From Amphiura filiformis (taxonomy: Eukaryota > Echinodermata > Ophiuroidea > Amphilepidida > Amphiuridae): DNA of 64,000 nt. Below, piece by piece: positions 1 through 64,000 of the stretch (its first letter is position 1; each line of letters opens with the position of its first letter). Location: positions 14,084,243 through 14,148,242 of the forward strand of contig NC_092642.1 in assembly GCF_039555335.1 (NCBI RefSeq). Reading direction: 5' to 3'. Below the pieces are notes generated by a model. It was not told the origin of the DNA and ran no database searches. It worked only from the letters and a program-made list of their open reading frames with translations. Both the position numbers and the translations under genes were made by a program.

Positions 1-1275
1 TAAGCTTATGTAGGTTACGCCGCATCACGCTTCTCCAGACTGTGGTCTGTAAGCTTCTGTAACATGGTATTTGCCAAGTGTTATGTCCTAAAACCTAAGT
101 GTACTCACCATTGAACAGTTTGACTATTAGCTTCACTAAATCCATAGTTTTTCATCATTCATCCCACACTGAAGTTCAACACATTGTGTATGTGCTTAAG
201 CTTTAGACAAGTTCAACATTCCTAGATCGGGCCCTACCCTAACCTGGGGCCTAGCCTCACAACAATTTAAAGCACATAGTAGCTGTTATGAACTGCTGTG
301 ATATTCTTGTATATAAAATAGGCCTAAATGAATAACTCTTTTCCGGAGTGAATTTTTTCACTCTTTCTTGAGAGTGAGCTTCACTCTAAAAGAGTTGTCA
401 CTCAGACGGCTCTTAGAAAGAGTGATTTTTCACTCTTTCACATTTAGAGAGTACCTTTATTTTTTTCAAAACCGATTTTTTTGGGGGGCATATTTGTAAT
501 ACCTACACATATGTTCCAACTTAAATCTATGAGCAAACTGTCAAATTCGCCCTATTTGTAGTAAAACGGGATAATTTTCTGTTGGTCCAACAAATCATCA
601 TATAATTTTTCAGATTATGATAATATATCGGAACGGTCGCAAATCGTAGTCTCCTACAAAACCATTTGGTTACGCTCCCTCCGAACATGTGGAGGGAGCA
701 TAACCAAACTGGCTGCGTAGGAGACTAACTCTGAGGCCGCAATCGCCGTCCTAATCCAAAAAGTGCGAGATATTTCAAGTGATAGAGGCTGAGACTAGTA
801 TACTAGTCTCATAATAGAGGTGAAGTTAATGATGTTGTTTCTTTGCAAATTTCCAATGTTTTTCGCATCCAAATGTATTGGGAATTTTCATAATGATTGC
901 ATATTAACTATTTTATCATTTTGGAAGAAAAAAAGAAAAATCTAAAACTTTAAAAAGATCGTACATTAGGGCTTTAAGTATATTTAAATATTTTTTTCTT
1001 CAGTATCGTGACTTTTATATATCCTGGTATTAAATGTTATCAAAATGTTTAAACAAAAACACATGATCATGTTTTAAAAGCATTTGTGTTTGCTGCACGA
1101 ATACTATCCATGAGCAAAACACTTTGACAGCTGTTTAACACAACGAAAAAGCAATGGCGAAAAATGACATTGCACAAACTTCTGTTGCCCGTCCAAAACA
1201 GACAATAATACTGCATTATGCCGTAACATGACACGATCTTGCCAAAAACAAGATGATTTTTGGACAGCTTTTTCC
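1..1275. other. Non-coding; one dispersed repeat
   Basis: No exon supported. Bases about 445-960 are one copy of a repeat also present at 20254-20748. The stretch 340-440 has a short palindromic run of gagtga/tcactc words. Confidence 0.5.
445..960 (+). repeat. Dispersed repeat, copy 1
   Basis: Near-identical in the same orientation to 20254-20748 over about 500 bases, including tagtaaaacgggat, a gaggga/tccctc inner palindrome around tttggttacgctccctccga, and gaaaaatctaaaa. No ORF. Confidence 0.7.
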
Positions 1276-1316
1276 TCACACAAATGAATAGGCAATATGC
1301 CCATTCGTATTCCCAT
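1276..1316 (-). CDS. Gene A candidate terminal exon
   Basis: After a long T tract and TAG, the phase-1 frame reads GNTNGHIAYSFV then TGA. It would end the protein in SFV, a class I PDZ-ligand form. It is the only good acceptor with a fitting phase that I found in the first 2.8 kb, but it is short and unsupported by homology; no AATAAA is close. Confidence 0.3.
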
Positions 1317-4300
1317 CTAAAAAAAAATCGAAATTTATTCACTTCTTCTTGTCTATACTTGGTCAAATTGTAACCACCAAAATGGATTTTATTAGATGTC
1401 GTTCTCTACTTGTTCTATTAGGATACTTTGATTCGCTTCATAATGCGACAAACATAGCATTTTTCTGCATTTTATAATCCGTTCTTTTGTCATTTGGAAT
1501 GTAATGTTGAATAAGTGATGTACCATATAAACTGTATGCATATCACTATTCGGAGTATGCCTTGTTTGTACATCCCATCAGCTGTGTGTAGCTCTGCCAA
1601 TAATCATAACTAATATGATTGGCGAGATTTTACACACATTGTAGGCGCTGTACGTCTACTTGACGCATAAACTGTGTGTATATTGTTATTCGTCTTATAT
1701 GTCTTGTTTGAATGAATCCCATCAGCTGCGTGAAACTCCCGATAATCATGATCATTATAATCAGTGAGCTATAAATACACGCATGCAGGCGCTGGAATGA
1801 AATCCCAATTTTCTTCATTTTACCTCATTTGTTTGGCTCGAAATTAAAATGGGCAATGCGATCAGTAGCTACCAGTGAAAACTAACATTTAAATAGGAGC
1901 CTATTTTTATGTAAATCACACATTATTGCTTTAAAAGAGCGTTTTGTGATCCACAGCATCATCCCCCCACTTTTCTCTAATAAAGTTGACATTTTTATAT
2001 CACTGCAAACCTCTGGCAACATGATGTTATGTACAAAAAAATTCTTACAGATTAATTTGTCTAGCAAAAATATCGTGAAAATTTGAATTGTGTTTTGGTA
2101 TACCTGAACAAAATAACAACACATTGTCTATGGAGCAGTGTAATAAAGATAATCATGCATAACTCGCAGATCGAGGGTTGACAAACAGAAGGCCTTAACT
2201 CACTTTTGGCCATGTTGGGATTTTGGTACCAAAATAATCTGTAATACCCACAGATTCTTAAAATCATAAGCCTTAACCCAATTCAACTTCCTATTGCATC
2301 TATAGCACAATAATACTTGGTCACATCTCAATGCAAAAATATTATTTTACTCATTTTTCTCAAAAAGGCATTTATTTAGTTAAGGCATTCTGTTTGTCAA
2401 CCCTCGAAATGCAAAATCAGAATCAAATTTTGGGGATAAGTTTTTTTTGTGGATATCTCCTGAAAAAAAGAGAAGCTAGGATCATGAAATACTCTTTTAA
2501 TTAGAGGCCATTTTGTACACAAATTATAGTGAAATTTATTACTATTGTGCACCCTGAAGTTTTCACATCAGGAAATAATGTCTCCAAAGGCCTACCGTCC
2601 CGATGCAGTGTTTTAACATTTCAATTAATGTTGACCAACATTGTGAGGCAATTCAATCTTGATTAGTGTTAAGAATATCACTATGGTAAAAAGGAGCAGT
2701 TAAAACATCTACACTTCTGTGTCAATCAAATTGTTTCTGACAGGTGTTGAAACAATCAGAGAATTCATTCTTACAGTAAATCCGAGCATACACTTGTTGC
2801 GTATGGATCTGTACATCACAAGCGTTCAAGTTGTCAGAAGTTGTTCATCTGCACCATGGTCAAAAGAACATGTGTTTTTCTGTACCTGTGCAGATACAGT
2901 CATATAGGTCTCTCTGCTTACGATCTTCATTCTCATTTTCCATCGATAATAATGTAATAACACTGGGAATAGGTGCTAGAGAAATCGGGTACTCTGAACT
3001 CTCAGCACTTACATAATGTAGATTTGGTAGGTACCCATGAAATCCTACAAAGAGAAAATATGAAAATATTATGAACATGATTGATGGTTCATTTGAAACA
3101 TTTGGCATTTGAAATGTTCAATGAAACATTACATTATGTAAACAGGACATGGCAGGAAGACATGACCCCAGGACATGATGTCAAGTTCTTGGGTAAAAAC
3201 GTAGCCTAATCAGCATTTGTCCCGATGGAAAAATGGTTGGTAATCCACTCTGCAGCTTTAACGCAATCACCGATCAACTTCAAACTTGTTACGGTGATAG
3301 GATATGGTGGCCTGATGTGCTGAATAGTTTTGTGTCATTTTATTTGCATATTTATGAATATTAATGATTTTATTTGGATATTTTGCCTTCATTTTCATTA
3401 ATCCACTCTACAGCTTAAACATACACGGCTGTTCTAGACTTTGTTAAAGATTAAGTGAGGCTATATTCATGGATTTGTCGAAGGCTTTCGATATCATATA
3501 CCACAATATCTTGTTGGATGAATTATATCACTATGGTTTTTGTGGAATATCTCATACGTGGTTTAGAATTTTCCTCTCAAATAGAAAACAGTATGTATAT
3601 TATGATAATGTAAAATCTTAATTAGCTCTTGATCAGAGCCCTTGTACCTTAGTAGATCCAGTGATCCCTGAGTAAAATAAACCCAAGCAAGTGACTGGTA
3701 AAGAAAATGTAACACAAATCCCTGCCTGGTTAGACCATTCTGTAAACTAGAATTATGTGGTTTGTAATTAAGGTGGCCCCCACAAAACTATACACTACAT
3801 GAGGACACCATATACTATCACAATACCAAGTTTGAAGTTGATCGGTGATTGCGTTTAAGCTAGAGAGTGGATTAATGGAAATGAAGGCAAAATATGCTGA
3901 TGAGCTCATTAATATTCATAATATGTAAATAATGCGACACAAAACTATATACAGCACATGAGGCCACCATACCCTATCTCCGTACCAAGTTTGAAGTTGA
4001 TTGCGTTTAAGCTGGAGAGTGGATTAATGAATTTGCTTCCGCCCGGACAAACAAACAAAGATACAAAGAAACAAACAGGCAAGGAAACAAACAAACAAAC
4101 AACCATATGGATGATAACATAAGCCCCACATATATGTGGGGGCCAAAAATTAATACCACTCCTAGTACGGAGCTTGCCAAAGGCAAGCTACACTATCACT
4201 AGGCAAGCTACATAAGTCACCAACCAGCACTTCCCTGTCACCATGGTCACCAACAAGTATAGGACCACTATACATTATTACTGTCTACCCACAGATATTG

Positions 4301-7300
4301 GTCTATCCCCATCCACCAACCGCTCAAGTCCACTCACCGAGGCGCCAGAGCCGGTCTTTACTATAGTGTCAGAGGGCATATGGCATGGTTTTTCATTTTT
4401 TCTTTCAATTGGATGGAAAATAGGTCGGCTTTGGAGCAAATTTAAATCTCAATATGAAAATGTGATGTATGGTGTACCCCATGACACACTACATTTTAAT
4501 GGGGGAAGTTTTACTTGGAGCTGGGGACAATAATTCCAGAAAAAAATCAGTGGAATTTGAAGAATGCCAATTAATTGCCACCCCTTCACCAATTCAAGTC
4601 ACATCACTTTTCACCTTATCAGTTCCTAGAATATAAAAACAGGGAAAATCTGTTCCAACTGACCAGCGGGGAACCAAAGGATGGATACAAAAGGTTACAA
4701 CAGTGTCACACTAGCAATGGATAAAATTAAAAACAGGTAAAATATGACACAACATCCAATGGGGGGGGGGGGAACACAAAACATATAAACAAAGTTAAAA
4801 ACCTGACGTTTCGAAAAAGACAAAACGTTTTCTTTTTCAAGGGATAAAATAAGAGACCTGCTCTCAATATAGTGGTGACCAGCTCCTAAAAATTAATTTC
4901 AGTTCCTAGAAATTGGACAGAAGGAAATTTATGCAAATGAGCTACCAAATTAGCATATTTTGTGACGAAACCCTACTTGAGGTTGAAGACTGCTAATTGT
5001 CACCCCTCCACCAAAAATCATATCACTCTACGCCTTACCAGTTGCACTTGCAACCTCAGACAGACAGAATGATGGACGGACAGACGGATGGAATGACAGG
5101 CAACCAGGAAACATAATACCTCTGGCACAGGCTTAAAACCATACTTTATATACTGGGTTGCACCAATCCCTCAAAAAGTAAACATTTTCCTAATTTTGGG
5201 TTTTTACTAGGTTCTCAGAAAATAGGCAACAAGTAGACTCTATACCCACCTGATTGTTCCCATTTCTGTGACCTATGAATCATGAGGAACAGTAGCACCA
5301 AAGCCAGTATGCCTGCTATACAACCAATCAATATGGACAGCCACATCTGTTCCTGTCTGGTTGCCAAAGGTGCTGTAGCATAAGGTGCATCCGCTCTTGG
5401 GGTTTCATCAACCCGTGTCCCATCTGGTAACAAAATGAACTGTACATCAGTTATAAATAAATTATTCTGGGGGGTACTCAAGTTTGGTTTGGGTAGGGAT
5501 GTGTTGCTGACAATTTGACAGTGGAACTATCCATATATCAATTTTTCAAGAAATTTGGATGAATGGCTATACCAAAAGTCGGTTGTTTAAACTATACTGA
5601 CAGTGGGTGCAGTAATGATGTGCAGTGGTAACTGCTTCCAGGCTGGTATTGTCCTTGGGAAGAAGCTGAATTTGTATGAGTCAGTTCTTGGAGTCAGTCA
5701 GTTCTTGGACCTCACTGTGGCGGATTTTATACAGCATCGTCAACCTGTAGCCTCACTATATCATAGAAGGTCCAGTGACCCAGAGTAAAATAAATCTGAG
5801 CAAGCATGGATCACGACAAAATCCTAGGGGGTATATAATAACTACAATGTGTGACTAAATTGAAGAGTGCCCCACCTGACAAAAATGAAAGAAAAAAGTG
5901 CCCAAAAAATGGGCAAGGGGGCAAGGAGCCCTTTTCTACCAAAATTCAGCCCGAAAATACACAATTTTTCCACTCTACGCGCGGCGCGTGCGCATATTGC
6001 AAGGGTTAAGGCTTTCCATCCTGATAATGGTCAAAAATAGAGTAAAATACCACATCGTCTCTATGTATTTTTGTCTCTATATATTATATTTATCTCTATG
6101 TATTATATGATGCAACTGTAATTTTTTTCGTCTGTGCCCGAAAATTTTATTTTGCCCCCGACCAAAAAAGCTGCCTCGCCCCTGGCTATGGAGGAGTTAT
6201 CTTGTACATCCACAGTCGACTGGGGACTCATTTGATCACATTGTCACAGTCTCTCCATGGTAAGATCGATACCCTTTGGGTGAAACTGACTCTTTCATGC
6301 TCCCGCCCAATCCTCGCCGGTATTGTCTATGGTCAAAAGTTTGTTGTGAATTTTTTGAAGATCTAGATTCTGTACTTAAAGAAGTTGATGGTGTAAGTGT
6401 TATGTCAAGAACACCTGCTGAAACCCTCTGTACAGGAGTGGAGAAAACTTGTCGGAAACGGGCTTTGATCATGTATGGACCACACATCCTGAAATGTTTG
6501 CTAATAATGGTGCCATTTCTTTTTCTCACAGTGATCACTAGTTGGTTTACACAGTGAGGAAAGTTACCAATGTGCTAGGGGTCCCTCCCGTAATATAAAG
6601 GCAGGCTCGTATCGTAAATATGATGTCTCTGCATTCTTAGAAGATCTCAATCTAATTCCATGGTGCACTATTGAGGTGTCTGATGATCCAGACATGGCCT
6701 GGAATATTTTTTGAGGGCCTTTTTGTTCCTATTTGTGACAAGCATGCCCCCTTCAAGAATATGAAAATTCTAAGTAAACCGCCTCCTTGGTTTGACGATG
6801 AGTATGTTTCCCTTAGGAGAGATCTTGATTTCTTTAAGGGAAGGGGTATGAACGTTTGGACAGTATTTATTGTGGGACATTAGAGCACATCAGACATACC
6901 GAATTGCATTCTGAATCTGAAGAATGTCCTTCTGATATCAAATAATTTAGATTTTTGAAATTCGCAATGTAATACACATTTTATGGCAAATCATTAAAAT
7001 TTATATTTTTGGTATTTAACAGTACTCGAAGTAAACTTTATAAATCTGATGATATGTACTTAAAGTGTATGTAGGTGGGATGAAAAGCCGACGATCAATT
7101 GAAAATTTTGACCTTTCGTATTGAAGATATGGATTTTTTCCCAAAACACCAATAAAAATTAGGTCTTTTTGGGAAAAAAATCCATATCTTCAATATGAAA
7201 GGTCAAAATTTTCAATTGATCGTCGGCTTTTCCTCCCAGCTACATTGCCCACCCCATGATCTACGTAACCCATAGTTAGTGACAGGAACTTCTCTTTTGT

Positions 7301-10300
7301 ATTATCGTACATGCACCATATAGAATTAAAGTGCATAACAGTGCTGTACTCTCTTCAAACGTGCACAAAAGTAAAGTTGCTATCTACTGAAGATAGTAAA
7401 AGTTCTGTTGACCATTTATGTGTCCAGTCCCTAAGATCTGCCCGATGTAACATTCTAAAATGAACAATACAACCTTAAAAACAATCAGCAATTGAGTAGG
7501 CCTAGTTCTTTTAAGTTTTTGATGCATGTCATGCATTATTTTATCATATCTTCTGAATGTTTATAAACAATTTTAGGCCTACCGTATATACCTAGTAGAA
7601 CTTTGCATGTTTGAGTTTGATACTAAAGTGCAGTCCCATATGTGGTGTGATCAAGCAAAATCAGCCAGAAGTCTGGCGTATTCAATTCAATTCAAAACCA
7701 CATTGAAATTGAACAGTTGTAGTGTTTCCAAAACAATATGCAAAATAAGAAATTATTGTCTTCGTTTGGCTATATCTGAAAATCAATATAGGCCTATCGG
7801 ACTTCCGACTAATTTTGCTTGATCACATCACATATGTAAATTTCATATCTCTGATCATGAGGATCACATGGAATTCCACATCAAACCATTTATAAAAGAT
7901 GTATTTTTATCAAATATATATATGTTTGACTGGTAAAGCTTTCCCACATCATTTTTAGTATAGCTTAAAATCTCAAAATTAATGGTTTTGCTTCCGCCTG
8001 GACTAGACATGACAATGAACCAAGCAAACAACCATCTGGGCCATAACATAAGCCCCACACAGTTGTGGGAGCCAGAAATGACTTCTGTATACACAAAGCT
8101 TTTTGAACATATCTGTATAATGACCTCAGATGACCCTTAAGATTTGACCTCACATCTGTTGACACCACACATGTCAATGTATCCAAAGTCCAACCCACTG
8201 AAATCTGTCACATCATGTGGGAGAAATCATCAAATGGCAGCCAGGGTTAACATTTTTAACACACACATACCCCCACATGGCAAGCACACAGCGAACAGAG
8301 CATAGTCCCATTCCAACTAAATATTTGTTGGTAGTGATGATAACGATAATTACAAGTTATGTACATTGTACATAGTGCATATCAAATTAAGAAACAGTGA
8401 AGAAATCAAATTCTTTTACAGTATAGATTCTATAATTATTCTTGATAACGTAAATTTATAATGACAATTACAACTCACCATCTATTGATGAAGCTGCACC
8501 TTTTGGTGGAGTGTTAACCACATCTGTGAATGTAAATCAAACAGGGTACATGTATTAACTGATTAAATTAATGCATGTTTTTGTCTTTTTATGCATCACA
8601 GAATCTAAAATTAATAATTATATACTATATGGTACTTTATTTTGCGGCGGCAACACATATAGCCTACATGTATTATCAGTATAAAATGCACCTAAATTAC
8701 ATCTGCATTACAAGTGCATTTTTATGCAAAAACATGTGATTTACTTGTAATTTGGTAACAAACTGAATGGAAATTTAAGTTAGACAGGTTTTGTCCATGT
8801 AATTTCACAATATTGGACCCAGAGTATAGGACATGCAGCAAATGGTACTTTTAAGCTTATCAGAACGGTAAACTGCATATCCGTCTTTACACGCTTTTCA
8901 ATGGGAAATGAACTTTGCTGCTTGGATGATGGCACGAGAGGTTAGCATTTATTCCGTATTGAAAAGCGTGTAAAGACGGATATGCAGTCGACCGGCCTCT
9001 ATATACTCATGCGATATAAGGCATGGAAATTTCCATCACTTTTTCATTGAAAAAAAAAAAATGTGGGCATATTAGGGCAAGGGCATTTATTTGGAACATG
9101 GAACAATTCTGTATAATCAGACTTACAATCCACAAGTCTTCCAATAAATGGACAAAGGACATGATTTTCTTGTAACAAAATATTTGTACCAGTTGTTGAT
9201 AAAGGTCTATCTGTCATCTTCGTTTGTTGGTAATATACAATATTGATTTATCGGCCACTCTAAAAAATGATTAAATCCAATTCATCAATCTTTTACATCA
9301 CAATTTCACTCCCTATTGAATCTCATTTCAAATACCTTTTTTTTAGCGATTTTGTGCATTTCTTGCTCTTTTTCTGGTAAAATGCATATATTTTCAGATA
9401 TACCGAGTAAGATTTGTGCATTTTTGTTTCACAACATAAAAATTTAGAGCAAAATATATCAGAATACAATGAAATCAAGCTATTCCCATGTAATATACAT
9501 ACATACCTAAATTTTGTAACCCCATTTCATTAAGACCATAGTAGGTGTATGATATGATGCAAAAACCACATAAAAGTTAGGTGAACAAATGAGGCAAATG
9601 AACACAGAATTAACAAGGAAAATTGTGGCTATAAAACGATGTAAGTTTTCAAACCAAATTTGTTGAAACTCCTTTAGAATAGGCCTCAATGAAGGGGAAA
9701 AAAACTAACAAATGAACAAAGTCAATAATATGAGGAAACAGGTATGATTTCAAATATTTCTTTTATGCTTATGAAAGTTGATACGTCAAGCTTACCATAA
9801 ATTGCCTGAAGAAACATCACAGCAGCCACCATAAGAAGACTACAAACGACTTCAGAAAAAGAGGAAAAAGCAGGTTAGTATACTTTCGTTCAGTATGAAT
9901 AAAGTTCCAAATGTGTAATAAAGGGATTTGGTTACATGGTGTAAATTGCTGTGGGAATTAATACACAAAGTTATGGGCACTCTTAACACACTAGAGTTTT
10001 TGCCAGGTTCTGTACAAATGTATAAGATTCTGAAAACATAATAATGGTTACAATAGGAATTGAACAATTCATATGAGACCATCAAAAGGTTAATATAAAA
10101 GCTTATCAAAGTCTATACTAAATCATATTTGACTGAGACACTGACTGATACACACCCCTACAGATATATTATGCTGCCATAAGGTGTAATTTGGATGACC
10201 TGAAAATTTAAATATTTGCTCATTTGCTGGATCAAATCACATGATTTACTTCTATAGGGGTCTGAAGTTATTCATGCGTCTTACTTACCAATGCACGATC

Positions 10301-13300
10301 GCAATCGCTTTCTATTGATTGGCTGTTTAACCCAGGACCACAAACTGACTGGGACCGAGACTCTTTCCTTCCCTCCTTCTGTTCGCTTTACATCTGTACA
10401 GTTCAAACATATGTGACATGCAAGTAACTAATTTGAATATTTTTCCAGCTGTTTGATATATTTTTTGTGTGCAAAACTTACCTATTTCGATATCGTCAAC
10501 ATAATTATATAATAATAATAATAATAATAATATGGAAATTTATAATGCGCAAGTATCCGTCAGAGCCGCTCACCGCGCAACAACAGGAATATGACCACAA
10601 AGGGGAACATGATGAACAGAGCAAATACAGATAATATACAACATACCATAATAAGAAAAACAATCTATACTACAAGTCATCAGCAAAAGCGATATTAAAC
10701 AGATGTGTTTTTAACAAAGATTTAAAAGAGTCCCAAGTAGTACAGTTTTTAATGTGAGTTGGTAGATTGTTCCAAAGTTTAGAACTATCATTGAAATGGA
10801 AATTATAAAGATTATTTAAATATTTAAAAGTCTGGAGTTTGCAAATAATTTTGGAGTACAGAGTTTTGATAGTAAGGTTTTGAGATGATGAGAGCTTGAA
10901 CTGATTGCTAAGACCAGGGTCGTAGCAGGAGGAGCCTCAAGGGACCTATGGACAAGGAGCAGTGGGGCCCTTTTAACATCTGCTTTATCAGCCCTTATTT
11001 CATTTTCTCTTTTGCTCGGGGCCCCTGAACCCTCGGGCCCATGGACTTTGTCTTCCCTGTCTTCCCGCTTGCTATGCCCAATGTGTGACCATGCTATTGT
11101 TATAACAACAATAGTGTAATCCTTTTAACAATAGCACGGTCCTTCTTGACAGACTAATTCATCCCAGTTTAGACGTTGACTGTTTTTGTATTTTTTAATT
11201 TTTATTCATTTTGTTGATGGTTGTCACCAGACGGTTTGTATAGCAATTGAGGAGCATAAACTGGCTGGGACCAAGACTAGTTGTACACAAGTCAAAAAAT
11301 AAAGTCACTCAGATTTTTTTACTTGAAGCCAATTGTTACACTATCTGTGTTGTCAAGCTACCAAGGTGTAAGTTAGTGGTAAATGACCACTGAATACTTC
11401 TGGATCTTATTAAACTTTGACCTCCATGCCATGAAACCCAACAAAGTAACCAAACATCACAAATATTGCAAACTATTCTTTTTCTGAATTGCTTTGGAAA
11501 TATGAAACTACTCTTTCATTAAAATCTCACCTGCAAGTTGATTGGAGGGCAAGGTATCTTCACCACTAGACATTACAAATGCAGGAGCCTCAGGTACCTT
11601 ATCCGCAATATTTACTTCATCATCACTAAAACTGGCATCGCTAACTCCACCACAAGCATGTTCACCATGAGCATCACCAGAACACTTACTTGGTACTGCC
11701 ACACCAGGAATGTTACATTCATCTGCTACAAAGGCAACATCTGAGGATGCTAGCAGGTTGTCATTTGATGTTCTATCAATAATACTGCTGTCATAGAAAC
11801 TGCTCTGTTGTGTTTGGTTGCTATGACACCCTGCATCAACATCACTGGATGAACTTTGTAGCACATCAAGGAGACCTTGTTGGTCATGTATGAAAGAAGA
11901 TGTATCAGCACTGGTATCAATGGCAGTTGAGCTGGAAAGAGCAAGTTCAGAACCAGACCCTTGGACAACCACCCCTCTGTTAACAAGAGCTGTCTTATAA
12001 TCTTCTGCCGATGGGGTCAAGTTTTCAGAAGCAGCTAAATTATTTTGGTGTTTCTCTCTTGTTTCTTGTTGACTGATAGCAAATGGTTGAGATGAACTTT
12101 CATCAGCTTGCTGACTTGGCCCAGCATTGTCACTGTGGTGTTGATTGACATCCCATGGATGCTTGGATGATCCAGCAGACTTTTTCTGAAACCGATTTGG
12201 AGGACCCTCGCTCCCTGCTTTTTGCCTTTCATCAGGAGAGTTAGGTAAGGTTGAATCTGTACTCTCATCTACAAAATTAAAATGATAAATAAATAAACAA
12301 AAACATCTTTTATTTAAGGCAGCTGTGTACTCTAGACATTGTTTCTTTCACAAAATTGAGTTTTTTGATATGTTTGTACTTTGTTATGTTTTTTATATGC
12401 AAGGAATGAAAATCCAGATTTGTAAACTCCAACTGCAATATTTTAAGGATTTTATTTCACTATTCCAATCGTGTTTGAAATTGAAAAGGAAAGAAAATCT
12501 TTGTTGTACCAGCAGGGTACACACGCGCATCAACGCATCACGTTGCGTATCGCGCAATTTGTTAACGCACAAATACGCTACGCATACGTGACACTTATCT
12601 GCATGCGCGCGCGCATCTTATGGAAACACCACGGAAGCACAAAAACCTAGTGGTCAAATGGCTCCGTTTTAGCTGATAAAATGTGGATTTTTTCAAGTTC
12701 TTTCCCCCGATTTAAATATCAAGTTATGAATGGATTTCGCTCAAACTTCTCAAGGGGCCGTGGATTTACCCGATGTTTATGTAATGTAAGGTAGAAAAAT
12801 AAAAACTGCCGCATTCTCCTGCGAGATTCGATGAAAGTGCAAAATGTGACCACTTTAAACTTCAACTGCCATTATTTCAATGTTCATTTTCTCGGTAAAA
12901 TGACGATTTAGGTACACGATAACTCAATAAATACAGCATCTATAGGTAAGCAAATATTATGATTATCGTAAAAAGCATGATTGACTCAAGAAACGGTTTT
13001 CTCATTTGTTTATATTTTGGTCTATTTCCGATTTTAGGCATCATTTTGTGCAAATAGGCGTTTGTGAATTTTAAAAAGTTCAATTTGATGCATTATATGG
13101 TCAATATCTCAAAAAATAAGGCCAATATCAAAAAAATTTAAAAAAAAAGTTTTTGGAATGGAGCCTCAAGATTGAGCTAAAAATAAAATAAAATATTTTG
13201 GAAAGAGTGTTTTTTGTTATGATGTACCTAACAAATACTGCCCAAAACTCCCTTTTTTTGTGATTTTCTTCTTAATTGTTGTTTTTACCCCAAATCTGTA

Positions 13301-16300
13301 TTTATATTAAGATTTATTGATGTCTTGCCTTCATAAAATGTATACTTTTATATGTCTTGCTGAATAATTACAAAGTTATTGCACTTTTACTACATGCATG
13401 TCTGAGAGTACACAAAAATACACATACTTTGGGCATATTTATCCTGCATTATCACACACTTTTCTCCTTCAATGTGTATATCCATAATCTTCTCTGCCCA
13501 TAGCCATGTGTCTTTCCTTGCAACTGCTTCACATAGTCTGTTGACTCCCAGCTCCGGCATTTGAATGACCAAGATGAGACTTCCATTTCCTATAGCTCTA
13601 ACGTTTATGTATCGTATTGGGATCATCAGCCTCTGTGATACCACTTCCCTAAATGCATTCACATCAGTCATGTGCATATGTCGAATGTTTCCTTTGATGC
13701 GGAATTCTACATCCTTTCCTGTTGAGCAAACATATGCCATATGTTAATCTATTATTAAATCAGGGATAAACTCATCATAACATAATCAATTTATTATTGT
13801 AATATTACTATTTCAGTCTGAAAATATTATGCACTGCTTTTTATTTATAAAAGTTGTGTTTTAAGGAGTATTTCATGATTCTAACATCTTCTTTTTTATG
13901 GTATGTTTCAGTAGATATCCATAAAAAATCTTATTCCTAAAATTTCACGAGTTTATGTGAATGACCTACGTTCCATAGGCCACTGTATTGTAACATTGAA
14001 TTTGACAATATTTTGGCCAGGCAAATGATTTTGCAAGAAATTGTTTGCACACAAACATTGTGTGGCCAGAGAGGTTTCCCATGATATTAAAAATCTCAAC
14101 CTATTTTTTTAGAAAGGGGTATGAGGCTGCATGTGGATCATGAAATGCCTTTTAAAGTTTTAACTTTAATTTTAACAAACTTTTTAATTTTAATTTTAAC
14201 TTTAATTTTAACAAACAAATGCTCTTAAAAGAGCATTTGTTTGTTAAAATCAAAGAAATAGATCACAATCACTTATCAACCATCCATTATTTATCTCAGC
14301 AATTATAATAACACATTGTCAAGGGACGGATAGCAAAGTCTGCACAGTATTTTTGTGGGACATGCATGAGATCACATCAAACATATCAAATTAAATTCTG
14401 AATACAAGAAATGTCCTTCTATTATAAAATAATTTTGATTTTTTGAAATTGGCGATATAATACAAATTTTATGGCAATTAATGTCCTACAAAATTTAGGT
14501 CTTTTGGAGAAAAAATGTGTATCATAAATATGAAAGGTCAGAATGTTCATATGATGGACTGCTTTTCATCCCAGCTACATACATTTTAAGTACATATCAT
14601 TAAATTTGTATTATATCACATATTTCAAAAAAATCAGAATTATTTGATATCAGAAGAGGACATCTCTCGTATTCAGAGTGCAATTCGATATGTATGTGGT
14701 GTGCTCTCATGTCCCACAAAAATACTGTGCAAATGTTGCTATCCGATCCCTTAAGTGATCTTGTGTCAAAATTAATTCTGAACTTGTGGATTATATTACC
14801 AATAGGAGAGACATACTATTATGTGATGATGTATATTCATACGTAGCGGTAAACGTAAATAGAAAGCAAAATTATATTTCTACGCTACACAAATTTGGTA
14901 CACTCACCGGAGCGCTTTCACTGGGTTAAAGAAGATGAGAATATAAAAACAAGTTTAGTAATTAATAATGCAAATTTTATGCAAATTAGCTCATGAATAA
15001 TTAATGAGCTCATAGCCAAATATAATGAAAAAAATCATTTGATTTACATTTTTGAAGTGTATGAGTACATCAATGTGGCATTTTCATGCAGTTTTACTGC
15101 CGTGTTTCTACATATAATAAAAAGAAATCCGAGTTACTTTGGACTTATATTTAAAAAGTTTATGGACATTTTTGGCCTATTTTTAGGGCAAAATTTGACC
15201 TAAAAATGGTTAAAAAATGAAAGTTTCCCACATTTTAAACCATTTTATGATGGGTAAATGGTAGTTATATTAGGAAAAAGGTTTTTTGTTGACAGAGAAG
15301 TGATTTTAAAATTATCAAAATTGTTCAAAAGATAAGACCTTATTTGTGTAAATAATTTTTGCACATGCACATTAAGCCATTTCGTGCCATATGGCACAAC
15401 ATTGATGGGGGTAATAGAATAGGGTTAACAAGATATACTGCCTTTGACATTTGAAGTTGCCTTTTGTGGCTAAATACACTTGCAATATTCATCTTAATTA
15501 TTTGGACTTCTTTACCAAAAGATTTTCCCCTTCTCTTGAACAAGACCAGAGGTTGTGTTTCCATAATCTCCTCCCTCTTCTGTGCATATTCTTCTGTGGC
15601 TTCATAAGCACTAGTCAGGCCTAATTTAACTAAGCACCACTGGACAAAAAAGAGATTATCTTCACTAAACATATGACATCTTTGCATCAAGTTGAAGAAC
15701 TCCTCTGCTGTTTTTATGTTGTCTAGTTGTTTTGCTTTAAGCCCATGCTCCAAAAAATCTGCACAAAGATAAACAGAATTCATGATTTGACCTACATTTC
15801 ACTACCAAATGTAATATTCTATCAAATATTTGGCGATGAAAAAAAACCCCAATATTTATACAGAATGTTTCAGATTCTTATTGTGGCAATTAAATCTGCC
15901 TAGTATATGTTTTGAAGCCAAGTTGACATACACAAACATGCAATTTTCAATGACAAAAAATGAGCCCCTCAATTGTCCATGCATGCATACTGTGACATGA
16001 ATGCCCATGTGTGTATCATGTGTTATAGGTTAATATTTCCATTATAGATTGTGAATTTGCGTAGTATTTTGAAATTGTATTTAAATTAATTTTTACTATG
16101 GACAATAATCACTCAAAATATTATGTAGGGGTGCTTATTCTGGGAGGGGTACAAATTAGGTCCAATATGGTATTATGGCTCATTGATTAATTCTTGGAAC
16201 GTCATCAACGCTTTGAGAAAGCCAGAAGGTTTCTGGCGAAACTGTCAGCAGAAAAACACAAGTTTATCATTTGGTCTTGGCAAATGAACTCGAAAATAGC

Positions 16301-19300
16301 TGAATTCTTGGAACAGTTAGGCTAACAAGTTTGTACAGAAAACCTCTGCAAGTCGAAAAGCTGACATATAATACGTACATCCAGTCGCAGCACCAATGCG
16401 GAATGAGAGGCATTTTCCCCCAGCCACTACAAAAAAATCACAAAATGTCCAATATTTTGTAGGCATTTTTGCCTCCCCGACCTTCTCACTCAGATTTTAC
16501 TTGTCTGCCCCACCCCAGGAAACAATTCCTGGTGCCATCACTGCATGCATCAATTTCTGGTGCATATTTTTTGCTCCCTGTGTTTTACTCACCTTCTATG
16601 CAAATTCCCTTCAATTTCTTCAAGTTTGGCTCAGATATTGCTTCACATATGTCATATTTCAAACATTGAAAAGCTGCATTTGGAATAGTATTTAGTATTT
16701 CGTTTTCTTTCTTTCTCTCGCTGCTGCTTGCTTCGACTTCCACTACTTCCATTGTTCCTCTTCCTTTTCTTTTTGTCTGCACAAAGAAGGAAGCATTTAT
16801 GTCATACAAATTAGACAATGGTTTAAGACTTGTTTTCACCTACATCATTGGGCTGCTAACAGGAATATTATTCTTTTTGTTCTTACACATGCATGACTAA
16901 CAAAATCAAGAAAATAGCTACACTTTGGTAACAGTATAATTGAATTACATCATAATAATAATAAAAAAATATAATATAACCATGCATGCTTATAAAGCTT
17001 GATACACAATTAAGTCTCAAAGCGCTAATCATATATCAGGTAAAGTCAAGGGAAATGCATGCAGTCAGGAATCATAGGATTACCAATTACAGCAAGCGAA
17101 GCAAGGCAAAATGTTTTGAGCAGTCACAGGAATCGAGACCTGTGGCCCCCACTTTTGAAAACCTACGGATGCCACTGTATCTGAGGTGAACATGATATTT
17201 GAAGAAATGTGACCCTTTACTCCAGCACTATAGTGTGCTGTCTGAGTAATGCCATTTTAGATTTTGCAGTGGCAGATTCGAATCAGTGCGTAGGGACAAA
17301 CTGCCATTCTATGCATGTGTATAAGCCCCCAGGATTATGTTGGCACGCACGATTGAATCTGTCACTACAAATTAAATCCAACATGGTGTTACTCTCAACT
17401 AAAGACAAGACAAGACTATGGGTGATTAGTAGTGCTAATACAGGGTGTCCCAAAAAAAAGAGGCCCCTCATTGCGCCCTCTTTTTCTCCTATTTCTGAAA
17501 AGTTGATCAAATATATTTTGGTATGTACAGAAATCTTGAGTCGTTAGCTTAAATAAACCAAAACAATTATATCAATCGGCTCACAACTTTTGAAGATATG
17601 CTCTTTTAAAGAAATGTACCCGTTTTTCACTCTGTCCACGGAGAAGGTTTCGCTACTTCAAAGATTGAAAAGGAGTACACATACCATGCATGAATATCAA
17701 ACATTCCTCAATGATAACTTTATAAAATAACTTTATTTATGGAATGGGCTTTACCGGTGGGTTTATGGGCAATGGATTTTGTAAATAGTGTCATTAATTT
17801 GTGGGTAAAATAGATGCCGAATGGGACTTCTTTTGCTTTACTTGCAATTACTTATTCTTGGTTGTTTATGCCTTTTTGTTTTATTATGTTTCTTACTTTC
17901 TTACTTTGTTGTTTCTTGCTTTCTTTTTTTTATTTACAACATAAATCATTTCTATTTTTACTAAGGTAGCCCTAAAATGCTGTATGGTTTGTATTTAGTT
18001 CTTCTGAAGTGAGTTTACTGTACTGTTCTGCCCTCTACCTGGTTGCCTTCTTGGCGAATACAGGTTTCAGCCCTTGTCCTCATTGCATCAATTGCGTTGC
18101 GTACGACAGCGTTCAAGCTTTGACTTACGTTTGGTGGCCAGAATGGTGGGAACTTAAAGTGAAAGATATCCTACTTATAGGAACATTTTCTAGGGTGAAA
18201 TTTTGTGTAGAAACTGAATCTGACATAAAAAATGCATAATTGTCAACTTGAAAATTTTCCCCATAGCACAGTACAGGCATATTTCTGCCCAAGTCCTCAA
18301 ATTTGAGCGAAAATTGTCGCATAAAAAAATAAGTCCTTCAAAACTGGGACTCTCAGGGCTAAACAAATATAAACTTGCTCTAGAGGGAGGTCTTGGCTAT
18401 AGCAAGTTTATATTTGTTTAGCCTTAAACCTCACAGTTTTGAAGGACTTTTTTTTTTTTTTTTGGCCTTTATTTTTTCACACCCACCAAAATGTTAGGGG
18501 TAGGGGTAACATATTACTACTTTAATTTTTGTCAGTATATTTAACTGAGTCAAATTTTATATCACAATTTAGCTATTGAAATACTGAACAAGAAGACACA
18601 AAAAGCATCTCAATAGCTCATACCATTGAGGAGTTATGGCTTTTTCAAGCTCAAAATTAGGCGAAAATTGCATTTTTTCCCAAACCAATTGTCACCCTGA
18701 CCCCAAACTTTCTAACCCTGTTACAAAAATAAAAGAAATAGATTTATCCCATTTAATGATTTGAATATCACAAATGTACCCTTGTCACATAATTAGCATT
18801 AAAAATTAGGCACTACTCAGTAGTTTTCAAAATCATTGAAAAATAAGGGGTTTTAAGTGCCAAAATCTGAAAATATGTGACATTTTACCCCTAGAAACAT
18901 TTAAGTAATCAAGAATTTTGATTATTTTCACCCCTAAATATTTTTTTCACATGCATGTCCGCCAAACGTAAGTCAAAGCTTGAATGCTGTCGTTACACCA
19001 TCCTTGTGCGCCGGATACTTGCGAATGCATTCAGTAATACGTTTGCGAAGATCTTGGATTTTGCCACAAAGGAAAAAAATCAAGTGGTGTGAGGTCTGGT
19101 GATCGTGCAGGTCACTCCACAGCATGAGCCATCCCAACCACTCTGTTTGCTATCCGTGAACAGAGTGAAAAACGGGTACTTTTATTCAAAAGCGCATATC
19201 TTCAAAATTTGTGAGCCGATTGAAATAATTGTTTTGGTTTATTAAAGCTAACGATTAAAGGTTTCTTTACATATCAAAATATATTTAATCAACTTCTCAG

Positions 19301-22300
19301 AAATAGGAGAAAAAGAGGGCACAATGAGGGGCCTCTTTTTTTGGGACACCCTGTATATAATTATTTGATATCCAAAGGATATTCTTCGTATTTGGAATGC
19401 AATTCAATATGTCTGATGTGTAATCATGCTTCTTATTTAATTTGCCCCTGAAGTATTTTTTGCCGGTGTATATCATGTACATTTCACCGCTGAGTCCTGA
19501 TTTTTAACAAGATTTATTTCACCCCTTATGTACTTCCTTATTTTTGTTTTAAGTGTATATCATTATAGCACCCTCTATAAATTTTGATCTCATTTTTCTG
19601 GGCCAACTGGTATTGAATTCACCAATTTCATTTGGCCTGGCCTGGAACTCCCAGGCGTGTTAAATTTGGTAACCACAATGTGTTTTGTCACAATTTCTTT
19701 GGAAATACATAGATTTGTGGAGTCAAATTTCATGATGGTATTATATGATACCAAAAACTCATCAACAATGTGAAAAATGGGGGGGGGGTGCTGGCGACCT
19801 TCTACGGACCTCTAAGGCTACAAGAAATAATTAAATAAACCTTTCAGCAACACATCCCTCCATGCTTTGAAATAAATGTCCAGCTGGTATCAATTCCTGT
19901 TGTTGGGTTGTTGCCTCAGCAGAATTTAAAAAAATGGAAAATTCTGTACGTTGACCGAAATATTGGTTAACCCTAACTGAACCAGTTTTGGAGTCTGTAC
20001 TTCACATATATTGCATGCATGTTTCACTCGCCTCTCCAATTTTGATAGGGCATGCATTTCCATTGTTTAGAGCAAGTGTGCCAATTATTTTTTCCTTGAT
20101 TGAAGCTTTCCGTGCCCATACATGTATGTGTGTTTGTATGATGATGTAATCGCACACCACGTGGGATACCTGCGCTTGCAGATGTTTTGTGAATTGAGCT
20201 TTTGTGGGTTTGGTTTGCTTAAAGCCTTAATGTACGATCTTTTTTCAGAATATACCTTTTTTTTTTCAAAACTGATTTTTTGGCATATTTGTAATACTTA
20301 CACATGTTCCAACTTAAATCTATGAGCAAACTGTCAAATTTGCCCTATTTGTAGTAAAACGGGATGATTTTCTGTTGGTCCAACATATTATCATAATTTT
20401 TCAGATTATGATAATATATCGATATCGGAATGGTCACAAATCGTAGTCTCCTACGAAACCATTTGGTTACGCTCCCTCCGAACATTGTGGAGGGAGCATA
20501 ACCAAACCGGCTGTGTAGGAGACTAACTCTGAGGCCGCACTCACCGTCCTAATCCAAAAAGTGCGAGATATTTTGAGTGATAAGAGGTGAAGTTTATGAT
20601 GTTGTTTCTTTGCAAATTTCCAATGTTTTTGCATCCAAATGTATAGGGAACTTTCATAATGATTGCATATTTAAACTATTTTATCATTTTGGAAGAAAAA
20701 AGAAAAATCTAAAAATTCAAAAAGATCGTACATTAAGGCTTTAAGGTTAATTCAGCCTACTCAGAGAAAAATGAAGGTGTTATTAACCCTAAGCGAACCA
20801 GGCCTATTTTAGCGAGGGGGAAGGAAAGAAGGAAGGAAGAACAAAAGACTAAAAAGAGAAAACTTCTTTTCTTGGGTGCGGTTTTGAACCACGGACCCCA
20901 CGGATCACTTGCCACAGGGTTTATGTAGGCTTTTCATGCCAATATGTGTGTTCAATGATGATGCAATTGCATCACATGGGATTGCAAATGCTTTGTCAAG
21001 TGAGCTTTTGTGAGGTTTGGTTCGGCAGAAAAGATGATAAAAGTGAAGGTCGCACACTGCCCACATCAAATAAATAAATGTCTACATCCGCCTACTGATG
21101 GAAACAATGATCTTATCCGATTGCATCAACTGGTACAATAAGTGGCTTCGCCAGTAAAGACTGTCTAGCTCTAAACAGTGCATGCCCTGCTATCAATTTG
21201 TTACATCAGTTGATCGCGAAATATAATTTCTGCAATGTTTGGCATGATCAGCTGCTAAGTTTGACCCAAGATGTGAAAAAGAGTTTCATTTTGGATACAA
21301 ATAGCATTTTTGGATACGTTTGGAGTCAAAATAGCTTGTAAGAAAGTATTGTTTGAATATCTTTATCATCTGTTGTAGGCGAAATTAAACGGAAAACAGG
21401 ATTCAGTAGAGAAAAACAAAAATATACACAACCTGTTTTTGGTAATTTCTTAAAAAATTGATGACATTTCCTAAAACATTCTCATTCATATCCGAACATT
21501 CATAGATATAGAACTAAACCCCAAACTTAACAATTGAATACATGAATTCAAAACCCACCCAAGTCCATGGGAACTGATTTTGAGAAAAAAAAAACCTGTG
21601 TATCATTTTAATCCTTCAGTTAGAATTACCTGGTCAATATGGTAAGTTTTATGTGCAATTATTAAATGAGTGGGTTAAAAACTGTATTATAGGTACAGCT
21701 CAACTTACCGTACTTTTCCTGACCAGACAGTCCATGCCAAAATTGTTACTACACCTTTACATTTCATCGAATCTCTTTTTGATGTCTGTCATTTTGAACA
21801 TCACACTTGAAAGATGTATGCTATGTAGAAACTTTATTTTGCAATTTCATAATTTGCATATTATTAGCATATTTGCAAGAAAAAACATGAAAATCAATAA
21901 ATACCTATATTTTTCACAATTTCAATATTTTATTAGAAATTAAGCATGTAGGCCATTTGTTATGACTTGATGAATGAAGCTGTTAAACAGATTTGGATAT
22001 TTTTGCTTATTTTTCCTTTTTTGCCCCAAAATGTGTAAAAATTAAAATTTTTTGGATGACCTATATTTTCTTTGAATATTTATCAAATTTCTTAATTTAG
22101 GTATAATACAGTGCAGAAAAAGATGTCAAAAAAATCTGTTAAACAGATTTCCAATAAAATGTTCCATTTTCCATTTTGGGTTAAATACTCAATTTTCATG
22201 CGCGGGATATTTGAAACATAAAATGAAAACATGTCCATTGCACTTTTTCCTCGAGATGTACTATAATATCAAGGTTACGGATATATTATAATCCCTTCTT

Positions 22301-25300
22301 ATCTTCACTGATCCATCAGATACCTATTGTTATGAATGATCAATGAAAAGGTTCAGAACTGGACTACTAATGGTCTGTCAAGTAGCCTATCTATAGTTAT
22401 TTTCATGACTGTGTCAACTCAAAAATCATGCAAGGTCGAATGTAGGAAAAGTATGATCAGTTGAGCTGTATGACGGTTAGCATTTCAGGGACTTTGTGGG
22501 GGTTCATTTTAAATGCTGGACTTGGGTGTTTTTTAAATCATATACAAAGACAACAATGTTGGAATGAGATTACCACTAGTAAGATAATACAAAATAAAGC
22601 ACACAGGTATGTATAATGTTGATAAGCATACTGCCATATAATATAAACCACACACTTTCCTTGATTAAACCTTTTTTTTTTTCAAAAGTCACTCTCCAGC
22701 AATTATGTGTTACAAGTGGACTTTTTTTACATACTGGATTTCAATCAATGTGTTACAAGACTCAAATCCTGGACTTGTGTGGTTCTTTCATACATACTAT
22801 TTTTCACATGCTCAATAGACACAGAGGATGAATTTTATTTGAGTTGTTCTTTCATGCATATGACAGGATATGTGTAGCAACAATTTCCCATGCTTAACTC
22901 AATTTGGCCAAAGTATGGACTTGGGTGGGTTTTGTATTCATGTATTCAATTCTATACTTGCCTCGTAAAAGACATCTGCTTTTGTGACTACACAACTGCA
23001 GATCGGCCTCCGATGACTCACTTTCCTGTTCCACATCTATACCAGATGTATCGCCATCCATGCTTGGTTGAGTCAATTTCTTGCGTGTAGCTCCTTGCAG
23101 CTGATTTGAAATCTGGCTTTCTAATTGTATAAACCAATGCAAACAATATATATTGGGAAGGTAATATAGTCAAAACCTAGAAACAATTACATGCAAGAAA
23201 TATTTTAAGAAATTGCTTTATTCCAAATTTCCAATAATGTGGTTGTGCAAGTAGAGCCATGTGACTTCCCCTGATTTTCCTGTACCAGCTTAATTAGGAC
23301 CAGTATTGAGTACCCCAAACCCACATTGCCCTTACCCCACATATCCCACTAATCCCCAATCCCATCCTACCACATACCTATCATTACCCGCCCTACCAAA
23401 CCCCTTACCCTAAACCTCCCACCACACCCTACTCTGCCCTTAACCTTGCCTTACCCCTACACTGCCTCACCCCTTACCCCACTAATCCCCAATTCCACCC
23501 CTACTACTTACCCCACCCTTACACACCTACCACAACCCTCCCATCCCACACTATCACATGACTCCCCTAACTTCACCTTACCCCACCCCACTGCTACCAC
23601 TTACCCCACCCTTACCCATACCCTTACCCTTATCCCACCCAACCCCTTACCCAACCAACCCCTTAAAATCAGTGAATAGATTATTTTGGATAAGAACAAA
23701 TTTTAGGTAGTTTGTTACAGTGGCGGATCAACAAATTTGCCTGGGTGAATTTGGGAAAGAGGGGGCACACTCAAAAATTTTGTCACCACCTTTTAGTGAA
23801 TAGCCGTGAAGTGGCCTGTTCAAAACTTGTACAAAACAAATTGCTAATTGAAACCATTTCGAAAACCACTTTTACACCATTGTTGTTATCATTGCAAAAC
23901 AAATAGTGTACGGCCCCAGAAGAGGCTTCTATTTTATCCATAAAATAACATAAAATTATCGTTTTTTGGCAGTTTGCCATCAAAATCGACTGGAAAATAG
24001 CAGGAAATGTGGTTGCTATGGTAACTGAAGAACCTGTGACTTCTGCAATCCTGAAATTGTGGTACTAGTTTGCATAAATAATATTAACTGCAATAAAAAC
24101 TTGTGTAAAGCAAGTAAACAATAAAAGTTGTGAAAAAATTCCCATTTTTAGCTAAAAATAAGCCTTTTATGCTGACCTTTGATTATACAGAGGTCATAGG
24201 CCTAGGTCAAAAACCGTTGTGTTTAGGATTGAAGTAGCCATGATTCACTTTTTTTGATGTATGCATTCATATCAATACAGTGGTGTACTTTTTATTTCAA
24301 ATATCTCAAATTTAAATATTTTTCCCGTAACTTTTTTGGTCAAAATTGAAAAATTCTCCGAAATAATGCATTTCCCCTGAAATATTTTATCAATATATAA
24401 CATGTAATTTTTTTGTTTATGAATATTGAATATACATGTTATATTCTTCACAGCAAATATGAAGTTCATACTTTATTGACTTTTAAAGATAAAGCGGTAT
24501 TAATAATTGACATTTTTGGTACAAAAACTGCATTTTTCAATTTCAGCACGAATATCCATTTAGATCAATTTAAGACCGAAATTCAACTTCATTATAACCA
24601 AAATTAAGTGTGGTATTTGTGAAAATTTTCTTGTTCTCCGCGCGCAATTGTTTCAAAGATTGGGAGGGGTGAGAGGCGCCATATATATCCTTAGCCTCGG
24701 GCGCCACAAACCCTATATAGCGACGTCACAGAAATATGTAACTGTTAACTTTTCAATTCAAACATCCAGCTCAATACATTGATATATATTTCTTGTCAAA
24801 TAAATTAATTTTCATGCCAAAAAAAAAAAAAAAATAGCATAAAAATTTGTAAATATTATAAAAATCATGAAAAAAACCATTTTTAACCCAAATTTTGCCT
24901 CAATATGGTATGGTGGAATAGATTTGTTCACCGATTTAAAACATTCATATAGGCCTATACCCTCTAATATTCAGAGCAAAAATAATAGAATTAAGTCACA
25001 AAACACAGATTTTCAACCAAATTATCTCAGTCCATGTCACTTTCAGAATTGCCAGCATACTTAAACAGACAGAGGAGACTCTACCAATAAATTCTAATCC
25101 ACCTTTGTCTAAAACTGATGCACGGGATCATAGTGGCCTCTCTACTATCAGTAGGGTTGGGCAAATCACCATACTTTTTTTGAAACGAGTGTTTTCTATG
25201 GCGAAATTTAGTGTAGAGTCCAAATCTGCTAACCGTTTTTACGTATGATGACATTTGATACCACTAAAGTTCAAAAATTCAAAATGGCCGCCAAAATCAC

Positions 25301-28300
25301 ATTTTTAAGCACTAAATCGCTTATTTTCATACTTTACCAACCTGTGACATGTCTTTTCATAGGTTATCAGGGTCAAGAAACACATTTTTATCACTTTTAA
25401 CATCAATTTCTGTACATGAAGGGTGTTAAGTGGTAAATATTTTTAAAAAACACCCCCAAAACACCAAAAATGTTGTTTTTCCAACATTTTTACACCATTA
25501 ATATAGCTTGTATGATTTTGTACTGTCCAATATTTAGCTGATTACATTACAAGTCAGCCCCAGAGAATTATTTGGTATTATTGTCCAAACAGCCAATATT
25601 ATTTTTGGTCAAGATTGGGAAGAAATTAGTAAAAATGAGGAGTGGGATAGTGAAGATGATGAAACGTCAGAAGACGATACAGCAAAGCGTCGGAAATCTG
25701 CTAAGGACTTAACTTATGTCTTTCCAAGTCGCAGAACTGGGAATCGATATCTAGAGGATGCTTCCTGCTGAACACTTTAAGATGATGATGTAATTACTGT
25801 AGGTCTTGACGACACAACCAAAGCAGCAGGGCATCAAAATAATGTATGATGTGAAAGCTGATCACATTACCATATCAGGTCCTAACATGTCTCGAAAGAC
25901 CATGACAACAGGCTACAGAAAATATCAGTCACTTAGGAGCTGATGGTGCTGTTGCATAATGATCTAAAACTGAAATGCCTTGCAATGCTGGCTGACTGTG
26001 ACATTGACAACATAAAATGCTCAACAGACTTTTGGATATCAGATCGTGCAGGCGATTGTTCCAAGCTCTTGCAAATTCTCGGGTGACAAAAGAGAAAATC
26101 CTCAAATGCAGTGCACACACTATACTAGGCGCGACTCACATAGCTGACAAAGTCTTTAAGAACATTGAACAGAAAATCGGCGTTCAAAAACTGTTAAATG
26201 TGACAGCTGGTGAGAAGCGCTTCACATCACCAGGATCAAGTGTCCACACGCTGGCCTTCGTTGCAATATCAAAGCTACTTTCTCCTAGCCATGCTGCGCA
26301 CTCCATATCACTGTATAACGAATATACATCATGGATGGAGATGGAAGACATCGAACATGCCGGTTTCAAGGGCTTCACTGGTAATAGATTCGGTAGAATT
26401 GCAGAGATCGCAAAGCAATATTTCCTGCAAAATAGAGCTAAGCGTGTCATTGGTCTGCCAACGAATGAGTATGAAGATCATCGTATTCAGCCATTGAGCC
26501 ACCGCAGGGCAGTTGGAGCAGCCATGTATGTTTTACAAGGAGGCCCCTGAGTGATTTTGCCAGCTGATGCCAGACATCCATGTCCATGACCCCAGGTTGC
26601 GACGGTCTGTGAGATCCCATGACCTAGCAGTGGAAGATAAAACCTTGTCAGCCATGAAAGATCATTTCTACCATCTACAGCCCAATTATGGAATTCTCTA
26701 ACTGCCCAAATTCCAGCCATTAAATCGAGGGCCAGCTTCAGCAGGGAGGTTAAACGCTTTCTGGGTGCTTCCTCGTCAGCAGCTTTAAATGACTTTTTTG
26801 TCTCTGCTGTTAATGCCCAGTTATGCTATGTCGTAAAGAAAAAAAAAGCTAGTTTTTTGGCAGTGTCGACGTATATTCAGAATGACTGGTTCTTGTGTTG
26901 CGCTAAAATCTACTCAAAATTGGGAGATGCTTTCATTTTCCCTCTCATGGATCTCTTAGGAATAGATGACAGAGGCAGCAATGTTGATAGAAGTGAGCGT
27001 ACCTGGTTAGGAGTGCGCAAGTTCATTGAACGAAAGCTACCTGAGCTTAAGCAAGTCAGAGATGAGTCTATGGATAGTGATGATGGCAAGAGTAGACTGT
27101 ATGGTGCGGTGCTTGATGAAGTGATAGATAAGTTAAAAAGACAGTTATCTGAAATGGCATTCTTCTGCAGTGGTGAGGGTATGGATGTAGAGATTGATGA
27201 AGACAAGATGGAATTTCCACCTCTTACAAATCTAGGGTGTGAATCAGAATTCGCCAAACTGGATATTGTTGCAAGTTGCATATGTGTTTGCTTAAAATTG
27301 TATTATGGTAAATTAAGATGGGTTCTTTGTTTATTTAAAAATGTTTATAATTATGTATATTCGTTGTTTTGATTAAATTAGAATTATTTGTTAGTTAAAA
27401 GGAGGTACATCGTTATCAGGCCTCGGCTTTGTGATGTACCTACCTTCATCAAATCTTGTTAATACACAATAATTGTATATAATAATGCTATAATGTTTGT
27501 ATGAGATTGATGAAAATAAAGATTGATTGATTGAAGTGGCGGATCTACATCAGTCCAAACCCATTCATGTAAAAACATAGAAAAGACAAATCGGTTGCTT
27601 TCTGATCTGTCTTTTACGACACTTTGCAATGCTGAAAAACACAACCAATGGAAATGGGCAAGGACCTCTGACAATGTATCTGATGTAAAGGAGATAGAGT
27701 CAAACTACCTTCATACAGTCAAAATGACAAAAAGACTGGTTCTCATGAAAAAAACAGAACTGAAGAAAAGAAACAATGAAACTCCATGATGAATGCAAGG
27801 CCCACCAGGGCCCTGTGACACAAAGCAATGTAGGAATACTTGAGGACCTAACAGAAAAGGAACTACTCAGTGAAATAGGTTATCTGAGTGTAACAGTTGC
27901 CCCTGATATTCGTCAGAGGCGAAGAGAAAAACACGATGGAAAATTCAAACTCTACCAATTAATTCTAATCCCGCTGGCACCTTTGTCTAAAACTGATGCA
28001 CGGGATCATATGTAGCCACAAAGTGGCCTCTCTACTATCAGTCAGAACCCTGTCAGTCAGAAAATGTGCCATAATTGCATCTATTCCACTTCCAAGCTAG
28101 GATTAGGATTAGGAGCACACTATATATTTTGCAATTTTACTAACAATTTTGATAAATGGGTCTTTTCAATAGAACAACACAAAAGGCCTGCTATTCAGAA
28201 GGCTTGCTATGTAGAAGGCCGCACCTGACTAGCGGCCTATAACAGGCCTTATGAGTATCAGGTCTTACAGCAGGTTTTCTGAATATCGGGTCTTCTGACA

Positions 28301-28508
28301 AAAGAACCAGTAGCGGTGCATGCACCTGCATGATCACACCAGTAGGCCAACTTTTGTATGTTTGAGTATTCTTACCAATTGGGTAACTTGACTGAATAGT
28401 CACTGGTCCATAGCAATTATAGTAGTCTCCATTAACTCTGTTTTGGTTGCCAGCTACATTAGTGCCAGGTTGTGCAACAGGCAAGTTTTCTTCTGTCTGT
28501 GACATCAT
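1276..28508 (-). CDS. Gene A: DED / TRADD-N-like protein with long linker and two hydrophobic segments (join, one joint open)
   Basis: Exons on the minus strand: 28508-28376, 23120-22962, then (joint not closed) 16776-16593, 15758-15516, 13718-13428, 12268-11531, 9849-9796, 8523-8479, 5423-5250, 3044-2886, 1316-1276. From the 16776 exon onward all phases agree: 1929 bases, 642 codons plus stop. If translation began at ATG 16752 the product is 634 aa: DED about 20-120, TRADD-N-like 137-220, disordered linker 232-477, hydrophobic segment 478-495, second hydrophobic segment 538-559, tail to 634. The first two exons end in phase 1 but the DED exon opens in phase 0, so either an exon between 22.9 and 16.8 kb was missed or the acceptor differs. 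The membrane exons could instead belong to a separate receptor gene starting near 9.8 kb; phase agreement favours but does not prove one gene. Confidence 0.5.
1931..2502. mobile_element. MITE family 1, copy with long interior
   Basis: Ends taaaagagcgttttgtgatc and gatcatgaaatactctttta are inverted. Family members at 13857, 33537 (partial), 39891, 47742 and 58039 share the ends and the interior gctacataatgtttatgtac-type sequence. It lies in the last intron of gene A. Confidence 0.65.
2886..3044 (-). CDS. Gene A exon: cytosolic tail with Tyr motifs
   Basis: A 159-base, phase 1-1 exon, acceptor TTTTCTCTTTGTAG, donor GTACAG. 53 residues include LHYVSAE, SEYPISL and DLYDCIC, candidate phosphotyrosine or sorting motifs, with an acidic stretch ENENEDRKQ. 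It joins the transmembrane exon exactly in phase (G + GA). No domain recognised. Confidence 0.55.
3235..4145. repeat. Foldback of a satellite-type unit
   Basis: The unit containing aagtttgaagttgatcggtg and agagtggattaatg occurs in minus orientation near 3245-3420 and twice in plus orientation at 3830-4030, ending in (aaac)n and gccccacatatatgtggggg. The same unit forms the array at 57.8-59.3 kb; its 3' end alone also appears at 7985-8075. Confidence 0.6.
3465..3620 (+). pseudogene. LINE reverse transcriptase fragment
   Basis: Translation FMDLSKAFDIIYHNILLDEL ... YHYGFCGISHTWF ... LSNRKQYVYY is the RT finger/palm region (LSKAFD box), very like the copy at 35938-36390. Only about 50 residues remain, followed by a stop. 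Confidence 0.7.
5250..5423 (-). CDS. Gene A exon: transmembrane segment 2
   Basis: A 174-base, phase 1-1 exon (GTTACCAG acceptor, GTGGGT donor). A Pro/Ala/Thr stretch (VDETPRADAPYATAPLATRQ) precedes WLSILIGCIAGILALVLLFL, a textbook membrane helix, then MIHRSQKW, a basic stop-transfer end that places the following tail in the cytosol. With segment 1 this gives a hairpin with both ends cytosolic, as needed for cytosolic DED and TRADD-N domains. Confidence 0.6.
5842..6185 (+). repeat. Dispersed repeat, copy 1 (pair with 61325-61660)
   Basis: Shares gagtgcccc..cctgacaaaaa, aattcagccc, the gcgcgtgcgcatattg-like segment and the end gaccaaaaaagctg.c with 61325-61660 in the same orientation. No ORF. 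Confidence 0.6.
6459..6850 (+). pseudogene. LINE endonuclease 3' part, frameshifted
   Basis: Pieces in changing frames: FDHVWTTHPEMFANNGAISF, SDH then LVYTVRKV, SYRKYDVSAFLEDLNLIPW, HAPFKNMKILSKPPPWFDDE. The SDH-LVY-VRK block is the end of an APE-type endonuclease, and the following linker is typical of CR1/L2-like LINEs. It is cut off at 6850 by a hairpin element. Confidence 0.6.
6862..7250. mobile_element. Hairpin MITE, family 3, copy 1
   Basis: Ends with gtgggacattagagcacatc; inner arms ggattttttcccaaaa / ttttgggaaaaaaatcc and gaaaattttgacctttc / gaaaggtcaaaattttc form a long foldback around 7100-7230. Relative of the element at 14313-14757. Confidence 0.55.
8479..8523 (-). CDS. Gene A mini-exon: polar loop
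   Basis: A 45-base, phase 1-1 exon between ATTCACAG and GTGAGT, coding VVNTPPKGAASSID. It would sit in the loop between the two hydrophobic segments. Support is splice-site quality and matching phase only. Confidence 0.4.
8524..9795. other. Gene A intron: one hairpin, otherwise nothing seen
   Basis: Apart from the hairpin at 8872-8987 I see AT-rich sequence without motifs. Confidence 0.45.
8872..8987. repeat. Inverted repeat, about 30-base arms
   Basis: Arm actgcatatccgtctttaca... (8872-8903) is exactly matched in reverse by tgtaaagacggatatgcagt (8957-8988), enclosing a 53-base loop. Probably a short MITE; no homologue seen in the window. Confidence 0.7.
9796..9849 (-). CDS. Gene A exon: hydrophobic segment 1
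   Basis: A 54-base, phase 1-1 mini-exon behind CCTCTTTTTCTGAAG, donor GTAAGC. It encodes VVCSLLMVAAVMFLQAIY, 18 residues with no charge. Read as part of gene A it is a first transmembrane helix. Read alone, an ATG at codon 7 would leave a signal peptide too short and lacking a basic n-region, so an internal helix fits better. Confidence 0.45.
9850..11530. other. Gene A intron: LINE tail and unassigned sequence
   Basis: Contains the LINE 3' end at 10505-10910 and a repeat-like block near 10915-11070 (gggcccc, cctcgggccc). The rest is unremarkable. Confidence 0.4.
10505..10910 (-). pseudogene. LINE 3' end
   Basis: Minus-strand translation KLWNNLPTHIKNCTTWDSFK ... SLLKTHLFNIAFADDL then TAG is the conserved C terminus of L2/CR1-type LINE ORF2. 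It is followed by a 3' UTR and an (ATT)n tail at 10505-10532. Confidence 0.65.
11531..12268 (-). CDS. Gene A exon: long disordered Ser/Asp/Gln linker
   Basis: A 738-base open exon between TTTTGTAG and CTTGCAG|GTGAGA, phase 1-1, 246 residues with no stop. It is rich in Ser, Asp, Gln and Asn (for example SSSSDVDAG, SDNAGPSQQADESSS) with no hydrophobic core and no domain I recognise. Clusters such as SSGEDTL and FSDDEVN resemble casein-kinase sites. It ties the TRADD-N-like domain to the hydrophobic exons. Gene B has an unrelated linker at this place. Confidence 0.7.
12269..13427. other. Gene A intron with CpG-rich islet
   Basis: Bases 12525-12620 are dense in gcgt/acgc and cgcgcg words in otherwise AT-rich sequence. 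The rest (12640-13330) is an AT-rich unassigned stretch. Confidence 0.4.
13428..13718 (-). CDS. Gene A exon: TRADD-N-like domain
   Basis: A 291-base, phase 1-1 exon, acceptor TTGCTCAACAG, donor A|GTATGTG. Order: strand KDVEFRIKG, helix VNAFREVVSQRLMI, strand RYINVRAIGNG, strand SLILVIQMPE, helix GVNRLCEAVARKDTWLW, strand KIMDIHIEGE. This is the same ferredoxin-like plan as gene B exon 6, with conserved FRI.G and HIEGE. Confidence 0.75.
13857..14158. mobile_element. MITE family 1, full copy
   Basis: Ends taaggagtatttcatgattc and gatcatgaaatgcctttta are inverted; the interior matches copies at 39891 and 47742 in reverse orientation (ggccagagaggttt, ttttgcaagaaatt). Confidence 0.65.
14158..15515. 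other. Gene A intron remainder
   Basis: Besides the hairpin at 14313-14757 it holds a run of ttttaattttaacttt words (14155-14215), an AT-rich low-complexity patch, and otherwise nothing I can name. Confidence 0.4.
14313..14757. mobile_element. Hairpin MITE, family 3, copy 2
   Basis: Arms tcaagggacggatagcaa ... cacagtatttttgtgggaca and tgtcccacaaaaatactgtg ... ttgctatccgatcccttaa. The interior shares gatatcagaa.aggacatctc with the copy at 6862-7250. Confidence 0.7.
15516..15758 (-). CDS. Gene A exon: DED second half
   Basis: A 243-base, phase 1-1 exon, acceptor TCTTTGTGCAG, donor GTAAAG. FFNLMQRCHMFSEDNLFFVQ corresponds to the DED core of helices 4-5; SAYEATEEYAQKRE forms the last helix. End PLVLFKRRGKSF aligns with the end of gene B exon 5. 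Sequence identity to gene B is low but spacing is kept. Confidence 0.75.
16593..16776 (-). CDS. Gene A exon: basic start and DED first half
   Basis: Acceptor CTTCCTTCTTTGTGCAG is excellent and gives a phase-0 opening (TKRKGRGTMEVV). ATG 16752 in GGAACAATGGAAG could be an alternative start. Residues NTIPNAAFQCLKYDICEAI and LKKLKGICIE match gene B exon 4 and form DED helices 1-2. Donor GTGAGT, phase 1. An alternative acceptor at GAAAAG|GA would fit the phase-1 end of exon 2. Confidence 0.7.
18331..18449. mobile_element. Hairpin inserted in the mariner-type element
   Basis: Two nested arm pairs: aagtccttcaaaactg / cagttttgaaggactt and ggctaaacaaatataaactt / aagtttatatttgtttagcc. It ends in a T run. 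The position inside 17441-19353 makes it the younger insertion. Confidence 0.7.
19015..19125 (-). pseudogene. Mariner-type transposase remnant
   Basis: Minus-strand translation HAVEWPARSPDLTPLDFFLC followed by GKIQDLRKRITECIRKYPAH matches the W.RSPDL.PLDFFLWG block, which carries the last catalytic Asp of mariner-family transposases, and the helix behind it. The usual FLWG Trp is Cys. The other catalytic parts are absent. Confidence 0.65.
20254..20748 (+). repeat. Dispersed repeat, copy 2
   Basis: Counterpart of 445-960; small indels only. It lies in the unresolved region between the gene A exons at 22.9 and 16.8 kb. Confidence 0.7.
21532..22951. mobile_element. Inverted-repeat element beside gene A exon 2
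   Basis: aattgaatacatgaattcaa ... acccacccaagtcc at 21532-21565 is inverted at 22918-22951. A second pair lies inside: acagctcaacttaccgtact (21697) against agttgagctgta (about 22463). No transposase seen. Its right end is 11 bases from the exon 2 donor. Confidence 0.55.
22962..23120 (-). CDS. Gene A coding exon 2: Ser-rich segment with GC donor
   Basis: A 159-base, phase 1-1 exon homologous to gene B exon 2 (shared NQLQG.T, LTQPS.DGDTSG, ESSEA). The donor reads GAG|GCAAGTATAG, the strong GC-AG class, where gene B has GAG|GTAAGTATGG. A long inverted repeat arm begins 11 bases past the junction. The donor change may weaken or regulate splicing here. Confidence 0.65.
23287..23668 (+). repeat. 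C-rich, G-poor (cccttacccc)n-like tract
   Basis: About 380 bases made of ccc, tta, cca and cac words with hardly any G; irregular period. The (CCCTTA) order is not the telomeric CCCTAA. It lies in intron 1 of gene A, 170 bases upstream of exon 2, so the transcript carries a G-rich tract. Confidence 0.65.
23669..25590. other. Gene A intron, AT-rich
   Basis: No exon or clear repeat recognised; ORFs here are short and AT-biased. Confidence 0.4.
26640..26860 (+). pseudogene. LINE 3' coding fragment inside the transposon-like ORF
   Basis: After a frame correction it reads FLPSTAQLWNSLTAQIPAIK ... FSREVKRFLG, the conserved end of LINE ORF2. It splits the transposon-like ORF between its LQGGP and DWFLCC parts. 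Confidence 0.55.
27275..27536 (+). repeat. LINE 3' UTR tail
   Basis: Ends aataaagattgattgattga, a short tandem 3' terminus typical of CR1/L2-type LINEs, and contains the stem gaggtacatc ... gatgtaccta (27402-27444). It interrupts the C-terminal part of the transposon-like ORF. Confidence 0.5.
28376..28508 (-). CDS. Gene A coding exon 1: N-terminal GNQ...GDYY...GPVTIQ motif
   Basis: ATG at 28508 (MMSQTEENLP), 133 bases, phase 1 end at GTAAGA. The protein matches gene B exon 1 in TNVAGNQ.RV.GDYY.C.GPVTIQSS. Acceptor TTGCTCACAG at 28534/28535 sets the start of the exon; an out-of-frame ATG lies a few bases upstream of the start used. Confidence 0.75.
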
Positions 28509-29251
28509 TCCCAATCATGCTGACAACTTCAGTTCTGTGAGCAATTAATAGCATCAAGTTTATTAATTTGAACTTTTAAAATTAGCAGAATAGTTCATAT
28601 TATATAACTCATATAAGGTTTCTTGTCATTTCATTGGCCAATTACTATTGATTATTTCTGCTATTTTTAGTGGGCAGCTGCAAAAGGACTATTGCACTCC
28701 GCATGAGTGACACAGAGTGCAATATTTCTTTCCATTGCACGGACGCGGAGCTACCATAGCAACGCTGACAGACGTGCGAGCGTATAGGGCAAGGTTTCCA
28801 CCTTGATTCGCCAATTATAGGTGCAGGTGTTGCTTCTAAAATAAATTTACATTCAGATATTTCTTAATTTATTTTGTTTTCTAAGTGGAAGAAAGGGAAC
28901 TTATAATGAGTTATATAAAACAAGTATTGAATGTTGTTATTCGTTCAATGGAAAGAACATTTCCATTCAGTGAAATATGAACTGTTCCATTCAACTTGGC
29001 AAAGTCTCGTTGAATGGAACAGTCCATATTTCACCTCATGGAAATATTCTTATCATTGAACTCATAAACATTCAATATCTGTATAATATTAACTGTTACT
29101 GATATGAATCTATAAAGTGGATTACTTATAGACCATAATCCTTGAGTGTGGATGTAAACGTGACGGACTTCCCACTGACTTTTTGATGAATGGATCAGTC
29201 AATAATTTATGGTTAGTATCCCTTGTAACACAACCACGACTTATTTTGTTT

Positions 29252-29338
29252 TATATAAGTTGATATTTGTTTGTCCTCTTTATATAAGTTGATATTTGTT
29301 TGTCCTCTTTATATAAGTTGATATTTGTTTGTCCTCTT
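29252..29338 (+). repeat. 29-base tandem repeat, three copies
   Basis: tatataagttgatatttgtt plus tgtcctctt repeated three times without change and without spacers. It forms the 3' tail of the SINE-like unit next to it. Confidence 0.85.
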
Positions 29339-29460
29339 TTCAATTGAAGCTGGGAATCAAACCCGGGACCTCTATGGTGTGAAACACATATACAACCACT
29401 TACTACGGACCAGGTTTGAGCTGTGAAAATGGGATATTTACTGAGATAAAGGGTGAGAAA
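29339..29460 (-). repeat. tRNA-derived SINE-like unit
   Basis: The minus strand has GGTCCCGGGTTTGATTCCC, a T-arm/B-box form, preceded by ttgtatatgtgtttcacacc. No complete cloverleaf, and the tandem tail follows, so it is read as a SINE rather than a tRNA gene. Confidence 0.45.
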
Positions 29461-29532
29461 CAGACCATTACCAGAAAAAATGTTAGTTGGCTTTGCCCCC
29501 TGACACAAAAATTTTAATTAAGCCAGTCATTA

Positions 29533-29909
29533 GGGGCTGTGCACTAATTATGAGCCCCCCCCCCCCCCCGGTAAAATTTGCTTCCCCCCCTCTCAGCCCG
29601 CCAAAAATTCTTTGCCCCCCCTTGAACATGCCAAATTTTTGGGATCCCAAATTGCAAACCTTAAATGGTCTAGATGTATGTTGCAAGTGCAGCGAGCAGG
29701 AAAATTTGCATATTTAATCGTTTCCGTACTGTTTTCCTAAGCCTTTTAGAGCGTTTTATTAAAAAGGCGCCCCATGAATGCGTGCCAAAAATTGCTTGCC
29801 CCCTCTCAGCTTGCCAAAAATTGTTTGTCCCCCCTTTCAGCTTGCCAAAAATTTCTTCCCTCCCCCCAATTTTACCCTCCTTCAGGGCTCATAATTATTA
29901 CACAGCCCC
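29533..29909. mobile_element. MITE family 2, copy 1 (TTA target duplication)
   Basis: TIRs ggggctgtgcactaattatg and its reverse at the right end; TTA on both sides (29530-29532, 29910-29912) points to the PIF/Harbinger group. The interior has C-rich gccaaaaatt.cttgcccccc repeats. Siblings at 31270-31487 and 48657-49056. Confidence 0.75.
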
Positions 29910-30368
29910 TTATCAACATCGCTCATTATTTCTGGTAAAGATGTTTTGAAATGTTTATCTTACATATATGGTGAGCAAAATTAAATTGTTTGCACCATTT
30001 ATATAGTTCAAAAAGAAATTCAATGCCAAACTTTATTTTCTTGAATTAAAACACCAACACTTCCGATGCCAGCATTTAAAAAATTTTTTACATGTACAAC
30101 ATGTTTACCAAGGGTAGCCCGATTCAGCCAAAGCTTGTCTAACACAGGGAAAATACATGTAGGCCTATGACCAAAATTTGGCTTTGTCCTCTCACACTAA
30201 AAGGCTGGCTACATGGTGAGCCATCAATTTTGAAAACTGCATTTGATAGGATGAATGAAAAACAAGATGGGACTGGAGCATTCATAAAATAACCTTTTGT
30301 CAACATTGAGAAAGAGAACTAGAAAAGAATGTTCATGAATAAATTTACCGTGGAATTGTATCTACATG

Positions 30369-30508
30369 CATATGCCTCTAAATGAGGGTTTTCAATGAGT
30401 GAAAGGCAGACACCATTATTTGGAGTTTGAGCAACTATTGCTGATACTGGCACTTGCACAAACATGCTATTTTGCATTAAACAAACCAACCCTCATTTAG
30501 AGGCATAT
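30369..30508. repeat. Inverted repeat with gcctctaaatgagggtt arms
   Basis: tatgcctctaaatgagggtt (30371) is matched in reverse at 30488-30507. Loop about 100 bases. A likely short MITE. Confidence 0.65.
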
Positions 30509-30534
30509 ATATAGATATTGACTTAAACTAAAGT

Positions 30535-30780
30535 CGTCAGGCCTGTAGCCAGGATTTTTTTGTGGGGGAGTGCTGATTTTGAAAAAGTGGACCTTTTTCC
30601 GGGGGGGGGGGGCAATTTTGTGAAAAGTGGACTTTGTTCCCCGAATTTGGACTTTTTTGACTGAAAAGCTTTAAAAATCTCGCTACACTCGCAAATTCTT
30701 AAATTTTGGGACTTTTTGTATACTTTTACAAATTGGGGGGTGTGTGTCACACCCCCACACCCACTGGCTACGGCTCTGAA
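30535..30780. repeat. Dispersed element with agccagg/ctggct ends
   Basis: Starts ctgtagccagga and ends ccactggctacggctctg; the G-run interior repeats aaaagtggact. Similar end words close the 61.3 kb repeat. Low confidence in the limits. Confidence 0.4.
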
Positions 30781-30786
30781 AGTCAT

Positions 30787-30871
30787 GTTCACACGGTCGG
30801 ACATAAGTCACTTATTACCGGTAATAAGTCACTATACCGGTAATAAGTCACTTATGTCTGACTGTGTGAAC
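30787..30871. repeat. Palindromic hairpin with ttaccggtaa cores
   Basis: gttcacacggtcggacataa is inverted at the right end, and attaccggtaataagtcact repeats inside. The whole 85 bases can fold on itself. Confidence 0.7.
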
Positions 30872-31269
30872 AGTGAACACAACTTATGTGATATTTAGTC
30901 CGCACAAAATAATCATGCGATATATACTACTTTCATGTTCATTCACCAGTGTAGGAACAACCTTGTGCACAGAAAATAGGGAAAGGATTTTAGCATGCTC
31001 CAATATCCAGCATAAAAGCCACGAAGCATGAAACTGTCTGATTTACATAACAAGGCATAAATGGTTTTTTTAGAGCCAAAATGCACCCTTAACTTCAATT
31101 TAGTGTTGTTCTGGCCTCTCATGTAGGTCCAGGTTTTATAAATTAATTTTGTTCTCATTTCTCTTGTGTTATTCTGATTAGCATGAATAGTAGATATTAT
31201 GCAGACCACTATTACAGGTCACATGCCAAAAGGTCAAAGGGAGTCAAAACTTCTGTAATTTGGGAGTAC

Positions 31270-31487
31270 AGGTTGGGCAATAATTATGGGGGGGGGGGAA
31301 TTTCCAAATGACATGCTAAAAATTGCTTGCCCCAGGCCCTCTTGGCCTGCCAAAAATAGCAGGCCCCTCTCAGCAGCCAAATATCCTAGCCCTCCCTCTT
31401 TTAATATGCGGAACTTTTGGGAGTCCAATTGGCAAACCTTGGTGGCAATTGTGCCCTCCATCAGTCCTCATAATTATTACACAGCCC
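31270..31487. mobile_element. MITE family 2, degraded copy
   Basis: Right end cataattattacacagccct is intact; the left end (gggcaataattatggggg) is eroded. It is immediately downstream of the gene A 5' UTR exon, in intron 1. Confidence 0.6.
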
Positions 31488-31558
31488 TTAAATAAATTAC
31501 TAGTATACAAGTACACAATCACATGTTTACGTTTAAGAAAATATCATATTTAACTTAC

Positions 31559-31612
31559 CAACACGGATGTCTACACTCCAAACTGCCTTGTACAAAATGA
31601 CGCACTTTAAAA
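31559..31612 (-). other. Gene A 5' UTR exon
   Basis: It is homologous to gene B 57191-57245: both end at a ...TTG|GTAAGTT donor and carry the identical acaaaatgacgcact block near the start. It lies 3 kb before the first coding exon. The 5' limit is estimated. Confidence 0.45.
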
Positions 31613-31622
31613 AATAAACTCT

Positions 31623-31632
31623 GGAAAGTCCC
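31623..31632 (-). promoter_or_regulatory. kB-type site 1, gene A promoter
   Basis: The minus strand reads GGGACTTTCC, an exact classical kB sequence, flanked by GAGT and AGAG as in gene B. It lies just upstream of the 5' UTR exon. A degenerate CCAAT-like CCAAA follows upstream. Confidence 0.55.
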
Positions 31633-31765
31633 ACTCAGCTTTGTTTGGCTGCATCTAAACATCACATGATATGTTCATCAATTCCATTTTTCCCCTAATT
31701 GTCGGTAACTATACAGACAAAAGGCATTTACATTTGCACAAAATCACACCCTTTTAACAAAACTT

Positions 31766-31775
31766 GGGAATTCCC
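31766..31775 (-). promoter_or_regulatory. kB-type site 2, gene A promoter
   Basis: GGGAATTCCC, a perfectly palindromic kB sequence, 143 bases from site 1. The sequence around 31740-31880 repeats the promoter block and matches gene B 57255-57345 even better (ccacttag, gattggct, ttacc/accaaagtc). Gene A therefore has a tandem promoter block. Confidence 0.55.
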
Positions 31776-31789
31776 ACTTAGTTCCGATG

Positions 31790-31794
31790 ATTGG
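31790..31794 (-). promoter_or_regulatory. CCAAT box, gene A distal promoter block
   Basis: GAGCCAATCATCGG on the minus strand, 14 bases upstream of kB site 2, in the same arrangement as in gene B. Confidence 0.4.
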
Positions 31795-31880
31795 CTCCAA
31801 CCAACCATATCATCACTTGACAATATGAGACCTTGACTGTATATGTTGTATGTGGGTATACCAAAGTCGATCAAATACCA

Positions 31881-34754
31881 CACACCATTGATACGGTGAG
31901 TTGAAAGGATCTACACAGTGTTGCCAAAACTTTTCAGCGCCAAGGCGAATTGGCTCGCCAGGTCGCAGTAAAGGATTCTCAAGTAGCCCAAATTTTAAGC
32001 TTCCAAAAAAGACACCTAATACCGGATATTTGGGCAGATTTACCCAAATTTTGAACTCAAATCACTAAAAACTTCCAGTACTTAACATGAAGTTACAGAC
32101 CAATCAATAAATGGTCACAGAACCCATTGTAAATGCAATTTGGAGTTTTCAGAGACTCGAAACCTTTATAAATCGGCTAAATTGAAAGTTTTAGGCAAGT
32201 AGTGGCATGCCTTTTGGAGTAGCGGCAAGGCGCAGTTTTGGCACCGCTGTCTACATGTAGGCTATATATCAACTATACATACTTTTAATAAAAAAGCCTG
32301 GGCAAACAAATTCAACAATGAAAACTCCGTAACACAAAATCTGTAAAAACAAAATTATTGATAATTGATAAAAAGGGTTTTTCCAGTCCCAAACATATCC
32401 TTATTCATTATCATGAACTGATGGCACAAATTCATGTTTACACACACTTAATAAATGAGACCCTTACAAGTTTGTGAAGGAGTTCCACTGTGTTTCCACT
32501 GGATCTACTGTATAATAATAATGTATGCATTGTACAATTTTTATGTTGGGTTTAATTGTACGATGGTGGGGGCTTATACATGTATAAAAGGTATAAAATG
32601 TTTTAATTACATTGAGAAAACATTTTTGGAAACTTGATGAAAATAATGACTTTAGGCAAAAAAAGAAGAGGTTTGTCTCATAAACATTTGGCCAGAAAGC
32701 TATGTGCTATATAGTTTTTTTCTTATTTTTTGCCACCCTAATTGTCAATTTTTCCCCATTAAAAAAAAAAAAAAAGCAATCATGTAGGGTTGTTCGGGTC
32801 TCTGAGACAAATTTTTGTTTTCTTTGGAATTACTTAATGAAAATATTTTAACATAATGCTATTAATTGTTGACGATTTTTTTCCCAAAAATACTTGTATT
32901 TGCCCCCGTAAATATTTTATAATAACATATTGACAACATCTATAAAATGATGTTTTAGTGTTTTTTCATACAAAGCATTTTAAAAATGTTTCATGAACTT
33001 TATATAATGTGACATTTAAAATGTTATTAAGACATAAGGCAATGTGTCAATTTAGAAATGTTTTGGATAACAAACTAGACTTTGATTAGAACCATACCTA
33101 TTTTGAAAAATAAATATAAAGTTATAAACACTGTACTGTAATTTATAATACACTTGTTGACCATAGATGGAAATTATTTACTTTTGTAGATCTCAAATCT
33201 TGAACATTTCCTATTAATTACTTGAATCTTCTTGCACAACTGAGAACATACCTTTTCCTTTTGAAGCCAGGTTTCCATTTAGGATCTATAGAAAAACACA
33301 ACTGGTTGGTTATTCTTTTCTTTTCCTAAATGCTCAAGTCCATTTATTGGCATGTTGAGCAATTTATGCATGCCGTATTTGGACATAAATGTCCGGGATG
33401 TCACTGGCGGTATGTCGTCAGCTATATTCAATTATTTTACAGGAAACTAAAATATGAAGTAAATTTTATTTGGGTTTCAAGTCTAAATGAAGAAAATAAT
33501 GATGAATAATAAAAATAAAAGTGATAGTTATGAATGAGGGCATTTCGTGATCCACAGCCTCATTCTCTCCCCCCCCCTCACTTTTCTAAAAAAAAGTTGA
33601 GATTTTTATACCACTGGAAACCTCTGGCTACATAATGTTTATGTACAAAATATTTCTTGCAGATTAATTTGTTTAGCAAAAATATTGTCAAATCTGAACT
33701 ACGTTCTGTGTACCAAAACAAAATTGTGATTTTTGTTTTAGTGTAAAACTTTGTGGTAGTAGCAATAAAACAGTCACCAAAATCAAGTATGTGTAATGAC
33801 ATCTTTACTCATTGTCAGTTTCTCAATCTCACATATATTTTATCACTACTGTGTTAACATCTACAGTTCATTAGGATAACAAATCAACTATTTTCCCATC
33901 ATAAGCCATGTTACAGCATAAAAATCATCGCATCTGTAATACTACCACATGATGGAGTCATTACAATGCCAGTAAATTTGGAATTCCAAAGTTGTTAAAT
34001 TTTGACAAAAACTTATTTTTACAAATTTTGTGCAGCTACTTACCCGATTGAATCATTAATGTGAAGTTTGTGATAAAAGCAAGGGGGTTCCATACATGAA
34101 GTATAATGATTACAGTTGATTTTAAGATGTGAAGCCATTTTGGATTTGGGTCCTGGTGACTATTAGAGGTTACAAAAGGTCATACAGGGGTAAAAATTTG
34201 AAAAATGCTCCAATCTAGTTGAAAGATAATTGTCTGATGACAGGGATTGCATAAATGTATAGCTGTGCTATGTTTACAGCCTTTAGTCATGGAGTTATTC
34301 TACAAAAACCACTTTTTCAGGTAATGTGTCACCTTTCATTAATATTGATGTACAGGTTCAAAATCAATGTGGAGGTACACATTACCATACGAGGATATGC
34401 CGCATTTTTGGCCTTCTGGTATATCAATGGCCCCCTTTTTTTACCAATTTTGGTATATGGATGGGTCCATTTTTTCTCAATTTTGTCTTACTATAGCCAA
34501 ATTTTTTTTAAATTGCCTCATAATTTGGGGAAAGGTTTTTTGACATTTGGTATATCGATGGGTCCAAATTTCATGCAAAATTGGTGTATTGATGGGTCCA
34601 CTTTCAAATTCTCAGTGGCACACCTACCCAAACCAAACTTGAGTCCCTCAGGTCAAAAATTAACTTTGATTTTGGCACCTCTAGTGTTCACCAGGGGTCA
34701 ACTCAAAAAAGGCTCCACATATTAAAATGTAGGACCATGTACATCATGTGTGGC
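31881..34754. other. Between gene A promoter and LINE
   Basis: Upstream of gene A. It holds a partial MITE family 1 copy (33537-33730) and unassigned AT-rich sequence; an open plus-strand stretch at 34255-34725 reads as low-complexity repeats of ttttggtatat.gatgggtcca, not as a protein. Confidence 0.4.
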
Positions 34755-36390
34755 GACCCTTATATTCATTCATTCATTCATTTATTTTTTCACTCTTCAA
34801 ATAGCAAAAAAACATAGGATACATACAAAATCATAATACAAGTGAGAGTGAAGGAATCACAGGAAAGGCCAAGAAGAGGCCTGAAAATCTGTGATCCCTT
34901 GATTGGTTAATTCATCATTTGACATGGCAGCAGATTGTCATTTCATTGAAGAAGCAACAGTAAGCTGTCATATCTTGATATGAATTAACCTAAATACATG
35001 AAAAATAACATTAAACAATAGTAATAAGAAAATGCACAACAATAAGTAATGTGGTCATATAAATCAGATACAATAGGCATTAATAGTAACTTTGCATAAG
35101 ATACATGGCGGAATTGATTAATCGATGATGAACTTTTAATGCTGTTATCAACATTATTCCATAATTTAGTAGCTGCATATTTAATAGATTTTTCACAGAA
35201 AGCTCTTTTGATAAATGGAAGCCTCAGACGATCTTTATATCTGGTGTTTAAGTCATGGATCTTAGACTGTTTTACAAATAAATCATCAAAAACACTCGGT
35301 AAAAGTCCATTATCATGTTTGTACATAAATAAACCAAGTTCAAATGTATACATATCCCTGACACTTAAAGTATTATACCTAATCAGTAAGGGATTAGTGC
35401 TACTTCTATAATCACTTGCACTTATAATACGAAGTGCCCTCTTTTGAATTTTAAAAAGATCATTTATGTATGATGAACATGCACATCCCCAAGCTAAGAT
35501 ACCATAATTGATATAAGGTAATATCAAAGAGCAATACAATGTATATAACGCCTCATGTGGGAGGAAGTTTTTTAATTTATTAATGATACCGACATTTCTT
35601 GAACATGTTTTTATAATATTATCTATATGTTCTTTCCAAGTGATATTCTGGTCAATTTGTAGACCTAGAAACTTAGTGCTTGGCACTTTTTCAAGCGGTG
35701 TTCTTGAGTGCCTGTCAGAGTCAAGAAACAATTGCAAATTGTACTCATGTTTTTTTTTTCTTCTTGGTACCCGGTAACATATAATTAGTTTTTTTAGCAT
35801 TGACAGATAATTTATTTACCTGGAACCATCTATTCACATTAATAAGCTCTTTGTTGAAGAAATAACATTAAACTGATTGTGAGAGTAAAATAAATTGGTG
35901 TCATCAGCAAATGAAATCACATCAAGTGAGTCAGTAATTAAGTGAATATCGTTAAAATGAAAAGCAGTGGACCCAGTATGGAACCTTGAGGCAGACGGCA
36001 AGTAAGATTTTGCTGTTGAGATGGAACACCATTATAATAAACATATTGTTTTCTATTACTCAAATAATCTTCAAACCATCTGTGTGTAATACCTCTAAAA
36101 CCATAGTGATAGAGTTTATCAAGCAATATTGTATGGTCTATAGTATCAAATGCTTTTGATAAATCTAAAAACACACCTGCTGTAAAATTGTCATTGTCAA
36201 CAGCTTCAGTAATTTTGTTAACCAAGTCAATCACTGCCATATATGTGCTGTGGTTTTTTCTAAAACCATACTGACGTTTGTATAAAATGCGATGGTGATC
36301 TAAATATGACATGCATCTGTTAAATACAAGTCGTTCCAGAATCTTTGAGAAAATTGGTAAAACAGATACTGGGCGATAATTCGAAAACAA
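34755..36390 (-). pseudogene. Non-LTR retrotransposon, 5'-truncated
   Basis: RT from NYRPVSVLPIFSKILERLVF through LSKAFDTIDHTILLDKLYHY and RLPQGSILGPLLF (36390-35938), a frame change, the catalytic FADDTNLFYS near 35900, then the C-terminal part STKFLGLQIDQNITWKEHID ... LPYINYGILAWG ... KIQKRALRIIS (35800-34985). The 3' end has a (GAAT)n tail at 34760-34785. Frameshifts make it inactive. It sits between gene B's end and gene A's promoter. Confidence 0.8.
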
Positions 36391-37071
36391 ATCATTATCA
36401 TCCTCTTTATACAGTTCTTATACAATTATGCTTTTATCACAATGATTCCCTGTTTGGGAGCTTAGTAGCTGCACGTTTAGGGTCTTCATCTCCTTGGGCC
36501 TGCCAAGGTGCTGCGCTTAAGATAATTTTCACATTTTTTTAGATGCTCTACTGCCGTCTCTATTTATCAAGAGGTGAAATATATAATATGTTACATGATC
36601 TGGTCAATGGAGGCCAAAGGCGACAAATTGGAAATTGAGCTAAAGGCAAAAATATGGAGAAAAACAAGGAAATACAAAAGAAAATAGACATCACAAAACT
36701 TCAAAACTGAAGAACCAAGTATGCTAGACCTTAATGCTTTCAGTAAACGATAGCCTAATGTCTGTATAAGATAATAATTATAGTTGTAACTCAATTTTCA
36801 AAAATGTCTTTCTCCATGGACCAGATCGTGTCACATATTAGCTGTGACATTGTGATATTGATAAAATTAAGAAGTTCTACAGAGGGTTATGGAGTTCAAA
36901 ATTATGTGACTTGACAACACTTTTCAACATGGGATAAAGCGTGACCTTGGTGCAACAATTCATGTCACATTAAAAATCATTGTCAAACAATTTCACAGCC
37001 CTCTCTAGAGAGTGGACAAATATCGTGTGTCCAACAGCAAGCTATCTGAAATCACATAATCATGAAAAGAG
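36391..37071. other. Downstream of gene B
   Basis: This should contain the gene B 3' UTR. I see no convincing AATAAA on the minus strand and no repeat I recognise. Confidence 0.35.
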
Positions 37072-37716
37072 CTAAGCAGCACTTGTCAATTGGTAATGGT
37101 GAGTTGTTAATGTAGAAACATGACGTGTCCAATGTTTAAACTTCAACTTCTCATTTGCCCAACATTTAAACTTCAACAGTTGAAGTTCAAGATTATTTTC
37201 CTTTGACAACATTTTTGCCCAAATGCGATAATCTTTCCCAACCTTTAATTTCTTTACCTCAGACCAATTCAAACTAGATGGAATGGTGACACTCACTATA
37301 GAATTTCCACAGTGCCTTCTGATTGGGCCCATTTTGAAGTACTTCTTCGCACACTTTACTATCTTCGAGTCATCTCTAAGTATAGCAAACTGGGCCAGTC
37401 CCTTTTTGATCATTATTTTGTGGCATCTACCCACAAAACCATCTCTGATTAGAGTTTGTGAAACTTTACGAATCCTTTTCAAATTTCTCCCAAATAAATC
37501 TATGCACTTTGATCCTACATGCGTGACTTCCCTAGTGAAGACATTTCTGATGTAATGTTTATACCTGATGCCTCTGTGCCCACACGGGCATACCCCATTA
37601 CAACCTCCAAGATCTTCCACGGTGTCAAATTTCCATTCTTGAGACATCCTGTACATGTCATCCTTCTCACGACTCAAGGGTATCAGATGCCCAAGCAGTT
37701 GTCCTGGGTATGGCTT
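37072..37716 (-). CDS. Gene B coding exon 9: terminal Cys-rich CxCG/VGSxC domain
   Basis: A phase-0 terminal exon of 214 residues plus stop, acceptor TTTACTCCACAG. It contains GGCNGVCPCGHRGIRYKHYI and then FTREVTHVGSKCIDLF: C517, C521, C523 and C549 could bind zinc. The remainder is Lys/Arg-rich (for example RNLKRIRKV, KKLKVGKDYR). The layout CxCG, aromatic strand, hairpin, VGSxC resembles small zinc-ribbon or treble-clef modules; I think of similar uncharacterised proteins of large DNA viruses and protists but cannot verify. The strongly basic remainder suggests nucleic acid binding. No poly(A) signal was clear downstream. Confidence 0.7.
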   Translation of the reverse strand, partial: KPYPGQLLGHLIPLSREKDDMYRMSQEWKFDTVEDLGGCNGVCPCGHRGIRYKHYIRNVFTREVTHVGSKCIDLFGRNLKRIRKVSQTLIRDGFVGRCHKIMIKKGLAQFAILRDDSKIVKCAKKYFKMGPIRRHCGNSIVSVTIPSSLNWSEVKKLKVGKDYRIWAKMLSKENNLELQLLKFKCWANEKLKFKHWTRHVSTLTTHHYQLTSAA

Positions 37717-40700
37717 CTGTGGAGTAAACAGAAGTAACAATAATGTCAGAACACAAAGGTTAAAGTTATGTTCACAGCAACCAGTCCAGTACTGTTTAGG
37801 GATGGTTAAAATAATATTAACAGGGGTGTGCCCAGAAACCGGGACCCGGGGCTGAAGTCTGAACGAAAAATGTTTAACATCGGCGCGTCAGTCACGCTTG
37901 CGCGACAGGGGGGTGTGGCCCCCTCAGAATTAGAAAATTTTTGAAAGTGAAAGCCCAAATGGAGCCATTTGGTGCAACATTTTTACACATTTATTGGTTA
38001 TTTTCGGAGCATTATATTTTAACAGATTTCCAACTGAGCCGCAAATTTTAGTTTTATATGAACACGCATGATCAATAACTCGCAATCAAAGCCTAAATGA
38101 AGGCATTTGGTCAACATTTTTACATTATTATTGGTTATTTTGGAGCATAGGCATATTATATACATCTATTTATAGGTATATTTTCCATTCAGCTCCATTC
38201 TGGGGAAATTTGGCCGAAAAGTGGCTATAAAATGCATTCAAATTTCCTTCAAAATTTGTGAAATAGGCCTATGGATCCACTTTTGGGGCACTTTTTTCTC
38301 CCCTTTTGATTTTAGGGGGTACTATGCCCCCTGCCCCCACTGGCAATGCCACTCTCACTCCCTCTCTCTCTCTTTCCTTCTCCCTTCTCTCTTTTTTTTT
38401 TAGACCCGGAGGCTGCAGCTCCCAAAGCCCCCCCGGGCACGCACCTGATTAAGGTTGGAAAAAGCAATTTTTGGCAATGGTAACCATCCCCACCCACACC
38501 TAAAAAGGGATCTACTTTTGGTGCAAACACTATATGGGTATCTTTAATATTAATACAGCAATAAGATGGCTTACAAAAATGGTTTCAGAATGTTCAAGGC
38601 CACAAAAAGGTTCGTCTTTCATCTCTCACACATTTCATTCATATTTTTAACATCGGCGCGTCAGTCGGGTGTGGCCCCCTCAGAATTAGAAAATTTTTGA
38701 AAGTGAAAGCCCAAATGGAGCCATTTGGTGCAACATTTTACACATTTATTGGTTATTTTCGAGCATTATATTTTAACAGATTTCCAACTGAGCCGCAAAT
38801 TTTAGTTTTATATGAACACGCATGATCAATAACTCGCAATCAAAGCCTAAATGAAGGCATTTGGTCAACATTTTTACATTATTATTGGTTATTTTGGAGC
38901 ATAGGCATATTATATACATCTATTTATAGGTATATTTTCCATTCAGCTCCATTCTGGGGAAATTTGGCCGAAAAGTGGCTATAAAATGCATTCAAATTTC
39001 CTTCAAAATTTGTGAAATAGGCCTATGGATCCACTTTTGGGGCACTTTTTTCTCCCCTTTTGATTTTAGGGGGTACTATGCCCCCTGCCCCCACTGGCAA
39101 TGCCATTCTCACTCCCTCTCTCTCTCTCCTTCTCCTTTCTCTTTTTTTTTTTAAGACCCGGAGGCTGCAGCTCCCAAAGCCCCCCCCGGGCACGCACCTG
39201 ATTAAGGTTGGAAAAAGCAATTTTTGGCAATGGTAACCATCCCCACCCACACCTAAAAAGGGATCTACTTTTGGTGCAAACACTATATGGGTATCTTTAA
39301 TATTAATACAGCAATAAGATGGCTTACAAAAATGGTTTCAGAATGTTCAAGGCCACAAAAAGGTTTGTCTCTCATCTCTCACACATTTCATTCATATTTT
39401 TGAACAGCTACAGCAGCTAAAAGCTGCAACAAGTACCACAATTAAAATGGAAAAAGTACTTCTTAACAGAAGTTCATGATTTTTCTATACATCAGTACTA
39501 CGCAATTACCTCAGTTAAGACAATACATGAGAAATTGTTGATTCATACTCTACAAATGGGATTCATAGTTGAGTGGATTCATATCTAGGAACCAATACTT
39601 TCAAGTGTATTCTCTGTCATAAGGTGGGTCGAGTGGAGCATGACCACAGTGTTTGCACTCAAAAATTGAGACAAATAGAGCTGACACACAAGAGGAATGG
39701 TATGGGTTCTAAAAGGAGATCACAAAGCTTGATATAAGGAGTGTTGTTTCCACCCCATGTGCATGGGGGGGGGGAATTAAACACCCAAAAACTTTTGCTT
39801 TGATGTATTACTGGCAATACCTCCAAGCACTATAAAATTATATTATAAATGCGATTATTGGCTTATTTGAGATAAATATATTAATATTAAAAGCGCATTT
39901 CATGATCCACAGCCTCATCCCCCACTTTTCTCAAAAAAACTGGAAACCTATATCGACATATTTGAATTTTGTTCTGGTATACCAGAACGAAATTACAACA
40001 GTGGCCTATGGAGCAGTGTAATACACATAATCGTGCAGAACTCGCAAACGCAAAATCGGAATCAACTGAAAGGGAGTAAGCTTTTTTCGTGAATATCTAC
40101 TGAAAAATGTCATAAAAAGAGGATGCTAGGATCACGAAATACTCCTTTAAGAAGTAGGCTGCAGTTTTGTAGTTAAATGACTGAAACTGGAAAATATGGT
40201 TCCTGCCATCCCACTCAACTTAAACCATTGCACTGAAATATTTTTTCAAAACTCAGATGAAACAATACCTTCATTTCATCGCCATTCATATATTTGCACT
40301 TCTGATCCTCAACAGTATCTTCTTCCTCTTCAGTATCCACTTCTTCATCCTCGGAGTCCTGTTCTTCCTGTTCAATGTCCGATTCTTCCTCCTGAATCTC
40401 CTCTTGTTTTACTTCAATGTCCTCAGTGTCCAGTTCTTCCTCCTCTTCATCAGAAAATATTACTTGTCTTGTCTGTAGTATCTTAAATAAATGGTAGGTA
40501 AATAAAGTAGATTTAATAGTAACATGTTACATAGTATACCACTGCTGTGCCCTTAGAAAATGCACTTGACTTATATTGTCTGTTTCCACCCAGGTGTATG
40601 AATGGGTACCGGCATATTATGGTGCTGGGAAGGTAAAACAAGACTTGTTGTGTTGGAGGAGTAGTGCCTCCCCCCCCCAAAAAAAATAAAAACCCAAGTT

Positions 40701-43700
40701 AATTCAGGGGAGTCTAGCCCAATGCCAAAGAAAGATAGATGGATATTTTGGCCTGTGAGCAATTACCTTACCTGGCCTTTTCTGTGACAAGTTCTTAGAA
40801 GAAATTACATTTTGTTCCCAGCAAACACTTTTTGTTGGTTTTGATCAAACTTTTTTAATAGCATAAAAAGGTTGGGTTATATAAAGGTCATGAAAATATT
40901 TTGAATAAAAAACACTACAACAAATTTGTAAAATGTTGTCAAAATATTATTATTGTAAATAAAATTTTACAAAATACTATTGTGAAAATGGTCCACCAAA
41001 TGGCTTCAATTGGGCCTTAATTTCGCAAAACTTATATACCTTTGGAAAATATAGCACCCTAATTTTTCAAACATTTAAGAGGGTTTATCCGATAGACTCA
41101 GATGGTAGGTGGAAGATGGGGGTCAGCAAATTTTGTTCATATTTTGTCAATCAAACACGTGTCTATGAGTATTTACAGTGGAGGTATTAAAAAATTTTGA
41201 GGACCCCCCACTAGGAGATACTGGACCCCCCTCAAATTGACCCCCATGATTGTCTTCTCAGACACAAAAACTTTGAAATGTGCACTAACTTTTGATTAGA
41301 GCCACGTAATAACGCGCATCTGCAGACATTTTATTTATACTTCACAGTAATAATACACATTTTGTCTCGACATAACAATTAAAAATTCTTTGTACAACAT
41401 TTGGGTTGTTCCATTTTCAGAGAGGGGTGTAATGGCCTTTTCAGCAATTGTGTAAATGTGAAAAATCCTAATTTTGAAGCAAAGTTTGCAAGATGATTGT
41501 GAGAGTTCCTCAATATTTTTGTCAAAGTTATTTACTTGTTGGATAAAGTAGATATAGGTTGATCAATTGAGCAAATAAAAATCGTGGAGACTTTTTCCAT
41601 TTTAAAATGAGCACATCTTACTTTATGCTCTTTTTCAGAAAAGTGCAAAATACTAATTTTGAAGCAAAGTTTGCAAGATGATTGTGAGAGTTCCTCAATA
41701 TTTTTGTCAAAGTTATTTACTTGTTGGATAAAGTAGATATAGGTTGAACAATTGAGCAAATAAAAATCGTGGAGACTTTTTCCGTTTTAAAATGAGCACA
41801 TCTTACTTTATGCTCTTTTTCAGAAAAGTGCAAAATTGCGATATTTTCATGCTAAACTCAGGTACGGTGATTTTTCTAAGTTTGAAAATGAAATTTGATG
41901 AAAAGGGAGCCTATCAGAAGTAAACAACATCAACAAAACTATTACATAATAAATTGGGGCCTAAATTGTGTTGGATAAATGCTTATAGAACAGGACTATT
42001 CTATAAAGGGGTCAGTACTAAAATTCTGTCTGTGCTGATTTAAAAATAATCTTTTTGCATCATGCTTTATGCACCCTCAAATGAATATTACCTTTTTCTT
42101 CGAAGGAATGCAGGTAGGGCCTACAATAATTATTTTCTATCACTATGTAGTTAACAACAAAGACAATAATATATTGGAACACTACATTGATCAAGTAGGG
42201 GTGTTATTGTGTTAAACATAAAAACGCTTATATGTATCTATGATTCTCGATTTTTGAAATACCAAAAATGCTGACACATTATATGGATTTTGGGGTTTGT
42301 ATTGAGGATCCTTTGATGGTCAATATACTAGTTAACTGCTCTCTTTCATCTGAGTGACCTCTGTCTATCAAGGTGGCTCAGCCCACCAAATAACCTCTCC
42401 ATCATAGTGAAAAGCATGTAATAATCAACATTTTTAAGCGGCAATTCTACCACGCATGACAATAGTTTTCTTTATTTTTAGCTGTATTAAATAAAGCCTA
42501 AATTTTAACTTAAGCTCCAATTTTTTTTTTACAGGTAAGGTTCAGTTTTTATTAACAAATGTTAGAAAGTGATGCTGCTATTTCAACATCGAAATTAGTA
42601 CTAAAACGGGCTCTGTTAGCAGTTATTCGGAGAGGGCCTATACTTTTCTTGTGAAATCGAATTTGCTTAATGTTACTGGGGAAATTCGCTTAAATATTAG
42701 TATAAATGGCCATTGCCATGACAACTGCCTTCTCTTTGAAATCTCCAATACATGTAGCTTAAAATTAAAGAATCCATGTATATCAATAGTATACTTATAA
42801 AGTGTAATACAAACTTTTTAATGCAACAAATTGCTCAAAATGAAGAAAATGGGTCAATTTGGGGTCAAACTGCCCAAAATTCAAAGATCATAGATTACTG
42901 GGGAAATTCGCTTAAATATTAGTATAAATGGCCATTGCCATGGCAATTGCCTTCCCTTTGAAATCTCCTAATACATGTATTTTAAAATTAAAGAATCCAT
43001 ATATCAATAATATACTCATTAAGTGTAATACAAACTTTTTTAATGCAACAAATTGCTAAAAATTTGGGGTCAAACTGCCCAAAATTCAAAGGTCATAGGT
43101 CACAGAAAAATGTTGTTGCTGTCATCTGGGATGAGGGAGGCAACAAAAGTTGGTATATTGGGTTTTACCTTGATGATAATGGGGATGAAACGCGGGGGAC
43201 AAAACCTTCGAGTGGATCACCTGATGCGCGTTAGTACTGATACCGGAGATGAAAGTTAGCAGCGACCACATGGCACTGATGATGATATCTAGGACAGCAG
43301 TTTGAGATTGTGCCTGTGACACTTATCAGTTTACGTAGCAACAAGTAGCCATTTATATTATGTTTTTTTTTGTAAATTTGACCTCATATTGTGGAGATGT
43401 CCTTAAAATTTTACTCCCAAATAGCCAGTATTGGGGATAACAAATTTTCTTTCCCTCATCTTATTTTAACATACCACTGTCACCGTAGAAGGTCAAGGGT
43501 CAATACACATGGCTTAGTTGGTGCTCTCCCATACTGACAGTGTAAAAAAGAGATCAGGAAAAGAGAATTTATTATCCCTGATACTGGCTATTCCGGGTAA
43601 AATGTTTAGGTCATGTTCACATGATGAGGGAATTTGTCAAATGTTACTGGCGAAATTTGCTTTAAAATTAGTATATATGGCCGTTGCCATGGAAACTGCC

Positions 43701-46700
43701 TTCTCTTTGAATTATCCTAGCTCACAATTAAAGAAGCCTCATATAATCAGTAATATAAAGTGTAATACAAACTTTTGTAATGCAAGAAATTGCTAAAAAT
43801 GTAAATACAATAAAATCCATTAAACTATCAAAATTGTATAAAAGTCTGCAGCGCAAAAATCTACATTTTTTACTTGATGTAACGTATGTTGTGTGTCTAT
43901 TTCGTTTGTCCAATTTATAGTGTTATGTAAGTTTTTACCTGTTGTCTAGCTTTTTCTGTAATTTAAATATGAGGTCTATGGGCCTGGTTCAAAATTTGGA
44001 TAAAAAAGGTGCATTGGGTCAGAAATGGTCGTAACTCAACACATGAAGATTTGAGACTACTTCTAACTGCATAAAAGATTGATTGACCAAAAAAAAAGAT
44101 AGACTAGACACCAGAACCTGGTAAAAAGACCCAAAAATGACAAAGTTATGGCTAAAAATGTGATTTTCAGGGAAAATGTGGCCATTTTGGATTTTTGCTG
44201 TGCACATTCTTTTTGAAACCCAGGCTTAACATTTTGTAATTTCATGTTTAGATAGGCCTAGGTTAAATAGAACATACAAAAACCTTATCCCGAAGCAAAA
44301 CAAAACAAGTCCCATTTATAGCCCACTCCTAGCATTAAGTTCCACCCCAGGTTATTAGGATTTAGTACTTTGGGGTATGGGGCACTACTAGGCCTAGTTC
44401 CTATAGCTTAAGTACTGATGCATGTGAAATGATTAAGAATCAGAATAGGAGCTTGTGATTTTCATAATAATCATAATACCACTAACATGTATGAATACGA
44501 GCTTGTGACATGAGAGGGCTCATATTCAAGGAGCATTATCTACTGGCGATTTTACCAATATGCTGTAAAAGAGAAACACCTACCCCTGTACTTGATTTGC
44601 ATTCTTAAATGTGGTTCTTAACTCCTCAATGGAATAACTGACTATTGGCTCAAGAAAAGGGACTGCTACAGTGAAAAGATCTTATATTTGATGTTGGTGT
44701 TGTATACAGCATCATTATACCAATGTCACATATTGGGAAAATCCATGTTTGTGTTCTATGAAAAGTAAAAAAGTCTCCATGATTTTTATTGCATTATATA
44801 AATGACCTATGTACAGAGGTTCTCTCCTGTAATGAACAATTTGAGAAAGATTGAGGAACTCCTACAATGACATCACAAAGTAGAGGGATATTTCACTTTT
44901 TTTCAAAAGTTGTCAAATGTGAAATATGGGCCCCCACCCCTGTTCATAAACGGAACATCCCAATATAAACATTTGTTGTTTTATATTTTTTGATAAAGAC
45001 AAAGGATGAAAGAAGATAAGTAGAAAAATTTACTTTCATAGATGCTTGTCTTAGGTGCCAAAAATTTGTTCAAAAATGGCATAAAACGGCATTTTACAAG
45101 TCAGGGAAATACGTGTTAGGGGGCATATTTTAGGGGGCCCATATTTCCCAGGAGGGGCCATAGCAGATTTTTTTATATTGATTATTATGAACACTTATCC
45201 AAACTTATTAAATTGCCAAAATATGGTTGAAATTTGCTGACCCCCATCTTCCACCTTTTTCCCATGGCATCTGTATTTCTCAGAAAATCTCTCTTAACAC
45301 CCAAAGACACAGAATCAAGCAGAAGTTTGCTTTTTACAGACATTCTGCAGATTTTCTATTCACCACAAGCCAGCCGACACTATTATTTTGCATTATGTGT
45401 ATATCCATATCAAAAGGATGCACTTGTCAGTTGCTACATGTGTCTCTCTTTACATAATAGCTAGGCTATGAGGCTCATCTGAAATAGAGGTCACTTCAAA
45501 TCATCCTCAAGTCAAAATAATGCTGAAAAAAAATCCATTCATTTAGAACTAGTTATGTGCTATACATGTAGGCCTACCTTTTTCCACAGGGGTTCCACAG
45601 TTTTGTCCTTTGTATCTGATGATGAAGTTTCTTTAACTCTCCTGTCAGAGTCGGATCTTTGGTCTACGTCGGTCTCTTTAGGCACTTCTGTAACACAACA
45701 AATAAAGTTTAAAATAAGTAAAAGCCACTTCATTACATGTGACGCAATATGATCAAGTCAAACTAAGTAGGCAATTTTGAAAATATATTTAATCATCACC
45801 AACTTCACAAAGTGCACTATTGCTGAAATCTTGTTCATACTTCATGGAGCAATTGTCCCTCATTAAAAGATGAGACTGGACTTTGTCCGTTGGTGAATGG
45901 TCTGTATTTTTTTCATCTATGAATACATATTGTCTACATGTACTTGATGAGATCTGCTCCCACAACACCTGGATAAAGTCACCAAGGCTTTACTTGAAAT
46001 ACAGTCCAATAAACTTGCCAAAATTCAATAGAGAACAAAGGAATGTTGAAGCCTAAGATGTATATTTGAAAGACAAAAGATTGAGTATTCTTATTCAATG
46101 GGTGCATCTTGTAAAGAATTCACGTAATTTGATTGGTTTTCTGGTGTATAATATCTCACAATAGTTGATAGTGATATTGGTCAGGGCGTGCGCCGCCACA
46201 CAACGGCGGCACGCTTGTTGCTCATCAATGATCGCGCGATAATATGTTCGCGTAATACACGTGGATACCGGCTGCGCCAGCATCCACTACTCAAAATATT
46301 GGTCAGCCCATCCATTATGACACGATATTGGATAGGCAAAAGACAAAATCCTATCTTTTATTCTCTAAATAATGATATGTGATATATCATTTTAAAGCCA
46401 GCAATCTGAGCATTTTAAATCTGAGCTTTTTAAATGTGGACATACCTTATTATAATTTTTCGACTTTATCCGAGATTCATGGGAGCAGGTCTCCTTTGTT
46501 AATAGGTGTGTGTTCTATTCCAATACCTGCACATACTCAATGTTTTTTTAATTTGTCTCAAGATTTTTTTGTCTCAAGTCTCAATTGTAACAAATATTTT
46601 TGGTGGTGCCAAGCGGGACATGGGGACATTTTCCTCAAACCCTGCAACCCCCGAAAAAATTGAGCTAAAGCATTTTCCACCCTGATGTGGCAATAACATA

Positions 46701-49700
46701 AGTGAGCATTTCAAATTGGGTGCAGCTACAAATCGCTAGTGTTCGCTCAAAGCGCTGGCGTGCACAGATGTGCACATGAAACAGCTGCCTCAATACTTTT
46801 GATATTACTGCCACATCAGGGTGCATGGAAAATGCTTCAGCTTTCTTCCCCTCCCTGTTTGTCTCATAAGAAATGCCAATTTACAATTGAAAACTTTACC
46901 AATACCCTAGTAAAATTTTTGTCCGAAACACTAGCATATTCTGTGAGAAACTTGCAAAAATATTTATGCACTTGACTTTGTTATAAAAAGTATGCAAGTA
47001 TGTGGTCAAGTTTCTTGCAAGACCAAATGCAATTACAGTCAAGTGCTTAAAGTTAATGAGTGTTTGCATAAAGCAATACAGAATGCAAGAATTGAAGGCA
47101 TGGTTTCCAGTTCCTGGTGGATTGCTCTTTTTATGCTGAAATACCCTGGTTTCTTATTTTATTTATTTATTTATTTACTTTTTGTTTTTTATGATTCCAA
47201 ATTTGTTTTCTTATATGGCCAATTTCCAAAATTCCAGAAATTTCTGGTAGACTGGCATCTCTAGATTTTAATCCCATGCCTCCAGTTACAGTGTGTCGAA
47301 CCTGCCAATTTCCTTCAAAATGAAGCAGTTATTCAACTCTATTTCAGTTGATGTATTGATGGCTCATGTCATACATGTACATATCAAGTTTGTTATTTTG
47401 ACATTTACTTGGACATTTTGTTGTTGAATATTTATGAACTTGATTACTTTGTTATACAGGCTTTTATATCAACTTTTCAACTTTGTGTGATTTCTTTTGT
47501 TCATGTTGGCAATTTTGTTAAATATTCAAAATGTGATAAAATTGTCTTCTTTTCACAATTTTATCACACTCTGGTTTGGTGGTGCAGGGTGTGTCCCCTC
47601 GTAATAACAATGATGTGATTTGACTAGGAAATGTATAAATTAAAAGCAATTTTTTTAATCAATGATCAAAAATCAATAAGTATTTATTTTAATAGGTTTG
47701 CAACCCTAATATTACATTTCAGCACATTGTTTTGCACAAATTAAAAGGGTATTTCGTGATCCACAGCATCATCCCCCCACTTTTCACACAAAAAAAGATT
47801 TTTATATCACTTGAAATCTCTGGCTACATACATAATGTTTATGTACAAAAATTTTTTGCAGATTAATTCATTTAGCAAAGATATCGTGAAATTTGAATTT
47901 CGTTCTGGTATATCAGAATGAAATTACAACACATTGTCTATGGAGCAGTGTAATACACATAATCATGCATAACTCACAAACGCAAAATCAGAATCACCTG
48001 AAATTTTCGGAATAAGCTTTTTTCAAGATTATCTACTGAAAAATTACATAAAAAGAGGATGCTAGGATCACAAAATACTCCTTTAAGACAATTTATGCCT
48101 GCAAAGTACATAAATTACCATTTTGCTTGGAACAGTGGAAGCACTTGAACAAATTATTTTGTGCTGTGAGTGAACTTTGTAGTATCACCCACCTTCCTTC
48201 ATTCAAAGGACAACATCTCTATAATGCAACAGAAAATTACATCAAAATCAACAGTCCTAAGTTAGTACTTATATACTATATTGATTACGTCTGTGTACGC
48301 AATGATCACAGACTACTACAGACTATTTATCAACAGTCAAAGACCCCAATCCCCATGCATTGTATGCTGTGAATTCTCGCGTATTCATGAGGGCCGATTG
48401 TTCGATAGTGCCATGTCCAACAATCACGCCAGCGTTGCATGCCTTCGTGTATATGCGATAGAGCTTTGTGTGCCTTCACGTTTACGCGGAAAGCCATAAA
48501 AATATGCGGTCGCATTTCAATTTTCATGGAACAATCAGCCCTCATTATCAGGTGATGCTGAGACTTTGACTATTTGGAGTTTGTCTGTTAGGCCAAGTAA
48601 AAAAATAAAATGTATATTGTCTGGACTTTTTCAAAAATCAGTGAGGGAGGTCCTTAAGGGCTGTGCAATAATTATGAGCCCCCCTCGGGGTAAAATTTCT
48701 GAACGACTCACCAAAAATCGCTTGCCCCCCCTCTCGGCCCGCCAAAAATCGGTTGCCCCCCCACCTCCTCGGCCTGCCAAAAATTCTTTGCCCCCCCTTG
48801 TGCATGCCAAATTTTGGGATCCCAATTTTCAAACCTTAAATGGTCTATATACATGTTGAAAGCGCAGCGTAGCAGGAAAATTTGCATATTTAAGCGCTTC
48901 CGTACTGTTTTTCTAAGCCTTTTAGAGCATTTTATTTAAAAGGCACCCCATGAATGTGTGCCAAAAATCGCTTGCTCCCCCTCTTTGGCTCGCCAAAAAT
49001 TTCCCCCCCCCCCCCAATTTTACCCTCCCCAGGGCTCATAATTATTGCACAGCCCCTTATTATTTATTATTATGTTATTTTTTACCCATTCATAAATGTG
49101 TAAAATTGCAATTGCAAAGTGTTTGTCAACACATCATAAAATCAGGGAGGCCCCCTAAATATTTGTGTTATTTCCCCAAAGCCCTACCCCTAGCTTTGCA
49201 AAGTGTTTGCAATGTGTTTATAAATGATAACAAGAACTTCTTAATATGTCTTTTCATCACAACAATTTTAGAAACAAAGTAAGGAAGCAAATAGCAAAAA
49301 TAACAAAAATATTTGAAAATCTCCAAAAATTGGTGAGGGTGGGGACGATATACATGTTATTTGTTTTACTTGGCCTTATCTCTTTCGTCCATGGTAATGA
49401 TGTTCTTGCACTTAGGCCAAGAAAAAAAATTGTTTGCTTGCCCACAAATGAATTTTAACAATTGGGTCGGTCGGTCGGGATTTCTTTTTTTTTTCTTCTT
49501 TTTTTTTAAGTACTGTTTGTATTAATTAAGGCTCAAAATATGAAAAATCAGACAATTTTTGTGTCAATATGAATCAACTAACATTACAAAACAACTAAAA
49601 TGTTGAACGCAAGCTATGAAATACATTTTTTTTTAATCTTCAGAATGCAAAAATTTGAAAAGAAAAAAAAATTTCAGGAATTTCCCAAAATAGGGTCGGT

Positions 49701-52700
49701 ATTCTTTTGTACAGTAAATAGGAAAAAAAACCTTCTTTCTGATTTCCAAAATTAGGATCGGTCGGTTGAGGGCAAGCGAACATCTTTTTTTTTGGCCTTA
49801 CACAAAGACATAGGCCTACTTTACCTTCTTCTTTCACAGGCTTCATGACTTCTCGATAAGCCTCACCCTCTATATGTACCCCCAGAACTTTGTTGTCAAT
49901 GAGCCAATCAGCTTTCTGCATGACAGCATCTTGCAATCTGCTTACAGCCCTCACTGGTATCTGTAATATATAAACCACACTTCCTCTCTCCTGTCCAATG
50001 AGATTTATCTGATGTGGTTTCATTCCAAGACTGTTAGCTACTCTGATGATAAAAGCTTTGACTTGCTTGTTTTTGGTATGCTTAGCATGACCTGCTATTC
50101 GAAATTTCACTTTCTTTGTTCCATTAGCTGAAAAAAAAACAGGAAAAAGAAACAATCAGAGAAAACCCCATCAGAAGATGTACAGTGGATCCTTGGATCA
50201 ACCAAACCCCTCAAACAGAACTAATATTATGCAGTAGCACAGATAAGGATAGCATAATAAAAAGTACATGTAGTGTTAAATGTATAATTAATATGAAGAG
50301 GGGAGCGGGTGGACATGCACTGCATACCCAGAGCAAACTTAATCGTTACCAAATGGGAGTCCTTCTTTTCTTGTTCTTGTTCAGATAATGGCCAACCCTC
50401 CTTTTGGAGTCAAGACGGACAGGGTAAGAGTCTTGCAACTACATGCAGTTTCATAAAAGGTATTATAATGATTGTGATAATTGGAAAGGAAAGAAATTTT
50501 GACACTGTGCTACGACATTAAAAAAAAAACCCTCTATAATAATTTAATTCTCTAGAATAAAGCATCTGCAATGTACATGGTAACAAACCAAGGCAACCTT
50601 TTGCACAGCTTGACAGCATATTTGGCTGTCACCAAATTTTTCAATTTCTTCACCTCCCCAAATGTAACAGCACATTACTACATTAGCAACTTTCCGCCTT
50701 CCCCAGATGTAACGGTGCTAGGGGCACTTACCCACATGTTCCCTACTCACACTTTTCAAGTTGAAAATTTGTAAAATTACATACTTACGTGGTGCATTCT
50801 TTGTAATAAACATTGTTATTGGTTGACCGTCCCGATTCTTGGCATATTCAGACACATCATCTGCTACAGCCTTTGCGTATCTCTTCACCTTTTGCAACAC
50901 ACTACACTTTTCAACCTGATATAGAACTATTTGTAAGAAGCACAAATTATCTGGATGCAACAAATTTTTACTCTCCATAAGCATGACAAAATCTTCTCCT
51001 GATTGCATTCCATTGATTTCATTTTGTTGGATTCCAAATCCTTTAACATCTGAAATGAGAAACAAAGGAAAATGCAGACTTCCAAGTATAAAGCAAAGCA
51101 TTGATCAACATGGTGTTTGTATGGTAAAAAACTTTGGAACACATATTCATGTATACAAGCATGTGGACTGAGGAAATTCTGGACAGAAAGTGGTCATCTA
51201 AAAGGCACATTGTTTGAAACTGGCTTTGTCAAAAAAATTTTGTACGGGGATGTGCCACGCAGACTTTCGTATACTGACTTTCTCTTTACTTACCTTTTGC
51301 TGTTTTTGCTACCCATCAGTATACTAATTGTTCACAAAAAACACATAAAAAAGAACACAAATTTGCCCTAATTGGGCACTTTTAAGGACACTCTTGCACA
51401 TATTTTTATTTGGCACATTGGTCTCCACTGCAACCCCCCATTGACATACCAAAATCGCTGAAAAGGTCCCCAAAACGGTGGCACATATCTGTATATCTTC
51501 AGCCATGTAGGACCCCCTCCCCCTGGGGCCATTGTAACCATGTAATAAGGAACACCCCTCTTATTCTTAATGACACCCCCATGTGATGAGTGTGTATGAC
51601 TTTTTAACCGTGGAATTTCATACACCGGCCATTTAACTGTGGAGTTTAACAGTGGAGTTTTACAAAAAACTGCACAGTGGAGTACGTAGCGTCATAGGGT
51701 ATGAGGGTACATGACCCCAATCGAGTTGAAAATTTATAATCCAACAGGAAAATTACCAAAAATGGCTTGTTCCCCCAAATCAGACCCGGTGACATGGTCA
51801 GTGCCTCACCATTGGATTACTCACGCTAAGCTACTGACTGTGGAGGTCTATTTATCATACCATCAAGTAGGTTCCTGTGTTTTCATTGGATAAGCGCCCC
51901 AAAATGCACCAAGACGTTGTTGGTTTGTGTATAATATGCACAACAGCACAGTTTGAATGTGGATACAAATGCATTACTTACCTTGTTTTAGAAGCATTTT
52001 ACAGACTTTTAATGTGTCTGTTGACATTAGGTTCAGCCTCACTGTAATAGCATTGTATGCAAAGTTGGGAATACTGCTAAGTTTCAATTTGCCACTTTTC
52101 TTCATTCTTTTCCCCTCATGTGTTGCTGTGGATTATGAAAACAGAAGAATACATTTATAGCATAAACCTAAAAAAAAATGCAATTTCACTTTGATTCGGA
52201 TATTTGGTGGAGATAATGACACAAGGTGCAGGGACGTAAATGGGTGACATAGCCATATTCTGAACATCCACCAGGTCCTTGGCCAAGTGGCCGAGGGCTT
52301 GCGCGGTGTATTGCCCATTTAGGGGGGTTTGTCCTGGAAATAGGCTGCAGGATATCACCACCCTCCTAAAAAGTTTCTTTGGCTCTTTTTATGACGAATT
52401 ATCATAAACAAATATTTTTTTACATTCCCGGATTTGATTTTTTGGGGGGGGGGGGGGCAAATTTCCGGAATTCCGATAATACCCGGAAGATTTACATCCC
52501 TGAAGGTGATCAAATGTGCTGCATATTATCTCTAAACTTTGTTGACCTAAAGTTGGGTAGTGATGTAGGTGAATATTTCAATGGTCGCAGTATCCAATCT
52601 TGTCCATTAAGTTTGTTCGGTTTATATAAGGCGGAAAAAATAAGACTCATAACATCGTGTATTGATATAGAATGGCATGCACGGGCGCAATGCTTACGCT

Positions 52701-55700
52701 AGTAGTGCATTGCGTAATGCGTGACTGGTGCACGCTTATGTGAATTTACGTGAGCGTGAGTTGGGACTTTATTGATGTGCACAGTAACAAAAGCCGAATA
52801 ATTTCCGCCTTATATGAGCCGAACAAACTTAGTCGTCGACATCATCATCATCATCGTTGTCAACGTCAACATCACCATCACTAGTATAACCATTATCAAT
52901 TCCAACATATCATCATAATGTTTAAAATATGCTAAGCTTATTTGCTTGAAAAGACATTGTATTGTGACATACAAACCTGTACTAGGCTGCTCCTTTTGAT
53001 GACAATTATGATGTACATTGCCATTATCACCACCCCTTCTCCTTTTCTGAGGTGGTTGGCCATCTTCATCATCAGAATGTTTAAGTTTATGTTTATGACC
53101 TGGAAAAAAATGTTTAATTTGGTTCTTTTTAATTGAGGATGAATTGTCAAATAACCAACTTCAAGCACTGAGCCTTTTTTTCGTTTCTTTTCAGTTACAT
53201 GCAGCATGCAGGGATGTATATCTTTAACACCCACCTGCAGGGTACTGGAGGGCAGCTTTTTCTATTGGGTGGGTTACATTTCAAAATGACTTGTCAGTCT
53301 TGCATAAAATTTTATATCACTGACTATTCAACCATGTTGGACAGGTATGTTTTCCTGTGTCCCATTAAAGGCCTATTCAATGATTTGCTCATCCGGAGGA
53401 TCTTAAAATCATCAAAATTCAGATTTTGGCACCTTTGTAAGTGTCACAGATGTGCTAATATAGCCTGCTAGTGGTTAAGCCGAAAGCTGTGTATTAAATA
53501 CAAAAAGATATTTGACATGAATACATAATTTTTCTACTTTAAGTATACAAATTAGCTACATGTATTTGAATGGGGATTTGCTGTTTTCCTTCTTTTTTGC
53601 CAAATTTTTCATTTCACACATACCTCATGACATTATTTTAATGACTTATTCTTCACTTTCAGGCAACTTATACACAATTTTTCACACTTTAGCTGACATC
53701 ACTGAATAAGCTTCAACTGCTTATAATAGCAACAAAATTGATGAAAAGACTAGAAGGGGGTAGGGGTTTGCAAATAAATTTGCTAACTCAACTCCCAAAA
53801 AGAAAATTTCTAACCAAATGATTTGGTTTGCAACTCGATCACCCCCCAGAAAATATCAATCCACCTAAAACCAACAGCAAAAGAAAATTTCAACCCCCTA
53901 ACAACCCCTATAGTGTAAAATTCAAACCGGACCTGAGAAAACAACTTTTCTATTCAACTCGTTTCTCCTTCTTACCTTACTCTCCACCAAAAAGCAGAAA
54001 GAGAGTACCATATCTTACTGTGTTTTTCAGGTCACCTACAAAAATCTGAAATTGGTCTTGACATCATTTTTTCACCACCTACAGGTGACATTCCGAACTA
54101 TATGTATGCTAATTTTCAAGTAGCTATCTTCAACAAAACAAAAGTTATGACCCAACAGGTAGAACTTTTTGAATGACCCTTAAGTGCAACTATGACAGCA
54201 GTGGCTTACCTACATCATGTTATTGCTATCTGAGCTGCTTGAAAAGAGATTTCTTAAGTCCTGAACTGTCGTTCAGGCAACACAAAAACACACTTTTATT
54301 TGGTCATGTCTCACAAATGTCACAAAACTTAAAATTATCTCATGTTCATATGAGAGCATTCACAATTCCATACTTACCTCGTAAAAAATAACCACTGTTG
54401 TAACTGCTCGACTGTCCAGCCTCTGACGACTCTGTTTCCTGTACCACACCAGATGTATCGCCATCAGTGCTTGGTTGAGTCAACATTCTGCATGTACATG
54501 TAGTTCCTTGCAGCTGATTTGCAATATGGCTATCTAATGGCATAAATCAATTAAAACACACAATATATCTTTTAATCAATGGTATGAAAAGTCAAAACCT
54601 GTAAAATGTGTTCTCAGAATGTTGAAAACCGAAAACAGCACAAAATTTCTGCTTAAAGGCGAAAGTTTCGAAGTCTGCCACAGCCACATGCAAAGGATGG
54701 GTGCTGGTTCTCACTAACTACATTGTGTGAACTATATTGGTATAGATTTGCATTACAGTAGAATAACACTGGATTTTGTTGATTGTCTGATTATATATTT
54801 AAGCAATTCTATTTTTTTAAAGTCCAGGAGCGCACTTCTACGTCAAAATCTCATGTATGCCCTAATTGTCCACTCACTCATCACCATAGAAAAAATGATA
54901 GATTCTGTAAGCACATACCCTTCTTCTTTGGTTTAGGCGGCATACTCAGACATAACTCAGAATAAGACTATGGTCTAGGGTGTCGCTAATGAATCAGTAT
55001 ACTATGTTGATTTTGTTGATTGCCTGATCTGCTTGAAGCAGAATGTGATGAAAAATAGAAGAGAGTTTCCCAAAAGCAGTGCTTCTATTTTGATCTTAGT
55101 TGAAAGAGGAATGTATGTGATTTTTCTTGGAATGTGATTTCTCTCCAAGAAAAGGAATTTATATCATACAGTGCATAATTTTATACTAGGGCCTGTGACT
55201 TGATAACACAGGATTAATATTTTTGGTTTAACCTTTTCCCAAGTTACAGATGTTACAGTTACAGAAATGATATATTTCATATAAATGTCCTTTTTTTTCA
55301 AATACCCAACAAATTATTTACAGTATAAAATAATTGTAAAATTGTTGCCACTTCTGTGTTTATCAGAAAATGCTAGATTATTATTTATGTGGTTATTTTG
55401 CTACATTCAAAAGTAATATAATACTAAAGAAACTTTTTTGTCATAATGTGACCGCCCACCACAAACCAGCCGTAAAGTTAGCAAATTGTATTCTGAGTTA
55501 CATTGTAAAATGTGCAAAGGTCGTATTCATAGTATACCTCAAGTTGGTGCTACACGTATCTCTTTTTGCTAGTGCCAGTCAAACACCTTTTAAACCAATC
55601 AATAATCCTATTGTTGAAGAGGATAATAAGCTTCTACATATGTCTATAAAATTCTTAAATAGGTCTAGTCTTTGTTTGCTTTGGCTAAATCCTGCTCAGG

Positions 55701-56651
55701 TGATGGGTTACAAAGCATTGTATTTTGTGTAGGTATGTATAACCAACAATTGAACCTTATTAAGGGGGTACTACACCCCTGGCCAATTTTGTGCCTATTT
55801 TTGCTTTTTTTTTCCAAAAGTATAGCGCATTGGTGACAAGTAAGATATGTATATTATAGGGGCATTGATTTATTGATCAAATATTGGGTTTCCCTCATTT
55901 TTGACTGTAACTCCACAACTGTTTTCTGTGCTGAAATAAATTTTCCAGTGTAATAGTTGTAGTCCTTGCCCCTTTAATGTACATATCTTACTTGTCACCA
56001 ATGTGCTATAACTTTTGAGAAAAATTAAAAAATAGGCACAAAATTGGGCAAGGGTGTAGTACCCCCTTAACTTGGGGATGATTTGAAATGACGACTGCTA
56101 ATTTTGACTGTTTGATATATATTACCACCAATGTTGAAAAAGAGACACATGTAGAACCGAAATATACCATTTTATTGAAGGAGCAAAGTTCAACAAACCA
56201 AAAGCCCACTTCTGGATATCGTTTGAAGTCAAATGATATACCATTTTAAAGCTTATGATATATATTTTCTAAACACAAAATAAAACAAAATTGACCGGGG
56301 TCCGACTTTACGGCTGGTTTGTGGTGGACGGTTACATGTTATTTCTTCTCATTTGCTGAACTTTAATGCAGGGACCAAGCTTCTGATCACTTCAGACTAA
56401 TGGTCACAAATAAATAGTCTAGAATCTGTATCATAAAGAATGTTCTGTACGGGGTTAAAATCCAATTCATTTTGCCCTACATCACCACAGACCTATTAGT
56501 GTGTGTTTATATGCTTACCATTCTGGCAACTTGATTGAATTGTCACTGGTCCATGACAAATGTAGTAGTCTCCAGTAACTCTTGTTTGGTTGCCAGCTAC
56601 ATTAGTTCCAGATTGTACAACAGGCAGATTTTTTTCAGTCTGGGACGTCAT
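37072..56651 (-). CDS. Gene B: DED / TRADD-N-like / Cys-rich C-terminal protein (join of 9 coding exons)
   Basis: Exons, 5' to 3' on the minus strand: 56651-56519, 54533-54378, 53099-52977, 52125-51982, 51049-50789, 50127-49825, 45687-45578, 40472-40269, 37716-37072. All junctions are GT-AG, every phase agrees, and the total is 2079 bases (692 aa plus stop), which strongly supports the model. Layout: residues 1-44 assembly-motif-like N terminus, 45-96 Ser-rich, 97-137 basic with a KRRR stretch, about 158-246 DED, about 276-361 TRADD-N-like beta-alpha-beta-beta-alpha-beta domain, 374-478 hydrophilic then acidic linker, 479-692 Cys-rich domain. DEDs are homotypic adaptor modules of apoptosis and immunity; TRADD-N is a ferredoxin-like fold found in the TNF receptor adaptor TRADD and in many metazoan and bacterial defence proteins. 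The role as an immune adaptor is inferred. Gene A is its paralogue. Exon boundaries are mine and untested by RNA data. Confidence 0.75.
37876..39401. repeat. Tandem duplication, two units of about 773 and 753 bases
   Basis: 37876-38648 and 38649-39401 are nearly identical; the second lacks about 17 bases after gcgcgtcagtc. Both include a (tctc)n tract and cccgggcacgcacctga. Intron 8 of gene B. High identity indicates a recent event or an assembly artefact. Confidence 0.8.
39891..40154. mobile_element. MITE family 1, short copy
   Basis: Ends aaagcgcatttcatgatcca and ggatcacgaaatactccttt. It lies 115 bases from the acidic exon of gene B. Confidence 0.7.
40269..40472 (-). CDS. Gene B coding exon 8: acidic linker
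   Basis: A 204-base, phase 0-0 exon, acceptor ATACTACAG, donor GTATTG. Of 68 residues, well over half are Glu or Asp (SDEEEEELDTEDIE and similar), ending CKYMNGDEMK. Acidic tracts like this occur in chromatin and RNA-binding proteins and may mask the basic C-terminal domain; that is inference. Confidence 0.6.
41467..41836 (+). repeat. Tandem duplication, 185-base unit twice
   Basis: ctaattttgaagcaaagttt starts both units; only a few bases differ. Intron 7 of gene B. Confidence 0.85.
42673..43800 (+). repeat. Three copies of a roughly 220-base unit, two in tandem
   Basis: Units start ttactggggaaattcgctta at 42673 and 42895 and ttactggcgaaatttgctt at 43643; shared tggccattgccatg and gtgtaatacaaactttt. 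Unrelated sequence fills 43100-43640. Confidence 0.7.
43801..45577. other. Gene B intron 7 remainder
   Basis: No exon or clear repeat recognised apart from short AT-rich runs. Confidence 0.4.
45578..45687 (-). CDS. Gene B coding exon 7: hydrophilic linker
   Basis: A 110-base exon, phase 1 to 0, between GTTACAG and GTAGGC. The 37 residues include VPKETDVDQRSDSDRRVKE and end EPLWKK. No domain; the charge pattern suggests a flexible linker. It is accepted because it converts the phase correctly between the TRADD-N-like exon and the acidic exon. Confidence 0.55.
45688..47741. other. Gene B intron 6, first part
   Basis: Holds a CpG-rich islet at 46185-46285 (gggcgtgcgccgcc, gatcgcgcgataat). ORFs present have no domain or splice support. 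Confidence 0.4.
47742..48085. mobile_element. MITE family 1, best-preserved copy
   Basis: 344 bases with ends aaagggtatttcgtgatcca and ggatcacaaaatactccttt. Used here as the reference for the other copies; its interior includes the uninterrupted tgtaatacacataatc site. Confidence 0.75.
48386..48547. repeat. Hairpin with CpG-rich loop
   Basis: Arms catgagggccgattgttc and gaacaatcagccctcatt (with mismatches) enclose a loop full of gcgt/acgc words. No coding sense. Confidence 0.55.
48657..49056. mobile_element. MITE family 2, copy 3
   Basis: agggctgtgcaataattatg at the left, cataattattgcacagcccc at the right; TTA on each side. The interior shares taaatggtct..a.atgttg and the cttccgtactgtttt segment with 29533-29909. 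Confidence 0.75.
49415..49797. mobile_element. GGCC-ended MITE beside the TRADD-N exon
   Basis: Left ggccaagaaaaaaaattgtt, right ggcaagcgaacatctttttt...ggcc, flanked by TTA (49412-49414, 49798-49800). Interior gtcggtcggt repeats. 27 bases separate it from the gene B exon 6 end. Confidence 0.7.
49825..50127 (-). CDS. Gene B coding exon 6: TRADD-N-like domain
   Basis: A 303-base, phase 1-1 exon of 101 residues. Order seen: strand KKVKFRIAG, helix NKQVKAFIIRVANSLGM, strand HQINLIGQERG, strand SVVYILQIPV, helix RAVSRLQDAVMQKADWL, strand KVLGVHIEGE. This is the ferredoxin-like layout of TRADD-N domains, including the GSVVY...IP block. The homologous exon of gene A (13428-13718) keeps the same order and the terminal HIEGE. 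A MITE starts 27 bp beyond the donor, at 49797. Confidence 0.75.
50789..51049 (-). CDS. Gene B coding exon 5: DED, second half
   Basis: A 261-base, phase 1-1 exon, acceptor CTCATTTCAG, donor GTAAGT. Residues 186-250 complete the DED: FVMLMESKNLLHPDNLCFLQ corresponds to the classic F..LE..gLL...NL.fL core of helices 4-5, followed by a final helix with VKRYAKAV. The end, PITMFITKNAP, lines up with PLVLFKRRGKSF in gene A. DED-DED contacts recruit partners such as caspases or adaptors; no caspase is in the window. Confidence 0.75.
51982..52125 (-). CDS. Gene B coding exon 4: DED, first half
   Basis: A 144-base, phase 1-1 exon. After a Lys-rich start, residues 156-185 (IPNFAYNAI ... LKVCKMLLKQ) give helices 1-2 of a death effector domain, with the usual Leu spacing before the K-x-LL block. 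The intron falls between helix 2 and helix 3, exactly as in gene A (exon end 16593), so the split is ancestral to both copies. Donor GTAAGT. Confidence 0.7.
52607..52833. repeat. Hairpin with CpG-rich loop in gene B intron 3
   Basis: gtttgttcggtttatataag is inverted at 52803-52833 (cttatatgagccgaacaaac, one mismatch). The loop has gcgcaatgcttacgc, gcgtaatgcgtg and cacgcttatgtg. Confidence 0.65.
52977..53099 (-). CDS. Gene B coding exon 3: basic NLS-like segment
   Basis: A 123-base, phase 1-1 exon (TTTTTTTCCAG acceptor, GTTTGT donor). The 41 residues are rich in His, Lys and Asp and contain GQPPQKRRRGG, a good match to a monopartite nuclear localisation signal, followed by a His-rich stretch. 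No equivalent was found in gene A, so nuclear targeting may be specific to gene B. The NLS is a reading of composition, not proof. Confidence 0.6.
53100..54377. other. Gene B intron 2
   Basis: No repeat named. A C-rich stretch at 53820-53900 and short ORFs without support. Confidence 0.4.
54378..54533 (-). CDS. Gene B coding exon 2: Ser-rich segment
   Basis: A 156-base, phase 1-1 exon between a TAG acceptor and a GTAAGT donor encoding residues 45-96. It contains NQLQGTT, LTQPSTDGDTSG and ETESSEAG, and looks disordered. The same blocks occur in order in gene A at 22962-23120, which shows both are real exons. No domain recognised; a likely flexible spacer with many potential phosphorylation sites. 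Confidence 0.7.
55449..56335. mobile_element. Inverted-repeat element carrying a TTAA MITE
   Basis: accgcccaccacaaaccagc plus cgtaaagt (55451-55478) is inverted at 56304-56331. A second element sits inside at 55764-56066. Intron 1 of gene B. Confidence 0.65.
55764..56066. mobile_element. TTAA-flanked MITE (piggyBac-like signature)
   Basis: TTAA at 55760-55763 and 56067-56070; arms gggggtactacacccctggc / gggcaagggtgtagtacccc extend over 100 bases with small changes. TTAA duplication is the piggyBac hallmark, though palindromic TTAA ends alone are not proof. Confidence 0.7.
56519..56651 (-). CDS. Gene B coding exon 1: N-terminal GNQ...GDYY...GPVTIQ motif
   Basis: It starts at ATG 56651 (MTSQTEKNLP) and ends in phase 1 at a GTAAGC donor. 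The 44 residues hold a Gly/Asn-rich stretch, then GDYY, then GPVTIQSS. The exon is the same length (133 bases) as the first coding exon of gene A, with most residues identical, so it is under constraint. The pattern of short beta-prone stretches divided by G and N resembles the short N-terminal motifs that seed polymerisation in some NLR-type proteins, but I cannot assign it to a named family. The acceptor, at 56677/56678, is weak in pyrimidines. Confidence 0.75.
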
Positions 56652-57190
56652 TTTGTGCTGCTGGCTTGAGCTAGCTCCTACAACTCACATATTTTAATTC
56701 TGTAAACAGTCAGTAACATATCAATTTTAAACAATCATTGATACTGGTACCAGTGGTGACAAGTGACCATTTCTTTATAAACCATCATAATAGTTATCTA
56801 CTCCCTACTCCTATTCCAGAAAAATATAGTACTAATCTTTTTTAGAATTAGAAAATATTATCCTGCTTTTCCTTTAGTTAGTTCTAACTACCAGTAAAAG
56901 TTCACTTATAATAATTTTGCAACTTGATGGAAAATGTTTTCTTACAAATGTAGTCACTAAATTCTATGACTTGTCACAAGTCGAAGCAAAATGTTGAGTA
57001 CAGGCTTCGGTTCGAAGTGTGTACAGTTTGATTTTACAACATTGATTGTGAAAATGACCTTCTAGAGGATGTCATCAAACTGTTGGTTTGTTTCAAAAAG
57101 GTGTGATAAGGACTATATGCAAAACGAATATTTGAATGAATGTTTGAAACATGTTTAGGTTTTAAAAGAAAACTATTATATTAAACTTAC

Positions 57191-57245
57191 CAAAAAGACG
57201 GACATCTTCACTCAACAACCATTTTTCACAAAATGACGCACTTGA
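57191..57245 (-). other. Gene B 5' UTR exon
   Basis: The block ends at a TTTTTG|GTAAGTTT donor and begins near a 15-base sequence (tgacgca core) identical to that upstream of gene A. The first coding exon lies 0.5 kb further on. It contains upstream ATGs; with the acceptor at 56678 one gives a 14-codon upstream ORF whose TGA overlaps the main ATG. The 5' limit is a guess from homology to gene A. Confidence 0.5.
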
Positions 57246-57254
57246 AAAGCCTCT

Positions 57255-57264
57255 GGAAATTCCC
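57255..57264 (-). promoter_or_regulatory. kB-type site, gene B promoter
   Basis: On the minus strand this reads GGGAATTTCC, a full match to the NF-kB/Rel consensus. The flanking bases (AGTGGGA..TTTCCAGAG) are conserved at the equivalent place upstream of gene A. An inverted CCAAT box (57276-57280) lies 12 bases further upstream. Confidence 0.55.
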
Positions 57265-57275
57265 ACTTAGCTCTG

Positions 57276-57280
57276 ATTGG
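57276..57280 (-). promoter_or_regulatory. CCAAT box, gene B promoter
   Basis: CAGCCAATCAG on the minus strand, 12 bases upstream of the kB site. The same spacing order (CCAAT then kB) is present at 31766-31794 upstream of gene A. Confidence 0.45.
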
Positions 57281-57350
57281 CTGCATCCAACCATCACCTG
57301 ACAATGTTACCTTGATTGTGCATGAGTTACCAAAGTCCATCAATACCATA

Positions 57351-57835
57351 GGCCTATACATCATGTACGTAGCAAACATGGATTTTTCCCAGTTACAGGT
57401 GAGACAAAATGATCTGTCCCCAACGTTATAATAATCTACATGATACAAATGTATCTTATTTATACTATATGTGTGTGAATGTACTGTATTCTGGTATTCA
57501 TTCCATTAAGTGCCCAGTAACTGATTTTGTTAAATTAGTTTAAATTGCAAAACAACACCAAATACAGGGTTCGAAGTTGCAAAAGAACACAGATTGTTTT
57601 ATCCAAGAAATTATACATTTGCACACTTCGAATCGAAACCGTCATCCCAAATTAATTTTCATAGTTGTGGCAGTAAAATGTTGAAAAGCTCATGTACCTT
57701 GTCTTATCTTATCTTTACTTGAATGGGTGAGTGTACTTAAATAAAGATATAGTTATCTTACTGATATGGTTATCATGACAATTTAGTAAGTTCAGTCAAC
57801 TGGTGCAAACAACTCTAATTTATGTGGTTCGTAAT
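57351..57835. other. Upstream of gene B promoter
   Basis: No further promoter homology to gene A is visible. A small inverted pair gttcgaagt / acttcgaatc (57570, 57625) is the only structure seen. Confidence 0.35.
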
Positions 57836-58038
57836 TAAGGTGGCCCCACACAAAGGTGTGTAAATAACAATGGTTTGTAAATAATACAAATAATATGCAA
57901 TATGCAAATAAGCTCATTAAAATTCATAAATATACAAATAACATGACACAAGACAAGACAGCACATCAGGCCACCATATACTATCACAATACCAAGTTTG
58001 AAGTTGATCAGTTATTGTGTTTATGCTGCAGATTGTAT

Positions 58039-58715
58039 TAAAGGAGTATTTCGTGATCCTAGCATTCTCTTTTAATGACATTTTTCAGTAGATATCCACG
58101 AAAAAAGCTTATTCCCAAAATTTCAGTTGATTCCGATTTTGTGTTTGCGAGTTATGCATGATTATGTGTATTAGGCCGTGTAAAATTAATATTTTGGTTC
58201 TCGTTCCCTCCCTCCTCAATTTCTGGGATTTGTCAGATTTTTTTTGATTTTTTAGATTTTTCAATTTTTTTAGACTTTGGAATGATTTATGAAATCTTCA
58301 TACACATAAATAAGTTTATTAGAGAACAAGGATCACTTCCAAGTCTTTTTGTGGTACTCTAGGGGGTTTATCCCTCAGAATCTCACATTTGAAAAAAAAA
58401 AAGGGCCTCATCGCTTCCTCGAGCACTGTTGGAGAAGACCGAAAACTACTGACAATGCTAATTTTACATTGAAAAAAAAAAAAAAAACACCTCCTCCCTC
58501 ATCAATTCATGAAAATCCTCTGACGAGAACCAAAACATTAATTTTATACGGCCTTACACTGCTCCATAGACAATGTGTTGAAATTCAAATTTCACGATAT
58601 CTTTGCTAAATGAATTAATCTGCAAGAAATTTTTTGAACATGAACATTATGTAGCCAGAGGTTTCAACTGATATAAAAATCTCAATTTTTTTTGAGAAAA
58701 GTGGGGATGATGCTG
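58039..58715. mobile_element. MITE family 1 inserted in the array, itself interrupted
   Basis: Left end aaaggagtatttcgtgatcc; interior and right part (gccagaggttt, aaaagtggggatgatgctg) match 47742-48085 in reverse. Sequence 58174-58553 is foreign to the family. Confidence 0.7.
58174..58553. mobile_element. GGCC-ended MITE nested in MITE family 1
   Basis: ggccgtgtaaaattaatatt ... is inverted at the right end (aattttatacggcc). TTA on both sides (58171-58173, 58554-58556); uninterrupted copies read gtgtattacactg there, so TTA was duplicated on insertion. 380 bases, Harbinger-type signature. Confidence 0.8.
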
Positions 58716-59290
58716 CAGAAGTTGATCGGTCATTGCAATTAAGCTGCAGAGTGGATTAATGAAAATGTAATATTCATAAATTTGCAAATAACAAGACACA
58801 AAACTATACAGCACATCAGGCATCCCCATACTATTAAGTTTGAAGTTGATCGGTCATTGCAATTAAGCTGCAGAGTGGATTAATGAAAATGTAGGCAGAA
58901 TATGCAAATAAGCTTATTAATATTCATAAATTTGCAAATAACATGACACAAAATGATTCAGCACATCAAGCCACCATATCCAATCCCCATGCAAAGTTTA
59001 AAGTTGATCGGTCATTGCGATTAAGCTGCAGAGTGGATTAATGAAAATGTAGGCAAAATATGCAAATAAGCTCATATTCATAAATATACACAAAACTATA
59101 CAGCACATCAGGCCACCATATCCAATCACCATACCAGGTTTGAAGTTATTGCATTGGAGCTGCACTGTGGATTAATTAATTTGATTCTGCCCGACAACCA
59201 GGCAGCCAGCCAGCCAAACAGACACACATACAGCCAGGCAAACAGACAGCCAGCCAAAGAGACAACCATTTGGATGATAATACTCATAAA

Positions 59291-60680
59291 TAGAGTAAAA
59301 AACTACCGTAAATAATTAACCTAATTCAAATTGTTGTCATTTTTGTAATCCTAAATGCATCAAATATGTTACTTGCATGGTCAGAAAAAACACCTGTTTT
59401 CATTTTTGTTTTGCTCATGCACAAATGCAATGCATTTCTTGACCCCTTCTCCCTTTTCTAGAAGTTGCAAGGAACTTAGATCCAAGGTATGATAAGGATT
59501 GAGTCACACACTCTGGAGCCAGCGTTCGAAATAGGGCCGGTTAGCCGGCCATTGGCCTGTAACTTTTTGGCCTGGCCGGCAACTTTTCTGACTGGCATCT
59601 AGTTGCTGACCCGGCTGGCCGGTAACTTTTTAAGGTCAACCCCGGCTGGCCTGTAACTTTTTGAGGCATATTTCGAACACTGTCTGGAGCCAAGTTGTTA
59701 TAAACTAACCTCCAAAAGTATTTGTCAATTCTGATTAAGCAAAACAATGTGGTTCCACAACAAAAATGTCATTGTTGTTATCTTCACCTTCATAAATATT
59801 TTGCAGACAACAATTATACATAAAACAGGATTATGTCTGATTTTCCATTTTTATTTATTATTATTAATTTTTCTTTTAATACCACACACAGTGATCCTGC
59901 ATTATACAATTCATCTTCCAAATTGGAAGGAGAGATACATATAAAATACAAAATGTTTAATTATACATGTACATATCATGCTGAAACCTAAACAAGATGA
60001 TCGAATCTATATAATAGAGTAAAGTAAAGATATTATATTTACAGATTAAAGATATCAATACATGTACTTACACATTTACAATAGTGGCTCAGGAACAATG
60101 TGGGAGGTGGGGGATAATTTTGGTGGTCATGGAACAAGTACTATGGCATAGTAGGGCTCCAAATATTAACATGGGCCAAGTGCCATTGTCCAACCCCATT
60201 TAAAATCTTCCAGAGCCTATATACAAAAAGAGTAAGATTCAAACCAAATTTTGTATCAGCCACTTTTTGTGAAAGTAATCATGTAAATGCAAAGTCATTA
60301 TTATTATATTAAGTCTCAGTAATTATTCACACACAACACACAACATACAAAAATTATACAGTTTTGGAAACTGAGGTAAAGAGTCAAGAAATCTAAAAAT
60401 AAACACAGACTTGGTGTAAAACCACAATTTTGGACAAAATACCTTTATTAATTGCCTTTATTGTTTATTTATTTTTTTGACATTATGTATACATATTCAA
60501 CCTTTAGGCATTTGTTTTTTAATTTAAAGATTACATATTTAAATATAGAAGAGCTACAAATCATGTTTGTTAATAAATCCTCAGAACAGACCCTATAGGG
60601 CATTTACAGTTACGCCATTTAAGGTCTGTTTTGAAGATTTAGGGTTTCAACAACTCTTCCTATACCTTTGTACATGAGCC
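59291..60680. other. Gene-free
   Basis: Holds a minisatellite-like patch (59525-59655: cggctggcc.gtaacttttt four to five times). The rest is AT-rich and unassigned. Confidence 0.4.
59525..59655. repeat. ggcc.gtaactttt short repeats
   Basis: Variants of ggccggtaactttttgaggt repeated within 130 bases, bounded by gttcgaaat and atttcgaacact, an inverted pair. Looks like a small foldback element. Confidence 0.55.
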
Positions 60681-60687
60681 AAGTGTT

Positions 60688-61019
60688 GTTAATCGGTGAT
60701 GAATCTACAGTCCAGTAGCGTATACGCGAACGCAAGGTTACGCGTACGCATGAGCGCGTAAAATTCGTCATGCCTGGAACAAATGCGTAAACATGAACTC
60801 TCTTATAAATGTTGGTGGTAGCAGCTAAATATTACCGCTTTAATCTTTAGTTTCATTGCTGATATCAACAGAGAAATACCGCGATTTTCTTGTAAGGTTG
60901 AGTGGCAATGACAAACGGACATTAAATGTAACAATCATGTGAATTAGAAATCTTTATCTTGTTTTGTTGTTGAAAGGGGTTCAATCATGTTTCACCGTTG
61001 TTCATCACCGATTAACAAC
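60688..61019. repeat. Inverted repeat around a CpG-rich islet
   Basis: gttgttaatcggtgatgaat at 60687-60706 is inverted at 61001-61019; the interior 60715-60780 is cgcgaacgcaaggttacgcg-like. It overlaps the hairpin at 60981. Confidence 0.6.
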
Positions 61020-61140
61020 GGCGCGTCTGCGTGGTTTACTTCGCATGGGCAGATAAAGCTGCCCTCGCGAAGTAAACCACTCAGACGACGCGAACGCATC
61101 GTTGTTAATCGGTGATGAACAACCGTGAAACATGATTGAA
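60981..61140. repeat. Near-perfect hairpin, about 70-base arms
   Basis: tcaatcatgtttcaccgttg ... attaacaac is inverted as gttgttaat ... aaccgtgaaacatgattga; inner arms gtggtttacttcgc / gcgaagtaaaccac. A third copy of one arm lies at 60687. Confidence 0.8.
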
Positions 61141-61324
61141 TCCCTAAATTAAAAATACCATAAATTTATCGTGTATTTCCCTCTAAATGGTGTCACATTA
61201 CCCCAGGAACATTACTTTGAATCATTAATGGCAAAGAGATATGGACCCCTACATTGGCAAAAAAATTGATGCCATACACTGTATGCTTAAAAATGATCAA
61301 AATTAGACCATTTATCACCATTTT

Positions 61325-61660
61325 TATTTGTGAGTGCCCCCCCTGACAAAAAATGAAAGAAAAAGTGCCCCTCTGACAAAAAATAAAAGAGAAAATCAGA
61401 AGGGCAAAAGAAAACAAAATTCAGCCCGTACATGGGCCAAAATAGTGTAAAATGCTAATTTTTGCGTGCTACGTGCGCACATTGTAAAGATAAAGCCCAT
61501 TTCCATCCTGATAATGGACAAAAATACCAACTTTTTGCGCACTACTCGCGCACATCATCCATGTATTGAATGATGCAACTGTAATTTTTTTGTCTGTGCC
61601 CCCGAAATTTTATTTTGCCCCCCCCCCCCCGACCAAAAAAGCTGGCTACGCGCCTGATCT
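61325..61660 (+). repeat. Dispersed repeat, copy 2 (pair with 5842-6185)
   Basis: See the copy at 5842. Here ttgcgtgctacgtgcgcaca and a second, shorter internal repeat (gcgcactactcgcgcacat) are present, and the end reads gctggctacgcgcctga. Confidence 0.6.
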
Positions 61661-61663
61661 ACA

Positions 61664-62246
61664 GTATAATTGAATACCTGAGTGGAAGAAGGGCCCAACT
61701 CCATCAAAACTGTTTTTGAGATATTAAGGAAAAACTTAATATTTGGAAAAGTTTTATAGGCAGAATGTTTTCATCTTCAGTGGACCTTTAATACATGAAT
61801 ATACAATATTACATACATTCCAAATTAAATATGATGTTTCCATGGCAACAATACAGGTCTTAATACGAACTGGAGTTGGGTCCTTCTTCCACTAATATAC
61901 TGCAAGTGCCAGTTTCGTAAGCAGATGTGTTATAAATAGAATAGAAATTTGGTAATTATAGAGGCATGTCAAGAAAGTTTATTGTAGTAAAAAGCAGATT
62001 TCATGGATGAACAAAATTCCTGTTTAACCCAATATTTGTGGAAGAAGGGCCCAACTCCATGGAGTTGGGCCTTTCTACCATGAAAACCATGATTAAGTGT
62101 ACTTGAAAGACTATTTGGAGAGTTGATTTTGGCTCATCTTTCACACACAAGGAAGAACAATCTGCTGGCAATAAAATGCTGGGTCTAACTCATTTGTGTA
62201 AAAAATTGGAGTTGGGCCCTTCTTCCACTCAGGTATTCAATTGTAT
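61664..62246. mobile_element. Element with five alternating copies of one palindromic motif
   Basis: TIRs from attgaatacctgagtggaag at both ends. The motif tggaagaagggcccaactcc occurs at 61683(+), 61870(-), 62040(+), 62061(-) and 62208(-), so several alternative stems are possible. No ORF. Confidence 0.7.
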
Positions 62247-64000
62247 AGCTGGAAACCCGTAATTTTCTATATTAAATATCCTGATCTGTTATATTTGATA
62301 CCAATGTATACTGTATAGTTATAGTTGTCTTCCATCTAGTGATACCAAAATAAGTACAAACATTCCCCACAAAATATTGCTATGGCCAGGTGGTGGCGGA
62401 TGCAATATCACCATTTTGGCTGTCCCCATTGGATCAACACATTAATCATGAAATCTTCACAAACAATTCTAAATGTTATGTGATGTAAAGCAAAATTATG
62501 TTATTCTAAAACCGTTGAGGTGCGACAAAGTACCCCACTGTAAATATGTTGTTTTTCAATATGTAATTGCTAATATAACAGTCTATTTTGAATGGGGCTA
62601 GCATGCAGCCTTGTATTTTCGCCAGTCTCGTACGTCACATGCCGTGTGTCCTATAGGCCTACTGCCTGGCTATGGCGTAAAGGAGAGTGCGCCTTCACGA
62701 AATTGGGAAATCCAAGAAATTATAGGCAAAATATAGAGGCCAATATTGTTAATTCTGCTTTTAAATCCTTGTGTAGTGTTGAGTCTTGAGTTTTGACAAC
62801 CAGTATAATTTCTACACAAATGCCCCAAATCAAAGTTGAGTGCTATGATTTTACACGTAGGTGAATGTGTATTCCATGATCCCACATATACAAATCTTAC
62901 CGTAGTGGTAAAGACTTTTTGGATTTAGCGTAAAGCCGAATAGCTGTAAATACCCATTTTGTTGGATATTATGATAATATACATTTCAAATGAGTGCTCA
63001 TGAATGTTATCAATTTTGTAGAAGGACCAATGGAATGGTACCAAGATTTTCAAACGCTGTTTACTCAGAACAGTAATTTTGTGTATTCGGCACCCTGCCA
63101 TGTTCATAACAATATTTATATAAAAGCAATGTAATAATCAAACCTTAGCAATCATAGTCTCTGAAAGTTTATTTTTTCGGCTTTGGAGTGTCCCTGGACC
63201 TAGACCTAACTGCTAGGATCATTCATGGTTGATTAAAAAAAAAAAAAAAAAATGAAGGCCTATGTGTTTTGAATAAATTTGTACTCATGTCATACTCTAT
63301 TATAATGATTTCAAAATGCAAGCCGAAAAAATGAATAACTTAAGGTAATACACAATTTTAAAGTGTTGCGATTTGGTAGTTCACAACATCTTGCGAATGG
63401 TAGTGAGTTTCGCAAAATTGCATTGCTCATTTCCTTGCTTGAGCGTGTAGAAGAATTCAAATATCACAGAAATACTTTTATAGGTCCTGTGGTTCTTGAG
63501 TTATGTTGTAAAGAGGGCTAAAACAACAACACTTTTGTAAAATGTACATAACTCATTAACAACAATAAATTAAGCAAGTTTTCAAAGTATATGATTTGTA
63601 GAATGAACTTTTGCAAAACATCAAAGTGTTATTTTTCACTAATATATTGATTTAGACAATAAAAATCGATTTTTTTTGGCTGCTTCGACCAACAATACCC
63701 TGTCTACCCTTAAAGCCATATTATTATAACATTTGCTGAGGAAGACGCCCTCACTGAATTTTTAAAATTACTTTTTTACACGATTAAATTGTACTTTATT
63801 AAACCAATATACCCTGCAAAAATTAAGACTCTAGGTGCTGTAGTTTTGTCAAAATCCGAGATTTTGAATAAAACGCCGGAACCGGCGCTTTATTATTACG
63901 ATGGAATTATTAGTCGAACATATACACGATGTTCATAAAACACAGTACGTACACGGCGTGCGGGACGGTGATATACACAACAAAGGGTCGTACCACAACA
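62247..64000. other. Window end, gene-free
   Basis: No supported exon or repeat; an A run at 63235-63252 and AT-rich sequence. Confidence 0.4.

Follow-up and report, generated by a model that had tools for sequence, protein, structure and literature searches.

Genes A and B of a brittle star, with a DED and TRADD-N core and divergent tails: a fresh case of a family known from marine animals

What is to be made of two genes that share a core and end in entirely different ways? The question is raised by a window of DNA from Amphiura filiformis, by which I mean the whole stretch analysed, 64,000 nt long (GCF_039555335.1, NC_092642.1, forward-strand positions 14,084,243-14,148,242); all coordinates below are window positions. 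Its minus strand carries two genes, here called A and B. Gene B corresponds to an NCBI protein of 695 aa (P0001), which thereby supports most of its joins, and gene A, from the DED onward, to one of 664 aa (P0005). No Rfam or tRNA match was found. I propose that A and B are probably members of a DED + TRADD-N adaptor family in which the core is constant, the tail has been exchanged between members, and the tail constitutes the output.

The core of genes A and B

Gene B has the order given in a preliminary description of this DNA (motif, Ser-rich, split DED and TRADD-N-like exons on the minus strand), with a basic exon before the DED. It was said to begin near 57280; the start codon is actually at 56651, within an exon (56519..56651) that contains the motif GNQTRVTGDYYICHGPVTIQSS. 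There follow a Ser-rich exon (54378..54533), a basic exon with the NLS-like cluster PQKRRRGG (52977..53099), the first part of the DED (51982..52125; Pfam DED match at E 7.9e-7), its second part (50789..51049, also seen in the structure prediction) and the TRADD-N-like exon (49825..50127). All of these exons are in the NCBI protein. The joins of the hand-spliced gene are in phase 1 except the last; with an additional exon modelled by NCBI, the last two are in phase 0. The 692 codons counted earlier come close to the 695 of the NCBI protein.

The order claimed for gene A (motif, Ser-rich, split DED, TRADD-N-like, minus strand) is likewise present as exons. The motif exon (28376..28508) and the Ser-rich exon (22962..23120, with a GC donor) belong to a hand model, in which all joins are in phase 1. 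NCBI joins the corresponding exons to the rest in gene B and not in gene A, whose protein begins at an in-frame ATG (16752) within the DED exon. From that start codon the DED is encoded at 16593..16752 and 15516..15758 and the TRADD-N-like domain at 13428..13718, the latter two exons being supported by both the NCBI protein and structure prediction. A strong acceptor, whose AG ends at 16777, gives the reading DKKKRKRNNGSSGS, found also in the paralog P0003, and through it the motif and Ser exons do not run in frame into the DED; frame is kept only via a weak acceptor 13 nt downstream (ending at 16764).

One might take gene A to be a decaying copy, its 5' exons out of frame and its protein truncated or non-functional, in which case there would be no two working branches. 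The effect of the best acceptor and NCBI's resort to an internal ATG speak for this. It is hard to square with 664 codons that stay open from that ATG across nine exons, or with a core 82% identical to that of P0003, and I consider decay quite improbable.

The DED assignments come from profile searches. Pfam PF01335 matches gene A (E 5.3e-7) and gene B significantly, and P0003 at E 1.2e-7, though none of the three reaches the curated threshold (35.9 bits). TRADD-N profiles give weak matches: PF20694 to gene B (E 0.23) and PF13820 to P0003 (E 0.062), P0002 (E 0.035) and P0004 (E 0.11), with no TRADD-N Pfam match in gene A; against PDB sequences a TRADD-N profile returned a single unrelated row (E 0.83). 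Structure predictions lacking these folds were named beforehand as grounds for rejection, and they do not lack them. Both genes are predicted to form a six-helix death fold (DED) followed by an RRM/ACT-like beta-alpha-beta-beta-alpha-beta fold (TRADD-N), at residues 158-234 and 276-358 in gene B and at 23-121 and 135-217 in gene A. Foldseek with gene B placed no DED among the top 50 chains; DEDs surfaced once the 1000 best chains were re-aligned. The beta2-beta3 turn of TRADD-N is described, in the relevant passages of PMC8195603, as a tiny residue plus Ser, occasionally Cys. Four of five proteins conform: GS in A (P0005 residues 180-181), B (residues 321-322) and P0003, GC in P0002; P0004 does not. 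The DED and TRADD-N assignments, and the divergence of the outputs, are supported.

How alike are the two genes? By BLASTP they are 36% identical over 365 aa (E 5e-53), and the remaining pieces align at chance (E 0.84 or worse). Introns were said to be kept both inside and after the DED. Inside it, the same aligned Asp codon is split in A and B; after it the phase is shared and the position is not, since the introns differ by some three columns within a linker that aligns only loosely. The DED and TRADD-N exons are near synonymous saturation. The 5' exons, with dS 0.49 and 0.34, are young, and compared with the core they have the look of recent exchange or conversion. That 5' exons and core differ in age points towards exchange of modules. 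The idea of one input common to both genes fares less well: it is unproven, since the motif and Ser exons of gene A lie outside its NCBI protein and are out of frame through the best acceptor, besides seeming to be of recent exchange or conversion.

The motif exon invites comparison with the RHIM, whose amyloid core has the consensus (I/V)Q(I/V)GxxNx(M). VTIQSSCQN contains IQ and, by eye, has no G in the fourth place, and I reject the candidate. A search with the motif-exon region yielded one candidate, the query itself; it missed the known paralog P0003 and so is uninformative on the wider family.

The tails of genes A and B

Gene A continues into a disordered linker (11531..12268), 52% identical to that of P0006 over 261 alignment columns, and an exon (10289..10393, VKRTEGG..LRSCI) preceding the first of two TM helices (9796..9849). 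A loop exon (8479..8523, VVNTPPKGAASSID) and an exon with more loop and the second helix (5250..5423) come next, and NCBI's last exon (2860..3044) ends in CICTGTEKHMFF; the hand model has an alternative last exon (1276..1316, ..YSFV) that NCBI does not use. The exons from 11531..12268 through 2860..3044 are in the NCBI protein, and the membrane hairpin announced earlier is found there, with hydropathy peaks at 511-529 and 576-594 and predicted helices at 505-534 and 566-602.

Gene B instead continues into a charged linker (45578..45687, EVPKETD..WKK), which is the additional exon of NCBI's model, and an acidic linker (40269..40481), both in the NCBI protein, and closes with a CxCG..GSxCI Cys domain, a basic tail and the stop (37072..37716). 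By tblastn and pattern scans the Cys domain has bacterial and phage relatives. These share its Cys signature, and the best local matches reach about 34-38% identity across 52-94 columns; among eight ORFs examined, six are 174-212 aa long, one 294 and one 617. Pfam gave no match to this domain in hand-spliced B and NCBIfam none to the exon; PHROGs gave nothing better than E 0.039, and the pattern matched nothing on viral contigs.

The bacterial setting was sampled at 30 of 36 loci through 116 neighbouring ORFs, each 110 aa or longer; near-duplicate loci (L023, L024, L029-L032), ORFs that overlapped and those of the domain itself had been set aside before counting. The 25 most often matched of 469 PADLOC families (E 1e-5) include RmrA 7 times, capP 6, mREase_IV 5, AriA 4, GajA 3 and REase_I 3, and the 25 most often matched of 115 Pfam families include HSDR_N, Methylase_S and OLD-like_TOPRIM, 3 each. 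These are raw counts, from which I claim no enrichment, and matches such as RmrA and capP may be to general helicases, peptidases and repressors. Integrases, resolvases and transposases also occur among the neighbours.

Might the tails be artefacts of gene models and hand splicing? The genes would then end soon after TRADD-N, and the hairpin, the Cys domain and the LIM and BIM-like parts of the paralogs described below would come from run-on neighbours. A 9.4-kb intron follows the TRADD-N exon of hand-spliced B (4.1 + 5.1 kb with NCBI's additional exon), P0002 has another Ser-rich exon at its end, just what a merger of two neighbours would give, and the BIM-like part of P0003 measures about 375 aa, close to the 350 and 373 aa of two echinoderm BH3-only candidates in the part of PMC8998228 consulted. 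Yet the joins are in frame, the NCBI models of both A and B include the tails, and variable tails on a DED-TRADD-N core are a pattern already published, as passages of PMC8195603 attest. I regard artefact as unlikely.

Paralogs with other tails

The NCBI models P0001, P0002, P0003 and P0005 have the same core and unrelated tails. They come from two full-length searches, in each of which the 8000 candidates with the most words in common were scored and 4 proteins returned; further paralogs, and other species, may have escaped them. A and B were introduced as a pair; the closest relative found is P0003 for A and P0002 for B. The tail of P0002 has a LIM domain. That of P0003, beyond the window, matches Pfam PF08945 below cut-off (E 0.004-0.031); against the PDB, BIM peptides take the three best rows (E 0.075-0.19) and PCSK9 follows from 0.26, and a strict BH3 pattern was matched in 422 of 20000 shuffles. 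A weak, BIM-like match to BH3 in P0003 suggests that outputs may be interchangeable. For a nuclear branch in gene B there speak a cluster of basic residues and the Cys domain, itself basic; P0003, on gene A's side of the family, also carries a basic cluster, so nuclear versus membrane is no clean split.

What I infer of assembly and partners, of the binding of metal or nucleic acid, of localisation and of an outcome in cell death or immunity would run as follows. The DED would assemble homotypically with the DEDs of other proteins, TRADD-N would offer an adaptor surface, and the tail would be the output: in gene A a two-helix hairpin delivering to, or disturbing, a membrane, in gene B an acidic linker and a CxCG..GSxCI domain of bacterial type, which may bind zinc and nucleic acid. 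A bolder and rather doubtful extension is a modular cluster of brittle-star death adaptors, in which a single core is joined in A to a membrane hairpin, in B to a bacterial domain of defence-island type, in P0002 to a LIM domain and in P0003 to a BH3 protein resembling BIM, with a 5' cassette passed around by exon shuffling or gene conversion. If true, a single polypeptide, the fusion with BIM, would couple a death adaptor of extrinsic type directly to the mitochondrial pathway. The tail of B ties an animal death adaptor to a type of protein found at least partly beside bacterial defence genes, and A and B, being named genes with NCBI models, make the idea of exchangeable outputs testable in a regenerating echinoderm.

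Known systems

Had such a pair been described? The kind has, contrary to what was first supposed: the passages of Kaur et al. (2021, eLife, PMC8195603) on DED + TRADD-N proteins report that DED and TRADD-N stay constant while the flanks vary, and that such proteins have expanded in several groups, among them echinoderms, with 18-23 DEDD2-clade copies. These two genes have not, so far as the main text of PMC11310086 and a literature search go, neither of which yielded a description; among the matches listed for literature since 2021 naming 'TRADD-N', no title was about brittle stars. The main text of PMC8195603 contains no BH3, brittle star or RHIM, and its passages covering DED+TRADD-N show no CxCG domain or motif/Ser cassette.

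The same passages of PMC8195603 tell of fusions to apoptosis parts, such as a Bcl2 domain, and of retrotransposons adjoining the expansions; here too the stretch between B and A has an RVT_1 ORF. They place DEDD2 in the nucleolus and give DEDD2/FLAME3 a DED followed by TRADD-N, as in A and B. Gene B could on this account, and with its basic clusters, be simply the brittle-star orthologue of DEDD2, the remainder being ordinary divergence. Against this stand several paralogs, all on a single sequence of 65.3 Mb, that have the core in common and tails unrelated to one another, and I hold this reading most improbable. The published expansions in marine invertebrates likewise have a DED, then TRADD-N, then variable C-termini. 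The oyster expansion, as these passages describe it, has a TM helix before the DED and TRADD-N, whereas gene A has two after its core. Set beside DEDD2/FLAME3 as described there, gene A is distinguished by its membrane hairpin, and gene B by the motif cassette at its N-terminus, its acidic linker and its CxCG domain.

Two genes and their 5' ends

Gene B corresponds to the NCBI protein P0001 (695 aa) and gene A to P0005 (664 aa); the exons of both were located in the window, identical except for residues at exon edges. Gene B runs on the minus strand through a motif exon (56651-56519), a Ser-rich exon (54533-54378), a basic exon (53099-52977), two DED exons (52125-51982 and 51049-50789), a TRADD-N-like exon (50127-49825), a charged exon (45687-45578), an acidic exon (40481-40269) and an exon carrying the Cys domain and stop (37716-37072). 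Their lengths add up to 695 codons plus a stop, matching P0001, so the 692 codons of the preliminary description were nearly right.

NCBI's gene A protein starts at the ATG at 16752 (minus) and continues, on the same strand, through 15758-15516, 13718-13428, 12268-11531, 10393-10289, 9849-9796, 8523-8479, 5423-5250 and 3044-2860. Outside it lie clear relatives of gene B's motif exon (28508-28376, minus) and Ser exon (23120-22962, minus). A well-formed acceptor before the gene A DED exon would give DKKKRKRNNGSSGS, like the paralog P0003, and would then be out of frame with the DED; by manual reading, the DNA there is 2 nt short relative to the P0003 frame. A second acceptor, 13 nt downstream, keeps the frame in a poor context. 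Since the good acceptor is out of frame and the in-frame acceptor is poor, the N-terminus of gene A is either shorter, or alternatively spliced, or decaying. The Ser exon has a GC donor (22950-22961, minus), not GT. The first intron also holds plus-strand ORFs (25538-27372), three of which were scanned, none giving a Pfam E-value below 0.046.

A young cassette on an older core

The two genes were initially taken for paralogs with one input. The silent sites of their DNA tell another story. In a comparison restricted to the DNA of A and B, dS is 0.49 in the motif exon and 0.34 in the Ser exon, against 2.0-2.2 in the DED exons and saturation in the TRADD-N exon. Pooled and rounded, synonymous differences occupy 19/60 sites in the cassette (motif and Ser exons) and 97/132 in the core (Fisher p 7.5e-8). 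Constraint on silent sites might also hold down dS in the cassette, the weaker explanation. From the lower dS I conclude that the cassette is, by the evidence of sequence, much younger as a common element than the core, brought about by shuffling or gene conversion. Accordingly, A and B do not form a simple duplicate pair sharing one input.

Tails and their relatives

After TRADD-N, sequence comparison finds nothing common to A and B, the full divergence first described. As also described, gene A continues into a disordered linker and then two strongly hydrophobic helices (the supposed membrane hairpin), and gene B into an acidic linker (44/107 residues acidic, 374-480), then the Cys domain.

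The Cys domain (37072-37716), with signature CxCG..Y...I.N..(V/I)GSxCI..F, has no Pfam match covering it in a scan of hand-spliced B, and no NCBIfam match. It does match a human-gut phage record (E 4e-4). Patterns derived from an alignment of the phage ORF, two viral-contig ORFs and the gene B exon found 36 bacterial loci with CxCG..GSxCI, each confirmed against the phage ORF; the exon's best match to this small search set has E 6e-9. The gene B tail is one instance of a domain occurring in many bacteria. Some genes beside the bacterial copies belong to defence: matches were obtained to type I restriction parts, Gabija GajA and other PADLOC entries. Integrases and transposases lie there too, and the list as a whole describes context, not enrichment.

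Other Amphiura filiformis proteins carry related parts. A stretch like the gene A linker (52% identity, 261 alignment columns) precedes a weak Death-domain match (E 0.18) in P0006 (409 aa, on another large sequence), which points to shuffling of linker exons. P0003 matches the gene A core at 82% identity over 237 columns and differs in its tail (~375 aa, outside the window), which at residues ~530-660 holds a candidate BIM-like BH3 (RPEIAVGEQLRIISEEF) and a TQT site of dynein-light-chain type. The BH3 has Pfam E 0.004-0.031; its three best PDB rows are BIM peptides (E 0.075-0.19), with unrelated PCSK9 rows from 0.26. Because the strict BH3 pattern appears in 422/20000 shuffles of the tail and TQT in 2161/20000, each is weak taken alone. 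P0003 possibly joins a death adaptor to a BH3-only killer in a single protein; it may also be a run-on model, the tail being near in length to two echinoderm BH3-only candidates in the available part of PMC8998228.

The nearest relative of gene B found, P0002, has a LIM domain (E 1.9e-9). After it, at the C-terminus (residues 375-436), the Ser-rich exon appears a second time, which may mean that a neighbouring gene was merged in. In P0004 (510 aa, on another large sequence) a TRADD-N-like stretch lies inside a C2H2 zinc-finger array. One sequence of 65,321,293 bases is given as the location of P0001, P0002, P0003 and P0005, which therefore probably share a chromosome.

New members of a described kind

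I propose that the DED most likely joins homotypic assemblies, that TRADD-N most likely serves as an adaptor surface, and that the tail would most likely determine cargo and destination, that is, what is delivered where.

The preliminary description did not recognise such a pair as described. The kind was already known: the available text of Kaur et al. 2021 (PMC8195603) describes a constant DED + TRADD-N with variable flanks, expanded in echinoderms and other marine animals, with apoptosis-domain fusions. TRADD is absent from the available main text of the brittle-star genome paper (PMC11310086), and the search found no paper naming both 'Amphiura filiformis' and 'TRADD'. Given that description and no prior report found, A and B are new, distinctive members of the kind. 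Like the family of Kaur et al., which has retrotransposons nearby, they have a reverse transcriptase ORF (34985-36417, minus; RVT_1 E 2.8e-21 at 35938-36417), which sits between the gene B stop and the first exon of gene A on the same strand; their novelty within that family lies in which tails they carry and in the exchanged 5' cassette.
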